Part shown: positions 1 to 64,000 of the stretch, one piece after another
Layout of the letters: each line of letters starts with the position of its first letter
Position numbering within the stretch: the stretch's first letter is position 1
Assembly: GCF_019059575.1 (NCBI RefSeq)
Contig: NW_024881533.1
Span: forward strand, 248,001 to 312,000
Reading direction: 5' to 3'
Origin: Amphibalanus amphitrite
Taxonomy: Eukaryota > Arthropoda > Thecostraca > Balanomorpha > Balanidae
Length of the DNA stretch: 64,000 nucleotides
The notes under the pieces: generated by a model
Database searches by the model: none
What the model was told of the DNA's origin: nothing
The model's input: the letters and a program-made list of their open reading frames with translations, nothing else
Position numbers and translations under genes: made by a program

Positions 1-2750
1 CTGATCGCCAAAATAATGGTCGCAATCGATTCCTCGGGTCAATATCTAACCTCAGTCGAAGGTTCCAGACCTGTGCCTCCTATCCTTCATCCCTTAATCG
101 TCCCTTAAAGGACGGGGCGCGTCAAAAGTGCCCCAAGGCTTCGTCTGATCGCCAAAATAATGGTCGCAATCGATTCCTGGGGTCAATATCTAACCTCAGT
201 CGAAGGTTCCAGACCTGTGCCTCCTATCCTTCATCCCTTAATCGTCCCTTAAAGGACGGGGCGCGTCAAAAGTGCCCCAAGGCTTCGTCTGATCGCTAAA
301 ATAATGGTCGCAATCGATTCCTCGGGTCAATATCTAACCTCAGTCGAAGGTTCCAGACCTGTGCCTCCTATCCTTCATCCCTTAATCGTCCCTTAAAGGA
401 CGGGGCGCGTCAAAAGTGCCCCAAGGCTTCGTCTGATCGCCAAAATAATGGTCGCAATCGATTCCTCAGGTCAACGTCTAACCTCAGTCGAAGGTTCCAG
501 ACCTGTGCCTCCTATCCTTCATCCCTTAATCGTCCCTTAAAGGACGGGGCGCGTCAAAAGTGCCCCAAGGCTTCGTCTGATCGATAAAATAATAATCGCA
601 ATCGATTCCTCGGGTCAATATCTAACCTCAGTCGAAGGTTCCAGACCTGTGCCTCCTATCCTTCATCCCTTAATCGTCCCTTAAAGGAGGGGGCGCGTCA
701 GAAGTGCCCCAAGGCTTCGTCTGATCGCCAAAATAATGGTCGCAATCGATTCCTCGGGTCAATATCTAACCTCAGTCGAAGGTTCCAGACCTGTGCCTCC
801 TATCCTTCATCCCTTAATCGTCCCTTAAAGGACGGGGCGCGTCAAAAGTGCCCCAAGGCTTCGTCTGATCGCCAAAATAATGGTCGCAATCGATTCCTCG
901 GGTCAATATCTAACCTCAGTCGAAGGTTCCAGACCTGTGCCTCCTATCCTTCATCCCTTAATCGTCCCTTAAAGGACGGGGCGCGTCAAAAGTGCCCCAA
1001 GGCTTCGTCTGATCGCTAAAATAATGGTTGCAATCGATTTCTCGGGTCAATATCTAACCTCAGTCGAAGGTTCCAGACCTGTGCCTCCTATCCTTCATCC
1101 CTTAATCGTCCCTTAAAGGACGGGGCGCGTCAAAAGTGCCCCAAGGCTTCGTCTGATCGCCAAAATAATGGTCGCAATCGATTCCTCGGGTCAACGTCTA
1201 ACCTCAGTCGAAGGTTCCAGACCTGTGCCTCCTATCCTTCATCCCTTAATCGTCCCTTAAAGGACGGGGCGCGTCAAAAGTGCCCCAAGGCTTCGTCTGA
1301 TCGCTAAAATAATGGTCGCAATCGATTCCTCGGGTCAATATCCAACCTCAATCGAAGGTTCCAGACCTGTGCCTCCTATCCTTCATCCCTTAATCGTCCC
1401 TTAAAAGACGTGGCGCGTCAAAAGTGCCTCAAGGCTTCGTCTGATCGCCAAAATAATGGTCGCAATCGATTCCTCGGGTCAATATCTAACCTCAGTCGAA
1501 GGTTCCAGACCTGTGCCTCCTATCCTTCATCCCTTAATCGTCCCTTAAAGGAGGGGGCGCGTCAGAAGTGCCCCAAGGCTTCGTCTGATCGCCAAAATAA
1601 TGGTCGCAATCGATTCCTCGGGTCAATATCTAACCTCAGTCGAAGGTTCCAGACCTGTGCCTCCTATCCTTCATCCCTTAATCGTCCCTTAAAGGACGGG
1701 GCGCGTCAAAAGTGCCCCAAGGCTTCGTCTGATCGCCAAAATAATGGTCGCAATCGATTCCTGGGGTCAATATCTAACCTCAGTCGAAGGTTCCAGACCT
1801 GTGCCTCCTATCCTTCATCCCTTAATCGTCCCTTAAAGGACGGGGCGCGTCAAAAGTGCCCCAATGCTTCGTCTGATCGCCAAAATAATGGTCGCAATCG
1901 ATTCCTCGGGTCAATATCTAACCTCAGTCGAAGGTTCAAGACCTGTGCCTCCTATCCTTCATCCCCTAATCGTCCCTTAAAGGACGGGGCGCGTCAAAAG
2001 TGCCCCAAGGCTTCGTCTGATCGCCAAAATAATGGTCGCAATCGATTCCTCGGGTCAATATCTAACCTCAGTCGAAGGTTCCAGACCTGTGCCTCCTATC
2101 CTTCATCCCTTAATCGTCCCTTAAAGGACGGGGCGCGTCAAAAGTGCCCCAAGGCTTCGTCTGATCGCCAAAATAATGGTCGCAATCGATTCATCGGGTC
2201 AATATCTAACCTCAGTCGAAGGTTCCAGGCCTGTGCCTCCTATCCTTCATCCCTTAATCGTCCCTTAAAGGACGGGGCGCGTCAAAAGTGCCCCAAGGCT
2301 TCGTCTGATCGCCAAAATAATGGTCGCACTCGATTCCTCGGGTCAATATCTAACCTCAGTCGAAGGTTCCAGACCTGTGCCTCCTATCCTTCATCCCTTA
2401 ATCGTCCCTTAAAGGACGGGGCGCTTCAAAAAAGCCTCAAGGCTTCGTCTGATCGCCAAAATAATGGTCGCAATCGACTCCTCGGGTCAATATCTAACCT
2501 CAGTCGAAGGTTCCAGACCTGTGCCTCCTATCCTTCATCCCTTAATCGTCCCTTAAAGGACGGGGCGCGTCAAAAGTGCCCCAAGGCTTCGTCTGATCGC
2601 CAAAATAATAATCGCAATCGATTCCTCGGGTCAATATCTAACCTCAGTCGAAGGTTCCAGACCTGTGCCTCCTATCCTTCATCCCTTAATCGTCCCTTAA
2701 AGGACCGGGCGCGTCAAAAGTGCCCCAAGGCTTCGTCTGATCGCCAAAAT
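1..2750 (+). repeat. 144-bp satellite array, forward arm
   Basis: Tandem array of a 144-bp monomer (first unit starts at 1, next at 145), about 19 units, continuing off the left edge of the window. Units differ by scattered substitutions and a few 1-bp indels. Each unit contains ATCGAT and an imperfect dyad around CCCTTAATCGTCCCTTAAAGG. Because 144 is divisible by 3, one frame stays open across many units and yields long repetitive reading frames; these are a by-product of the period, not a gene. The array ends at an abrupt orientation switch. Confidence 0.97.
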
Positions 2751-2768
2751 CAGACGTCCGCGACCAAT
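2751..2768. other. Inversion junction of the satellite
   Basis: The forward array stops after TGATCGCCAAAAT and, after an 18-bp spacer containing CAGACGTCCGCGACC, restarts as its reverse complement with ATTTTGGCGATCA. The two arms therefore form a head-to-head palindrome of kilobase scale with a very short loop. The spacer is not part of the monomer. Confidence 0.9.
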
Positions 2769-5700
2769 ATTTTGGCGATCAGACGAAGTCTTGGGGCACT
2801 TTTGACGCGCACCGTCCTTTAAGGGACGTTTAAGGGATGAAGGATAGGAGGCACAGGTCTGGAACCTTCGACTGAGGTTAGATATTGACCCGCGGAATCG
2901 ATTGCGACCATTATTTTGGCGATCAGACGAAGCCTTGGGGCACTTTTGACGCGCCCCGTCCTTTAAGGGACGATTAAGGGATGAAGGATAGGAGGCACAG
3001 GTCTGGAACCTTCGACTGAGGTTAGATATTGACCCGAGGAATCGATTGCGACCATTATTTTGGCGATCAGACGAAGCCTTGGGGCACTTTTGACGCGCCC
3101 CGTCCTTTAAGGGACGATTAAGGGATGAAGGATAGGAGGCACAGGTCTGCAACCTTCGACTGAGGTTAGATATTGACCCGAGGAATCGATTGCGACCATT
3201 ATTTTGGCGATCAGACGAAGCCTTGGGGCACTTTTGACGCGCCCCGTCCTTTAAGGGACGATTAAGGGATGAAGGATAGGAGGCACAGGTCTGGAACCTT
3301 CGACTGAGGTTAGATATTGACCCGAGGAATCGATTGCGACCATTATTTTGGCGATCAGACGAAGCCTTGGGGCACTTTTGACGCGCCCCGTCCTTTAAGG
3401 GACGATTAAGGGATGAAGGATAGGAGGCACAGGTCTGGAACCTTCGACTGAGGTTAGATATTGACCCGAGGAATCGATTGCGACCATTATTTTGGCGATC
3501 AGACGAAGCCTTAGGGCACTTTTGACGCGCCCCGTCCTTTAAGGGACGATTAAGGGATGAAGGATAGGAGGCACAGGTCTGGAACCTTCGACTGAGGTTA
3601 GATATTGACCCGAGGAATCGATTGCGAACGTTATTTTGGCGATCAGACGAAGCCTTGGGGCACTTTTGACGCGCCCCGTCCTTTAAGGGACGATTAAGGG
3701 ATGAAGGATAGGAGGCACAGGTCTGGAACCTTCGGCTGAGGTTAGATATTGACCCGAGGAATCGATTGCGACCATTATTTTGGCGATCAGACGAAGCCTT
3801 GAGGCACTTTTGACGCGCCCCGTCCTTTAAGGGTTGATTAAGGGATGAAGGATAGGAGGCACAGGTCTGGAACCTTCGACTGAGGTTAGATATTGACCCG
3901 AGGAATCGATTGCGACCATTATTTTGGCGATCAGACGAAGCCTTGGGGCACTTTTGACGCGCCCCGTCCTTTAAGGGACGATTAAGGGATGAAAGATAGG
4001 AGGCACAGGTCTGCAACCTTCGACTGAGGTTAGATATTGACCCGAAGAATCGATTGCGATTATTATTTTGGCGATCAGACGAAGCCTTCTGGCACTTTTG
4101 ACACGCCCCGTCCTTTAAGGGACGATTAAGGGATGAAGGATAGGAGGCACAGGTCTGCAACCTTCGACTGAGGTTAGATATTGACCCGAGGAATCGATTG
4201 CGACCATTATTTTGGCGATCAGACGAAGCCTTGGGGCACTTTTGACGCGCCCCGTCCTTTAAGGGACGATTAAGGGATGAAGGATAGGAGGCACAGGTCT
4301 GCAACCTTCGACGGAGGTTAGATATTGACCTGAGGAATCGATTGCGAACGTTTTTTTTGGCGATCAGACGAAGCCTTGGGGCACTTTTGACGCGCCCCGT
4401 CCTTTAAGGGACGATTAAGGGATGAAGGATAGGAAACACAGGTCTGGAACCTTCGACTGAGGTTAGATATTGACCCGAGGAATCGATTGCGACCATTATT
4501 TTGGCGATCAGACGAAGCCTTGGGGCACTTTTGACGCGCCCCGTCCTTTAAGGGACGATTAAGGGATGAAGGATAGGAGGCACTGGTCTGGAACCTTCGA
4601 CTGAGGTTAGATATTGACCCGAGGAATCGATTGCGACCATTATTTTGGCGATCAGATGAAGCCTTGAGGCACTTTTGACGCGCCCCGTCCTTTAAGGGAC
4701 GATTAAGGGATGAAGGATAGGAGGCACAGGTCTGGAACCTTCGGCTGAGGTTAGATCTTGACCCGAGAAATCGATTGCGACCATTATTTTGGCGATCAGA
4801 CGAAGCCTTGGGGCACTTTTGACGCGCCCCGTCCTTTAAGGGACGATTAAGGGATGAAGGATAGGAGGCACAGATCTGGAGCCTTCGACTGAGGTTAGAT
4901 ATTGACCCGATGAATCGATTGCGACCATTATTTTGGCGATCAGACGAAGCCTTGTGGCACTTTTGACGCGCCTCGTCCTTTTTAGGGACAATTAAGGGAT
5001 GAAGGATAGGAGGCACAGGTCTGGAATCTTCGACTGAGGTTAGATATTGACCCGAAGAATCTATTGCGACCATTATTTTGGCGATCAGACGATGCCTTGG
5101 GGCGCTTTTGACGCGCCCAATCATTTAAGGGACGATTAAGGGATGAAGGATAGGAGGCACAGGTCTGGAACCTTCGACTGAGGTTAGATATTGACCCGAG
5201 GAATCGATTGCGAACGTTATTTTGGCGATCAGACGAAGCCTTGGGGCACTTTTGACGCGCCCCGTCCTTTAAGGGACGATTAAGGGATGAAGGATAGGAG
5301 GCACAGGTCTGGAACCTTCGACTGAGGTTAGATATTGACCGGAGGAATCGATTGCGACCATTATTTTGGCGATCAGACGAAGCCTTGGGGCAATTTTGAC
5401 GCGCCCCGTCCTTTAAGAGACGATTAAGGGATGAAGGATAGGAGGCACAGGTCTGGAACCGTCGACTGAGGTTAGATATTGACCCGAAGAATCGATTGCG
5501 ACCATTATTTTGCCGATCAGACGAAGCCTTGGGGCACTTTTGATGCGCCCCGTCCTTTAAGGGACGATTAAGGGATGAAGGATAGGAGGCACAGGTCTGG
5601 AACCTTCGACTGAGGTTAGATATTGACCCGAGGAATCGATTGCGACCATTATTTTGGCGATCAGACGAAGCCTTGGGGCACTTTTGACGCGCCCCGTCCT

Positions 5701-8700
5701 TTAAGGGACGATTAAGGGATGAAGGATAGGAGGCACAGGTCTGCAACCTTCGACTGAGGTTAGATATTGACCCGAGGAATCGATTGCGACCATTATTGTG
5801 GCGATCAGACGAAGCCTTGGGGCACTTTTGACGCGCCCCGTCCTTTAAGGGACGATTAAGGGATGAAGGATAGGAGGCACAGGTCTGGAACCTTCGACTG
5901 AGGTTAGATATTGACCCGAGGAATCGATTGCGACCATTATTTTGGCGATCAGACGAAGCCTTGGGGCACTTTTGACGCGCCCCGTCCTTTAAGGGACGTT
6001 TAAGGGATGAAGGATAGGAGGCACAGGTCTGGAATCTTCGACTGAGGTTAGATATTGACCCGAAGAATCTATTGCGACCATTATTTTGGCGATCAGACGA
6101 TGCCTTGGGGCACTTTTGACGCGCCCCGTCCTTTAAGGGACGATTAAGGGATGAAGGATAGGAGGCACAGGTCTGGAACCTTCGACTGAGGTTAGATATT
6201 GACCCGAAGAATCGATTGCGATTATTATTTTGGCGATCAGACGAAGCCTTCTGGCACTTTTGACACGCCCCGTCCTTTAAGGGACGATTAAGGGATGAAG
6301 GAAGATTAGGCACAGGTCTGCAACCTTCGACTGAGGTTAGATATTGACCCGAGGAATCGATTGCGACCATTATTTTGGCGATCAGACGAAGCCTTGGGGC
6401 ACTTTTGACGCGCCCCGTCCTTTAAGGGACGATTAAGGGATGAAGGATAGGAGGCACAGGTCTGCAACCTTCGACGGAGGTTAGATATTGACCTGAGGAA
6501 TCGATTGCGAACGTTATTTTGGCGATCAGACGAAGCCTTGGGGCACTTTTGACGCGCCCCGTCCTTTAAGGGACGATTAAGGGATGAAGGATAGGAAACA
6601 CAGGTCTGGAACCTTCGACTGAGGTTAGATATTGACCCGAGGAATCGATTGCGACCATTATTTTGGCGATCAGACGAAGCCTTGGGGCACTTTTGACGCG
6701 CCCCGTCCTTTAAGGGACGATTAAGGGATGAAGGATAGGAGGCACAGGTCTGGAACCTTCGACTGAGGTTAGATATTGACCCGAGGAATCGATTGCGACC
6801 ATTATTTTGGCGATCAGATGAAGCCTTGAGGCTTTTTTGACGCGCCCCGTCCTTTAAGGGACGATTAAGGGATGAAGGATAGGAGGCACAGGTCTGGAAC
6901 CTTCGGCTGAGGTTAGATCTTGACCCGAGAAATCGATTGCGACCATTATTTTGGCGATCAGACGAAGCCTTGGGGCACTTTTGACGCGCCCCGTCCTTTA
7001 AGGGACGATTAAGGGATGAAGGATAGGAGGCACAGATCTGGAGCCTTCGACTGAGGTTAGATATTGACCCGATGAATCGATTGCGACCATTATTTTGGCG
7101 ATCAGACGAAGCCTTGTGGCACTTTTGACGCGCCTCGTCCTTTTTAGGGACAATTAAGGGATGAAGGATAGGAGGCACAGGTCTGGAATCTTCGACTGAG
7201 GTTAGATATTGACCCGAAGAATCTATTGCGACCATTATTTTGGCGATCAGACGATGCCTTGGGGCGCTTTTGACGCGCCCCGTCCTTTAAGGGACGATTA
7301 AGGGATGAAGGATAGGAGGCACAGGTCTGGAACCTTCGACTGAGGTTAGATATTGACCCGAAGAATCGATTGCGATTATTATTTTGGCGATCAGACGAAG
7401 CCTTCTGGCACTTTTGACACGCCCCGTCCTTTAAGGGACGATTAAGGGATGAAGGATAGGAGGCACAGGTCTGGAACCTTCGACTAAGGTTAGATATTGA
7501 CCCGCGGAATCGATTGCGACCATTATTTTGGCGATCAGACGAAGCCTTGGGGCACTTTTGACGCGCCCCGTCCTTTAAGGGACGATTAAGGGATGAAGGA
7601 TAGGAGGCACAGGTCTGGAACCTTCGACTGAGGTTAGATATTGACCCGAGGAATCGATTGCGACCATTATTTTGGCGATCAGACGAAGCCTTGGGGCACT
7701 TTTGACGCGCCCAATCATTTAAGGGACGATTAAGGGATGAAAGATAGGAGGGACAGGTCTGGAACCTTCGACTGAGGTTAGATATTGACCCGAGGAATCG
7801 ATTGCAACCATTATTTTGGCGATCAGACGAAGCCTTGAGGCACTTTTGACGCGCCCCGTCCTTTAAGGGACGATTAAGGGATGAAGGATAGGAGGCACAG
7901 GTCTGGAACCTTCGACTGAGGTTAGATATTGACCCGAGGAATCGATTGCGACCATTATTTTGGCGATCAGACGAAGCCTTGGGGCACTTTTGACGCGCCC
8001 CGTCCTTTAAGGGACGATTAAGGGATGAAGGATAGGAGGCACAGGTCTGCAACCTTCGACTGAGGTTAGATATTGACCCGAGGAATCGATTGCGACCATT
8101 ATTTTGGCGATCAGACGAAGCCTTGGGGCACTTTTGACGCGCCCCGTCCTTTAAGGGACGATTAAGGGATGAAGGATAGGAGGCACAGGTCTGGAACCTT
8201 CGACTGAGGTTAGATATTGACCCGAGGAATCGATTGCGACCATTATTTTGGCGATCAGACGAAGCCTTGGGGCACTTTTGACGCGCCCCGTCCTTTAAGG
8301 GACGATTAAGGGATGAAGGATAGGAGGCACAGGTCTGGAACCTTCGACTGAGGTTAGATATTGACCCGAGGAATCGATTGCGACCATTATTTTGGCGATC
8401 AGACGAAGCCTTAGGGCACTTTTGACGCGCCCCGTCCTTTAAGGGACGATTAAGGGATGAAGGATAGGAGGCACAGGTCTGGAACCTTCGACTGAGGTTA
8501 GATATTGACCCGAGGAATCGATTGCGAACGTTATTTTGGCGATCAGACGAAGCCTTGGGGCACTTTTGACGCGCCCCGTCCTTTAAGGGACGATTAAGGG
8601 ATGAAGGATAGGAGGCACAGGTCTGGAACCTTCGGCTGAGGTTAGATATTGACCCGAGGAATCGATTGCGACCATTATTTTGGCGATCAGACGAAGCCTT

Positions 8701-11345
8701 GAGGCACTTTTGACGCGCCCCGTCCTTTAAGGGTTGATTAAGGGATGAAGGATAGGAGGCACAGGTCTGGAACCTTCGACTGAGGTTAGATATTGACCCG
8801 AGGAATCGATTGCGACCATTATTTTGGCGATCAGACGAAGCCTTGGGGCACTTTTGACGCGCCCCGTCCTTTAAGGGACGATTAAGGGATGAAAGATAGG
8901 AGGCACAGGTCTGCAACCTTCGACTGAGGTTAGATATTGACCCGAAGAATCGATTGCGATTATTATTTTGGCGATCAGACGAAGCCTTCTGGCACTTTTG
9001 ACACGCCCCGTCCTTTAAGGGACGATTAAGGGATGAAGGATAGGAGGCACAGGTCTGCAACCTTCGACTGAGGTTAGATATTGACCCGAGGAATCGATTG
9101 CGACCATTATTTTGGCGATCAGACGAAGCCTTGGGGCACTTTTGACGCGCCCCGTCCTTTAAGGGACGATTAAGGGATGAAGGATAGGAGGCACAGGTCT
9201 GCAACCTTCGACGGAGGTTAGATATTGACCTGAGGAATCGATTGCGAACGTTTTTTTTGGCGATCAGACGAAGCCTTGGGGCACTTTTGACGCGCCCCGT
9301 CCTTTAAGGGACGATTAAGGGATGAAGGATAGGAAACACAGGTCTGGAACCTTCGACTGAGGTTAGATATTGACCCGAGGAATCGATTGCGACCATTATT
9401 TTGGCGATCAGACGAAGCCTTGGGGCACTTTTGACGCGCCCCGTCCTTTAAGGGACGATTAAGGGATGAAGGATAGGAGGCACTGGTCTGGAACCTTCGA
9501 CTGAGGTTAGATATTGACCCGAGGAATCGATTGCGACCATTATTTTGGCGATCAGATGAAGCCTTGAGGCACTTTTGACGCGCCCCGTCCTTTAAGGGAC
9601 GATTAAGGGATGAAGGATAGGAGGCACAGGTCTGGAACCTTCGGCTGAGGTTAGATCTTGACCCGAGAAATCGATTGCGACCATTATTTTGGCGATCAGA
9701 CAAAGCCTTGGGGCACTTTTGACGCGCCCCGTCCTTTAAGGGACGATTAAGGGATGAAGGATAGGAGGCACAGATCTGGAGCCTTCGACTGAGGTTAGAT
9801 ATTGACCCGATGAATCGATTGCGACCATTATTTTGGCGATCAGACGAAGCCTTGTGGCACTTTTGACGCGCCTCGTCCTTTTTAGGGACAATTAAGGGAT
9901 GAAGGATAGGAGGCACAGGTCTGGAATCTTCGACTGAGGTTAGATATTGACCCGAAGAATCTATTGCGACCATTATTTTGGCGATCAGACGATGCCTTGG
10001 GGCGCTTTTGACGCGCCCAATCATTTAAGGGACGATTAAGGGATGAAGGATAGGAGGCACAGGTCTGGAACCTTCGACTGAGGTTAGATATTGACCCGAA
10101 GAATCGATTGTGATTATTATTTTGGCGATCAGACGAAGCCTTCTGGCACTTTTGACACGCCCCGTCCTTTAAGGGACGATTAAGGGATGAAGGATAGGAG
10201 GCACAGGTCTGGAACCTTCGACTGAGGTTAGATATTGACCCGCGGAATCGATTGCGACCATTATTTTGGCGATCAGACGAAGCCTTGGGGCACTTTTGAC
10301 GCGCCCCGTCCTTTAAGGGACGATTAAGGGATGAAGGATAGGAGGCACAGGTCTGGAACCTTCGACTGAGGTTAGATATTGACCCGAGGAATCGATTGCG
10401 ACCATTATTTTGGCGATCAGACGAAGCCTTGGGGCACTTTTGACGCGCCCAATCATTTAAGGGACGATTAAGGGATGAAAGATAGGAGGCACAGGTCTGG
10501 AACCTTCGACTGAGGTTAGATATTGACCCGAGGAATCGATTGCGACCATTATTTTGGCGATCAGACGAAGCCTTGAGGCACTTTTGACGCGCCCCGTCCT
10601 TTAAGGGTTGATTAAGGGATGAAGGATAGGAGGCACAGGTCTGGAACCTTCGACTGAGGTTAGATATTCACCCGAGGAATCGATTGCGACCATTATTTTG
10701 GCGATCAGACGAAGCCTTGGGGCACTTTTGACGCGCCCCGTCCTTTAAGGGACGATTAAGGGATGAAAGATAGGAGGCACAGGTCTGCAACCTTCGACTG
10801 AGGTTAGATATTGACCCGAGGAATCGATTGCGACCATTTTTTTGGCGATCAGACGAAGCCTTGGGGCACTTTTGACGCGCCCCGTCCTTTAAGGGACGAT
10901 TAAGGGATGAAGGATAGGAGGCACAGGTCTGCAACCTTCGACTGAGGTTAGATATTGACCCGAGGAATCGATTGCGACCATTATTTTGGCGATCAGACGA
11001 AGCCTTGGGGCACTTTTGACGCGCCCCGTCCTTTAAGGGACGATTAAGGGATGAAGGATAGGAGGCACAGGTCTGGAACCTTCGACTGAGGTTAGATATT
11101 GACCCGAGGAATCGATTGCGAACATTATTTTGGCGATCAGACGAAGCCTTAGGGCACTTTTGACGCGCCCCGTCCTTTAAGGAACGATTAAGGGATGAAG
11201 GATAGGAGGCACAGGTCTGGAAGCTTCGACTGAGGTTAGATATTGACCCGAGGAATCGATTGCGACCATTATTTTGGCGATCAGACGAAGCCTTGGGGCA
11301 CTTTTGACGCGCCCCGTCCTTTAAGGGACGATTAAGGGATGAAGG
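2769..11345 (-). repeat. 144-bp satellite array, inverted arm
   Basis: About 60 units of the same 144-bp monomer in reverse orientation. Variant units recur at fixed distance: TTAGGG in place of TTGGGG at 3511 and 8411, the GGGTTGATTA variant at 3831 and 8731, and the CCTCGTCCTTTTTAGGG variant at 4971, 7133 and 9871. The 4900-bp offset (34 units plus 4 bp) shows a higher-order duplication of roughly 2.2 kb (about 2900-5180 versus 7800-10080); the 2162-bp offset marks a second internal copy. The array ends at about 11345 in unrelated sequence. Confidence 0.96.
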
Positions 11346-11599
11346 AAGGGAGCTAGGGCAAAATAAATGTCATATTCGTGTTCCCCGTCCCCAAATTGAC
11401 CTGATGGCGGTTTTTGAAGCGATTCTGAATCCGACGCTGTATTCGTTGCTGTTGCTGACGCTAACTTCACGGACATGCGAGACCTGTACATTTGCTGACG
11501 TATATTTGCGATACGAACATTGGCGGTACGTAGGTACTTTTGTCCGCAACCCCCTCGACCCTCCGCAACCCATGCAAGACCGATCGGTCTCGAGATTGA

Positions 11600-11900
11600 C
11601 ATAATGATTTGTTGTAAAAGATCGTACGAGTTACGACAAAAGATCGTAAGCAAAATGTAATGCTCGTATGAAAGAAGATCGTAGGAAAATGATCGAAAGA
11701 TGAAAATCGTATGTCGCAAATAATCGAACGACTGAAAATCGTAAGCAAGGTATCGTAAAGCAAAAGATAGTATGGAAAATATCGTAGGAAAATGATCGTA
11801 AGATAAATGTCGTATGTTGTAAAAGAACGCACCTCTACGACAAAAGATAGTACCTAACGCAAAGTTCGTTAAGTAAATAATCGTATTAAATGACATTGGA
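11600..11900 (+). repeat. Degenerate ATCGTA-rich short repeat, left block
   Basis: Imperfect short repeats built on GATCGTA separated by AAA-rich spacers of varying length. The same motif appears as its reverse complement (TACGATC) at 12985-13370, so the two blocks form a loose inverted pair around 1.1 kb of sequence. They could be degenerate subterminal repeats of a foldback element, but no clean ends or target duplication could be read. 11346-11600 shows no gene I recognise. Confidence 0.6.
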
Positions 11901-12331
11901 GGTAACTATGATTGTAGGATAAAGCTGGGATAAAGAGCGTTAGTCGCAAAATATTTTACGAAAAACTGCCACGTGCGTGTGCTGATGTGGCCTGTGGGGT
12001 GCCCCTCACATTTCACATGTTACCTACCTACCAATAATATCCTACTTTTTTAGTGAGTTATTCATAATACCTAAGACTTTTCAAGGTAGCACTCAATTTT
12101 TATTCTCATAGCTTCTGGAAGCACTGTAACTTTCAAGTGTGAAATGTCATCACTGCGAACAGTTACGAGACAATACTGCTACACAGTACATATATTTATT
12201 TTCATTATCGCTAATGCATGACGTCCCTTCCGATTGGAACGTGGGTTTAATTGTGTACGTTTCAAATACATGGAAACGGCTGCACATACATTTATTTATT
12301 CGGCACAATACCTACACCGCGTTGCTTTTAA

Positions 12332-12835
12332 AGGAAAAGGGCCACCTTTAACATGGGGATTGAAACTGAGATAGCCATCTTGTAGCCCGTGTCCGAAAAC
12401 CAGTCTGTCTACCTCCTTACGGCCGATTTCGGCCTCCATTCGTAGTTATCGGCAATTTTAAAAGAAAATACGCCAGGAATGCGTCCTTATCCCAGGAATG
12501 CGTTCTTATCCGACAATACAGCCACCCGCGGCGAGGCTTTGGTTTTTTACCAATCAGCTCCAACCAGCTCAGCTTTAACCAATCAGCTTATTTGACACAA
12601 TCCGACGAGTCTGTCTTCTGAACGCTGATTGGCTTGAGTGTGACGTCATCGCTATGCCATCATACAGTAGGTGCCGTAGAGAGTATCAACATAGTACCAA
12701 TATGTTAAATAGTTTTAAATACTTTTTAGCGAATTGTGCAATTCTGGCACCAGTTTTAAAAAGAAAATGAAAAATAATAATGTCAAAATGAAAAACAACG
12801 ATATCTTCATATTTCACGAAGGTGGCCCTTTTCCT
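12332..12835. mobile_element. TTAA-flanked MITE (Kolobok/piggyBac-type target site)
   Basis: 504-bp element with terminal inverted repeats AGGAAAAGGGCCACCTT / AAGGTGGCCCTTTTCCT, flanked directly by TTAA at 12328-12331 and 12836-12839. It has no coding capacity. Both ends (about 240 bp each) match, in reverse orientation, the two ends of the 7.8-kb element at 48689-56492, and only about 35 bp in the middle is private. It therefore looks like an internal-deletion derivative of that larger element. Confidence 0.88.
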
Positions 12836-12984
12836 TTAAGTGCCTATTGACTGCCATCTAAGCTCTGACACAACATCAATGTATGGTCGAGCTTACGACG
12901 GTCACTTACCACACGAACACAGAAATTGATAAGCTTTGTATGCGCTGGAGTTGGGTTGCACCATGTGAATACCCCATTTTAACT

Positions 12985-13370
12985 GTAGGTACGATCTTTA
13001 ACTCATACGATCATTTGGTGTACGATCATTTACCTTGACTTTGCGAATACGATCTTTTGTCCATACGAACATTATTCTGTACGATCTTTATCCCATACTA
13101 TCTTTTGACTTGCTATCGTTTTCGCTGACGATCTTTTCGTCTTACGAAAAGATTTCGTCTTACGTGCCTACGAGCTTTTGTCCATACGATCATTATGCCG
13201 TACGATCTTTATCCCATACGACTTTTTGGCATACGATCAATTTCCTTGACGATCTTTAGCGAATACGATCTTTTGTCCATACGAGCATTATGTCATACGA
13301 TCTTCATCCATTACGATGTTTTGCATACGATCACCTTCCTACGATCTTCTGCTTTACGGTATTTTGTCCG
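12985..13370 (-). repeat. Degenerate TACGATC-rich repeat, right block
   Basis: Many copies of TACGATCTTTTGTCCATACGA-like units of irregular spacing, the reverse complement of the block at 11600-11900. No coding function is apparent; the short open frames here just follow the repeat. Confidence 0.6.
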
Positions 13371-13379
13371 GTTACCGAC

Positions 13380-14080
13380 ATAATTGAGTATGGGCGCTAG
13401 GTGGCGCTAGGCATCTCACCCAGCTGCGTAGGTGGCGCCAGATCCGCAACGCCTCTCGGTATTTGCGACGGGAGCCATCTTTTGCGCAATTATCCCAAGG
13501 TGACAGACAACGTTCGTGACAGATGGTGGTTATGCATGTGCTGGTGCCTTCTGTTGTTCTATCAATTCCGTGGAGACATGCAGACTGCAGAGTATAGCAG
13601 CTGCCAGCTGGCCACCAGCTACATGATCGGGAAATCGGCTGGTGACCGCGCAGACAGTCCGATTTTCGCTGGTGACGGGGGCGGGTCAACTCCAGCGTAA
13701 CTCGCATTGGACACCCAGTGTCACAGACCGGCCTCCTCAGGTATCACCAGGACATAGTCGGTGGTGGCCGGATTCCTCAGACGGGTGGCACCAGGCCAGC
13801 CAGTTAGAGCGAGCACCAAACGACCTCACAAAGTCCGGCCTGGGCGCTGGCTAGAGCGCCAACACACGGAGAGGGTGGATGACTGTTTATTGCTGTATTG
13901 TCCTTGCATAGTGGTTGGAAGACCGGTGGCACGGGCCGGCCGCCGGGTGGAAGACAAACACTTCCTAGGCCCAGGCGGCCGGGCCGGGACGGTCTGCGGT
14001 ACGGGGCTGTAGGAGACGGACCTGCCCCGGCCGCTCCGCCCCGCCGGCCTGGCGGGCCGACAGCCGACGGTCGGGAGATC
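13380..14080. other. No recognisable gene
   Basis: Mixed GC-rich sequence. It starts with a small duplicated GGGCGCTAGGTGGCGCTAGG. Short open frames exist on both strands but none has a domain or splice context that I can support. Confidence 0.4.
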
Positions 14081-14085
14081 GGCAC

Positions 14086-14265
14086 CGCAGCGCGGTACAC
14101 GCCGCACAGTGCGGTACACGGTGTACACGCGGTACACGCCGCACATCGCGGTACACGCCGCACAGTGCGGTACACGGCGTACACGCGGTACACGGCATAC
14201 ATGCGGTACAAGCCGCACAGTGCGGTACCCGCTACACAGCGCGGTACACACCGCACAAACACTGG
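14086..14265. repeat. GCGGTACACGC minisatellite
   Basis: About 180 bp of tandem and partly palindromic copies of GCGGTACACGC / GCCGCACAGT, for example GTACACGCCGCACAGTGCGG repeated with small changes. The motif is rich in GTAC palindromes. The Cys/Thr/Tyr-rich open frames over this block come from the repeat. Confidence 0.85.
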
Positions 14266-14994
14266 GCAATGTGCTATAGACAGACAACAGTGCCGACACG
14301 GCGCCGCTAATCTGTACGGTTATCTGGACGAGTCGTTTGCCGTTCGACGAGCATCACCTGGTCGTAATACACAGACACTGCGCGCAGTAAGAGGGATGCC
14401 ACACTGGCGCTGATAACGTCCGAGACTGGTGCGGCACCGGTAGCACTGGGGCTACCCTCGGCCCCGGCAGTCCCGGCCTAAAGGCAGTGAGAGGTGCGGC
14501 TGCCCCAGGCAGCGCAGAGCATAGGCGGCGCCCCAACAAACCACATATGGACCCGGGTGAGCTGGCCCGCACAGTTGAGCAATTAAACCTGACTCATTGC
14601 ATTGAATGGTAGTTAAACGGTGGTTGACACTAGTGGTCGCTCGACGCGACCTCGCACGGGAATGGGATAAATCACGGGAAATCTATCGTCACCTGATCTA
14701 GAAAAACGCAGTTGAACTGTTATTGCTTATGGACGCCATGCTTTATACTGACTTCATGCTTCATAATAATATTCTTACATTAAACTACCGATATCACGTC
14801 CCGTCAGTGCAACCAATCTACCATAAAATCTGAAGCACGGTTGATATCAATCACCATGTAAATAATGACTAAAACGGAACGAATAAACGATTTCATCCTG
14901 CCCACTACACGCACAGTAACACGAGCAGCTGAGGTGCAGGGACACAGCGGTCTCCTGGACCTAACATGGTGCGACGGGCGGCCGGCCGGCAGCG

Positions 14995-15049
14995 CTAGCG
15001 GTGCTTCTTGGCTCGCCGCTGGTCGGCAGTGGCCGCGTCCGCCTTCTGC
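14995..15049 (-). CDS. Possible terminal exon, unidentified gene
   Basis: On the minus strand a TCCGTGTTACAG acceptor-like site is followed by a short lysine/arginine-rich frame ending ...RRAKKHR and TAG. The composition resembles the C-terminus of a nucleolar or RNA-binding protein, but the exon is too short to identify. No upstream exon was found between this point and the AIG1-like gene, so it could also be chance. The flanks 14266-14990 and 15050-15480 show nothing else I can name. Confidence 0.22.
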
Positions 15050-15482
15050 TTCCCTGTAACACGGAACGGAACTGGTGAGGAGACCGAGCGGCAGGGTCCC
15101 GGACAGGCAACACACCGGTGGAAACTGCTGCAGCAACTAGTACAGCAGCACTGAGCTCAACCGACTCAAATAGCACGCGAAAATAATACCATCAGTGTTC
15201 ACTAAATGTTCCGTTAAAATCAAAACTCAAAGAAATCATCACACCAGCAATTGGAATGCTCTATGCTAGCCGCACCACCGCGCCCGCTGGTGCGGCTAAC
15301 ATGCAATCTTGTACAATATAATAACTGGAGGACAATGCTCTACCCCGGCCCTTAGCCGACGATGAATGGTGACCCACCAACTGATAGGAACTCCCTTAAA
15401 CACCGCACCACTAACAGAGTGCCTCTAATTCTAACATATCCGGCGGCGGTATTACAGCGCTCGTCGCTCAGTCTCTCACCCC

Positions 15483-16840
15483 ACGGTTCGTCGGAAGGTC
15501 ATCTCGGGCTCAAAAGAAACGATATATACCATTCGAAAGCTGACGGTGAGCTGAATCCAAAAATGTAATTTTTATCAAAAGAGATCGATGGCCTTTTTGG
15601 AAAATTGCGTTTTTGTAAAAACTTTATAATCTTTTATTCAACGGGCTGTCCCGGACATTCTTAAAAACATAAACAGGTATTTTTGAGTTCCAGTGAAAGC
15701 TGAACGCCAAAAGAACAATATTTAGCGAAGCAATATTTTCAAACATTAATATGCGTCTCCCACAGCCGACAATAAGGCGCAATCACACAGCTAAGTGTCA
15801 CGATGGACCAAAGTCAGCCACACAGAAGCGTGAAATGACCCTTATCGACTCGCAGACCCGGCGCTATCGGCCCGCCTGACCGGCCACGGAAAGAACGTCC
15901 GGCTCTCGTTCTACTAAACAAATGTCACATTTGTCAGTTTAACTGTCCACATCGCTATTAAAGTTATTCAGGATACCTGTGAAGAAAATTCATTGTTCTG
16001 TCATCTTTACATCATGCATTAATTTGCATTTGTTCATGTCTACTTTGCTCAAATGAGCTTGGTATCATGCCCATATAAGGAAAATGGGCCGCGCTGAAAT
16101 GTCAGAGGTTGCACCGGCCTCAGCTCGGGTGGAGTGGGGGTAGCGCCCGGTGGGGCAGGGTAACCTTTGACCGGTCGCACGGCCGAGCAGCTGTCACCAG
16201 TACAGCCTCTGACAGTGAAACCCGCTCACTTCCCCTGCGCGGGCACTGAGCGCAGCTGGATGGAACAAAATATGTATAAGAAAAATGTAAATTAAAGCAT
16301 GTTGTAAATCAAACAGAACAATGAATTTTCTTCACAGGTATCCTGAATAACTTTGATAGCGATGTGGACAGTTAAAGTGACAAATACGACATTTGTTTAG
16401 TAGAACGAGAGCCGAACGTTCTTTCCATGGCCGGTCAGGCGGGCCGAGAGCGCCGGGTCTGTGAGTCGATAAGGGTCATTTCACGCTTGTGTGTGGCTGA
16501 CTTTGGTCCATCGTGACACTTAGCTGTGTGATTGCGCCTTATTGTCGGCTGTGGGAGACGCATATTAATGGTTGGAAATATTGCTTCGCTAAATATTGTT
16601 CTTTTGGCGTTCATCTTTCACTGGAACTCAAAAATACATGTTTATGTTTTCAAGAATGTCCGGGACAGCCCGTTGAATAAAAGATTATAAAGTTTTTACA
16701 AAAAACGCAATTTTCAAAAAAGGCCATCGATCGATTTTGATAAAAATTACATTTTAGGATTCAGCTCACCGTCAGCTTTCGAATGGTATATATCGTTTCT
16801 TTTGAGCCTGAGATGACCTTCCGACGAACCGTGACCCCAG
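15483..16840. mobile_element. Foldback element with arms of about 530 bp
   Basis: Left arm (about 15483-16010) begins ACGGTTCGTCGGAAGGTCAT. Right arm (about 16310-16840) is its reverse complement with modest divergence and ends ATGACCTTCCGACGAACCGT. A spacer of about 300 bp separates them. It has no convincing coding sequence. On both sides the neighbour sequence is a copy of the 3' end of the adjacent AIG1-like terminal exon (CGCAGTCTCTCACCCC), so the element sits in duplicated host sequence. Confidence 0.85.
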
Positions 16841-16847
16841 ACGAGAG

Positions 16848-16989
16848 GCTCTAATAACTATAGCTATACCCACGCGGTATTACAGCACACGTCGCGCAGT
16901 CTCTCACCCCAGATGAGGGGGTCTAATAACTATAGCTATACCCACGCGTCTGCGGTGGTACAGCGCTCGTCGCGCAGTCTCTCACCCCA
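16848..16989 (-). repeat. Tandem duplication of the AIG1-like exon 4 end
   Basis: Two units of about 65-77 bp share AACTATAGCTATACCCACGCG...GTCGCGCAGTCTCTCACCCC, the sequence around the last codons and stop of the AIG1-like gene. A third, partial copy lies beyond the foldback element at about 15446-15482. The real stop codon is in the innermost copy (16936-16938). Confidence 0.75.
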
Positions 16990-17137
16990 GACGAGGTGGT
17001 CCAGCTTCTTGCCGAGGAGGTAGAGGCCGATGGCGAAGGCGAGGTTGGCAGCCATGAAGGCGATCCTCAGAGGCCACGAGAGCACCTTCATCACCCCGTA
17101 CACCCAGAGCTCGGCCACCAGAGCCAGGTACATGGTC
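16936..17137 (-). CDS. AIG1: AIG1-like exon 4 (terminal)
   Basis: Terminal coding exon. The acceptor is TCTGTTACAG|GACCATG; the split codon TG|G from exon 3 restores a tryptophan. It encodes the last 67 residues, two more hydrophobic membrane segments and a polar tail ending ...TTADAWV. It aligns with the C-terminal part of human AIG1 (GMWVYPFLEHI onwards). The first 35 bases of this exon, together with its splice acceptor, are reiterated 28 more times upstream in the intron. Confidence 0.9.
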
Positions 17138-19230
17138 CTGTAACAGACCACAGTCACACCCCATCAATTCGCACACCCATGACCCAGAGCTCGGCCACCA
17201 GAGCCAGGTACATGGTCCTGTAACAGACCACACCCCATCAATTCGCACACCCATGACCCAGAGCTCGGCCACCAGAGCCAGGTACATGGTCCTGTAACAG
17301 ACCACACCCCATCAATTCGCACACCCATGACCCAGAGCTCGGCCACCAGAGCCAGGTACATGGTCCTGCAACAGACCACACCCCATCAATTCGCACACCC
17401 ATGACCCAGAGCTCGGCCACCAGAGCCAGGTACATGGTCCTGCAACAGACCACACCCCATCAATTCGCACACCCATGACCCAGAGCTCGGCCACCAGAGC
17501 CAGGTACATGGTCCTGTAACAGACCACACCCCATCAATTCGCACACCCATGACCCAGAGCTCGGCCACCAGAGCCAGGTACATGGTCCTGTAACAGACCA
17601 CACCCCATCAATTCGCACACCCATGACCCAGAGCTCGGCCACCAGAGCCAGGTACATGGTCCTGTAACAGACCACACCCCATCAATTCGCACACCCATGA
17701 CCCAGAGCTCGGCCACCAGAGCCAGGTACATGGTCCTGTAACAGACCACACCCCATCAATTCGCACACCCATGACCCAGAGCTCGGCCACCAGAGCCAGG
17801 TACATGGTCCTGTAACAGACCACACCCCATCAATTCGCACACCCATGACCCAGAGCTCGGCCACCAGAGCCAGGTACATGGTCCTGTAACAGACCACACC
17901 CCATCAATTCGCACACCCATGACCCAGAGCTCGGCCACCAGAGCCAGGTACATGGTCCTGTAACAGACCACACCCCATCAATTCGCACACCCATGACCCA
18001 GAGCTCGGCCACCAGAGCCAGGTACATGGTCCTGTAACAGACCACACCCCATCAATTCGCACACCCATGACCCAGAGCTCGGCCACCAGAGCCAGGTACA
18101 TGGTCCTGTAACAGACCACACCCCATCAATTCGCACACCCATGACCCAGAGCTCGGCCACCAGAGCCAGGTACATGGTCCTGTAACAGACCACACCCCAT
18201 CAATTCGCACACCCATGACCCAGAGCTCGGCCACCAGAGCCAGGTACATGGTCCTGTAACAGACCACACCCCATCAATTCGCACACCCATGACCCAGAGC
18301 TCGGCCACCAGAGCCAGGTACATGGTCCTGTAACAGACCACACCCCATCAATTCGCACACCCATGACCCAGAGCTCGGCCACCAGAGCCAGGTACATGGT
18401 CCTGCAACAGACCACACCCCATCAATTCGCACACCCATGACCCAGAGCTCGGCCACCAGAGCCAGGTACATGGTCCTGTAACAGACCACACCCCATCAAT
18501 TCGCACACCCATGACCCAGAGCTCGGCCACCAGAGCCAGGTACATGGTCCTGTAACAGACCACACCCCATCAATTCGCACACCCATGACCCAGAGCTCGG
18601 CCACCAGAGCCAGGTACATGGTCCTGTAACAGACCACACCCCATCAATTCGCACACCCATGACCCAGAGCTCGGCCACCAGAGCCAGGTACATGGTCCTG
18701 TAACAGACCACACCCCATCAATTCGCACACCCATGACCCAGAGCTCGGCCACCAGAGCCAGGTACATGGTCCTGTAACAGACCACACCCCATCAATTCGC
18801 ACACCCATGACCCAGAGCTCGGCCACCAGAGCCAGGTACATGGTCCTGTAACAGACCACACCCCATCAATTCGCACACCCATGACCCAGAGCTCGGCCAC
18901 CAGAGCCAGGTACATGGTCCTGTAACAGACCACACCCCATCAATTCGCACACCCATGACCCAGAGCTCGGCCACCAGAGCCAGGTACATGGTCCTGTAAC
19001 AGACCACACCCCATCAATTCGCACACCCATGACCCAGAGCTCGGCCACCAGAGCCAGGTACATGGTCCTGTAACAGACCACACCCCATCAATTCGCACAC
19101 CCATGACCCAGAGCTCGGCCACCAGAGCCAGGTACATGGTCCTGTAACAGACCACACCCCATCAATTCGCACACCCATGACCCAGAGCTCGGCCACCAGA
19201 GCCAGGTACATGGTCCTGTAACAAACCACG
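17138..19230 (-). repeat. 74-bp minisatellite of splice acceptor plus exon start
   Basis: 28 near-identical 74-bp units (motif CCCAGAGCTC at 17183 through 19181, exactly 27 x 74 apart) plus the exon's own copy at 17103, offset by 80 bp because of a 6-bp insertion. On the coding strand each unit reads ...GGTGTGGTCTGTTACAG|GACCATGTACCTGGCT..., that is, a complete 3' splice site with the first 35 bases of exon 4. Units differ almost only by T/C before the AG (C-type at about 17370, 17444 and 18404). 74 is not divisible by 3, so each unit shifts frame; read from the correct phase, a stop appears in the third unit. Confidence 0.97.
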
Positions 19231-20690
19231 GAGCCACAGATCTAGCGCGTCGAACACAAACACCGCACAGGTCCCGACCAGGCACCGCGCCGGTGGACAG
19301 CAACAAATGCAAATCATCAATGTACAACGTTACCTACCACAACAATATCTGAGCCCATTGGATGCCTAAAGTCAGGGCGGATTTGTTTCACATGAACTAG
19401 GCTACATGTGCATGAAAGGAGTGACACAAGAGACAGACCTGTGCTAATAATCAGCCAAAAGCCAGGCGTATCCTGCTCGGTCAAATCGCAACGACTTCAC
19501 AACGAAATGATGAGCTGAATAACACATTTCATCAGTACTGTTAGTTGTTACTTTGCTTTATCATATGACACCAAGCTTGGCTATCAACAATGGAAAGTCG
19601 GAGACGCATACCTATCGAGATGAGGCATCATGTCAAGAGGCAAAAACACAAAACAAAAACAAAAACAGACAAACAGAACCGTGAGTGAGATGCCCTAAAT
19701 CGGAACCGAAATACGCGAGGCGGCGACGGTTTTATCAAGCGCACCCTTTTTTGTTGTTGAGATAGGCTTTCGATAGCCGCTCCACCGAACCCCCTTCCCG
19801 GGACTGAGGACAGTGGCACGCTACAAAGGTCGCGAACAAGTTTAATGTTTATCGATTGACAAGACCTTGAACAGTCGATCCTCCATCGGGGACGTGAACA
19901 TCAACACAAGGCGCGTCAACTTATGATCGAGGCAGAAACACCACACGTGGCATATCGTTGGCGATCATCTTTGCCCCTACTGACCATAACACTGAACGCG
20001 ACTGCAGTTCGGGTGATCGGCACATTTGGCGGAGTTTTTCCCGCCAACCGCCCTGCCTAGTGACACGCGGCGACCGGAGAGTCATCTCCCGCAGCCGGGC
20101 GATCGACCCCTGTCACTGGGCGACCTTCGGCCCCACCTTCGCTCCCACAGGCGCCAGTCAGCAGACAGAGTCATAAAAAGCGCTGCTGAGGAGGCGTATC
20201 TACAGAGGCCACATCAGTGCTACTTTCCTGAGCGAGAGTCAGCGATCCGAGAAGCCTTAGCTAATCCAAGCCGAAGTACATGCTCCGACAACTATCCCTG
20301 AACAGATTCGGGACTCAAGGAAAATACTGTTTATATTGAGTGAGCCAAACGTATCATTCGATAGATATTCTTTTTTTTTTGCTTAATAATCTTAATAAGA
20401 CAAAACATTAGTTTTCGATCGGAGCTTTCGAATCGGGTTCACTTTAAATAATCAGTGTAAACCAAAAGCGAGGATTAAAGGACAACAATTATTTCAAAGT
20501 GTCACCTATCGACAGTAAACTAGGGTTCGTACCTAAGGGCAATTTAGCTCCACAAACATCAGACGCCAGGAGTTTCGCTTCGAAACCGGGCAGGTGCCAG
20601 CAGTCTGTCAGGATCAACCGCGAGACTAAGTTACATACAGTGGCCTGCCTGTGGCCGAGTAGGGCTTTTCCCAGCAGAAAGGCAGAAAGA
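19231..20690. other. Intron 3 of the AIG1-like gene, no gene recognised
   Basis: Intronic for the minus-strand AIG1-like gene. It contains short open frames on both strands and a poly-T tract near 20370, but no domain, repeat family or RNA gene that I can support. Confidence 0.5.
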
Positions 20691-20717
20691 CAGACTCACC
20701 AGACTGTGGTAGTCTCT

Positions 20718-20946
20718 CTGTGACCAGGGGGGGGGACGGAGAGCGAGTCTGTAGACACTCAGCAGACTGCAGTAGTCTGTCTGTGACCGGGCGGGAGACG
20801 GGGAGGGAGTCTGTAGACACTCAGCAGACTACAGTAGTCTGTCTGTGACCGGGCGGGAGACTGGGAGGGAGTCTGTGGACACTCAGCAGACTGCAGTAGT
20901 CTGTCTGTGACCGGGCGGGAGACGGGGGCAGGGACTGCAGACGGAC
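20718..20946. repeat. 62-bp tandem repeat at the exon 3 donor
   Basis: About 3.5 units of 62 bp (CAGCAGACTG motif at 20760, 20822 and 20884). The array abuts the exon 3 splice donor. On the coding strand the real donor reads CTG|GTGAGTGTCC; the repeat copies read CTGAGTGTCC, the same intron start with the donor G altered, followed by related CAGACTCCCTCCC sequence. It appears to be an expansion of the first bases of the intron. Confidence 0.8.
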
Positions 20947-20952
20947 ACTCAC

Positions 20953-21170
20953 CAGGCCAGGTAGGCACCCAGGAAGAGCACCAGAAGCGCGAGCGACACG
21001 TGGTGACTGCTGAAGTGGTGCGGCACCAGCACCAGCTCGAGCAGCGCCAGCAGCACGGGCGCCGTGTGCACGCCGTGGTTCAGCGCCGACGGGTAGAAGA
21101 GGTCCATCACCTCCGGGAACACCAGCTCCCGGCTGATGGCGTACATGCCCCAGAACAGGATACACACCAC
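20953..21170 (-). CDS. AIG1: AIG1-like exon 3
   Basis: 218-bp internal exon, acceptor CGCCGGCAG|GTGGTGTG, donor CTG|GTGAGT. It encodes residues 106-177, including a hydrophobic segment, a short loop with FYPSALNHGVH, and another membrane segment. The second histidine of NHGVH (about His140) corresponds to the catalytic histidine (His134) of human AIG1, a threonine-dependent hydrolase of fatty acid esters of hydroxy fatty acids. Splice phase joins perfectly to exons 2 and 4. Confidence 0.93.
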
Positions 21171-21419
21171 CTGCCGGCGCCGGCGGCGGCCCCGCTCAGT
21201 GCCGCTCAGGGAGGGAAACTCATACACAGGAAGTCATTGTCAGCTGCATTGAAATCTTTGTCTCCGCAAATCTTAGGCCGCATTTCCTCGAAACCAGAAC
21301 TATGTTTGAGCGTAAATCAATCCAATTACTTATTCGACAGAGACATTCGTCCGCCAATCACAGCAATTTAAAAGCGGCATCACCTGGGCTATTTCCCTAC
21401 CCACGAAAGCCGGGATGGG

Positions 21420-21840
21420 GGGGGGGGGAGGGTCTGCCGAGGGCTAGTCCAATGGACCAGCGGGCTAGTCCAATGGACCAGCCCCCAACACCTCACAGTG
21501 GGAAGTATATGAGTCCAGTGGGATAAGAGTACAGGCCTGGGATAGGACCATGTGAGGGAGTCTCAGAATCTCCCAGTGACATTCACACCATATGGGACAA
21601 GTGTGGCAGTATGTTGGAAGATTCAGAGACAAAAGCGTGCATCTCGATGGAGATTTGCTTCTGAGAAATATACATAGGAGTGGACTCAACAAAAATTTGT
21701 AGACAAAGAAATGTCGATAAGCATAAATGTGCGAAAATCATCATTACGAATAAATGCAATGAGTTAGCATAATGTAAAGAAATGTGGGACACAAACAAAT
21801 TGTCAATGAGCAAAAACAAAGGATTAATATTTGCTGGCAA
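21420..21840. other. Intron 2 sequence with poly-G tract
   Basis: A G-run near 21419-21429 and a small duplication of the phrase GGGCTAGTCCAATGGACCAG (21441 and 21461). No gene was recognised on either strand between 21230 and 21900. Confidence 0.45.
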
Positions 21841-21899
21841 AAATGATGGGTCTGGCTACAAAACAGATGGATGATGGATATTACCAGTGCTTTACGCGA

Positions 21900-22580
21900 T
21901 ACCTAATTTTCGGACCTGCGATAACGATAAAACAATAAGAAAGGTTTGCGATAACGATAAACGATAAACGATAAAAATATTAAATTTAACAGCGATAGCA
22001 AAAAACGATAACGATTATTGTTTTTAACATCGATAACGAAACGATAAACGATAAAACGATAACGATAATTGTTTTTTAACAGCGATAACAAAAGCGATAG
22101 GAAATACAGCTTAAATAAGTGTACTTTAAGTGTACAAAGACGGAAACCTGAGCCAAGTTGGCGTAGTTTTTTATGCCGAGTTTGACTTTCTGGAGCAAGT
22201 TCATTTATATAATTGTTCACTTCCCCAGATATGCGGGAGTGGACCCCCCCCCCGTGACTGACCTCAGCCTGGTCCGCCGCGCAAATTTATACCACCCGTC
22301 GGCCGTCTGACAGATCTGTTCACTTAGCAGATAGCAACAGGTTGCAAACACATGTCACATACTGTCGCGCGGCGTACACTGTCGATCGTCTTCCATTTTT
22401 CCATCATCCCGTTTTACATTTTATCGTTTATCGCTCATAATTTTTGTAACTTACGATAAGTGGATGAGCGATAATTTTGAAAATTTAGCGATAAAAGATG
22501 ACGATACCGATTTACTTAACAGCGATATTCGATAATTATCGTTTACCGTTTATCGCTCATCCTATCGCATGCGGAAACCA
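21900..22580. repeat. GATAAC/GTTATC-rich inverted short repeats
   Basis: 21915-22110 is dense in CGATAACGATAAACGATAAAA. 22420-22570 carries the same motif mostly in reverse complement (ATCGTTTATCGCTCAT). Together they look like the degenerate arms of a foldback-type repeat of about 680 bp, in the same style as the ATCGTA pair at 11.6/13.0 kb. There is no coding function. Confidence 0.6.
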
Positions 22581-22643
22581 CTGGATATTACATAATTAAG
22601 TTACTATCAATTATACAAATAATGAGACTAAAGAGAACCTTAA

Positions 22644-23850
22644 CCCGCGCCCTGGTGGGGTCTGTTTATAACGCGACCTGGTGGGGTGGGGGTGGGGGGC
22701 TATTTTTTGCCCCCCCCCCCTCGTATCTCCGAAACTACTGGACGGATCCGCTAAATTCAAACGGCGTTCGAAAGGCCTGTCAAATTTGTCGAAGGAAACC
22801 AAATTTCATTGACCTCGGAGTCACCGATGACGTCACAGGTCATGTCAAAGATGAAATGTTTCACCGTTCACGGGTCTGGGAATGCGCTATAACACCGAGG
22901 AAAACGCATTTTGTCGAGAAGCAGCGATAGGGCGTCAGTCAGTTGCCTAGTACATATGTTGCTATTAGAGGTCACTGACAATACCAGGTCAGGTCACAGG
23001 CCAGGTCACCAAGGGTCACAGGTCAGGTCACATGAACCCAACTTTAGGTACTAAGGTTGTGCGATGCATGTTTTATGGCCAATTTTTTATTTCCAACTCA
23101 ATGGTGTTGGTTATAAGACTATCAGGTACGTCTTAGGTCACTTTCTGGTGAAGGTCAGGTCAAGGTCAGGTCAAAAAAGGTCAAATTTTGAAGTTGATAG
23201 TTTTGCATAAAAGGGGTATTGATTCGATGCAGCTCGTCACGGGGAGTCTAATGGTGGTCTGTGTTTTGCGCTAGGGGTGTAGAATTGCTAAAAATTGAGT
23301 TTGAAAATTTGACGCCATCAATTTTGAACAGTTTTTCCGCTATAACTTCGCCAAAAAAGAGGTATCAATCTCAAATTTGGTATGTGGATAGAAGGCGGTA
23401 AGGACTATCACATATATTCCGGTTTTTGCGAAATTCAAAAAACTTTTTGGATTTTTAGGCTATTATATTCAAAAAATCTATTTTTTGATTTTTGGGGGTC
23501 AAAATCCGAAAAATTCAAAAATCCGAGATAGCAGTTTTGTAGCCCTGTCAATTCTACAGCTTTTATGTCTTTATCATTTTTCTGTATTTGCAAAGCCATA
23601 GGCCTGACAGCTCTTCCCGCGAAACCCTTTTTTGGGTCGAAAACGGCAGAACATGACGTCACTCGACACTCTGACGTCATTTCCGGCCAACCTATCATAG
23701 CCTTTGGAAAATTTTTAGTCACAATGTGTAAAATTGATGTCCGGGAGGGTACTGAAAGTTTGGTGACGATCGGCACAGCGGTTCTGGAGATAACTATGTC
23801 GAAAAGTCTGGAGGGGGGGAATAGCCCCCCCCCCCCCACCAGGGCGCGGG
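22644..23850. mobile_element. TTAA-flanked AGGTCA-rich element (copy 1)
   Basis: 1207-bp nonautonomous element with terminal inverted repeats CCCGCGCCCTGGTGGGG / CCCCACCAGGGCGCGGG, flanked by TTAA at 22640-22643 and 23851-23854. It contains C- and G-runs just inside each end and a central cluster (about 22975-23195) of AGGTCA hexamers, many in direct repeat. Half of it is also present inverted at 32740-33304. The open frames have no recognised domain. Confidence 0.88.
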
Positions 23851-23923
23851 TTAAGAAGCATTAAACATTCTCTGACTGTTCATAACTCCACTAAAGAGGT
23901 ACTGGTAGCCACCTATCACTGAC

Positions 23924-24061
23924 CATGGCAATAGGCAGGGAGAGCGCAGTGAAGAACACATCCCTGAGCCTCTGCAGCCGAGAGGTGGCGCTATACACCA
24001 CAGTGCTGGTACCAAACACATCATTGATGGCCGCAAGGATGTTGTACACCAGCTGCACTGT
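23924..24061 (-). CDS. AIG1: AIG1-like exon 2
   Basis: 138-bp internal exon (phase 0 at both ends), acceptor TTTGTTTCAG|ACAGTG, donor CCATG|GTCAGT. It encodes residues 60-105: a membrane segment (TVQLVYNILAAIN), a loop, the charged RLQRLRD motif typical of this family between membrane segments, and the start of the next segment (FFTALSLPIAM). It matches the region of human AIG1 from VIQAVFF to VLAFPVGV. The donor is immediately adjacent to the TTAA-flanked element (end at 23850). Confidence 0.9.
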
Positions 24062-24411
24062 CTGAAACAAAAACACATTTATATGCCACAAAACACTGCT
24101 CATCACATGATTGATGATTTATCACATGATTTATCAGTCTCTCATGGCCCCTGGGTACTGAGAATCTGCAGTATGCAGCTTATTTGCATTTAATAAAGAT
24201 TTAAAGAAAGGACAGCTAAAAGACAGCAAAATAACGAAAAACAGCATATTAAAGTAACATAATTGCAAACAAATAAATTATTCCAACAACAGTTTCTTTA
24301 TAAGTCATACTAAGTCCTAAGATACTAGATACTCTGTTTGATCATATGTCAACATTAACAACAGGCTCATTCAATAGGTACATTCTAATTTCATCCAGCC
24401 CCACTTCTTAC

Positions 24412-24588
24412 CAGTCCCCAAACAGTGAGGAATTTCCATCGTCCTCCCCATTGCGGCCGCACACTGAAAAGCTCCTTTACGACTGGATGATCTTGCACCA
24501 GTTTGGCATTCTCCAGCAGGTGATATGTTTCATAATAGGTGCAGCCTCCAAATACGGCAATGCCGACCAAGTGAAGCAGGAGGCCCAT
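24412..24588 (-). CDS. AIG1: AIG1-like exon 1 (start), FAHFA-hydrolase family
   Basis: First coding exon of a complete four-exon gene (735 coding bases, 244 aa; human AIG1 is about 238). ATG at 24588-24586 opens MGLLLHLVGIAVFGG, a first membrane segment; the exon ends at WGGRWKFLTVWGL|GTAAGA. Thr55 in KFLT corresponds to the catalytic Thr43 of human AIG1, and His140 in exon 3 to His134. AIG1/ADTRP proteins are multipass membrane hydrolases that cleave fatty acid esters of hydroxy fatty acids; ADTRP also regulates TFPI in vertebrates. With both catalytic residues, correct length and matching splice phases, the gene looks intact. It cannot be told from ADTRP by sequence reading alone. A MULE-like MITE is inserted 36 bp upstream of the ATG and may alter its promoter or 5' UTR. 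Confidence 0.92.
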
Positions 24589-24623
24589 AATTATCTGTTT
24601 TATCTTGAAAGTGGCTGTGAAAT

Positions 24624-25232
24624 ATGCGCGTATAGTTGCATCATATTCACATTCAGATTCACATTCAGATTCGTTCCAAATATCCATCATTTTCGACATT
24701 CAGATTCGTCCCGAATATCGATCATTTTCATCGATATTCGCGGCGCGCATGCGCACTGCGAATATCGATGACCTTGAATGCACATGCAGATTCGCTCCGA
24801 ATGTTGATCAGTTTCATCGACATTCAGATTCAGGGGGGGGGGGGTATCAATTCCCGCGGCATAGGCGGCGGAACGGGGAGGGCACTGGGAGTTGCATTCA
24901 AGTTCATCGATATTCGCAGTGCGCATGCGCGCCGCGAATATCGATGAAAATTATCGACATTTGGGGCGAATCTGAATGTGCATTCAAGGTCATCGATATT
25001 CGCAGTGCGCATGCGTGCCGCCAATCTGAATGTCGATGAAACTGATCGATATTCGGAACGAATGTGAATGTGCATTCAAGGTCATCGATATTCGCAGTGC
25101 GCATGCGCGCCGCGAATATCGATGAAAATGATCGATATTCGGGACGAATCTGAATGTCGATGAAAATGATCGATATTCAGAACGAATCTGAACGTGAATC
25201 TGAATGTGAATATGATGCAACTATACGCGCAT
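24624..25232. mobile_element. MULE-like foldback MITE with 9-bp target duplication
   Basis: 609-bp element bounded by ATGCGCGTATAGTTGCATCAT and its inverse, flanked by the 9-bp direct repeat CTGTGAAAT (24615-24623 and 25233-25241). The arms are arrays of GATTCACATTC and ATCGATATTCG(GGAC)GAATCTGAATG; GCGCATGCGC palindromes recur in the centre and a G-run lies at about 24832-24842. Long terminal repeats with a 9-bp target duplication are typical of Mutator-like elements; no transposase is present. Confidence 0.85.
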
Positions 25233-25244
25233 CTGTGAAATGGA

Positions 25245-26600
25245 AGTCTGGGAGGGTCATACTGAGATCTTTTTGAGGATGGAGATGCTAGTACTGAGCA
25301 TTGTGTTACATATGATGATGAAGATGATTAGCCAGATGCTCATTATTTAGGATCAAACTGAGATCCACAAATATATTGTAAGGTGTTTGAAAACAAAACA
25401 TCTGCAGGGCAGTGGAGTCAGAGTGGAAACACAGCCCCACCTCACCATCTAACCCCAATTCAAATTCCTAAACTGAAACTGAAACTGAAACGCAAATAAA
25501 ATAGGGTACACCTCACATGCTAGGCATAGAGCAAGACAAACATATTTCCTTGCCTCTATTTCAGTTACGACCTAAATAACGATCTATTCACTGCCTGTGG
25601 ATAGAAATGTCTCATATGGTTACCAGCTACGACCGCCGGGGATCAACCATTTGATGTGAGCTCACGTGAATGCAAGGCCTTATCCTGTGTGAATCTTGGT
25701 GTGAATGGTCAAAATTGGACGCCGGTGAAAACAGGGCGCCGGAGGGCATATTAGTCACGTGACATTTGGAACTTCTCCCGCTCCAAGGGCCTTCTATATG
25801 CCAAACGTCACGTGTAAATTTCACGAACCTTGATCAAATCGCCCCAGGCGCCCTGTTTTCACCGTCGTCCTCAAAATTTTCGTCAAAATGTTGGGGGAAT
25901 GTGGTTTTGGTTGTTATTATGGGAAAACAATATGGTAGTAATTCTTATTCTAGGATGACCATACCGGTTAGCGTTGCCTAGCAACTCGATTAGTATCAAG
26001 TCTAGCAGCCTGTAAAAAGCTCTCAATTGATTTGCTCTGGGATTGCGATCAGTGAGATTGTTTGTCAGTAGAGCGCCAAAGAACGGGCTACACTTCGTGA
26101 GGGAAAAGTAAGGCATTTCCTTCATAAGGTGAAAAAGGTATTTATTATTTCTAACTCTTTTTTCATAAATAAAGTCATTTTATAGGGGATTAATCTCTTC
26201 AGACAAGACTGCTGAGTCCTTTTGTTTGAACTTAAAATACCTTATATCATAAAAATGCTCCAACATATTTTATTCTCGCCAAATTTTGCTCTTCTTTGAA
26301 GAATTACCTTTTTTGCAGAGGCAAAATCCTGCCTTTCTGCTCCCTGTTTACGACTTTGACTGTCACGGCCAGGGGGCTGTCATCCCGAGCTTTCCTATGT
26401 GCCGGGCGCCCGACTGTTTAACATTTTTCGTGACGTCACCGGGGCGTACACTTGTCAGCTGGCCTTCCCCGCAAGTTTGGCCCTGAATACGATTTTGAGG
26501 GTCACGGTTGTAAACAAGTTCCTTTCCGGAAACGTTCCGGAAACGCTGGAAACGTTGTGATCCTTTTACTTTCCGGAAATTGCTTCATTACTACTTTGCG
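25245..26600. other. No recognisable gene outside the MITE
   Basis: AT-rich sequence around the 154-bp MITE. Short open frames only; no gene, tRNA or known repeat was recognised. Confidence 0.4.
25717..25870. mobile_element. 154-bp MITE, copy 1 (8-bp target duplication)
   Basis: Terminal inverted repeats GGACGCCGGTGAAAACAGGG / GGCGCCCTGTTTTCACCGTCGTCC, flanked by direct repeats TCAAAATT (25709-25716 and 25871-25878). It is nearly identical to the copy at 29050-29203. It contains two CACGTGA motifs. An 8-bp duplication fits hAT or P superfamilies, but the termini do not identify one. Confidence 0.9.
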
Positions 26601-26615
26601 TCTAAAATCACTTAA

Positions 26616-27172
26616 ACCCTCGCCGGCACAGGGAGTTGAGTTGATGCAATCCCCCTAAGGTTTTTCGCGAATAACTCGCGTAAAAAGCGGCTGATCGTGA
26701 CGAAACTTTCAGTACCTTCGCATTGATCAATTGTACACCTACCCTGAAAATTTCATGACCCTGACCCAAATGACCTTTGACCTGTGACCTACTTTCCGAG
26801 ACCATGTTTGGCCGGAATCGCGATTCGGCGTATGTCGGCTCGCATTAGCCGCGCGTTTGCAAGCTTTTCGTGGTTTCAAATGTTCAAACATGTGATTTGA
26901 TGTTGCTCTTATGCATTAGGGTGGATGTCAAGGTCACCAAGGTCAGGTCAGGTCATTGACCTTTGGTGACCTCGGTTCACTTTTTCAAGTTTTACATGTT
27001 TCTAGGCTAATTTTTGGAGCTGATTTCGAATTTAGTAACCATTTGAACATTTACGAAGTAGTTTTGGTGCCTTCGTAACATGTTACGAAGCTGTCAGAGG
27101 CGCGAGGGGGGGGGGGGGTCGTACCAGCCCCCCTGCCGTCGAATGACGCAAAATGGCCTGTGCCGGCGAGGG
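26616..27172. mobile_element. TTAA-flanked AGGTCA-rich element (copy 2)
   Basis: 557-bp element with ends ACCCTCGCCGGCACAGG / CCTGTGCCGGCGAGGG and flanking TTAA (26612-26615 and 27173-27176). It carries AGGTCA/TGACCT hexamers around 26755-26970 and a G-run before the right end. It is the same terminal style as copies at 22644, 32740 and 62062 but with different internal sequence. Confidence 0.82.
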
Positions 27173-27229
27173 TTAAGCAAAGGCTACTTAACGCTTTCCT
27201 AATTGTAAAGTGTTGCATTGTCTGCATGG

Positions 27230-28110
27230 TGAGGAGAACGCTTACCGCTCAGAAGGGCGGTGTGTTGTGAGGAGGGCGCCGACAGGTCAGGAGGGCGATG
27301 TACGATGAACGGCGACGCTGACTGGTCGGCAGGGCGATGCATGGTGATGAGGGCGCTATGCGTTGCAAAAGGCGCAGGCTGGTCAGGAGGGCGCTGAACG
27401 CGAAGATGTCGCCGACAGGCGTGAGGCGAGGGCGCTGACAGGTCAGGATGGCACTGCACGGTGATAAGAGCTGCGACAGATCTGGAGAACGCTGTCCGTG
27501 AAGAGGGCGCCGACAAGGCAGCAGGGCGCTGTATGGTGGGGAGAGCGCCGACAGGTCAGGAGGGCGCCCATGGTGAGGAGGATGCTGTACGATGAGAAGG
27601 GCACTATACGAGTGAAGAGGGCGCTGACAGGTCAGGAGGACACTGTATAAAGAGGAGGGCGCGGACAAGGTGAGGAAGGCAATGTACGGTCAGGAGGGCG
27701 CCGACAGGTCAGAAGGGCCGTCTACGGTGAAAAGGACACCGACTTGTCAGGAGGGCGCTGAACGTAGCAGGAGCCGGTCTGGAGGGCTTTGTATGGTTAG
27801 GAGGCCGCTATACAGTGAGGACTGCGACAGGTCAGGAGGGCACTGTACGGTGAAGAGGGCGCTATAATACGATAGGCGCTGCCAGGTCAGGAGGGCGCTG
27901 ACAAGTGTGGAGGGCGAGACAGATCAGGAGGATGCTGTGTGATAATGTCCATGAGGGCGCTAACTGGTCTGCCCGGAGGGCGCCGAATGTGAAGAGGGTG
28001 CCGACAGGCCAGGAGAGCGCTGAAGGGCGAGAAGGGTGCCGACAGATCAGAAGCGCGCCGAGCAGACAGAAGGGCGCTGAAGGTGAGCCGAGGGCGCTAG
28101 ATGGTCAGGT
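27230..28110. repeat. GACAGGTCAGGAGGGCGC minisatellite
   Basis: About 880 bp of degenerate tandem units of roughly 15-35 bp built on GACAGGTCAGGAGGGCGCTG and variants (TGTACGGTGAAGAGGGCG). No coding role; the open frames on both strands follow the repeat. 28111-29040 has no gene that I recognise. Confidence 0.85.
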
Positions 28111-29049
28111 GATTGGGAGTGGATATCCGGCATTTCAGGATTGTGGGTGCATCTTCACCCACAAAGAGATATAAAATTGTAAATCTGGGCGCCAGTACCG
28201 CATGATGACGTCGCAATGGCTTACCGTCGAGGGCGACTAGAGTGCTGGACACTGAAAAGGCGCCATCGGCGCACAGAATGATCGTGGAAGGCGCTGCATC
28301 CAGGGCGCCTTCGGCGCCTGGATGGCGTCTTTCCAGAGGGCGCCTGCTAGATTTGGGAGGGGCTAAAGCCCTAGTGTGCCCCTCCCCCTTGGCTGCGCCC
28401 CTGAGTCCTTTGTCTAGCGATTTTCGAAGCATGTATCGCGTCCGTAGGGGCCTTGGGAGCTGCCGGTGACCACAGGGGCCTTATAAGGACCCTGATGACT
28501 CGGGAGGGTACCCGTAGGCCGTATACGGCTTACGGGTCCCGAGTCATGTGGGCCATATCACCACAGGGCACCGCATCTTTTTCGAGATAAATGACCGTTC
28601 TTAAGCGTGTCGCATTTTCCTGAGCATGATCTGGCGTTTACAGCCTGACGGCCCCTCTCCTGTCCGGCTGACAGCTTACTGACAAGCCACCTGGCGATCG
28701 CCAACTCAACCCTAATTACGACGTTGTCCGATAGGTGGCGGGTCATACAATCCCAGTCAGGACAAGGGATTCTCATTATTATTTTGCTATCATATTTTCC
28801 CCCCTTTTAAAGTCATTTAAAAGCGCTATTGCACAAGTAATTTTTCGATTAGCAGCGATTCCAGCGGCCGCATCAGGGTCCGGATGGAGCCAGGGAGCGT
28901 ATGCTCCGGTGACGTCACCGTAGTGTTGCAGATTTGTAACATTAGCGAGCCCGGACGATCTTACCTAACTTATACGGCCTTGGTCACGGCCAAGTCACGG
29001 CCTTGGTGTGTTGCAGTTGTGGCACAATATACAGTCATAATAAAAATAT

Positions 29050-29203
29050 GGACGCCGGTGAAAACAGGGCGCCGGAGGGCATATTAGTCACGTGACATTT
29101 GGAACTTCTCCCGCTCTATAGGCCTTCTATATGCCAAACGTCACGTGTAAATTTAACGAACCTTGATCAAATCGCCCCAGGCGCCCTGTTTTCACCGTCG
29201 TCC
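29050..29203. mobile_element. 154-bp MITE, copy 2 (8-bp target duplication)
   Basis: Second copy of the 25717 MITE, same length and orientation, differing at only a few positions, flanked by AAAAATAT at 29042-29049 and 29204-29211. Low divergence indicates recent activity. Confidence 0.92.
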
Positions 29204-29277
29204 AAAAATATTGTATCCTATTGTGAGTTGTAAGGACTGCTGTGTGCCACACAAAGTATATTGTATATAGTTAAAAC

Positions 29278-29566
29278 CAGGGCTGCGGAGTCGATGGATT
29301 TTCGGCGACTCCGACTCCGACTCCGACTCCGGCTTTCAAAAACCAGCTCCGACTCCGACTCCGGGCAGAATTGTCGACTCCGACCGACTCCAACTCCCGA
29401 CTCCGACTCCGCAGACCTAGCAGGGCTGCGGAGTCGACAGATTTTCGGTGACTCCGACTCCGACTCCGGCTCGGGTTTCTAAAATCGACTCCGACTCCGA
29501 CTCCGACTCCGGTCACAACTGTCGACTCCGACCGACTCCGACTCCGACTCCGACTCCGCAGCCCTG
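29278..29566. mobile_element. hAT-like MITE filled with GACTCC repeats
   Basis: 289-bp element with ends CAGGGCTGCGGAGTC / GACTCCGCAGCCCTG and an exact 8-bp target duplication GTTAAAAC (29270-29277 and 29567-29574). CAGGG termini with an 8-bp duplication are characteristic of hAT transposons. The interior is almost entirely CTCCGA/GACTCC hexamer repeats, with an internal second start CAGGGCTGCGGAGTCGA near 29423. Confidence 0.9.
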
Positions 29567-29935
29567 GTTAAAACCTCATATTAGTATACGCTCCTGCCAT
29601 AAGCGAATTCAGCTCAGAGAAAAATTCTTCCAAGGTCAAACTAGAATTTAAATTGAAACAATGATGCTGATGCAAAAACTAGGTAAGTTAATTATTTCAC
29701 TACTTGTCTTGTAGTCTAGTATGTGTTGTTGAGTGTCAGGTAATTGATTTGTTATTATTACAATGGGGTTCCGATTATGTTTTGTGGCCTGTGGGAAGTT
29801 GGGACCAGTAAATGCCAAGATAAAGTCTTAATTCAAGGATAATTTTTCACAATATTACATTATTTGGCATCCTGAATCTAAAAATGCTACTTACATGTCT
29901 CGAAAATAAAAATAACATAATTAAACCTGACCTAA

Positions 29936-30835
29936 CCTTATCGGTATTAGTATATATTAGGTCCGAATGGACAATTGTGACGCTGTTGATACAAATATGT
30001 AACAGCAAAAAATTTAGGTTTTAGGTTAGGTTAGGTTGTAGGTTTGTAGGTTTTAGGTTTTAGGTTGTAGGTTTGTAGGTTAGGTTAGGTTAGGTTGTAG
30101 GTTTGTAGGTTGTAGGTTGGTAGGTTGTAGGTAAATAGGTAAGGTTAGGTCAGGTTTGATTATGTTTTTTCTTTTATTTCCAAGACACATAAGTATCATT
30201 TTTGGATTCAGAGTGCTGTTCACGGGCACCTGCGGTAGCTGCGGTAGCTGCGGCTCGGCGGTCAGCCGGGTAATGACGTCACAGAAAGTGGGGATGGGGC
30301 AGGTGGTGTGACGTCATACGGCTGCGGTCGGCTTCGGTCGCCTGCGTCTCCTGCGGTCGAAACGATCCGACCGCAGCGGCCGCAGGAACCATTTGTCATA
30401 CAAAGTGGCGCGGCAGTTGCGCATTCGTGTTACTTGGGCGCAAAATTGACACAGCCGCCGCAGACGAACGCGTGATGACGTATACACAAGTGGGCGGGAC
30501 TTTCAGCCTGCGATCTACCGCAGCTACCGCAGTCACCGCAGGTGCCCGTGAACAGCACTCAGGATGTCAAATAATGTAAGAATATGAAAACTTTATCTTT
30601 TAACAGTCACTCGGACTCAATGTATACTTTTACCACCTTATCTACCTACTTACCTACAACCTACCAACCTACAACCTGCAAACCTACAACCTAACAACCG
30701 TCAACCTACCAACCTAAAACCTACTAACCTACAAACTAACCTAATTACAACCTAAAATTTCCGCTGTTTCGTGTTCATATCAACAGCGCCTCAATTGTAG
30801 ATCGGACCTTATCTTGACAAATACCGTTGGGACCT
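29936..30835. mobile_element. Palindromic element with TTAGG-like arms
   Basis: The outer arms are inverted repeats (AGGTCCGAATGGACAATTG...GCTGTTGATA on the left; its inverse around 30770-30825 on the right). Inside each arm is a degenerate run of GGTTAGGTTAGGTTGTAGG (30010-30160) or its complement CCTACAACCTACCAACC (30640-30755), resembling the arthropod TTAGG telomere repeat. A separate 348-bp MITE (30212-30559) lies at the centre. Confidence 0.7.
30212..30559. mobile_element. 348-bp MITE, GTGCTGTTCACGGGC termini
   Basis: Terminal inverted repeats of about 40 bp (AGTGCTGTTCACGGGCACC... / ...GGTGCCCGTGAACAGCACT) followed by CTGCGGTAGCTGCGG. The general plan (CTGTTCA termini, GCGGTCGCTGCGG subterminal repeats, GTGACGTCAT inside) matches the GGGCCCTGTTCATGAACCC elements at 47.0-56.8 kb, so they are probably distant relatives. 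Confidence 0.85.
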
Positions 30836-31499
30836 GTCTGCTGTTGTCTCTGGTTGACTTGGTATGGACCTGGTCATGGTGTCTCTGATACATATTTTTA
30901 ATTTAAAGGGACCCTCCCACCTTAACATTAGTTTTGAGTTGAGATAGCCAAGTTTGCGGCCAGGCTCAGAAACCACCATTTATCCTGGTCGCAACCCCCG
31001 CAGCTTTATGGTGTTCAAGAAATTTCTTCCCTTTACTTGCAGGGTGGGACCAGCGTGGTCCCTATCTCTTAACCATTACGGGAATCTGATGACATCATCA
31101 GGCTTTCGAACGTCCGTTAAATGTTTGACTAAAACGTTTTGTAGCACGCGGTGGTATATGCTGCGTTGCGCGCAACAAATGCCGCACTTTTAAATAAAGT
31201 CGCTAGGAACAGCGGAGATCCCAAAAAGTAAACAAAAGTAAAAGTCTAATATCTTGAAAACCGGTGAATATTTTTCGGTGAAATTTGGTAGATATTCGTT
31301 TTCGCTCTTTCTGAACCGAGCGACATCACTTTCATGCCAATTCATAAACTTTTTTGAAGGTGGGAGGGTCCCTTTAATGCTATTGCTATGGGTATTTGCT
31401 TATTTTTCAAGATACTCTTATTTTTCAAGATACTCAGCTGCATTGTTTTAACCTGCATCTGGTAGGGCTATTGGTGGACACTGCCACCTGTTGCCAGAC

Positions 31500-31790
31500 T
31501 GGAAAAAATACACGTTATGCTGAATATGTCTGGCGTAGCGACGGGATTGCACCAAAAATTTCAGCCCACTTCCGGCGTAACTTCGCATGCGCCGAATTCA
31601 GCGCATGGTGTGGGACAAATTTTTCGGCGCAGGGCGGTCACATATTTTTTTGGCGAAAGACGGTCAGCGAATATATCCGGTACGCTGGTCAATCTAGCAG
31701 CAGATTCGCCCCGCGGGCGGCTCTGGAGAGGTTTCGGGACAAGACGTACCCACCCCGGTCGTCACGTGCTCGAACTGGTGAGCCGCCCTG
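31500..31790. repeat. Dispersed repeat shared with 55460-55735
   Basis: Starts CCAGACTGGAAAAAATACACG and runs through GTCAATCTAGCAGCAGATTCGCCCCGCGGGCG. A diverged copy lies in reverse complement at about 55460-55735 (GTCTGCTGCTAGATTGACC...TTATCCAGTCTGG). No coding potential is conserved between the two. 30836-31500 shows no gene. Confidence 0.7.
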
Positions 31791-31867
31791 AGTCTACTCA
31801 GTGGAGGAGCGGCCAGTGCCACCCAGGTAAGGCCTCAACCCTCGGCGTGGAGATAGGTATGGAAGAC

Positions 31868-32113
31868 CTTGTTGAACATCGCCAAGCGTCGTTAAGCAAT
31901 ACTGCAGTGGGTTCCTGCCCACTGCGGTATCAAGGGGGAATGAGAGCGCGGACGACCTGGCGAAACTGGCGGCCGGCCTGCCCTCAAACCCTTGTTGAAC
32001 ATCGCCGAGCGTCGTTAAGCAATACTGCAGTGGGTTCCTGCCCACTGCGGTATCAAGGGGGAATGAGAGCGCGGACGACCTGGCGAAACTGGCGGCCGGC
32101 CTGCCCTCAAACG
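31868..32113 (+). repeat. 123-bp tandem duplication
   Basis: Two almost identical 123-bp units (CTTGTTGAACATCGCC...GCCCTCAAAC). The length is divisible by 3, so the open frame here repeats a 41-residue block. It lies just upstream of a LINE C-terminal remnant. The GTTAAGCAATACTG phrase superficially resembles 5S rRNA but the rest does not. Confidence 0.85.
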
Positions 32114-32126
32114 CCCGCTCGCTGAT

Positions 32127-32293
32127 CAGGGCGGTGTTTCACGGGACGCTGCTACCACGCTGCTATTAAGTTGCGCGAGCTGACGTCACACTTGTGGTAG
32201 TGTTGGAGCATTGGGCCTGTTGATGTTTCCATGGAAACCCAATTTGACACGTGTAAAAGCAGCGTGCTGCTATCACCGGTGAAACAGGGCCCA
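32127..32293. mobile_element. Small TTTCAC-terminal MITE
   Basis: Imperfect inverted ends TGTTTCACGGG...GCTACCACGCTGCT / AGCAGCGTGCTGCTATCACCGGTGAAACAGGGCC, flanked by the direct repeat CAGGGCGG on both sides (candidate 8-bp target duplication). About 167 bp, noncoding. Confidence 0.6.
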
Positions 32294-32329
32294 GGGCGGT
32301 TCATTGTCTCGCATCAATGGCACAACAAC

Positions 32330-32640
32330 TGGTCCATGTCACTATTCAAGCCACTCCTTGGGAGCACGCGGCCGCTCCCTATCCCTGGAGAGGACCGATA
32401 GGCCGGCGTTTCGGTGCACCAAATGAGGGCGGGCCACTGGGGTCCCTCGCTCCAGTACGTGCACCGAATCGGCTGTCTCCACTCATCAGTGTACCTGAGC
32501 AGTGAGCAGTGCCCAGACAAGCGGTGCCCAGCGGCGCTCTACACCGTGAGCGGAGAAGAGGCGGACGTGCCGGAGCACGTGCTGCTCCGCTGCCCGGCCC
32601 TCGCTGGCTCCCGCCAGCCTGGAACACACTGCTTTGCCGA
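32330..32640 (+). pseudogene. LINE ORF2 C-terminal remnant (zinc-knuckle region)
   Basis: Translation in two frames gives pieces like RAGHWGPSLQYVHRIG and EEADVPEHVLLRCPAL, the pattern of the C-terminal Cys/His region of jockey/I/R1-type non-LTR retrotransposons (LRTGH...RIG...CP..C...E..EH.LL.CP). The reading frame shifts, and no reverse transcriptase is attached, so this is a dead fragment. Confidence 0.6.
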
Positions 32641-32739
32641 TTTTTGTGGCCCCGGAACTTACGGCTTCGGCTTTGTTTCACGGCATGAAGCTAGGGTGCG
32701 CTAAGAGTATTGAGGTATTGGGTTTCCAAATAAAAAACT

Positions 32740-33304
32740 TATTCAGCTGCATCGAATCAATACCTATTTTATGCAAAACTATCAACTTTGAAATTTGACC
32801 TTTTTTGACCTTTTTTGACCTGACCTCCACCAGAAAGTGACCCAAACCGTACCTCATGGTCTTATAACCAACACCATCGAGTTGGAAATGAAAAATTGGC
32901 CATAAAACATGCATCGCACAACCCAAGTAAAGTTGGGTTCATGTGCTGACCCTTGGTGACCTGACCTGTGACCTGGCCTGGTATTATCAGTGACCTTTAA
33001 TAGCAACATATGTACTAGGCAACTGACGCCCTATCGCTGATTCTCGACAAAATGCGTTTTACTCGGTGATAGCGCATTCCCTAAAAGACCTGTGAACGGT
33101 GAAACATTTTATCTTTGACCTGACCTGTGACGTCATCGGTGACCCCGAGGTCAATAAAATTTGGTGTCACTTGACAAATTTGACAGGGCTATCGAACGCC
33201 GTTTGAATTTTACGGATCCGTCCAATAGTTTCGGAGATACGGGGGGCAAAAGATGCCCCCCCCCACCGCGTGGAAGATGGCCGAGAGGCCCACCGCCTGC
33301 CGGG
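32740..33304 (-). mobile_element. Partial AGGTCA-rich TTAA element (copy 3, inverted)
   Basis: About 560 bp is the reverse complement of the left half of the 22644 element (CTTATTCAGCTGCATCGAATC through CGGAGATACGGGGGGC), ending at GGGTTAA (TTAA at 33305-33308). The other half is missing. It contains clusters of TGACCT hexamers. Confidence 0.85.
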
Positions 33305-33589
33305 TTAATTCAATGAATCATTTACTAAGCAGTGCTTATGGCACAAACCATGACATACAATTCAATCAGCAAAGAAGTACAATTCAAACTGGCTGTGGTA
33401 GATTCCCAAGTGACCTGACTTGGTGATGTAAGAGGCCTGAACCTTGTGTTTGTTGCTATTTTGCTAAAATTTTAATGAAATCTTAGGTTGCATTTCTAGC
33501 AAAATAACTGGTACCACGTTAATCTAAAACCTCAGTTCTTTGAATGGTTCGGAATTTTTAGCAAGAGGATCAATGCTAGGGCATAATAT

Positions 33590-33692
33590 TACAATGCTTG
33601 AGGTAAACTGTCATGACAATGCTATGATTGCTGACCAATAGAATGCTTGAGGTACTGTCATGACATTGCTATGATTGCTGACCAATGCTGTT
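33590..33692 (+). repeat. Short tandem duplication before ECH1 exon
   Basis: Two copies of AATGCTTGAGGTA(AA)CTGTCATGACA(A/T)TGCTATGATTGCTGACCAAT lie directly upstream of the first visible ECH1 exon acceptor. 33310-33590 has no recognisable feature. Confidence 0.8.
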
Positions 33693-33704
33693 CTTTTGTT
33701 GCAG

Positions 33705-33861
33705 CTCAACCTGCGCTAAGGCAGACAGTGAGAATGTCCAGTTCACTGGCTGACTATGCCCAGTACAAGACCCTGAATGTAACTCAGCCATCAGAGTATG
33801 TTGTTCACGTGGAAATGAATCGTCCAGAAAAGCTCAATGCCCTCAACAAGGAAATGTGGAA
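33705..33861 (+). CDS. ECH1: ECH1, first visible coding exon
   Basis: Delta(3,5)-delta(2,4)-dienoyl-CoA isomerase, a crotonase-fold enzyme of mitochondrial and peroxisomal beta-oxidation that shifts 3,5-dienoyl-CoA to 2,4-dienoyl-CoA. The acceptor is TTTGTTGCAG|CTC at 33704; the first in-frame ATG is 33734 (MSSSLADYAQYKTL); donor ATGTGGAA|GTAAGT. VVHVEMNRPEKLNALNKEMW is the conserved crotonase N-terminus (human HVLHVQLNRPNKRNAMNK). The frame stays open upstream of the ATG through ...QPALRQTVR, an arginine-bearing stretch that suggests a targeting peptide begun in a further upstream exon that I did not find. From this ATG the five exons join in phase to 284 aa with no stop. Confidence 0.95.
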
Positions 33862-34273
33862 GTAAGTGTTCAGTATGGTGATGCAATCAAAATGAAGATA
33901 ATTAATTAACTTTGTGAATGATGATGAGACCTTTTCAGCCTTGCAATGAAACGACTTGAAAATGACTTGAAGAACTTTTAATTACTTTACTCAGATGCTA
34001 GTTAAGTTGACAAATGTAAGCATTCTCAGCTAAGCCTGCATTCACTGGGTCTATCAGACTGATCCACCACATGCTACATAGTTATAAGCATACCCACCAC
34101 AGCAGGGCTGCAGTGCAGGGCGATGCTAAAAAGCCATGCTGTGTTCAGTAGTCAGTACCATTTTCTGGCATACGATACCCGCTCACGAGTGTTCTCTCGC
34201 GGCACCCCAGCACCCAGTCCCGGTGACAGATGTGGCCCCCAGCTGACGGCTGTGCCGCGCCGCCCTGTCGCAG

Positions 34274-34490
34274 GGACCTGGGCGTGTGCTTCCAGCAGCT
34301 GCACGAGGACCCGGCGTGCCGCGCCGTGGTGCTCAGCGGCGCCGGCCGCCTCTTCTGCGCCGGTATCGACCTGGCCGACCTGGCAGCGCTCGGCGGCCTG
34401 GCCATGGGCGACGGCGACGCCGCCAGGAAGGCGTTCCAGATGCACCCCATCATCAAACGCTTCCAGGACTGGATCACCGACCTGGAACGG
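34274..34490 (+). CDS. ECH1: ECH1 exon, oxyanion-hole region
   Basis: 217 bp, acceptor CCCTGTCGCAG|GGACCTG, donor CTGGAACGG|GTGGGT. It encodes DLGVCFQQL...CRAVVLSGAGRLFCAGIDLADL, matching human CRAVVISGAGKMFTAGIDLMDM, the loop that supplies one oxyanion-hole amide and CoA contacts. Third-position GC is very high. Confidence 0.97.
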
Positions 34491-34789
34491 GTGGGTGGTG
34501 GGCGCGGGCAGCGGGACGTCTCCCGGCAGCTCACCGGAGGGTGGCTGCTTTGTGACGACAATTATTGTTGATGCGATAACCGAGTCCGTTGGTAATGTCG
34601 CAAGAGTCCAGATGCTCATGAAATATAACTAATTATATACCACAACCATGCAGAACGCATTTTCTTTAAAAAGCATTTGTTTATTGCCATTTTGCTGTTT
34701 TTTAGTCGTTTTCGACGATGTTGAAAGGTGCCGTTCTCCTTCATATCCACTGCGTGCATTACGCTGTCTGTACCCACCGTCGTGTCCCC

Positions 34790-35360
34790 ACTCTCGCTGT
34801 ACCTCCCGCTGTACCTCCTGCTGTACCCCACGCTTTACCTCCTGGTGTACCTCCCGCTGTATGTACCTCCCGCTGTACCTCCCGCTGTACCTCCCGCGGT
34901 ACCTCCCGCTGTACCTCCCGCGGTACCTCCCGCTGTACCTCCCGCGGTACCTCCCGCGGTACCTCACGCTTTACCTCCCGCTGTACTTCACCGTACCTTT
35001 CGCTATACTTACCGCTGTATGCACCTCCCGCTGTACCTCCCGCATTACCCTGCTGTACCTCCCGCTGTACCTTACCTCATCCCCGCTGTACCACACCGTA
35101 CCTCCTGCTGTTCGTCACCGTACCTGCAGCTGTACCTCCCGCTGTACCTCCCGCGGTATCTCCCGCTGTACCTCACTGTACCTCCCGCTGTACCTCCCGC
35201 TGTACCTCACCGTACCTTCCACCGTACCTCCCGCTGTACCTTACCGCACCTCCCGCTGCACCTGACCGTACCTCCCGCTGTACCTCCCGCTGTACCTCCC
35301 GCTATACTTCCCGCTGTATGCACCTCCCGCTATACCTCCCGCTGTACCTGACCGCTCGTC
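34790..35360 (+). repeat. TACCTCCCGCTG minisatellite ending at an ECH1 acceptor
   Basis: About 570 bp of 12-bp units (CCCGCTGTACCT) with variants (CCGCGGTACCT, CACCGTACCT). The array runs to within about 12 bp of the exon acceptor (CCCGCCGGTCAG|TGCCG) and supplies its pyrimidine-rich tract. Open frames over it are repeat artefacts. Confidence 0.93.
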
Positions 35361-35371
35361 CCGCCGGTCAG

Positions 35372-35498
35372 TGCCGTAAGCCGGTGGTGGCCGCCATCCA
35401 CGGCGGCTGCGTGGGCGGCGGCGTGGACCTGGTGACGGCCGCCGACATCCGACTCTGCTCCCAGGACGCCTTCTTCCAGGTCAAGGAGGTCGACATCG
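35372..35498 (+). CDS. ECH1: ECH1 exon, catalytic Asp and Glu
   Basis: 127 bp, acceptor GGTCAG|TGCCG, donor GACATCG|GTGAGT. It encodes CRKPVVAAIHGGCVGGGVDL and then ADIRLCSQDAFFQVKEVDI. Asp134 (GGGVD) and Glu154 (VKEVD) match rat Asp176 and Glu196, with the same spacing of 20; rat Asp204 is matched in the next exon. All active-site residues are present. Confidence 0.98.
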
Positions 35499-35938
35499 GT
35501 GAGTGGGGGCCAGAGCGGCGGCTGAGGGCCGCAGAGGGTTGTACACTGTACATACAGTGCGAGTGAAGGGCTGCTGGATGCTGAGTGCGACCGATCCGGC
35601 GGCTGGCAGTGTACTGGTAAAGTCGCATGTGGGTTACTGGGCTGTTGCTAACTGTATTTTACGATGTTATGCATTTTGTTTTTCATGTTTTTCATTGGAC
35701 TCGACGCCAAAAATAGCCATTATTTGTATATGGAATGGTTTGTCATGAAGTCAATACATACATACATGTGTAACAATGTCTTGGCTGTCTTATCTCACCT
35801 GCGACATCCAGTCTGACTGGAGCCCAGGTGATCAGTATCCCCCACTATTCTATTCCAAGCATTGTCTAGCCGGCAACCCTTTGATCTGTCTCACCTGTAG
35901 CCTCCTGGTCTGTTTCATTTGTGACCTTTTGGTCCGTC

Positions 35939-36181
35939 AATGGATGAGATAACACTGGATTGGTGTCTCGTGAAAATTAACACAGGAATCTGCGAAATTA
36001 GGATCAGGCCTGCCATCTAGCGAGAGAGTTATCGTTAGTTAGTGGTAAGCTAGATAGACATTGGGATCAGGTCTGCCATCTAGCGAGAGAATTATCGTTA
36101 GGTAGTGGTAACCTAGATGGCAAGCCTGAGCTCAATGTCGCCAACAACTGCTAAGACACCAATCCAGTATTATCTCATCCA
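35939..36181. mobile_element. MITE with TGGATGAGATAA termini
   Basis: Inverted ends TGGATGAGATAACACTGGATTGGTGTCT / AGACACCAATCCAGTATTATCTCATCCA, with TGGTCCGTC on both sides (35930-35938 and 36182-36190) as a candidate 9-bp target duplication; two extra A residues at the left edge are unexplained. Inside are two copies of a GGATCAGG(C/T)CTGCCATCTAGCGAGAGA unit. It sits in an ECH1 intron. Confidence 0.82.
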
Positions 36182-36304
36182 TGGTCCGTCTGAGCTACGA
36201 CCGTTTGCACACATTATGCAGATTGGTCTGGCTTATGACCTTTCGTTCTATCCGACCAATAGACCCCTGGTTTGCCTTAGCTTTGTCTTGGTCTGACCTC
36301 TAAT

Positions 36305-36655
36305 CCTGTATTCCCAGGTCTGACCTCTGCCTCCCGCGCTCCCAGGTCTGACCTCTGCCTCCCCGTGCTCCCAGGTCTGTCTGACCTCTGCCTCCCCGCG
36401 CTCCCAGGTCTGACCTCTGCCTCCCCGTGCTCCCAGGTCTGTCTGACCTCTGCCTCCCCGCGCTCCCAGGTCTGTCTGACCTCTGCCTCCCCGCGCTCCC
36501 AGGTCTGACCTCTGCCTCCCCGTGCTCCCAGGTCTGTCTGACCTCTGCCTCCCCGCGCTCCCAGGTCTGACCTCTGCCTCCCCGTGCTCCCAGGTCTGAC
36601 CTCTGCTTCCCCGCGCTCCCAGGTCTGTCTGACCTCTGCCTCCCCGCGCTCCCAG
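36305..36655 (+). repeat. Tandem repeat of the ECH1 acceptor (12 AG|GT sites)
   Basis: Units of 29 and 33 bp, CTCCCAG|GTCTG(TCTG)ACCTCTGCCTCCCCGCG. The true exon starts at the last copy. Counting it, CCCAGGTCTG occurs 12 times, each with its own C/T-rich tract, so every unit carries a full 3' splice site followed by GT. Confidence 0.96.
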
Positions 36656-36809
36656 GTCTGGCGGCCGACGTGGGCACCCTGCAGCGACTACCGAAGGTGA
36701 TCGGCAGCCGCAGTCTGGTGAACGAGCTGTGTCTGACGGCGCGCCGGCTCGGCTCCCAAGAGGCGCTGCAGTGCGGCCTGGTTAGCCGGGTGCTCAGCGA
36801 CCGGCACAG
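36656..36809 (+). CDS. ECH1: ECH1 exon, catalytic Asp162
   Basis: 154 bp, acceptor GCTCCCAG|GTCTGGCG, donor CGGCACAG|GTCAGT. It encodes LAADVGTLQRLPKVIGSRSL and then CGLVSRVLSDRH, almost identical to human LAADVGTLQRLPKVIG. Asp162 equals rat Asp204. The donor chosen is the first of many tandem copies; joining it to the last exon gives VLSDRHSLTAAALSLAA, the same length as human VFPDKEVMLDAALALAA, which supports this choice. Confidence 0.97.
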
Positions 36810-37290
36810 GTCAGTACAGGGTGCTCCCAGCGACCGACACAGATCAGTACAGGGTGCTCCCAGCGACCGGCACAGGTCAGTGCTCAGTGACCGGCACAGG
36901 TCAGTACAGGGTGCTCCCAGCGACCGGCACAGGTCAGTACAGGGTGCTCAGCGACCGGCACAGGTCAGTACAGGGTGCTCCCAGCGACCGGCACAGGTCA
37001 GTACAGGGTGCTCCCAGCGACCGACACAGGTCAGTACAGGGTGCTCAGCGACCGGCACAGGTCAGTACAGGGTGCTCCCAGCGACCGGCACAGGTCAGTA
37101 CAGGGTGCTCCCAGCGACCGACACAGGTCAGAACAGGGTGCTCAGCGACCGGCACAAGTCAGTTATACAGTGCTCAGTGGCAGTTCAGGTCAGTTCAGGT
37201 CTCAGCGACCGGCACAGGTCTGTGCAGGGTGACCAGCGACTGGCACAGGTCAGTGCTCAGCGACCGGCACAGGTCAGTATTCAGCGCGCC
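36789..37290 (+). repeat. Tandem repeat of the ECH1 exon end plus donor
   Basis: About 16 units of roughly 36-38 bp, each GTGCTC(CC)AGCGACCGGCACAG|GTCAGTACAGG. The first unit is real exon plus its donor; the following ones repeat the final exon bases and the 5' splice site, mostly preserving AG|GTCAG. Later units decay. 37291-38040 shows no gene I recognise apart from a (GA)n run near 37851. Confidence 0.95.
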
Positions 37291-38214
37291 CCGCTCCGCC
37301 TCTGGCGACACGGGTCTCTCGGACCCAGTCCAAAGACCAGCGGATTCTGCACGATACAACCAGTGATGTTCGTGACCCAAAGAACTTATCCCAATCTGGT
37401 ACCATACAATAATCGGTAGTCAGGTTTGTCGTTACAAAATGCATTTTTTTTCGTAAAGGCTATCAACCTCGGACGGGGAATGGGTTTTGGAGGGTGATAA
37501 CCGTGCTGTTCGTTACCACCGAGCGGTTGGAGTGGTTTCTGCGCAGGCCGGCTGAAGCCCAGGCCGAAGACGAGTGGTCTTGCGCCCAATGGCATAGGGC
37601 ATTTGTCTACTGTTTGCTCATAATTCACGGAGTTGGTTTTCGCTTTTTGCTGATGGACACTTGGGTCTGTTGAGCGTAGTTTTGCATTAGCTGTTCCCGG
37701 CGTGGCAGCTGGTGAGGGCGTATTCGGTATCAGGACCTGACGCTCGCGGATCTTTCACTTATGGCGATGTGTTTTATTGGTACGTTAAATTCCATTTTGA
37801 AGGCTTTGTGGGGACGTCTTTCGCTGACTGAAGGGTAGCACCGTAGATTAGAGAGAGAGAGAGAGAGAAAAATGAATAAAAACACCCATTTTTGACGGGT
37901 GTGCTGACATGGCGTGTCCAAGCGCCCGGCCTGCCATCTAGCGTTCGGTAAGTAATACCGAAACAACACTCTCCTTATCATAACGGGTAGTGGGGCGTGA
38001 TGCAAGCGCAGTGATTTTTTTTTTTACAGGTTTGATTGGAAAGATGGACTGATATAAGTGTATGTTACATACAATGATCAGCTGCTGTCTACCCGTATAA
38101 AAACTGCATTTAGCATTTGTAGTGATTTATCAGGGAGCAAGAAGGAATGCGACGAAGTTATAAATGTTATTGAGCTGATCGGTAATGTTGCAATCTTGCC
38201 GATAATCTTGTGTC

Positions 38215-38375
38215 TGACATACCGCAGTCTGACACCGACTGCCCTCCCCCAGTCTGACACCGACTGCCCTCTCTCAGTCTGACGCTGACTGCCCTCCCTC
38301 AGTCTGACACCGACTGCCCTCCCCCAGTCTGACACCGACTGCCCTCTCTCAGTCTGACGCTGACTGCCCTCCCTT
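38215..38375 (+). repeat. CAGTCTGACACTGACTGCCCTCCCT repeat, left part
   Basis: Six units of about 24-25 bp. Each contains a pyrimidine run and CAG|TCTGAC, the acceptor and first bases of the last ECH1 exon 1.5 kb downstream. It was split from the right part (39579-39882) by the LINE insertion. The 75 bases before the LINE are repeated exactly after it. Confidence 0.93.
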
Positions 38376-39458
38376 ACGAGTGACCATCAGTTCGGTTTTA
38401 AGGATGGACACTCCACTGATATGGCTGTTTTTGCTTTCAAAGAAATTGTTGATCATTATCTTCGAAACAGTAGTCCTGTTTTTGTTTGTTTTCTTGATGC
38501 TCGAAAGGCTTTTGACCGGGTTAACCATTGGACCTTGTTTGATAAACTCTTGCGTCGAGGTGTTGATGCCACTATTGTGCAACTATTAGCTTCGTGGTAT
38601 GGTTCGCAAACATTCCGTGTGATGTGGGGCACCTGTTTGTCGGAAGGCTTTCATGTGTCCAATGGCGTCAGGCAAGGTGGTATCTTGTCCCCATATCTTT
38701 TCAACGTGTACATTGATGAGCTGTCTAAAAAATTAGACAGTAGTGGTGCTGGTTGTCATTATTTGGGCAGTGTTAATCACCTTTGTTATGCAGATGACAT
38801 GGTACTGCTATCGCCAACGCCTCAAGGACTGCAAAAATTGCTTGACATTTGTGCTAGATATGCCGATGCACATGATATTGTTTTCAATGTAAAAAAGACG
38901 GTATGCATGGCTATTCTGCCCAATTTGTTTAAAAATATGTCTTTACCAGATATAGTCTTGAATGGTACTGTGCTCACTTATGTGAATAGGTATAAATATC
39001 TTGGCTTTGAAGTGAGCAATGTCCCAACAAAATCTGATGATCTGGAGGTGCAGCACCAGTATCGTCTTCTGTGTTGTCGAGCCAATTCGCTGATCAGAAA
39101 GTTCTCTCTCTGTACTTATCAAGTGAAGAAGTATTTGTATTCCATGTATTGCTCGAATGTTTCTGGTGTTCATCTTTGGCATTCTCATCGTGCTGCTGTT
39201 CTGCGTAAATTCGTAGTTTGTTTCAATAACGCTGCTAGAATGTTCTTTGGTTATGACCGCTTTAGTAGTGCCTCATCTATGTATGTGAATGAGCGCATTG
39301 ATAACTTCTGGGCTATGTACCGGAAAGCTGTTTTCGGCTTCATGACTCGTATCGGACAATCTCGCAATGGCATCATCGCATCCCTATTTCATGGGGATCT
39401 TCGCGTTTTGTCGTCAATTCGACAGACCTGGTCCACTGCACTGTTTGCATATAGCTGA
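38376..39458 (+). mobile_element. 5'-truncated LINE, reverse transcriptase part of ORF2
   Basis: The open frame starts at the repeat junction (DHQFGFKDGHSTDMAVF) and runs about 360 residues. It shows non-LTR reverse-transcriptase motifs in order: FLDARKAFDRVNH, then NGVRQGGILSPYLFN, then LCYADDMVLLSP (catalytic YADD), then KTVCM and YKYLGFEV. No endonuclease upstream, so it is 5' truncated. The core is uninterrupted, implying recent insertion. A CAxx/T-rich tail, poly-T (about 39516) and (CT)n follow before the flanking minisatellite resumes. It lies in sense orientation within the last ECH1 intron. Confidence 0.93.
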
Positions 39459-39578
39459 TTGTATTTAGCATATAGCCGATCACTGATCAGTGATCTTTTA
39501 CTTACATGTGCCTGTTTTTTTTTTTTTTTTATTGGACCTCGAGTCTGCAAATATAGAAATCTCTCTCTCTCTCTCTCT

Positions 39579-39882
39579 CTCAGTCTGACACCGACTGCCC
39601 TCCCCCAGTCTGACACCGACTGCCCTCTCTCAGTCTGACGCTGACTGCCCTCCCTCAGTCTGACAGTGTCTACCCTCCCTCAGTCTGACACTGACTGCTC
39701 TCCCTCAGTCTGACACTGACAGTGACTGCCATCCCTCAGTCTGACACTGTCTGCCCTCGCTCTGTCTGACACTGACTGCCCTCCCTCAGTCTGACAGTGT
39801 CTGCCCTCCCTCAGTCTGACACCACTAACACTGACTGCCCTCCCTCAGTCTGACACCACTGACACTGACTGCGATCCCTCAG
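39579..39882 (+). repeat. Tandem repeat of the last ECH1 acceptor, right part
   Basis: Eleven CAG|TCTGAC copies, the last being the functional acceptor. Each unit is CACTGACTGCCCTCCCTCAG|TCTGA, a pyrimidine tract, AG and the first exon bases. Together with the left part there are about 17 acceptor copies. Confidence 0.95.
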
Positions 39883-40111
39883 TCTGACGGCGGCGGCGCT
39901 CAGTCTGGCCGCCACCATCGCCTCCAAGTCGCCGGTGGCGGTGCAGTCGACCAAGCTGAACCTGACCTACTCGCGCGACCACTCTGTCCAGGAGGGATTG
40001 GACCACATGGTGGCCTGGAACGGCGTCATGCTCCAGTCGGAGGACATTATGAAGGCCGCCACCGCCGCCATGGACCGCAAGGCGCCGCCGCCCGACTTCG
40101 CCAAACTGTAG
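39883..40111 (+). CDS. ECH1: ECH1 terminal exon with AKL peroxisomal signal
   Basis: 229 bp, acceptor ATCCCTCAG|TCTGACGG, TAG at 40109-40111. It encodes LTAAALSLAATIASKSPVAV, QSTKLNLTYSRDHSVQEGL and ends PPPDFAKL, matching human ISSKSPVAVQSTKVNLLYSRDHSV and its C-terminal SKL. AKL is an accepted variant of the PTS1 peroxisomal signal, so peroxisomal import is likely. Confidence 0.97.
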
Positions 40112-41200
40112 ACCGGCCGGTGGGGTGTCAGTCGGGTTGTTAGGGTTTATAATGAGAGATTTATGTCCATTGGGCGTTGAACCGCTTTTGGCGATGAAAG
40201 CCAGATTTAGGGGCCTTTTGCGGCAGGGCTATTTTTCTGTCTGGACTTGATTTACATCGCACGCTGCTGAGGTGATCAACTAGCTTCCGGCTTCCTAGAC
40301 AAAAAAAAAGATTTATACCTCAGCACTGCCTAGTTGGGAAGTGCATTTACGATGCAATAGTAGAACGGGGAGATCCGTGCTGGGAATGGCCATTATGTCG
40401 AGACCGCTGAACTCATCAATGCAATGCTGGTGCTGTGTGGAGTAGCTCGCGCCGGGCTGCCCGTCCCGCCGTCTCCGCTGGACGGGCCGACCAACCCCGG
40501 CTGTTTTCGGGGCGTCCGGGGCCGTCTGTCTCTGCCGTGTAGTGACCGCCGCCTCCGCCGAGGTGCTCCAACTGACCTGTAACCCTGCGCTGGAGCGCGC
40601 GCCATGTGTTAACCGGTGCGTTCTGGCCAGAGGGGCTGTCTGGGATAGCCTCAGGGGCTTCTGCGCGATCGTCAGTCAACTACCTATGAGTAGCTGGATG
40701 AATACAAAGGAATTGTTCAACTAGCGTATTTCAAAGTGAAAACGTGAAACGGCAAGCGGTACGCTATCATAGCCAGGGGTGAATGCGCCGACGTCGAGGC
40801 GATTTGTTTCAGCGCCGCCATATTTCGTGCATTACTGGTTTTTCCCGGGCCGGAAATCTGGAGCCCCGGCTTTCGCATTGAGCCGCCCTTGTCTGGGGGC
40901 ATGTGTCAAGTCCTTGATCGGCTCGCTGCAATTAAAAGTAGCAATGAAGCTATCGCCATGGTGCTGAGTGAGACCTATTCATGCATCGCTTCGCTGCATC
41001 GTTGCATCATCACTGCCATCGTGCCTTGTTGACCATAGTCGGCGCCTTAATGCAGTGAACGTTCCCAAAATCTCTGCTGACAGGGGAGGCGCAGTTACGA
41101 CACGTTCCGGCCGAAAATGGGATGTAGTGGTGTGGCGTTGCAAAATAAATAAATGAAAACTTAAGACTGTCTTTTAGACCAGGAGAAAATTACATCTGAT
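40112..41200. other. ECH1 3' flank, no further gene recognised
   Basis: Presumed 3' UTR and intergenic sequence. AATAAA occurs at about 41143 and could serve as a poly(A) signal, but a nearer one was not obvious. Short open frames on both strands have no recognisable content. Confidence 0.45.
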
Positions 41201-41207
41201 TAAGAAT

Positions 41208-44003
41208 TATACAGTCAGTCTTGAAACTACCGCACATGTGCGGTAGATCCATCAAGCCCGACCGAGGAAGGGTTGTTGAATTTGAGAGTCACTGAACCAA
41301 CTGACATCATCATCCATCCCCAGGTCAATTTGTTCGGTAACTCGAATTTAGCAGCCTTTTTCAGATGTTGATCAAGACAGCCCATATTCAGCCCAGATTC
41401 AGCCCAGATTCGGGACACATCCGATCAAGCTGAAACTCGCACACAATGTAGGTCCTGACATGCCCAATCCACAGTCCGAGACATTCGGCGGCACTCCGAG
41501 CCGTTTGACCTACAGAGGTCAGCAAAGGTCACGTGGCCCAAATTTACACAGCAGATTGTGGCCCACCCAGTAGAGCTAGAGCGCTAAAAATGGCACCAAT
41601 CGACTCGCCAGCATCAAATCTTACTTTCCCAACACCCATTTGACTTCTCAAGGTCATGCGATGACCTAAGGTCATTTGTGGGCTATGTCGAAAATACAGT
41701 TGCACAGCAGTTTTCGAGTAGAGGAATTGACCGAATTCCAAATCAAAGCAGATCATCGGGTAGGCCATAGGCCGTAGTAACTTTCCTTGAAAACCGCTTC
41801 TCGATATGTGACCCTGCTTGACCTCGGCAGGGCAAAATGTACAAATAAACGACACTCCATATGTCGCAGCCCGGATTCAGCCCAGATTCGGGACACCTCC
41901 GATCAAGCTGAAACTCGCACACAATGTAGGCCATGACATGCCCAATCCACAGTCCGAGTCATTCAGCGGCACTCCCAGCCGTTTGACCTACAGAGGTCAG
42001 CAAAGGTCACGTGGCCCAAATTTGCACAGCAGATTGTGGCCCACCCAGTAGAGCTAGAGCGCTAAAAATGGCACCAATCGACTCGCCAGCATCTAATCTT
42101 ACTTTCCCAACACCCATTTGACCTCTCAAGGTCATGCGATGACCTAAGGTCATTTGTGGGCTATGTCGAAAATACACTTGCACAGCAGTTTTCGAGTAGA
42201 GGAATTGACCGAATTCGTAATCAAAGCACATCATGTCGATTGGTGCCATGTCATGGCCCATAGGCCGTAGTAACTTTCCTTAAAAACCGCGTCTCGATAT
42301 GTGACCCCGTTTGACCTCGGCAGGGCAAAATGTACAAATAAACGACACTCCATACGTCGCAGCCCGGATTCAGCCCAGATTCGGGACACCTCCGATCAAG
42401 CTGAAACTCGCACACAATGTAGGTCCTGACATGCCCAATCCACAGTTCGAGTCATTCGGCGGCACTCCCAGCCGTTTGACCTACAGAGGTCAGCAAAGGT
42501 CACGTGGCCCAAATTTGCACACCAGATTGTGGCCCACCCAGTAGAGCTAGAGCGCTAAAAATGGCACTAATCAACTCGCCAGCATCTAATCTTACTTTCC
42601 CTAAACCCATTTGACCTCTCAAGGTCATGCGAGGTCATATTTTCGACATGCCCACAAATGACCTTAGGTCATCACATGACCTTGAGAGGTCAAATGGGTG
42701 TTGGGAAAGTAAGATTAGATGCTGGCGAGTCGATTGGTGCCATTTTTAGCGCTCTAACTCTACTGGGTGGGCCACAATCTGCTGTGCAAATTTGGGCCAC
42801 GTGACCTTTGCTGACCTCTGCAGGTTAAACGGCTCGGAGTGCCGCCGAATGAATCAGACTGTGGATTGGGCATGTCAGGACCTACATTGTGTGCGAGTTT
42901 CAGCTTGATCGGAGGTGTCCCGAATCTGGGCTGAATCCGGGCTGCGACGTATGGAGTGTCGTTTATTTGTACATTTTGCCCTGCCGAGGTCAAACGGGGT
43001 CACATATCGAGAAGCGGTTTTCAAGGAAAGTTACTATGGCCTATGGGCTACCCGATGATGTGCTTTGATTTGGAATTCGGTCAATCTCTCTACTCGAAAA
43101 CTGCTGTGTAAGTGTATTTTCGACATAGCCCACAAATGACCTTAGGTCATCGCATGACCTTGAGAGGTCAAATGGGTGTTGGGAAAGTAAGATTAGATGC
43201 TGGCGAGTCGATTGGTGCCTTTTTTAGCGCTCTAGCTCTACTGGGTGGGCCACAATCTGCTGTGCAAATTTGGGCCACGTGACCTTTGCTGACCTCTGTA
43301 GGTCAAACGACTTGGAGTACCGCCAAATGACTCGGACTGTGGATTGGACATGTCAGGACCTACATTGTGTGCGAGTTTCAGCTTGATCAGAGGTGTCCCG
43401 AATCTGGGCTGAATCCGGGCTGCGACGTATGGAGTGTCGTTTATTTGTACATTTTGCCCTGCCGAGGTCAAACGGGGTCACATATCGAGAAGCGGTTTTT
43501 AAGGAAAGTTACTGCGGCCTATGGGCTACCCGATGATCTGCTTTGATTTGGAATTCGGTCAATTCCTCTACTCGAAAACTGCTGTGTAACTGTATTTTCG
43601 ACATAGCCCACAAATGACCTTAGGTCATCGCATGACCTCGAGAGGTCAAATGGGTGTTGGGAAAGTAAGATTAGATGCTGGCGAGTCGATTGGTGCCATT
43701 TTTAGCGCTCTAGCTCTACTGGGTGGGCCACAATCTGCTGTGCAAATTTGGGCCACGTGACCTTTGCTGACCTCTGTAGGTCAAACGGCTGGGAGTGCCG
43801 ACGAATGACTCGGACTGTGGATTGGGTATGTCAGGACCTACATTGTGTGCGAGTTTCAGCTTGATCGGAGGTGTCCCGAATCTGGGCTGAATCCGGGCTG
43901 AATCCGGGCTGAATATGGGCTGTCTTGACGGACATTTTTTTTTTCAGTTGGGCTTTATGGATTCATCGCACCGATGCACTTCTCTTTCAAGACTGACTAT
44001 ACA
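41208..44003. mobile_element. Large foldback element: 3+3 inverted 480-bp units
   Basis: Outer inverted ends TATACAGTCAGTCTTGAAA / TTTCAAGACTGACTATA, and GATCAAGACAGCCCATATTC (41368) / GAATATGGGCTGTCTTGAC (43906). The left half has three tandem units of about 478-493 bp (CCCAGATTCGGGAC at 41403, 41881 and 42374). The orientation flips near 42640 and three units follow in reverse. Each unit carries AAGGTCATGCGATGACCTAAGGTCA, AGGTCACGTGG and GAGGTCAAA. The similar open frames on both strands are just the repeat read in each direction. Confidence 0.9.
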
Positions 44004-45130
44004 AGCTACCTATATAAAATTTTAGGGTGGTCGTTGGATTGTTTTCATAATTGTAATTGAATTGAAAAGTCTCATCAACAAAAATTTACGAGAAAGGCAC
44101 TTTATCTCTTATGGATCAGGTCACCGGACCTATATCAGGCCAAAGGTAAAATTTGCCCGGCTTTGACAATTGTGAGACGATACAACGGTAGGCGGTAGGG
44201 GTAGTTGACACAACTGTAGACATCTCATATCCATAGAGAAGACTATCTGGGCTCTGGCCTCTGTGAAACAACGCAGTTACAACATGCGCAGCCGTAAATG
44301 CATATTTCAAACGGATTTTAAATTTAGAATCTGAATATGGCACAGATCTGCTGGTATATGGTAATGCATGGGCGCGAAATGACCCTAGTAGTCGGCGCGC
44401 CCTAAAGCTCCAATAAACAAACAACTGCTGGTGATGCTCAGCAGCTCAACTCATCTACTTTCCTCATGTATTTCGCGTTGTGTCGCATTGCCGTTCCGCC
44501 GTCAGTGGACTGAACGGCTGAGACTGGGATCACTGACAGGTAGGCTGTGCCGCACTACTCCGGAGCCCGGCGGAACAGCCTACCTACCCAGAGCGGGTTC
44601 ATCATGCGCTGGAGACGGGCGGACGGCTCAGCGCCGGGCGGCGTGCGCCTTCGTTGGGGACTTGGGGAGGCGGGAGACATTGCCGCACTGCTGTCGGTGC
44701 CCATGATGCGCGCTGGAGACACTGCCAAGTCGCGGCAGAGTTCCGTGTCCCGCCGAGGTCTAACCCAGACAATTGTGGTGCAATGTGGGCAAGGGCGGAT
44801 CTAGGGGGTCGTTTTGGGGGGGGTCACCAGTCGGCCGACATACCAGGTCTGGTGAATGAATTCTGACGACCGGGGGGGGGGGGGGGGTAGGGAGCGAGTA
44901 TGTCGAGATCAAAAAATGACATTTGATCTTCGTCGTTTATAAGATGAAGTTTTATCGTAAGTCACTCGGCTCAGTAGTTTTAGTTAGTGAAACCCACCTA
45001 TATAGGAGCGTCGCCACGGATTTTTTACTGGGGGGGGGGGGGGAGGCGGGTCGACCGACTTAAAAACCCAGAAGTAGATATAGTTACCTCACTTTTAGCC
45101 TAATGCATTAGTAAATAGTAGCATACAGTC
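44004..45130. other. No recognisable gene; two G-runs
   Basis: GC-rich block at 44430-44830 with short overlapping open frames but no domain or convincing splice set; long G-runs near 44872-44887 and 45031-45042. It could include a 5' exon or promoter of an unidentified gene. Confidence 0.4.
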
Positions 45131-45149
45131 ACGATCTCTCTTATTGACC

Positions 45150-45615
45150 TGTGTATGAATCGGCGGCGCGAAGCGCCGCAAAAATTTGCAAAAAAAAGTT
45201 GTCAAAACACAGCTCTAAAACACAAATATTACAACCTTTTTAGCATGCTAGTACAAGCCGGAGTTCCTTCACAGTACACATATGAATTCCGATTCAATTT
45301 GACACGGTTGGTGTTATTACAGTCACTGTTATTTCTCTCTTATTGATTGGTGTATAAATCGGCGGCGCGAAGCGCCGAGAAAATTTGCAAAAGAATGTGT
45401 CGAAACACAGCTCCAAAACACAAATTTTACCACCCTTTTAGCATTGCAGTACAAGCCGGAGTTCCTTTACAGCACACATATGAATTCTGATTCAATTTGA
45501 CACGGTTGGTTTATGTAATTACAGTCAAGATTTCGTATTGACCTGTACGTATGTACATAAATCGGCGGCGCGAAGCGCCGCGAAAAATTTGCAAAAACAT
45601 TTGTCAAAACACAGA
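45150..45615 (+). repeat. 200-bp tandem repeat
   Basis: About 2.3 units. The motif CGGCGGCGCGAAGCGCCG (a hairpin) recurs at about 45160, 45360 and 45563, followed by AAATTTGCAAAA, CAAAACACAG, CAAGCCGGAGTTCCTT and GAATTC(C/T)GATTCAATTTGACACGG. No coding role. Confidence 0.88.
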
Positions 45616-46110
45616 GGGGGCCTCCTCTCTACAGAGGACCACCGATCTCTACTGCGGGCCTCCTCTTTTCACAGGGCCTCTTAACTACAGAAGCTACAGG
45701 GCCTCCTCTCTACAGAGGGCTTCCTCTCTACTGAGGGTCTCTCCCTTTAAGAGGGCCTCCTTTACAGAGGGCCTCCTCTCTTCAAAGAGCCAGAGGACCT
45801 CATCTCTGCAAAGGGCCTCCTCTCTTCAGAGGGCCTCTTCTCTACAGAGGGCCTCCTTTCTTCAGAGGGCCTCTTCTCTACAGCGGGTCTCCACTCTTCA
45901 GAGGGCCTTCTGCATTCAGGCGGTCTCCTTTCCACAGAGGGCCTCCTCTCTACACAGGGCCTCCTCTCTACATAGAGCCTTCTCTCTACAGCAGGTCTCC
46001 TCTCTACAGAGGGCCTCCTCTTTAAAGGGGTCTCCTCTCTACAGGGGGCCTCCTCTCTACTGAGGGCCTCCTTTCTACAGAGGACCTCCTCTACAGAGGG
46101 CCTCCTACCT
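45615..46110 (+). repeat. GGGCCTCCTCTCTACAGA minisatellite
   Basis: About 500 bp of degenerate 16-18-bp units, GGGCCTCCTCTCTACAGA. The third 200-bp unit stops after ACACAG and passes directly into this array. It gives a serine/leucine-rich open frame with no independent support. 46111-47019 has no gene; 46615-46685 carries G- and C-runs that can pair. Confidence 0.9.
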
Positions 46111-47019
46111 ACTGAGGAGTCAGAGGGGCCCTAGCGGTCAGACACAGACACTAGCGGTTATTCACTGGAGGCCCCAGGAAGTAAGAAGGGCCCTAGCTGT
46201 CAGGCTGGTCAGAGGGCCCTGAATGTCCTGACGTGATTTTTGGGATTCCCGTGAATTTCTTTCGCCTCAGACGTGATTTTGACCTGCCAGGGCCCAGGGG
46301 CACTAAAAATAAAACAAACAAAATAAAAAATGAAAATAGGACATCACCAAAATTAAGTGACCGAAATCCGTTGAGTTTTTAATTTTGCGTATAGGTAGGG
46401 GCACCACGAATTAAATTCATGACCATCCCCTTGGAGTTTTCCTGGATCATCCCCTGGTGCTCGCACGGTTGAGACAAAAACGAGTAAGATTCTGGTCTTC
46501 AATACGCCTTTTCACGCAACACGATCCAGAAAAACAAAGGTATTAGCTCAGAAGTGTTTGACAGGTGATTTTGAGCATGCAAGACGGCGTCTATAGCGCA
46601 TTTAGGTCTTCGGCTTTTGGGGGGGGTCAAATGACCCTCTCAGACCTTTTGGGGGGGGTCATGACCCCGTGGACCCCCCCCAGGATCCGCCAGTGAATGT
46701 GGGCGAGACTTCCTGGAAAGGAATCCAGGTAAATGATTGAGGAATGCCCCTACTGGTAGAACGCTTGAAAAATACAAAAATGAATTTTATCAATGTTCAA
46801 TAAAGTATGTTCATATCTGATGCTATGTATGATATATATGAAATATGTATGATCATAGATAACTTGAATGCTGTTATCATCTTTCTTATCTTAATGCTGA
46901 TTCATGTTATCTATGGTATGATATGTGATGTATGTGTGATACCGTCTTATCCCGCACCGTAGACAGTGTTTACAATTGCTTCACGTGCAAAGAGAGAAAA
47001 TTATTAGCTGTCGTTTAAG

Positions 47020-48281
47020 CCCTGTTCATGAACCCCGGCGGTCGCTGCGGTCGCTGCGGCCAGCCGGGTTGTTACGTCACAAAAAGGGGCGGGGCTCATG
47101 TAGTATGACGAATGTATGACGTCACCTTGCTGCGGCCGCTGCGATCTCTGCGGCCGCAATCCAGCGACCGCCGAGCCGCAAGAAAGTAATTGCACTGAAC
47201 TTGACGCCCTGTTCATGAACCCTGCGGCCGCTGCGGCCGGCCGCAGGCTCTAAGCTCCGCCCATTTTTGAAACGTCATCACCCACTCGACCGCAATCAGC
47301 GTTCCATGAACACGTCTACTGCCGAAATAGTTTCCGATAATTGCGCGCTTGAGACGATTACTAATCAATAGTTTTCACGCGCTTCTTTTCTGTGTATTCC
47401 ATTCCTGTGATGAAAAGGGCGTTTCTCAAGTTTGTGTTTCTGTATTTTTGTAAGTGGGTCACATAAATGATTTGGTATTGTTTTCATTAAATCGTAGCAC
47501 AAATAACTTAAGTCTAAAATTAAATCTCATATTAAAGCATTAATCTAAATTTTAGGTATCATGGCATGCAACACCGGACGGAATGAATTTGTTTATAACA
47601 TCGTCTCCATGGCAACACAGCCTACACTTTGACTTTAGTGCGCCAAGTTCAGTGCAATTACTTTCTTGCGGCTCGGCGGTCGCTGGATTGCGGTCGCAGA
47701 GATCGCAGCGGCCGCAGCAAGGTGACGTCATACATTCGTCATACTACATGAGCCCCGCCCCTTTTTGTGACGTAACAACCCGGCTGGCCGCAGCGACCGC
47801 AGCGGCCGCAGCGACCGCCGGGGTTCATGAACAGGGCCAGAAGTCGAAGTGTAGGCTGTGTTGCCATGGAGACGATGTTGTAAACAAATTCATTCCGTCC
47901 GGTGTTGCACGCCATGATACCTAAAAATAAGATTAATGCTTTAATATGAGATTTAATTTTAGACTTAAGTTATTTGTGCTACGATTTAATGAAAAGAATA
48001 CCAAATCATTTATGTGACCCACTTACAAAAATACAGAAACACCAGACGGCCTTGAGAAGCGCCCTTTTCATCACAGGAATGGAATACACAGATAGGTAAA
48101 AGAAGCGCGTGGAAACTATTGATTAGTAATCGTCTCAAGTGCGCAATTATCGGAAACTATTTCGGCAGCAGACGTGTTCATGGAACGCTGATTGCGGCCG
48201 AGTGAGTGATGACGTTTCAAAAATGGGCGGAGCTTAGAGCCTGCGGCCGGCCGCAGCGGCCGCAGGGTTCATGAACAGGGC
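47020..48281 (-). mobile_element. GGGCCCTGTTCATGAACCC element, interrupted by itself
   Basis: A full-length copy (47020-47204 plus 47838-48281, together about 629 bp) of a MITE with termini GCCCTGTTCATGAACCC, subterminal GGTCGCTGCGGCCGCTGCGG repeats and inner GTGACGTCAT motifs. A second full copy in opposite orientation (47205-47837) is inserted in it. Each copy also contains TACTATGTAGT-like and GCCGGCCGCAGG palindromes. It is noncoding; the alanine-rich open frames come from subterminal repeats. Confidence 0.88.
47205..47837 (+). mobile_element. Same element family, nested opposite copy
   Basis: 633-bp full copy bounded by GCCCTGTTCATGAACCCTGCGG and CCGGGGTTCATGAACAGGGC, lying inside the copy at 47020-48281. 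Its interior contains GATTTAATGAAAAGAATACC in one orientation (reverse of 47981-48010), which documents the uninterrupted state of the site later hit by the 7.8-kb element in copy three. No clear target duplication could be read. Confidence 0.88.
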
Positions 48282-49524
48282 CCTGATTTGTTAAAACGTC
48301 TAGACCAAGGTCTAGACCATTAACAATCTGAAACGGGGCCCTGTTCATGAACCCCGGCGGTCGCTGCGGCCGCTGCGGTCGCTGCGGCCAGCCGGGTTGT
48401 TACGTCACAAAAAGGGGCGGGGTTCATGTAGTATGACGAATGTATGACGTCACCTTGCTGCGGCCGCTGCGATCTCTGCGGCCGCAATCCAGCGACCGCC
48501 AAGCCGCAAGAAAGTTATTGCACTGAACTTGGCGCACTGAAGTCAAAGTGTAGGCTGTGTTGCCATGGAGACGATGTTGTAAACAAATTCATTCCGTCCG
48601 GTGTTGCATGCCATGATACCTAAAAATTAGATTAATGCTTTAATATGAGATTTAATTTTAGACTTAAGTTATTTGTGCTACGATTTAAAGGAAAAGTGCC
48701 ACCTTCTTGAAATATGAAGATATCGTTGGTTTTTATTTTGACATTATTATTTTCCATTTTCTTTTCAAAACCGGTGCCAGAAGTGCATAATTCGCTAAAA
48801 AGTATTTCAAACTATTTAACATATTGGTACTATGTTTATACTCTCTACCGCAGCTACTGTATGATGTCATAGCAATGACGTCACACTCAAGCCAATCAGC
48901 CTTGAGGAGGATAGACTCGTCGGACTGTAGCGGTTGTAAACAACTTGTCGCCCCGTGTGTCTGCCCGTGGCGCTAGTTATCTGTCGAAGGTAAGGGTGAA
49001 AGATGGATATAATGGCCATGGAACGCTATTTTAGGATTATTGGTGAATAGCAAGAATATAGTTTTGGTGGTTTGAAATTGTTTGTCCTCAGTGATTCGCT
49101 TGATTCTCATTATGCGGCATAAGCGGCTGTTTGGTTACATTGCATTTTTTATGATTGTGTAATTATTATGATTATGTTCCTCCAAAGTAGGCATCACATA
49201 TCAATCTCAAAGGCAGATCATCTTCTTTTCATGCCTATAATTTTCTTCAAGAATATTAATAAAAAATATTCCATTTACCCCTGCCTATCATATATCCCAT
49301 GGAGCTGCCGGTGGAAGTAGGCATGCAATGTGACCTAGCATTGGCGATGTGGTTAATTAGCTTTAAAGTACTATGGAATGCTAAAGGTCATCATTTAGAA
49401 TGGTTTTCAAAACATTCCACTAGGAAATATTCATTGAAACCTGAAAATTACTTACAAAATGTAAATGTATAGCCACGTCTCAAGAGCATTCAGCCGTCTT
49501 CTCAGTAAATATATAATGAAACAT

Positions 49525-49790
49525 AATCTTACCTGACCTAGCCTTACCTACAACCTACAACGTACGGCATTGGTAAAGCTGGCATCACTGTCAGCGTATA
49601 TTAGTTTGGTAGGTTGTGGGTAGGTAGGTTGCAGGTCAGTAGGTAAGGTTAGGTTACAGTTAGGTTAGATTGTTTTTAAGATTCCTTTTATCTACACATT
49701 TACCGGTTAGCGCTGACGGTGACACCAGCTTTACCGATACCCAACCTACCACCTACAACCTACAACCTAAAACCTACATTCAATGGTGGC
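49525..49790. repeat. Palindromic TTAGG-like block
   Basis: GGTAAAGCTGGCATCACTGTCAGCG (49571) and CGCTGACGGTGACACCAGC (49709) form inverted arms around GGTAGGTTGTGGGTAGGTAGG...GGTTAGGTTA; outer flanks are CCTACAACCTACAAC. Same style as the 29936-30835 element. Confidence 0.7.
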
Positions 49791-50159
49791 GGGTGGTGAT
49801 AATTGTTATACCTATATGATAATACTGGAGATAAATACCATACAGATTAGCTGGTATCCATGACACACTTTCTTAAGAAGAAGGTCTTCTATTAAATCAT
49901 GTCTATTTTATAGGAATGAAATGATTTTTGTTGTAGTCACATTCCCTACTCTGACCATCATGTCTGATTATTTCCAGTTACCACTGACAATGCCCAAAAC
50001 AAGAACAACAAAGGCCCAAAGGTGGCTGTTTGGTAGTGCGCAAAGCTCCTGGTAAGTGGCATCAAAGGATAGGATGTTGTTGTTGTTATGGGTTAGGGCG
50101 CGTAGCAACTTGGCTCTTGCGTCCAACATCAAAGGATAGGATGTGCTTTGTTATTTCCA

Positions 50160-50375
50160 GGCACGTAGCCAGGATTTTGCTCAGGGGGGGGGGGTCACAG
50201 GTTGTGGCCTAGTGTTGTACCCCCTCCAAAAAAGGAAAATTTCTCTGATTAGGCCCACTATTTTGGGGGTGTGTCACAGCTGTTTTTATTTTTAAAAAAA
50301 ATCGCCATCACCGAGGGGGGAAGGGGCACGAGGGCATGGCTCCCGTGCCCCTCCCCCCTCCTTGGTTACGTCCTT
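50160..50375. repeat. ACGTAGCCAGG / CCTTGGTTACGT repeat
   Basis: GCACGTAGCCAGGATTTTGCTCAGGGGGG on the left and CCCCCTCCTTGGTTACGTCC on the right suggest imperfect inverted ends of a short degenerate element with G-/C-runs. There is no coding content. 49800-50160 and 50380-50980 hold no recognisable gene. Confidence 0.45.
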
Positions 50376-50988
50376 GGTTATTTCTGAGAGTTTGGATATC
50401 ACAAAGCTTTAGATATAAATTAGAATGTAATAAGAAGCTTACAGCATTGCACCTTTCCAGACACTGATAATTCATTTGCCTTTATTGTTTCAAAAGTCAA
50501 TTTTCAACACAAAAAAGTTGAAATTATTAACTCAAATAATTGCAAATATATACTTTGGTAATTTGCCTTTCGCATCACTATCAACAAAATAATCAAGGGT
50601 GACTAAATATGAAATGTTCCTGCATGATCTTCATCGTGAACAATTGTCAAGGTATGATGTTTGCGTGTTGAAATGTTATTAAGAACTTATGTCATAAAAA
50701 CACAACTTGTAAAATTGTGTCTTTCCATATTATTCTGCAAGTAAGCCTTGGAAGGAAGAGACACTATTCCGTCCTACAGAAGCCATTTAGAAATGTGTGA
50801 CATGTTCAGCACTTTGAGTCAGTCGGTGCCCGGACCTCAGTCGGCTGTATGACCGTCTCCTCGTCCTCTTTTGTCGGCTCCGCCCCGTGCTGTTCTATAA
50901 GGGTGTCTGACCCGCTGCCGCTATCCCCACTGTGAGGTCTGACCCGCCGCGCGCTGTCACCACTGTCGGCCCTCTGTGTGCGCGGCAG

Positions 50989-51735
50989 GTGGTGGTGGAC
51001 GTCTCTGCCCTGACGCGCGGCGTGCGTCTGCTCAGTGTGGAGGTGCCGCTGACAGCGGTGCCGGCCGGACCGGCTGCCTCTCCGGCGGCCGACATTGAGC
51101 GCGGCACGTGTCCGCCGCCGTTCGGGCCGCTGCAGCTGCTGCAGTCGGCGGCGCAGCTGTCCGTCTCCGTGTCGCTGGCCGTGCCGCTGGACCTGCTGCC
51201 GCGGCCGGCGCCGGCGCGCTGCGCCTACGGCCGCCTGCTGGCCGTCGTCTCGCAGCGCGGCCTGCAGCGCAGCGGCGTGCTGCAGCTCATCCAGCAGCTC
51301 AACGAGCCGCCCAGCCCGGCGGCGGCCGAGGGCGCCGCGCCGCGCCGGCCCGGCGACGTCAGCACACCTGGCATCAGCGGCTTCTGCCTGGCCGACCGTC
51401 AGCTGCACCTGCTGTTCGCCGAGGGGCGCGCCGACGCCGAGCTGGAACAGACGGCGGCCGGGCCGCGCGCTCTGCCGCGCCGCGACGCTCGACTCTGCCA
51501 CCACTCGGGCCGATTGCTCTTGATCGTCAATACATACATACATACATACATACTGTTTAGGGAGCGCCTGTACCCGCGCCAGCCGGCCGCGTTCCGCGTG
51601 CTCGAGGACCGCCCGCTACGCGCCCAGCTGCTCGACACCCGCCTCTACACGTTACAGAAACAGGAGCCGGCGCGCGCCGTCCGCGCCATCAGAGAGTGCT
51701 TCCGCACGCAGTGGCTGTCGGAAAATGAACCTGCT
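50989..51735 (+). CDS. GC-rich host-like exon, tentatively CFAP92/DUF4550-like
   Basis: Acceptor GTGCGCGGCAG|GTGGTGGTGG followed by about 245 codons with strong GC3 bias like the ECH1 exons. Readable stretches: VVVDVSALTRGVRLLSVEVP; GVLQLIQQLNEPP; TPGISGFCLADRQLHLLFAEG; RERLYPRQPAAFRVLEDRP; LLDTRLYTLQKQEPARAVRA. The pattern (short beta segments, an LxxLFxEG segment, then RLYP...L..LYT) recalls the C-terminal part of the flagella-associated CFAP92/KIAA1257 family, but I recall that pattern only loosely and the assignment is weak. A (CATA)n run at 51530-51552 interrupts the conserved-looking stretch in frame. The frame ends at TAG at 51867, where composition has become AT-rich, so the true exon end is uncertain. 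It lies inside the TTAA element. Confidence 0.45.
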
Positions 51736-51869
51736 TCCGAACGAGGCCGGCCTGCAACAACTGCTGGCCGGCTGTTGGCCGAAAAAAAAACGCCTTCAAC
51801 CGGATGTCAGTTGTCAAATCAACGCGTATTAATGCATTCACTAGGATGGGCTTACGTAAAGCTGTAGAA

Positions 51870-53228
51870 TTGCAAATATATAATGGCACTGTTTTTGATC
51901 CGTTCGGTATGCATTGGTATCATATGATCTCTCATTCACAGACGATCAGCTGCGAAGACCCAGATCCGTAGTAGAGGGCTCATCGAGTCCGGGTCCAGCT
52001 CCCCGTACTTCCTCCACTTTGGAAACACCGCAGCGAAGATCACAGTTATACATAATATTTAGTTTTCATTCACTTCATAACCGAAGGTTGTTTGATAGGT
52101 GATATGCTGCTTGAGTTGCACCCCGGTATATCAATACGAAGCTTCCGTCCCTGCCACATACCAGTGAAGGAGGCGGCGGCGGCGGCGGCCGGGGCCGGGC
52201 TGCCCTGCTCACCGACACAGTCTGTGAAATGCCCCAACAACCTTTAAAATTCAACAGGCTTCATAAATGTTTTTTTGCACCATATTTTCTCGCGTATATG
52301 AAAGCTCTAAAATGTACAATATTCCTTTCAGCCACAAGCGATATAAAAGCTCTACAAAACGTCATGTCTCTGTGTGCAAGAAAGACACATATATTGTGTA
52401 TAATCGAGCGTACATGATCTGCAGCGCTGCGGAGGGCTGCTCGGTTGCCGCTTTTTACCAGTCGGCTCTAGGTCGGACATATGGGTAAACAAAATGGAAT
52501 AGTAATATTAAACAATGCTACCTGCTGATGCTACTGGGCCTCTCATTGGTGAAGAACTGGCAGCCAGCCAGCGTGTTTTTGTGAGAACTGTTTTAACAGC
52601 AGCAACCGAACGGCTCTCGGGCCAGCGACCAGTGAGCGTAGACAGCACAGCGCTCCGTTAGGCATCGGCGGGCAAGCACGCATTAGCTGTGGACGGACCG
52701 GCCGCCCGAACATATTTGTCGGTATCGAAAGTATCGTGAACCAAATGACTGCTAGCGAAAAAAGGACTGCCTCTCGTATCCATGAAAACATGTGTTCTAC
52801 AAAAGTACATAATTGCTTAGTTGTCGCCAGTCACTCATTGCACCATGGCGTCAGTGTGGGGCCGCGCCCCGAATCATCTCAATCGCCAGGCAAAGCATCT
52901 CAATCGACAGGCACATGGTAGTCCAGCTACGAATCCGAGCCGCGGCATCCCGTCTATGTATCTACATTACACCACAATCGAACACTGTCGGGCCACCCGA
53001 GACAGCAGTCTCCAATGTAACATCAAAACCCGCCACTCGTCTAATATCAGAAAAATGAGCATTGAGTACCTACCGAATATCGACTACAGAAGATTACAAT
53101 GGGGTGCAGATCTAGCAAGAGTGTCGCGGTTCGTCTCGGCACGGCTTACAGGCCGCCGAGCCCGCGCAGGTGACCGCCAGCTCCACCTGTTCCACCTCCG
53201 GCGCGGAAGCTCGATCACAAGACTGACC
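51870..53228. other. No recognisable gene
   Basis: Mixed sequence inside the TTAA element, with a (GGC)n run near 52172-52195. Open frames at 52736-53522 on the plus strand lack splice or domain support. Confidence 0.4.
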
Positions 53229-53453
53229 TCAGTCGGCGCTCTGTGCTCGGCACAGGGCGACCGGGTCAGGAGCGGGCCGCTGCCGCCAGGGCCGCGGCCA
53301 CCAGCCACGCGGCAGCGCCCGCGCACCGGCCGCCACCACCCGCTCAGCCCAGATGCGCGCCACGGCGTCATTGGGGCTTCCCTGAGCAGGATCGAACCAG
53401 AGCTGCATGCACGGCTCCGTATCCGCCGTGAACTTCCACGAGTGATCCCACAC
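53229..53453 (-). CDS. Terminal exon of the THAP-like gene
   Basis: Minus-strand exon, acceptor GCGCCTTTTTCAG|GTGTGGG, ending TGA at 53229-53231. It begins VWDHSWKFTADTEPCMQLWF and continues DPAQGSPNDAVARIWAERV, then becomes arginine/proline-rich. I do not recognise this region. Phase 0 joins the 54178-54255 exon. Confidence 0.5.
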   Translation of the reverse strand: MWDHSWKFTADTEPCMQLWFDPAQGSPNDAVARIWAERVVAAGARALPRGWWPRPWRQRPAPDPVALCRAQSAD

Positions 53454-53604
53454 CTGAAAAAGGCGCACGGTTTGCGTCACAGCTCGGCTCACTTTCACAG
53501 TCCACGCACCGGCAGCAATTAAGGGCTACTTAGATAGTGTGCTAATAGAGCGCAATCACTTAGCTTAATCCATATAGTCAACCATGAATTGTTAATTACG
53601 AGCG

Positions 53605-54140
53605 AGCGAGCGAAGCGAAGTCTTTTCAATATCACGGAAAAAGCTCAGTATGAGCGGCCCGACCCGGCCCGGCCTGTAACGCTTTTGAGAGGCTTATATC
53701 TCAGCAACCGCTGGACCGATTGGCCTGCGGTCTTTTTTTTGTTGGCTAGCCCTATTCCCTCTACCCCGTAATTGACTACTCTTGATACATTACAGGGACC
53801 GTCGTGGCACGTGCCACGTGAAAAGTCAAGGGTGTTATTTGTCAAAAGTTGCAAAAGAAGTGATTTTGAGAGGCTCATCTCAGCAGCCGCTTGGGCGGTC
53901 TTGCGGTAAATTTTGTAGGGTAGCTGCACCCCTTCAACCAAAGGTCGGATGCTCTTGATCTATGTGAGTGACCCCCACTGCACGTGCAAAATGCAAAAAG
54001 AAGAGGTGCCGAATTTGTTCCCATTTCAATAACTCTGTAATTACTGGGGCGATTTAGCTGAAACTTGGCATACAGGTAGGCAGTAGGCACCCACCAGGCA
54101 ATGCATTCCCATATGTTGCGGTTAGGGTGCTACTGCTTAG
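53605..54140 (+). repeat. CACGTG-rich repeat, partial copy
   Basis: Starts in GAGCGAGCGAGCGAAGCGAAG and carries GCCCGACCCGGCCCGGCC, GTGGCACGTGCCACGTG and CTGCACGTGCAAAATGC. It is the reverse complement of the right part of the fuller copy at 58090-58955, so the two form an inverted pair 4.4 kb apart. Confidence 0.88.
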
Positions 54141-54177
54141 TGTATTATGTGTAAAATAAAGGACGCTTGAATCTTAC

Positions 54178-54255
54178 CTGAGTGATGTCCATTTCTTGAT
54201 CACTTTCATCTGTGGGTGACCGAGCAGCGACAGCAACCCAAGGCGTATACGGAAT
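54178..54255 (-). CDS. Internal exon of the THAP-like gene
   Basis: 78-bp phase-0 exon, acceptor TTTTTTACAG|ATTCCG, donor ATCACTCAG|GTAAGA. It encodes IPYTPWVAVAARSPTDESDQ and then EMDITQ, an acidic linker such as commonly follows a THAP domain. Confidence 0.55.
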
Positions 54256-54601
54256 CTGTAAAAAATCAGCACACCGTTACCACATGTTTTAATAAAACTT
54301 ACCTATAGGGAGGTAGCATAAAATACAGATCAAAACAATAACATACAAACATACAGATATTCGGTTAGGTTGAAATGGCTAAAAAATATAAAAAATAAGG
54401 GCAAGGTACTAGGGCTGTAAAGCTGTAAGGGCTCGGTACTAGTAATAATTTTTGGCTAAAAATATCACAAATAAAGACTCTGCACTAAAGCTGTAATGTC
54501 TGGTACTAGGAATAACTTTAGAGTGAAGTGTTACAAAAACAATATTCAAAGTCTTTTGATAACTTTGCAGGCATTTTCATCACTTTTAAAAAATAACTTA
54601 C

Positions 54602-54765
54602 ATTCTGATCCGGCACAGCACTGTTCTTTAGACGCAAACGTTTTTGACTGTGCTTATCATGGTGCGCACTTCTTGTTAAGTTTAAGTGGTCATGTGGTCT
54701 TGGCTCATTGGTCATGCCACACACCCTCATCCACTTTTCTCTGTACTTCTTTTTTAAGCGGGAAC
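54602..54765 (-). CDS. THAP-like domain exon (second half)
   Basis: 164-bp exon, acceptor TACTTTTAG|GTTCCC, donor GATCAGAAT|GTAAGT. It encodes RLKKKYREKWMRVCGM, a loop, then SAHHDKHSQKRLRLKNSAVP. THAP zinc-finger domains end in a C-x2-H cluster followed by RLK..AVP; here SAHH...RLKNSAVP fits, although the cysteine expected just before S-x-H is read as another residue (TRSAH). The first half with the other two zinc-binding cysteines was not located. Best read as a transposon-related or transposon-derived DNA-binding protein, possibly decayed. Confidence 0.5.
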
Positions 54766-54841
54766 CTAAAAGTAAAAAAGGGTCAACACATGCTTAGTCC
54801 ATGCAACACATACTCTGTGTATTAAGCTGAATAGCTCCACT

Positions 54842-54960
54842 GAGCCCAGTTTCACCAAGTGCGGTAAACTTAATTTTGGGGTAGTTTTTGTAGTTAAGTA
54901 GTGGGGTAGTTTGGTAGTTTACCCCAAATTGAGTTTACCGCACTTGGTGAAACTGGGCTC
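54842..54960. mobile_element. 119-bp hairpin MITE
   Basis: Near-perfect palindrome with 29-bp arms GAGCCCAGTTTCACCAAGTG... / ...CACTTGGTGAAACTGGGCTC and GGGGTAGTTTTTGTAGTT-type repeats in the loop. It lies inside the TTAA element upstream of the THAP-like exon. No clear target duplication. Confidence 0.85.
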
Positions 54961-55459
54961 TGGTGAGTTTCCTTTTCTTGTCAGCACATAAGTGAAAGAA
55001 AACTGTGTAGACAAGAGATGAACCAAACCCCCATGGAAAGGTAGGTGTTACCACAACCAGGAAATGGGATTTGAAGGGCTGGATAAATGTGTCTGAGTTC
55101 TGCCTTTCAGCCAGACTGGAAAACATCCATACACTACGCCGGATGCCCGTGAGCCCCTCATGCGCCAAAATTTGAAGCAAGCAATTTTGAGCTGAAATTC
55201 CAGTGCATGATTTCCACTGAAAGTTGGGTGCCTGTTTGCACCAAAATTAAGCCACTTTTACATAAAGCACATGTGCATATCTACCGACCAAGGCTATATC
55301 AACCAGACAGATCGTTCCGGGGCCTCGGAGTCAGACGCTCTTCCCTTTCTGAGCGTCTGAATTAGTTAATGTTCCCATGAAAACCCAATACCACAATTTG
55401 TGTGGCACACTGTAGAATCTTAAGGTGAAACAAGGCCCAGGCCGGAAGTTCCGACTCTC

Positions 55460-55735
55460 TTCAGACCTGCCAGCGCCCGCAGGGCAAGTCTGCTGCTAGA
55501 TTGACCACAGCGTGTCAAAAAATTCGGTGACAGCCATTTGCATAAACATTATGCGCCATGCGGTCACCCTGCGCCTAAAAATTCAGCTGCCACCATGCGC
55601 TGAATTTGACGCATGCAAAATTATGCTGGATGTGCGATGAAATTTTCGGGGCAACGCCGCAATCACGCCACTTCGCATGACATATTCGGCATAACTTGCG
55701 TTTTTTTATCCAGTCTGGCATTTCAGTTGTGAAAG
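55460..55735 (-). repeat. Copy of the 31500-31790 dispersed repeat
   Basis: Diverged reverse-complement copy: GTCTGCTGCTAGATTGACCACAG, GCGCCATGCGGTCACCCTGCGCC, AACTTGCGTTTTTTTATCCAGTCTGG. 54961-55460 and 55740-56265 show no gene I recognise. Confidence 0.7.
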
Positions 55736-56848
55736 CCTGAACAGTTCAAAAGGGTTTGCTAATCCAGGGGAGAGTTCTGTGAAAACAAAAGTAATAGAAG
55801 AGCCATTGCAATAAATAAGAATTTAGGTACCTACCTAGGTACCTAGGTACTTACTTGTGCACAGTCACACGCATATCAGTCCCGACCCGACGTAGGTCGT
55901 TTGCTCCGCGGATCACGCACTTCTTCATCGTTATTATAGGTATTTGTTCGAACAAAAATGCCCTGATTTCGGATCAGAGCCACGGTATAAAATATGGTAT
56001 ACTGCCTTGCGTAAGATAAAAATGCATTTTAGCAATTGGCTACCAAACGAGATGTCATCTGTTCAGGGCATAGCATAGGTTTACTTTCATAGACCTCATG
56101 AAAGTAGCTCATGAAACTCATCACCAATCAGCGCGACGGATTTCAAGATTCGATTGCGGATGTTCATCCGCCGGCCGATTGCCAGAACAGACAACGAAAA
56201 ATAACGCAACTGCTCGTGGTCTGCTCGCTAGTACAGGGATCCGTGCCTGATCAGTACTGCTGCAAGCTGATTGGTTAAAAACCAAAGCCTCGCCGCGGGT
56301 GGCTGTATTGTCGGATAAGAACGCATTCCTGGGATAAGAACGCATTCCTGGCATATTTTCTTTTAAAATTGCCGATAACTACGAATGGAGGCCGAAATCG
56401 GCCGTAAGGAGGTAGACGGAGAGGTTTTCGGACACGGGCTACAAGATGGCTATCTCAGTTTCAATCCCCATGTTAAAGGTGGCCCTTTTCCTTTAATGAA
56501 AAGAATACCAAATCATTTATGTGACCCACTTACAAAAATACAGAAACACCAGACGGCCTTGAGAAACGCCCTTTTCATCACAGGAATGGAATACACAGAT
56601 AAAAGAAGCGCGTGGAAACTATTGATTAGTAATCGTCTCAAACGCGCAATTATCGGAAACTATTTCGGCAGCAGACGTGTTCATGGAACGCTGATTGTGG
56701 TCAAGTGGGTGATGACGTTTCAAAAATGGGCGGAGCTTAGAGCCTTCGGCCGGCCGCAGCGGCCGCAGGGTTCATGAACAGGGCCCGTCTAGTAGACATT
56801 TCGTCTAGTCTGAATTATGTCATATTTTTTATATAAAATGTATTTTTT

Positions 56849-57050
56849 TTACCTTTAAGCTCCCGAAAGATATCGGCGGTACGGGATAAAATTATTAAAC
56901 CGTTCGTAGGTAGAAAAATCTTTTAAACGTCTCGCCTATCGGCTCGCCGTTTAAAAGATTTGTTCTACCTACTCGCGGTTTAATATATAATATCGATTAC
57001 CTACCTATACCGCTATTATGGCCGTCTCGGGAGTTATGTGAAGGTAAACA
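56849..57050. mobile_element. Palindromic MITE, CTCCCGA termini
   Basis: Imperfect inverted repeat: CTCCCGAAAGATATCGGCGGTA...AAAAATCTTTTAAACG on the left, CGTTTAAAAGATTT...TACCGCTATTATGGCCGTCTCGGGAG on the right, with CGCCTATCGGCTCGC at the centre. It includes TAGGTAGA/TCTACCTA segments. Noncoding. Confidence 0.75.
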
Positions 57051-57355
57051 AACTAGCATATTTTGCCGGGGAGGACCACACCAGCCAAAGAATCAGCCTC
57101 ATTTGGTAAACTGGACATATTCATGCCAACAGTAGGTACATATTTTGTGTGTCACGTCGTTCGGTCCTTCAATGTGCATATATTAAGCTCACTTTGATAT
57201 GATTGTCATGTTTTAAGTCCGTTAATCGTTTTGGACGATTGAAGGCGATAATCGAATAAGTTGTGTTAAAGACCAGCGTGTTATCCTTTGTGTGTTATGG
57301 TAGCCTACACAAATTTTGGACCGGTGAATGTGCACTTGAGGTATTCGGCAGGCAC

Positions 57356-57615
57356 GAGCGGTGATTCGGCATTTTGTTGGTTCGTGGTTCAGCGATTGAG
57401 CGGTTCAGTAGTTCAGTGGTTCGGTGATTCGATGTTTCGTTGGTTTGGTTCGTAGTTCAGCAATTCAGCGGTTCAGTAATTCAGTGGTTCGCTGGTTTAG
57501 TGGTTTGGTATTTCGGCTGTTCAGTGGCTCGGTGATTGGTAGTTCGGTTGGTTCAGTGGTTTGGTATTTCGGCTGTTCAGTGGCTCGGTGATTCAGAGGT
57601 TCGGTGGTTCGTTGC
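57356..57615 (+). repeat. GGTTCAGTGGTTCGGTGATTC minisatellite
   Basis: Degenerate tandem units of about 8-10 bp (GTTCAGTG, GTTCGGTG, GATTCAGC). Two longer near-identical stretches (TGGTTTGGTATTTCGGCTGT at 57502 and 57557) show secondary duplication. The GC-rich 57640-57860 follows with overlapping open frames but no recognisable product. Confidence 0.85.
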
Positions 57616-58089
57616 TCGCCGAGCCGATACCGCCGTGTTGGATCTGGGAGCGGCCCGTCCAGCGCGACGCTCGCGGCCGGCCCCGGCGCGGCGCTGGCGC
57701 GCTATTTCTGGCGCGCCTCTGGCACGGGGCGGGCCGCCGTCGACCCTGAGGGCCCGGAGCAGCGGCCGGAGTCCGGAGGGGGCTGGCAGCCGGCCGGGTG
57801 CTGTCCCACACGGCCCGGCCGGCCGCGCCAACCCCCCCCCCCCCCCCGGCTGCCAGACGAAATGGGGCTGGCCGGAGTATACGTGATGGATTGAAATGAA
57901 TTTCACCTCATCGAGTGGGACCGACGACATGGACTTCGTCGGACGCCCCAGCCCGTTCCGCGCCATTATGCTAAATAATTGATTGTGTAAAATGCTTGCA
58001 AACAGCAAAAGTACCTTCCTATAAGTAGTTAATCACGACCTGGAATATGCACATCGTTACTTTGCACTCTCGGGTATTACCACCAGTAA

Positions 58090-58955
58090 AACGCCTTTTG
58101 GGCGAAGAACGAGCGAGCGAGATAGTGAGCCCTGCACGTGCAGAAGGGCGAGAGGGTACTTTCAACGGGCTTGTGCAAAGCACCCTTCTAACCGGTCGCT
58201 AGCGGTGTACCAAATTTGAACGCAATCGGCCCAGCCGTTCCTGAGATCTGGAAGCGGCATTCTGCACGTGCGCACGTGCAAACGGGGTCCAAAATGACTT
58301 TTGCACGGCACCCTACTAACCGGTCCCCAACCGTGTACCAAATTTGAGCGCAATCGGCCCAGCCGTTCTCAAGATCTGGAAACGCCCCCTGCACGTGGGC
58401 ACGTGCAGTAGCACCCTAACCGCAACACATGGGAATGCATTGCCTGGTGGGTGCCTACTTGTATGCCAAGTTTCAGCGAAATCGCCCCAGTAATTACCGA
58501 GTTACTGAAATGGGAACAAATTTGGCACCTCTTATTGTTGTATTTTGCACGTGCAGTGGGGGTCACTCACATAGATGAAGAGTATCCGACCTTTCGTAGA
58601 AGGGATGCAGCTACCCTATAAAAATGACCGCAAGACAATCGCTCAAGCCGCTGCTGAGATATGGGCCTCTCAAAATCATTACTTTTGCAAAACTGCTTGA
58701 ACACCCTTGACTTTTCACGTGGCACGTGCCACAGCGGTCACTGAGATGTATCAAAAGTAGCCAATTACGCGGTAGAAGGGATGGGGCTACCCAGCAAAAA
58801 AGACCGCAGGCCATTCAGTCCAGCGGTTGCTGAGATATAAGCCTCTCAAAAGCGTTACAGGCCGGGCCGGGCCGGGCCGGGCCGGGCCGCTCATACTGAG
58901 ATTTTTCCGTTATATTGAAAAGACTTCGCTTCGCTCGCTGCGCTCGCTCGCTCGC
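58090..58955. mobile_element. CACGTG-rich element with GCGAGCGA termini
   Basis: About 870 bp from GCGAAGAACGAGCGAGCGAG to CGCTGCGCTCGCTCGCTCGC. It contains repeated GCACGTGC palindromes (for example CTGCACGTGCAGAAG, GTGCGCACGTGCAAAC, GTGGCACGTGCCAC) and four to five GGGCC repeats near its right end. The right 500 bp matches the partial copy at 53605-54140. No protein-coding role. Confidence 0.75.
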
Positions 58956-59153
58956 AACAACCTATCGCCTAGTAATGTCCAATCTACGTTTGGCAAGAGT
59001 CGTTGTAGGCGTTGTTGTTTTTGTTACTTTCATTTTAGCCCTATAATAATATTGCATTTAAATTTGAATGCATTTTTAGGATTCCGGACTGTATGTGTAC
59101 CACTGAACTCTAATATATACTGGAAGGAGCATTGGTGACTTGTTTTTGTCTAT

Positions 59154-59321
59154 CGATTTCCGCCATGTTGTGTATACCAGAAATATAAATTGCATGTACG
59201 GTAGCAGAGGTGCAGTTAAGTGAGAGGTACACTACTCAAAAGTGCTGCTGCTTCATGCTTGCAGTTTAATTGCAGTGATCAACTTTTCAAGACTTTGGTA
59301 TACACAACATGGCGGAAATCG
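59154..59321. mobile_element. 168-bp MITE, CGATTTCCGCCATG termini
   Basis: Inverted ends CGATTTCCGCCATGTTGTGT... / ...ACACAACATGGCGGAAATCG, about 26 bp and nearly perfect. The interior has CATGCTTGCAGTTTAATTGC. No gene was recognised in 59322-59740. Confidence 0.85.
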
Positions 59322-59739
59322 TTAGACATTCTGGCCCATATACGGCCAAGGCGAGTGCCTCCCCCTGATGTGTACCTAATGTGTATCCATGGTGTGCCTA
59401 TATTTCGGGATGATGCAAAATGCCATAACTCGTGCCAACAATCAAAACGTCCGAAATATGAGTGTTATTTATTCCTAAGACTAAAGACGCGTTGCATTTT
59501 GCTTTAAAGTTATTTATATTTTTATTTTCTTGATTAAATTCAATATTTTTTTTTCCGCAACATCATAAACATTTTTTAAATGTATCCAATAGGAATGATA
59601 AAATGACTTAAATTAAAGCAGCGTCAACCAAAATCAGAAAACCTAACAATGGTAGAAAACGTGTAGTGTGTAACGTTTAATTCCTTTTTATTGATTCGCT
59701 GGCCCCTCCGCCTTCCCGCGCTGTTCGTTCTGTCTGGAT

Positions 59740-59935
59740 TGCCCGCTTGGTCTAGTAGAGCCCCAGCCTGCGCCGCCGCCCGTCTAGCAGAGCCCCAGTC
59801 TGCGCCGCTGCCCGTCAGCCTGCGCCGCTGCCCGTCTAGTAGAGCCCCAGCCTGCGCCGCTGCTCGGCAGCCTGCGCCGCTGCTCGTCTAGTAGAGCCCC
59901 AGCCTGCGCCGCTGCTCGTCGATGTCCTGCTGCCG
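59740..59935 (-). repeat. Minisatellite made of the exon end and stop codon
   Basis: About five to six units of 20-35 bp, (AGTAGAGCCCCAGCCTGCGCCGCTGC)CCGTCT and shortened forms. On the minus strand each reads GAGCAGCGGCGCAGGCTGGGGCTCTACTAGAC, the last codons (EQRRRLGLY stop) of the exon at 59888-60129. The copies lie beyond the stop codon. Confidence 0.9.
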
Positions 59936-60129
59936 GCGGCGCCGGTTGGCCCGCGCGATGATGTCTCTGATGTCGTCGAGCTCGGCGCTGTGACCGACGC
60001 CGCTGCCGTCGGCGGCGAGCGGGAAGCGCGGGTCGAGCAGGTCTCGGCCGGTGGCCGGCTGCGCCCAGTGCGGGTGCGCGCCGGAGCCGGCGGGGGTCAC
60101 GCCCGGCACCGGGCGACTGTCGTGGTCAC
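59888..60129 (-). CDS. Terminal exon B of an unidentified gene
   Basis: Minus-strand exon, acceptor CTGGTCGGCAG|GTGACCACG, ending TAG at 59888-59890. It reads DHDSRPVPGVTPAG, then a proline/glycine-rich segment, then AELDDIRDIIARANRRRRQQ and ends RRRLGLY. The charged helix DIRDIIARANRRRR and the opening GDH are shared with exon A at 61389-61687, and the splice phase is the same, so they are duplicated alternative last exons. I do not recognise the family. Confidence 0.6.
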
Positions 60130-60299
60130 CTGCCGACCAGCGGCACACAGAGTGGTCACACGGGCGGGCGGCGGTTACACGGACGAGCGGCGAGTACTCG
60201 AGGACGCTTTGGGGGCTAAACTAACTAGTGGCAGCGCCACCTGTATGTCTCCACTGCACTACTGACGAGGTACAGAGATATTCTAAACATATAGCTATA

Positions 60300-61388
60300 G
60301 ACTAGACAGTACGTTAAGTTCTATCGACATTAATAACGTGCATCTGTGCATGTGTAACAAACACTGTCCTCTACCACATAAACAAGGTCACTGTCCCGGG
60401 CGTGCCTTGGTTTTGGAGCACGTTTATTGTTCAAGCCGTTTTGTATGCCTACATAGTACCTATGCACATTGCACACAATGGTAAACCACAACAATATTTT
60501 CTGAGTTTTCACACTGCCTAACCTGCATCTATAGTCAGCCGGTAACAGTTTAAAGTTAAAGTTAGGGTACATTATCACTAAAATGACATTAGGCATATTT
60601 TCAACGTTTGTATTCTGCATAAAAGATGTTGGGCATGCCAAGACTGAATCAGAGATTAATGCATTGCATGCGTATCAAGTGGCAGGTTCCATGCTTAGAA
60701 TAAAGGGTAGTCACTTCTTATTTCCCTGGTTTCCCGCTTGCCGATGATGATGCCGCTTAGGTGCTTACCGTTCCATGGCGATCAGCTCCCTCCTTCGCTG
60801 TCGGCTTTCGTAACGTTGAATGCACGATATTCGTGTTCAGCAGGCTTAGAGCGACGGCGATCATGAATGTACATAAGTGGAATGTAACGCTGCGCTCTGG
60901 TTCAGCTATGATTCAACTTACATTTACGAAGATTCTTTTGATTTGTGTCTCGCATTGTTGAATGTATGCAGGTTACGAATGTTGTACTCCGCAATCTGCG
61001 TAGTAATTGCCGCAGTGACACGGCTTGTTTTAGCTGTACCGTTATCCAGGACTGTGTGTTGTCGGGTACCTCGATCACTTGGACACCACACCGTGTATTT
61101 ATTGGTAAAACACCATAGCCACAGCGCTGTCAGCGTCAGTCCTGTCGTCGTTCGGTGCAGTCAGCTCGGCCAGCTCAGCTCAGCTCAGCTCAGCGCCGGC
61201 GCAGCTCGTCAGTCGTCCGCCTATACTCATCCGCCGACCGAGCGGCGGGCCGCGGCCCTCCTCCCTGCTCGGCGCCGGGTCGCGGGGACCCGCAGCGCCG
61301 CGGGCGCCGCCGCCGCCCCCAGGCGGGTCAGCCGCCAGACGGCGGCGCCCGCGACCACCTCGCGCGCGCGCGCACGCGCTCGCGCCGC
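60300..61388. other. Intron between alternative last exons; no other gene
   Basis: AT-rich 60300-60960 then GC-rich 61140-61388, with (GCTCA)n near 61175 and (CGCG)n near 61362. Open frames on the plus strand at 60877-61826 are shadows of the minus-strand exon and lack support. Confidence 0.45.
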
Positions 61389-61687
61389 TCAGAAGCGCGC
61401 CATGCGCCGGTCGGCGTCGGCCTTGAAGTCGCGGTGGCGCCGGCGCGCCCGGTCGATGATGTCGCGCACGTCGTCGGGCAGCGTGACGCCGTCGAGCGGG
61501 TCGGGCGCCGTGAATGGCTCCTCCTTGTCCTTCTTGAAGAAGGGGTCGCTGAAGGGGTCCTTGCCGGCGCCGAGCGGCGACGGCGGCTCGGCGGCGGCGG
61601 CGGCGCTCGGTGGCGTGCGCAGTCGGCTGCGCGGCGCCGCCGGCAGCGTCGGCTCGCCGCGCACCGGCGTCGTGTCGCCGTGGTCAC
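61389..61687 (-). CDS. Terminal exon A of an unidentified gene
   Basis: Minus-strand exon, acceptor GTGACCCCAG|GTGACCAC, stop at 61389-61391. It begins DHGDTTPVRGEPTLPA, has an alanine-rich middle, then KDPFSDPFFKKDKEEPF, then DGVTLPDDVRDIIDRARRRH and ends ADRRMARF. DVRDIIDRARRRH parallels DIRDIIARANRRR in exon B. Length 99 residues versus about 80. The high conservation of splice phase and C-terminal helix argues that both are real coding exons of one gene lying to the right of the window or in unrecognised upstream exons. Confidence 0.6.
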
Positions 61688-62061
61688 CTGGGGTCACAGG
61701 CCGGCGTTAGTGGTTAGTGGACGGACCGCCCCCCCCCCCCCGTGCGTCCCGGCATACAGGCCACAGGCTGAAACAGGCCGGAGCCACAGGATAGATGTTA
61801 TGTGGAGCTTCACAGGTGAAACTTAAAATATACGAGCATTTAATTGTTACTTACAAATGTGTCACGTAAATGGGATCTAAGGTCATGTCATTGCTTTAGC
61901 TAACATACCTTGTAAAGTGGTTTCATTTTCACGAGGAAGCGAGAGCATAACACAGCTGGACATACGGTAGGCGATTCAATCACATCTCGTCTATCGCCGA
62001 CTGCAAGAGCACTGGCAGGTCCGTCGGATCAAAACAGTAGCGGCGGAACACCTTCAATTAA

Positions 62062-63093
62062 CCCTCGCAGGACCTATTGGTTTTCTACATACGCGCCGGC
62101 CGAGGGGGGGGGGGGCGGGTACGACCCCCCCTCGCCGTTTCGCCCCTGGTGGAGCTAGCGCGTCGCGGAAAAAACGAGCGTGTGCGCCGTTACGAGACGC
62201 AGAGATTGGTACCCGATTTTAAGGTCCTAGGTCAACCGGTGACCTCTGAGGTTAGGTCAAGTGTCCCAAGGTACGGTTCAGTTTTTGTTGAATAACTTCG
62301 CCAAAAACGACCGCAGAGCCGCGATTTTGGCAGCATCGTGTTCGCCTTGCTCAGGCGCGTCGAATGATATACTTTTTGTTCGGGTCAGGTCAACTTGGGG
62401 TGTTGACCTCAGGTCAAGGTCAGGTCAGCACCCCCAGGTCACGAAGTTGGTCGAAAGAGGTCATGTCGCATATCATTCGATTCGGCAGGTCTTCCTGAGT
62501 CCATTGGTGGCTTCCGCGACTCGCTAGCTCAATTTGATCAAGAGTTATTGACGAAAAACTAATTTGACCTTGATGACGTCATAAATGACGTCACGCAAAG
62601 TCAACATTGAAAAAGTGACGCATCTAACCTTGCAAGGAATGCATCAAATCACGATTCTGTGTGCTTGAGATAGTTGGAGATCGTTCCCGGCGCCAGAATA
62701 GCAGTTTTCATTTTTCCCCATTGACTTTTGTGAGGTCACGAAAATGACCTGACCTCATATGACCTTTAGGAAAAATCCGAGATATACAAATTGTGAGACT
62801 CATAATGGATACTAGATCCTGCAAGTTTCATTTCCCTGTGACATCTCCTCTGGCAGTGAGGGCGTTGCGAAGTTGCGACATCTGAAGACCGTGCAGAGGT
62901 TCACTTATGACGTCATAGGTCAGTGACCTGACCTGACCCAAAAATGCGGTTGGTGTCAAAAGATCCAGCTTGAATCAAAGGTCAGGTATGCCAAGTTTCA
63001 GCTCTCTATCGCCAGCGTGTTCGGAGCTATCGCGAAAAAACCCTATGGGGGGGGGGGGGCGGCACCCGCCCCCCCCCCCTCGGCCGGCGAGGG
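62062..63093. mobile_element. TTAA-flanked AGGTCA-rich element (copy 4)
   Basis: 1032 bp with ends CCCTCGCAGG / CCGGCGAGGG, G- and C-runs just inside each end (62105-62114; 63047-63080), and TTAA at 62058-62061 and 63094-63097. Interior is dense in AGGTCA/TGACCT (about 62220-62460 and 62730-62985) plus TGACGTCA. Noncoding. Confidence 0.82.
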
Positions 63094-63097
63094 TTAA

Positions 63098-64000
63098 GGG
63101 GGGGGAGGCACTGCCGACTTTTGGTCCCATTCTTTCCATGCAACGGCCATAGGGCTAATGTTAAAATGCTAAAATCAAAGGGGGCACGGTGCCCCGGTGC
63201 CCTCCCCGTTCCGCCGCCTATGGATCAAAACAACTTAGGTAGCAGTCAGTTCGCAAGCTTTTGAAAGTAAAAGGTGAAACACGCTTAAGCAGAAGCTCAA
63301 AATCATTCAGATAATTACGACCTAATGTAAATGAATAGGCATAAACCTTAAACGTTGGTATTTTGCTCAGGTGATGGCGAAACGGTGGAGAAGGGGACTA
63401 CCCGTCCTGTTGTCGGCCGGGGCGTTATGTAGAAAACCGACAGGTGTCGTTGAATAAACATAATTAAGCCTTCCATAAATTTTGGTAGGCGCTGAGGTTT
63501 AAAGAGGAAGCGATGAAGCGGGGATCTTGCGCGCTCCATGTGATAAAGGGTCTATGGATAAAGCAACGCAAAACGAATTAGCAATTAATCAGCCCTGCCT
63601 CTCACCGTCATACTACCGGCATGATTCGCCTCCAATTCAACTGCCAATCGCCACATTGAGGCAGTTTCTACAAGGTGGTCATTTTGGTGGTGGTGCTACT
63701 GTTGCTGCTAATACGAGTAGGTACCTAATTATGTTAGCAAACAAAAGCGCGTCCCAGTGGACCTTTTTCTTCATAATTGAAGCAAACCACTGAAACGTCT
63801 ATTTCTTTATACAGCATTTAGGTGCATGGAAATACATCCAGACTTACGAGCAATCTAACTGTTTGGTCTATTTGAGTGCATAGACAGTGAAAAGGTCTGG
63901 GCCGTTTCGGCTTGGCTGTCACTCCGCTATGCTCACAATTAACAAACGGCTTTGTGTCTACCGTAGAAAGTCCTACGTGCATACCGTTTACAAACAGGTA
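63098..64000. other. No recognisable gene
   Basis: AT-rich tail of the window. GGATCAAAACA and GCGGCGGAAC/GTTCCGCCGCC occur on both sides of the preceding element (62025 region and 63208-63230), suggesting an older repeat into which it inserted. Short open frames only. Confidence 0.4.

Follow-up and report, generated by a model that had tools for sequence, protein, structure and literature searches.

Arrays that copy a splice site or a stop codon raise the question of whether minisatellites start by preference at exon borders, enlarging introns and multiplying splice sites as they grow. The question was put by a first-pass annotation of the window analysed here, 64,000 nucleotides of the Amphibalanus amphitrite contig NW_024881533.1 (positions 248,001 to 312,000), which named five array-bearing exon edges in three unrelated genes, two further arrays abutting a junction, and borders as preferred nucleation points. 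The observation is real, and the arrangement is the same as that of the amphioxus mirages (see below), here in an arthropod.

Gene models and copied borders

Two genes of the window were identified by homology (Table 1). The spliced AIG1 model equals P0121, an A. amphitrite database protein annotated as androgen-dependent TFPI-regulating protein-like (AIG1 family), over all 247 residues with 100% identity. The ECH1 model is a single open frame in which every intron is GT-AG, and is 84% identical to a Pollicipes pollicipes protein; its best solved-structure matches are dienoyl-CoA isomerases (1dci, 2vre, and 8sk6), over most of the model length. Over exons 3–5 the model is identical, at 169/169 residues, to P0127, an incomplete ECH1 protein from A. 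amphitrite. A search for the ECH1 leader exon with a single pattern did not find it. Pfam comparison of ten open reading frames gave two AIG1 matches, one RVT_1, and seven without match, and 55 further frames, a selection from the 253 listed, had no match at E 0.01. Since no other frames tested matched Pfam, the junction set stays at 17 boundaries from two genes. Twelve of the 17 are backed by same-species proteins (eight by P0121, four by P0127), while the remaining five (both ends of ECH1 exons 1 and 2, and the exon 3 acceptor) were placed solely by frame, GT-AG, and the Pollicipes protein.

Table 1. Exons, arrays, and inserted elements, in positions of the window. A slash within a motif marks the splice junction.
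Feature	Position	Strand	Basis or remark
AIG1/ADTRP-like gene, 5 exons	24588-24412, 24061-23924, 21170-20953, 17137-16986, 15053-14995	-	spliced model vs P0121
AIG1 exon 4, both borders copied in arrays	16986..17137	-	spliced model vs P0121
74-bp array, exon 4 acceptor, 28.7 copies	17102..19229	-	TRF
78-bp array, 2.2 copies, across exon 4 donor (CTGGG/GTGAGA)	16834..17001	-	TRF
Foldback transposon inside further exon 4 donor-junction copy	15482..16833	+	inverted ends at least 320 bp, 96.6% alike
62-bp array at AIG1 exon 3 donor	20694..20953	-	TRF 20694-20927, extended by eye to donor
ECH1, 5 exons	33705-33861, 34274-34490, 35372-35498, 36656-36809, 39883-40111	+	spliced model
12-bp array, ends 22 nt before ECH1 exon 3, no splice site copied	34791..35349	+	TRF
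ECH1 exon 4, arrays at both borders	36656..36809	+	spliced model; P0127
28-33-bp array, acceptor CAG/GTCTG, reaches 5 nt into exon 4	36318..36660	+	TRF
24-33-bp array, donor CAG/GTCAGT, starts 22 nt inside exon 4, runs into intron	36788..37286	+	TRF
25-bp array, left block of exon 5 acceptor array, 6 CAG/TCTGA	38225..38374	+	TRF
Reverse transcriptase element within exon 5 acceptor array	38375..39574	+	limits approximate
25-34-bp array, right block, 11 CAG/TCTGA and one CTG/TCTGA, 6 nt into exon 5	39575..39888	+	TRF
Terminal exon A	61687-61389	-	two similar exons
Terminal exon B	60129-59888	-	two similar exons
32/52-bp array, last 10 codons and stop of terminal exon B	59750..59920	-	TRF

Arrays were located by TRF and then split at the splice sites; copy counts include the site of the exon itself. 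All the arrays of the first-pass annotation are present in the TRF output, and splitting confirmed the copied sites or stops at the five named edges. Boundary sequence is repeated at 6/17 junctions, five of them recognized by score and one, the donor of AIG1 exon 3, by eye. These are three acceptors and three donors, and all six belong to the twelve boundaries backed by same-species proteins. The arrays, the copied sites, and the gene models are direct observations. The repeat units look unrelated to one another by eye within the window, as had been claimed, in line with repeated events; introners would be one sequence family dispersed in many introns. The introns are indeed enlarged and their splice sites multiplied, up to 29 copies per edge.

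The largest number was found at the AIG1 exon 4 acceptor, with 29 copies counting the exon's own and 24 of the 28 upstream units identical. Each 74-bp unit holds an acceptor TTACAG (TTGCAG in three) and 36 nt of exon 4, and AG is kept in 29/29. One unit of 80 bp lies on the exon side and the intron-side flank is divergent; by eye, and scored in this array only, the inner copies are homogeneous while the outermost differ. The copy number is least certain for this array. A derivation of the 24-nt spacer of the unit from exon 4 was considered and rejected as weak (P 0.04). The exon 4 donor, overlooked in the first pass, is also copied. The foldback transposon splits a further copy of this junction, whose second half lies at about 15440-15481 with ACCC on either side of the element (by eye), and the two flanks, when joined, resemble the intact donor copies (by eye). 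At the AIG1 exon 3 donor, the array had been described as abutting its junction; it reaches the boundary itself, and by eye only its outermost copies read CTG/GTGAGT, the three inner ones reading CTG/CTGAGT, with GT lost.

Both borders of ECH1 exon 4 carry arrays. The acceptor has 12 sites, the first of them divergent and one belonging to the exon itself, with AG in 12/12, and the donor has 16 sites with GT in 15/16, 12 of which are exactly CAGGTCAGT. The exon 5 acceptor array keeps AG at 17/18 sites over its two blocks. The blocks are separated by a probably non-LTR element (RVT_1, E 6.4e-31 on the frame 38364-39458), and the same three repeat units stand on both sides of it. The array said to abut the acceptor at 35372 does not do so (Table 1).

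The claim of three unrelated genes stands for AIG1 and ECH1, the only two identified by homology, whereas the third gene is supported solely by two similar terminal exons. Both begin after AG with GTGACCAC and have DD-RDII-RA-RRR in common; no Pfam family matched them. The stop-codon array of terminal exon B comprises five exact cores, one variant core (by eye), and four stops.

Placement of arrays relative to exon borders

The border tests were all post hoc, in a window flagged for the pattern, and cover two genes with matches on four exons. They have to be weighed against the reading that borders are not preferred at all: the region is rich in minisatellites, exon bodies are cleaned by selection, and the border arrays are duplications that reach an exon by chance and are tolerated. 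We regard this reading as a serious contender, though somewhat short of an even chance. Tandem arrays make up 21% of the window outside a 144-bp satellite (11022/52600 bases), so the coverage of boundaries alone is as expected: 5/17 lie inside the 41 TRF arrays, against 3.5 by rotation (p 0.32) or 3.3 by random placement (p 0.26), and p was 0.22-0.25 when stricter criteria cut the set to 25 or 21 arrays. Similarly, 5/17 junction 30-mers have a local copy that scores at least 19, with no clear excess over the 20.9% of 1500 random 30-mers that do so, and a local copy as good as those of the two weakest matching junctions was found for 20.1% and 20.9% of 1500 random 30-mers. The exon side of copied borders is GC-rich (0.62-0.73 vs 0.43-0.77 at the others), and local composition may therefore matter. 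Moreover, 32/41 arrays are outside the list of edge arrays; of these, the array at 33593-33686 nevertheless stops 18 nt short of an ECH1 exon.

The position of the array ends and the content of the units argue against this reading. Array ends fall within -25 to +60 nt of 7/17 boundaries vs 1.0 expected (p 0.00125 by rotation; 0/4000 by random placement). The seven are the acceptors of ECH1 exons 1, 3, 4, and 5, the ECH1 exon 4 donor, and both borders of AIG1 exon 4; the arrays near ECH1 exons 1 and 3 are free of splice-site copies. A unit carrying a border must have spanned that border at the first duplication, and tests on single units thus address array origin. With every array collapsed to one unit, five boundaries lie within a unit vs 0.28-0.99 expected, with P from 1e-5 to 3.5e-3 depending on the period and score cut chosen. 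Among the intragenic arrays, which were entered by hand with the two ECH1 exon 5 blocks merged, 6/10 units span a border vs 0.55-0.85 expected (P 5e-6 to 4e-5); here alone, and not in the score, coverage, and collapsed-unit tests, the AIG1 exon 3 donor array was counted as a match. These results suggest that ancestral units span borders more often than random placement would give, that is, a preference for exon borders in these two genes. The stronger statement that borders are preferred nucleation points is not established, given the coverage result on one side and a post hoc excess of collapsed units in two genes on the other.

The 32 non-edge arrays contain more splice-like words than the sequence outside arrays: donor-like words at 0.93 vs 0.46 per kb, acceptor-like words at 3.41 vs 0.82 per kb, and CTGAC/CTAAC at 6.35 vs 3.99 per kb. 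Two arrays in each case account for most of the donor-like and of the acceptor-like excess (at least two matches in 2/32), whereas that of CTGAC/CTAAC is due to 10/32. With this excess, splice-likeness may extend beyond the known exon edges.

Origin of the arrays and their splicing

We consider it probable that these are minisatellites of the mirage type, produced by local tandem duplication of a border with later expansion and tolerated through exon-proximal splicing. A short local duplication would span an exon-intron or exon-3′UTR border, at some borders between two identical words of five to six bases about one unit apart. The extra copy would land in the intron or 3′UTR while splicing stays at the exon-adjacent site, and the duplication would survive because that site is kept. 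Slippage or unequal exchange would then amplify the copy, and transposons would insert later into some arrays. We infer this mechanism, its order of events, and its near-neutrality from the arrays. Direct words at unit spacing were seen by eye at three ECH1 borders, namely GTCTG (exon 4 acceptor), TCTGAC (exon 5 acceptor), and TCAGCG (exon 4 donor). They fit duplication between short direct repeats; words of five and six bases could also be chance. R-loops as a cause were set aside by eye: the coding strand of the AIG1 unit is rich in G, that of the unit at the ECH1 exon 4 acceptor rich in C.

Exon-proximal splicing is seen in database protein models of A. amphitrite: P0121, P0122, and P0127 use exon-proximal sites at the copied borders that they cover. 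A full-length frame would be retained from 1/29 acceptors at AIG1 exon 4, 2/12 at ECH1 exon 4, and 1/12 at ECH1 exon 5 (right block only), and from 6/14 of the ECH1 exon 4 donors tested, those of the form GTC[A/T]GT. Five of these six in-frame donors would add 22, 30, 41, 116, or 136 residues. As judged from the reading frames, splicing to most of the other copies would change or disrupt the protein (28/29 at AIG1 exon 4).

The splice signals themselves may have seeded the arrays, as the branch-point-like word CTGAC has letters in common with the start of the exon (TCTGAC / TCTGG); duplication between the two would yield a complete 3′ splice-site module with a period equal to the distance from branch point to exon. 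CTGAC stands 15–30 nt before all five ECH1 exons, so that each unit of the ECH1 acceptor arrays holds a branch-point-like word, pyrimidines, and AG, and the units at the exon 4 and exon 5 acceptors run from a CTGAC-type word to the first bases of the exon. Nevertheless, this fits two arrays only: CTGAC precedes 0/4 AIG1 acceptors, and the AIG1 exon 4 unit takes in a stretch of exon. We therefore think seeding by splice signals unlikely as the explanation. Much less likely is an assembly artefact, with repeats collapsed or falsely expanded. It would draw on P0127, which is partial and whose first residues are those encoded by the end of the ECH1 exon 3 array, with a single-residue difference from the window. 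P0127 reads through the array end instead of splicing there, and that model or contig thus seems broken at this point. Against an artefact, copies within most arrays differ from each other, transposons lie inside two arrays, and same-species proteins match the exon structure on either side of the arrays. That the arrays are footprints of introns born when an exon piece with AGGT was duplicated in tandem is likewise very improbable. Almost all units of the arrays at the two ECH1 exon 4 borders contain AGGT; in that process both ends of an intron derive from the duplicated exon segment, whereas the two ends of each intron here are unrelated by inspection, and the link to AGGT intron gain drawn in the first pass is not supported for these introns. 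Finally, a bolder form of the border preference would make barnacle exon borders true hot spots of minisatellite birth, with splice-signal words supplying the seeding homologies and introns growing outward with reserve splice sites that feed alternative or new exons. This we hold to be doubtful. The preferred reading remains local duplication of the border, tolerated through exon-proximal splicing.

Relation to known border repeats and significance

The closest counterpart, a precedent that the first-pass annotation did not mention, is found in amphioxus. The available excerpts of PMC3087553 describe mirages in globins, after an earlier case in Adh3, as duplications of 5′ and 3′ exon borders that resemble minisatellites; length variation, inner homogenisation, and RT-PCR results that suggest regular splicing are given for them. 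The globin genes concerned are BflGb6 and BflGb9 according to excerpts of PMC3087553 and PMC3902484, the latter of which also adds similar repeats in PGBD5 and names troponin C as a mirage case. Barnacle arrays and mirages alike are tandem repeats across exon-intron borders at either exon end, with units of 24–78 bp vs 10–160 bp in amphioxus. Both keep AG or GT intact in many copies, with the exception of the three inner AIG1 exon 3 donor copies, and both have homogenised inner and divergent outermost copies, in the barnacle at the AIG1 exon 4 acceptor. Unlike the amphioxus cases, the barnacle is not a cephalochordate, six borders are affected in two neighbouring genes, and a stop-codon array and transposons inside two arrays are present. 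Length polymorphism and RT-PCR are features of the amphioxus work, whereas the barnacle arrays are known here from one sequence.

Other systems are less close. Excerpts of PMC2812944 report that human genes in segmental duplications carry internal tandem repeats where exon and intron meet; these repeats are similarly minisatellite-sized, placed at exon borders, and able to change gene structure. As given there, they are tied to recent paralogs and to alternative or new introns, while the barnacle genes provide no evidence of new introns. In the intron gain of the Rogers type, as discussed in the part of PMC4974935 available to us, an AGGT segment is tandemly duplicated; splice-site letters are included in the duplication as in the barnacle, but the barnacle arrays extend existing introns. 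Intron minisatellites of worms are linked to alternative splicing in the excerpt of PMC4039745. The openly licensed PMC literature, in the excerpts covered, contained no boundary-spanning arrays of barnacles, and the parts of the barnacle genome paper PMC8270832 and the Daphnia tandem-repeat paper PMC3152781 that were available held nothing on border arrays. What is new, then, is the animal and the number of edges affected, the arrangement itself being already known from amphioxus.

The mirages in the literature found are cephalochordate, and several in two neighbouring barnacle genes suggest a possibly wider process. Similar arrays may account for some of the broken gene models in repeat-rich genomes. 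Moreover, 12–29 near-identical competing splice sites are natural material for the study of how the spliceosome chooses the exon-proximal site, and these barnacle loci allow a direct test of exon borders as mutational hot spots at which introns lengthen and splice sites are multiplied.

Splice-like words in arrays away from known exons

Known exons adjoin neither the degenerate 19-bp array nor the 18-bp array. Donor-like words were matched four and two times in two of the blocks into which the tandem-repeat finder (TRF) divides the 19-bp array, and this array possibly represents the border of an unrecognised exon. The units of the 18-bp array are acceptor-like, as in CTCCTCTCTACAG, and the array contains 19 matches to the pyrimidine-tract-AG pattern.

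Tandem and inverted repeats in the window
Feature	Position	Copies	Details
144-bp satellite	1-11352	~79	both orientations
Degenerate 19-bp array	27230-28130		TRF 27498-28077; wider limits by eye
TTAGGT-rich repeats	30015-30156, 30644-30754		opposite orientation
47-bp unit	33593-33686	2	upstream of ECH1 exon 33705
Tandem array, 478-493-bp unit	41389-43911		head-to-head palindrome, centre ~42635
18-bp array	45615-46117		TRF 45698-46117; wider limits by eye

Repeats in two orientations

Matches to the 144-bp satellite unit were divided between the minus (61) and plus (20) strands, and the orientation switches a single time, at ~2750/2760. The oppositely oriented halves of the palindromic array are ~96-97% alike. 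The TTAGGT-rich repeats, separated by ~490 bp, are perhaps the ends of a foldback element.

Repeats and words near exons

The 47-bp repeat ends 18 nt short of the ECH1 exon, and the branch-point-like CTGAC of that exon falls within it. An AATAAA-like word follows each of the two similar terminal exons (59888-60129 and 61389-61687), which are probably alternative ends of one gene, or paralogs.
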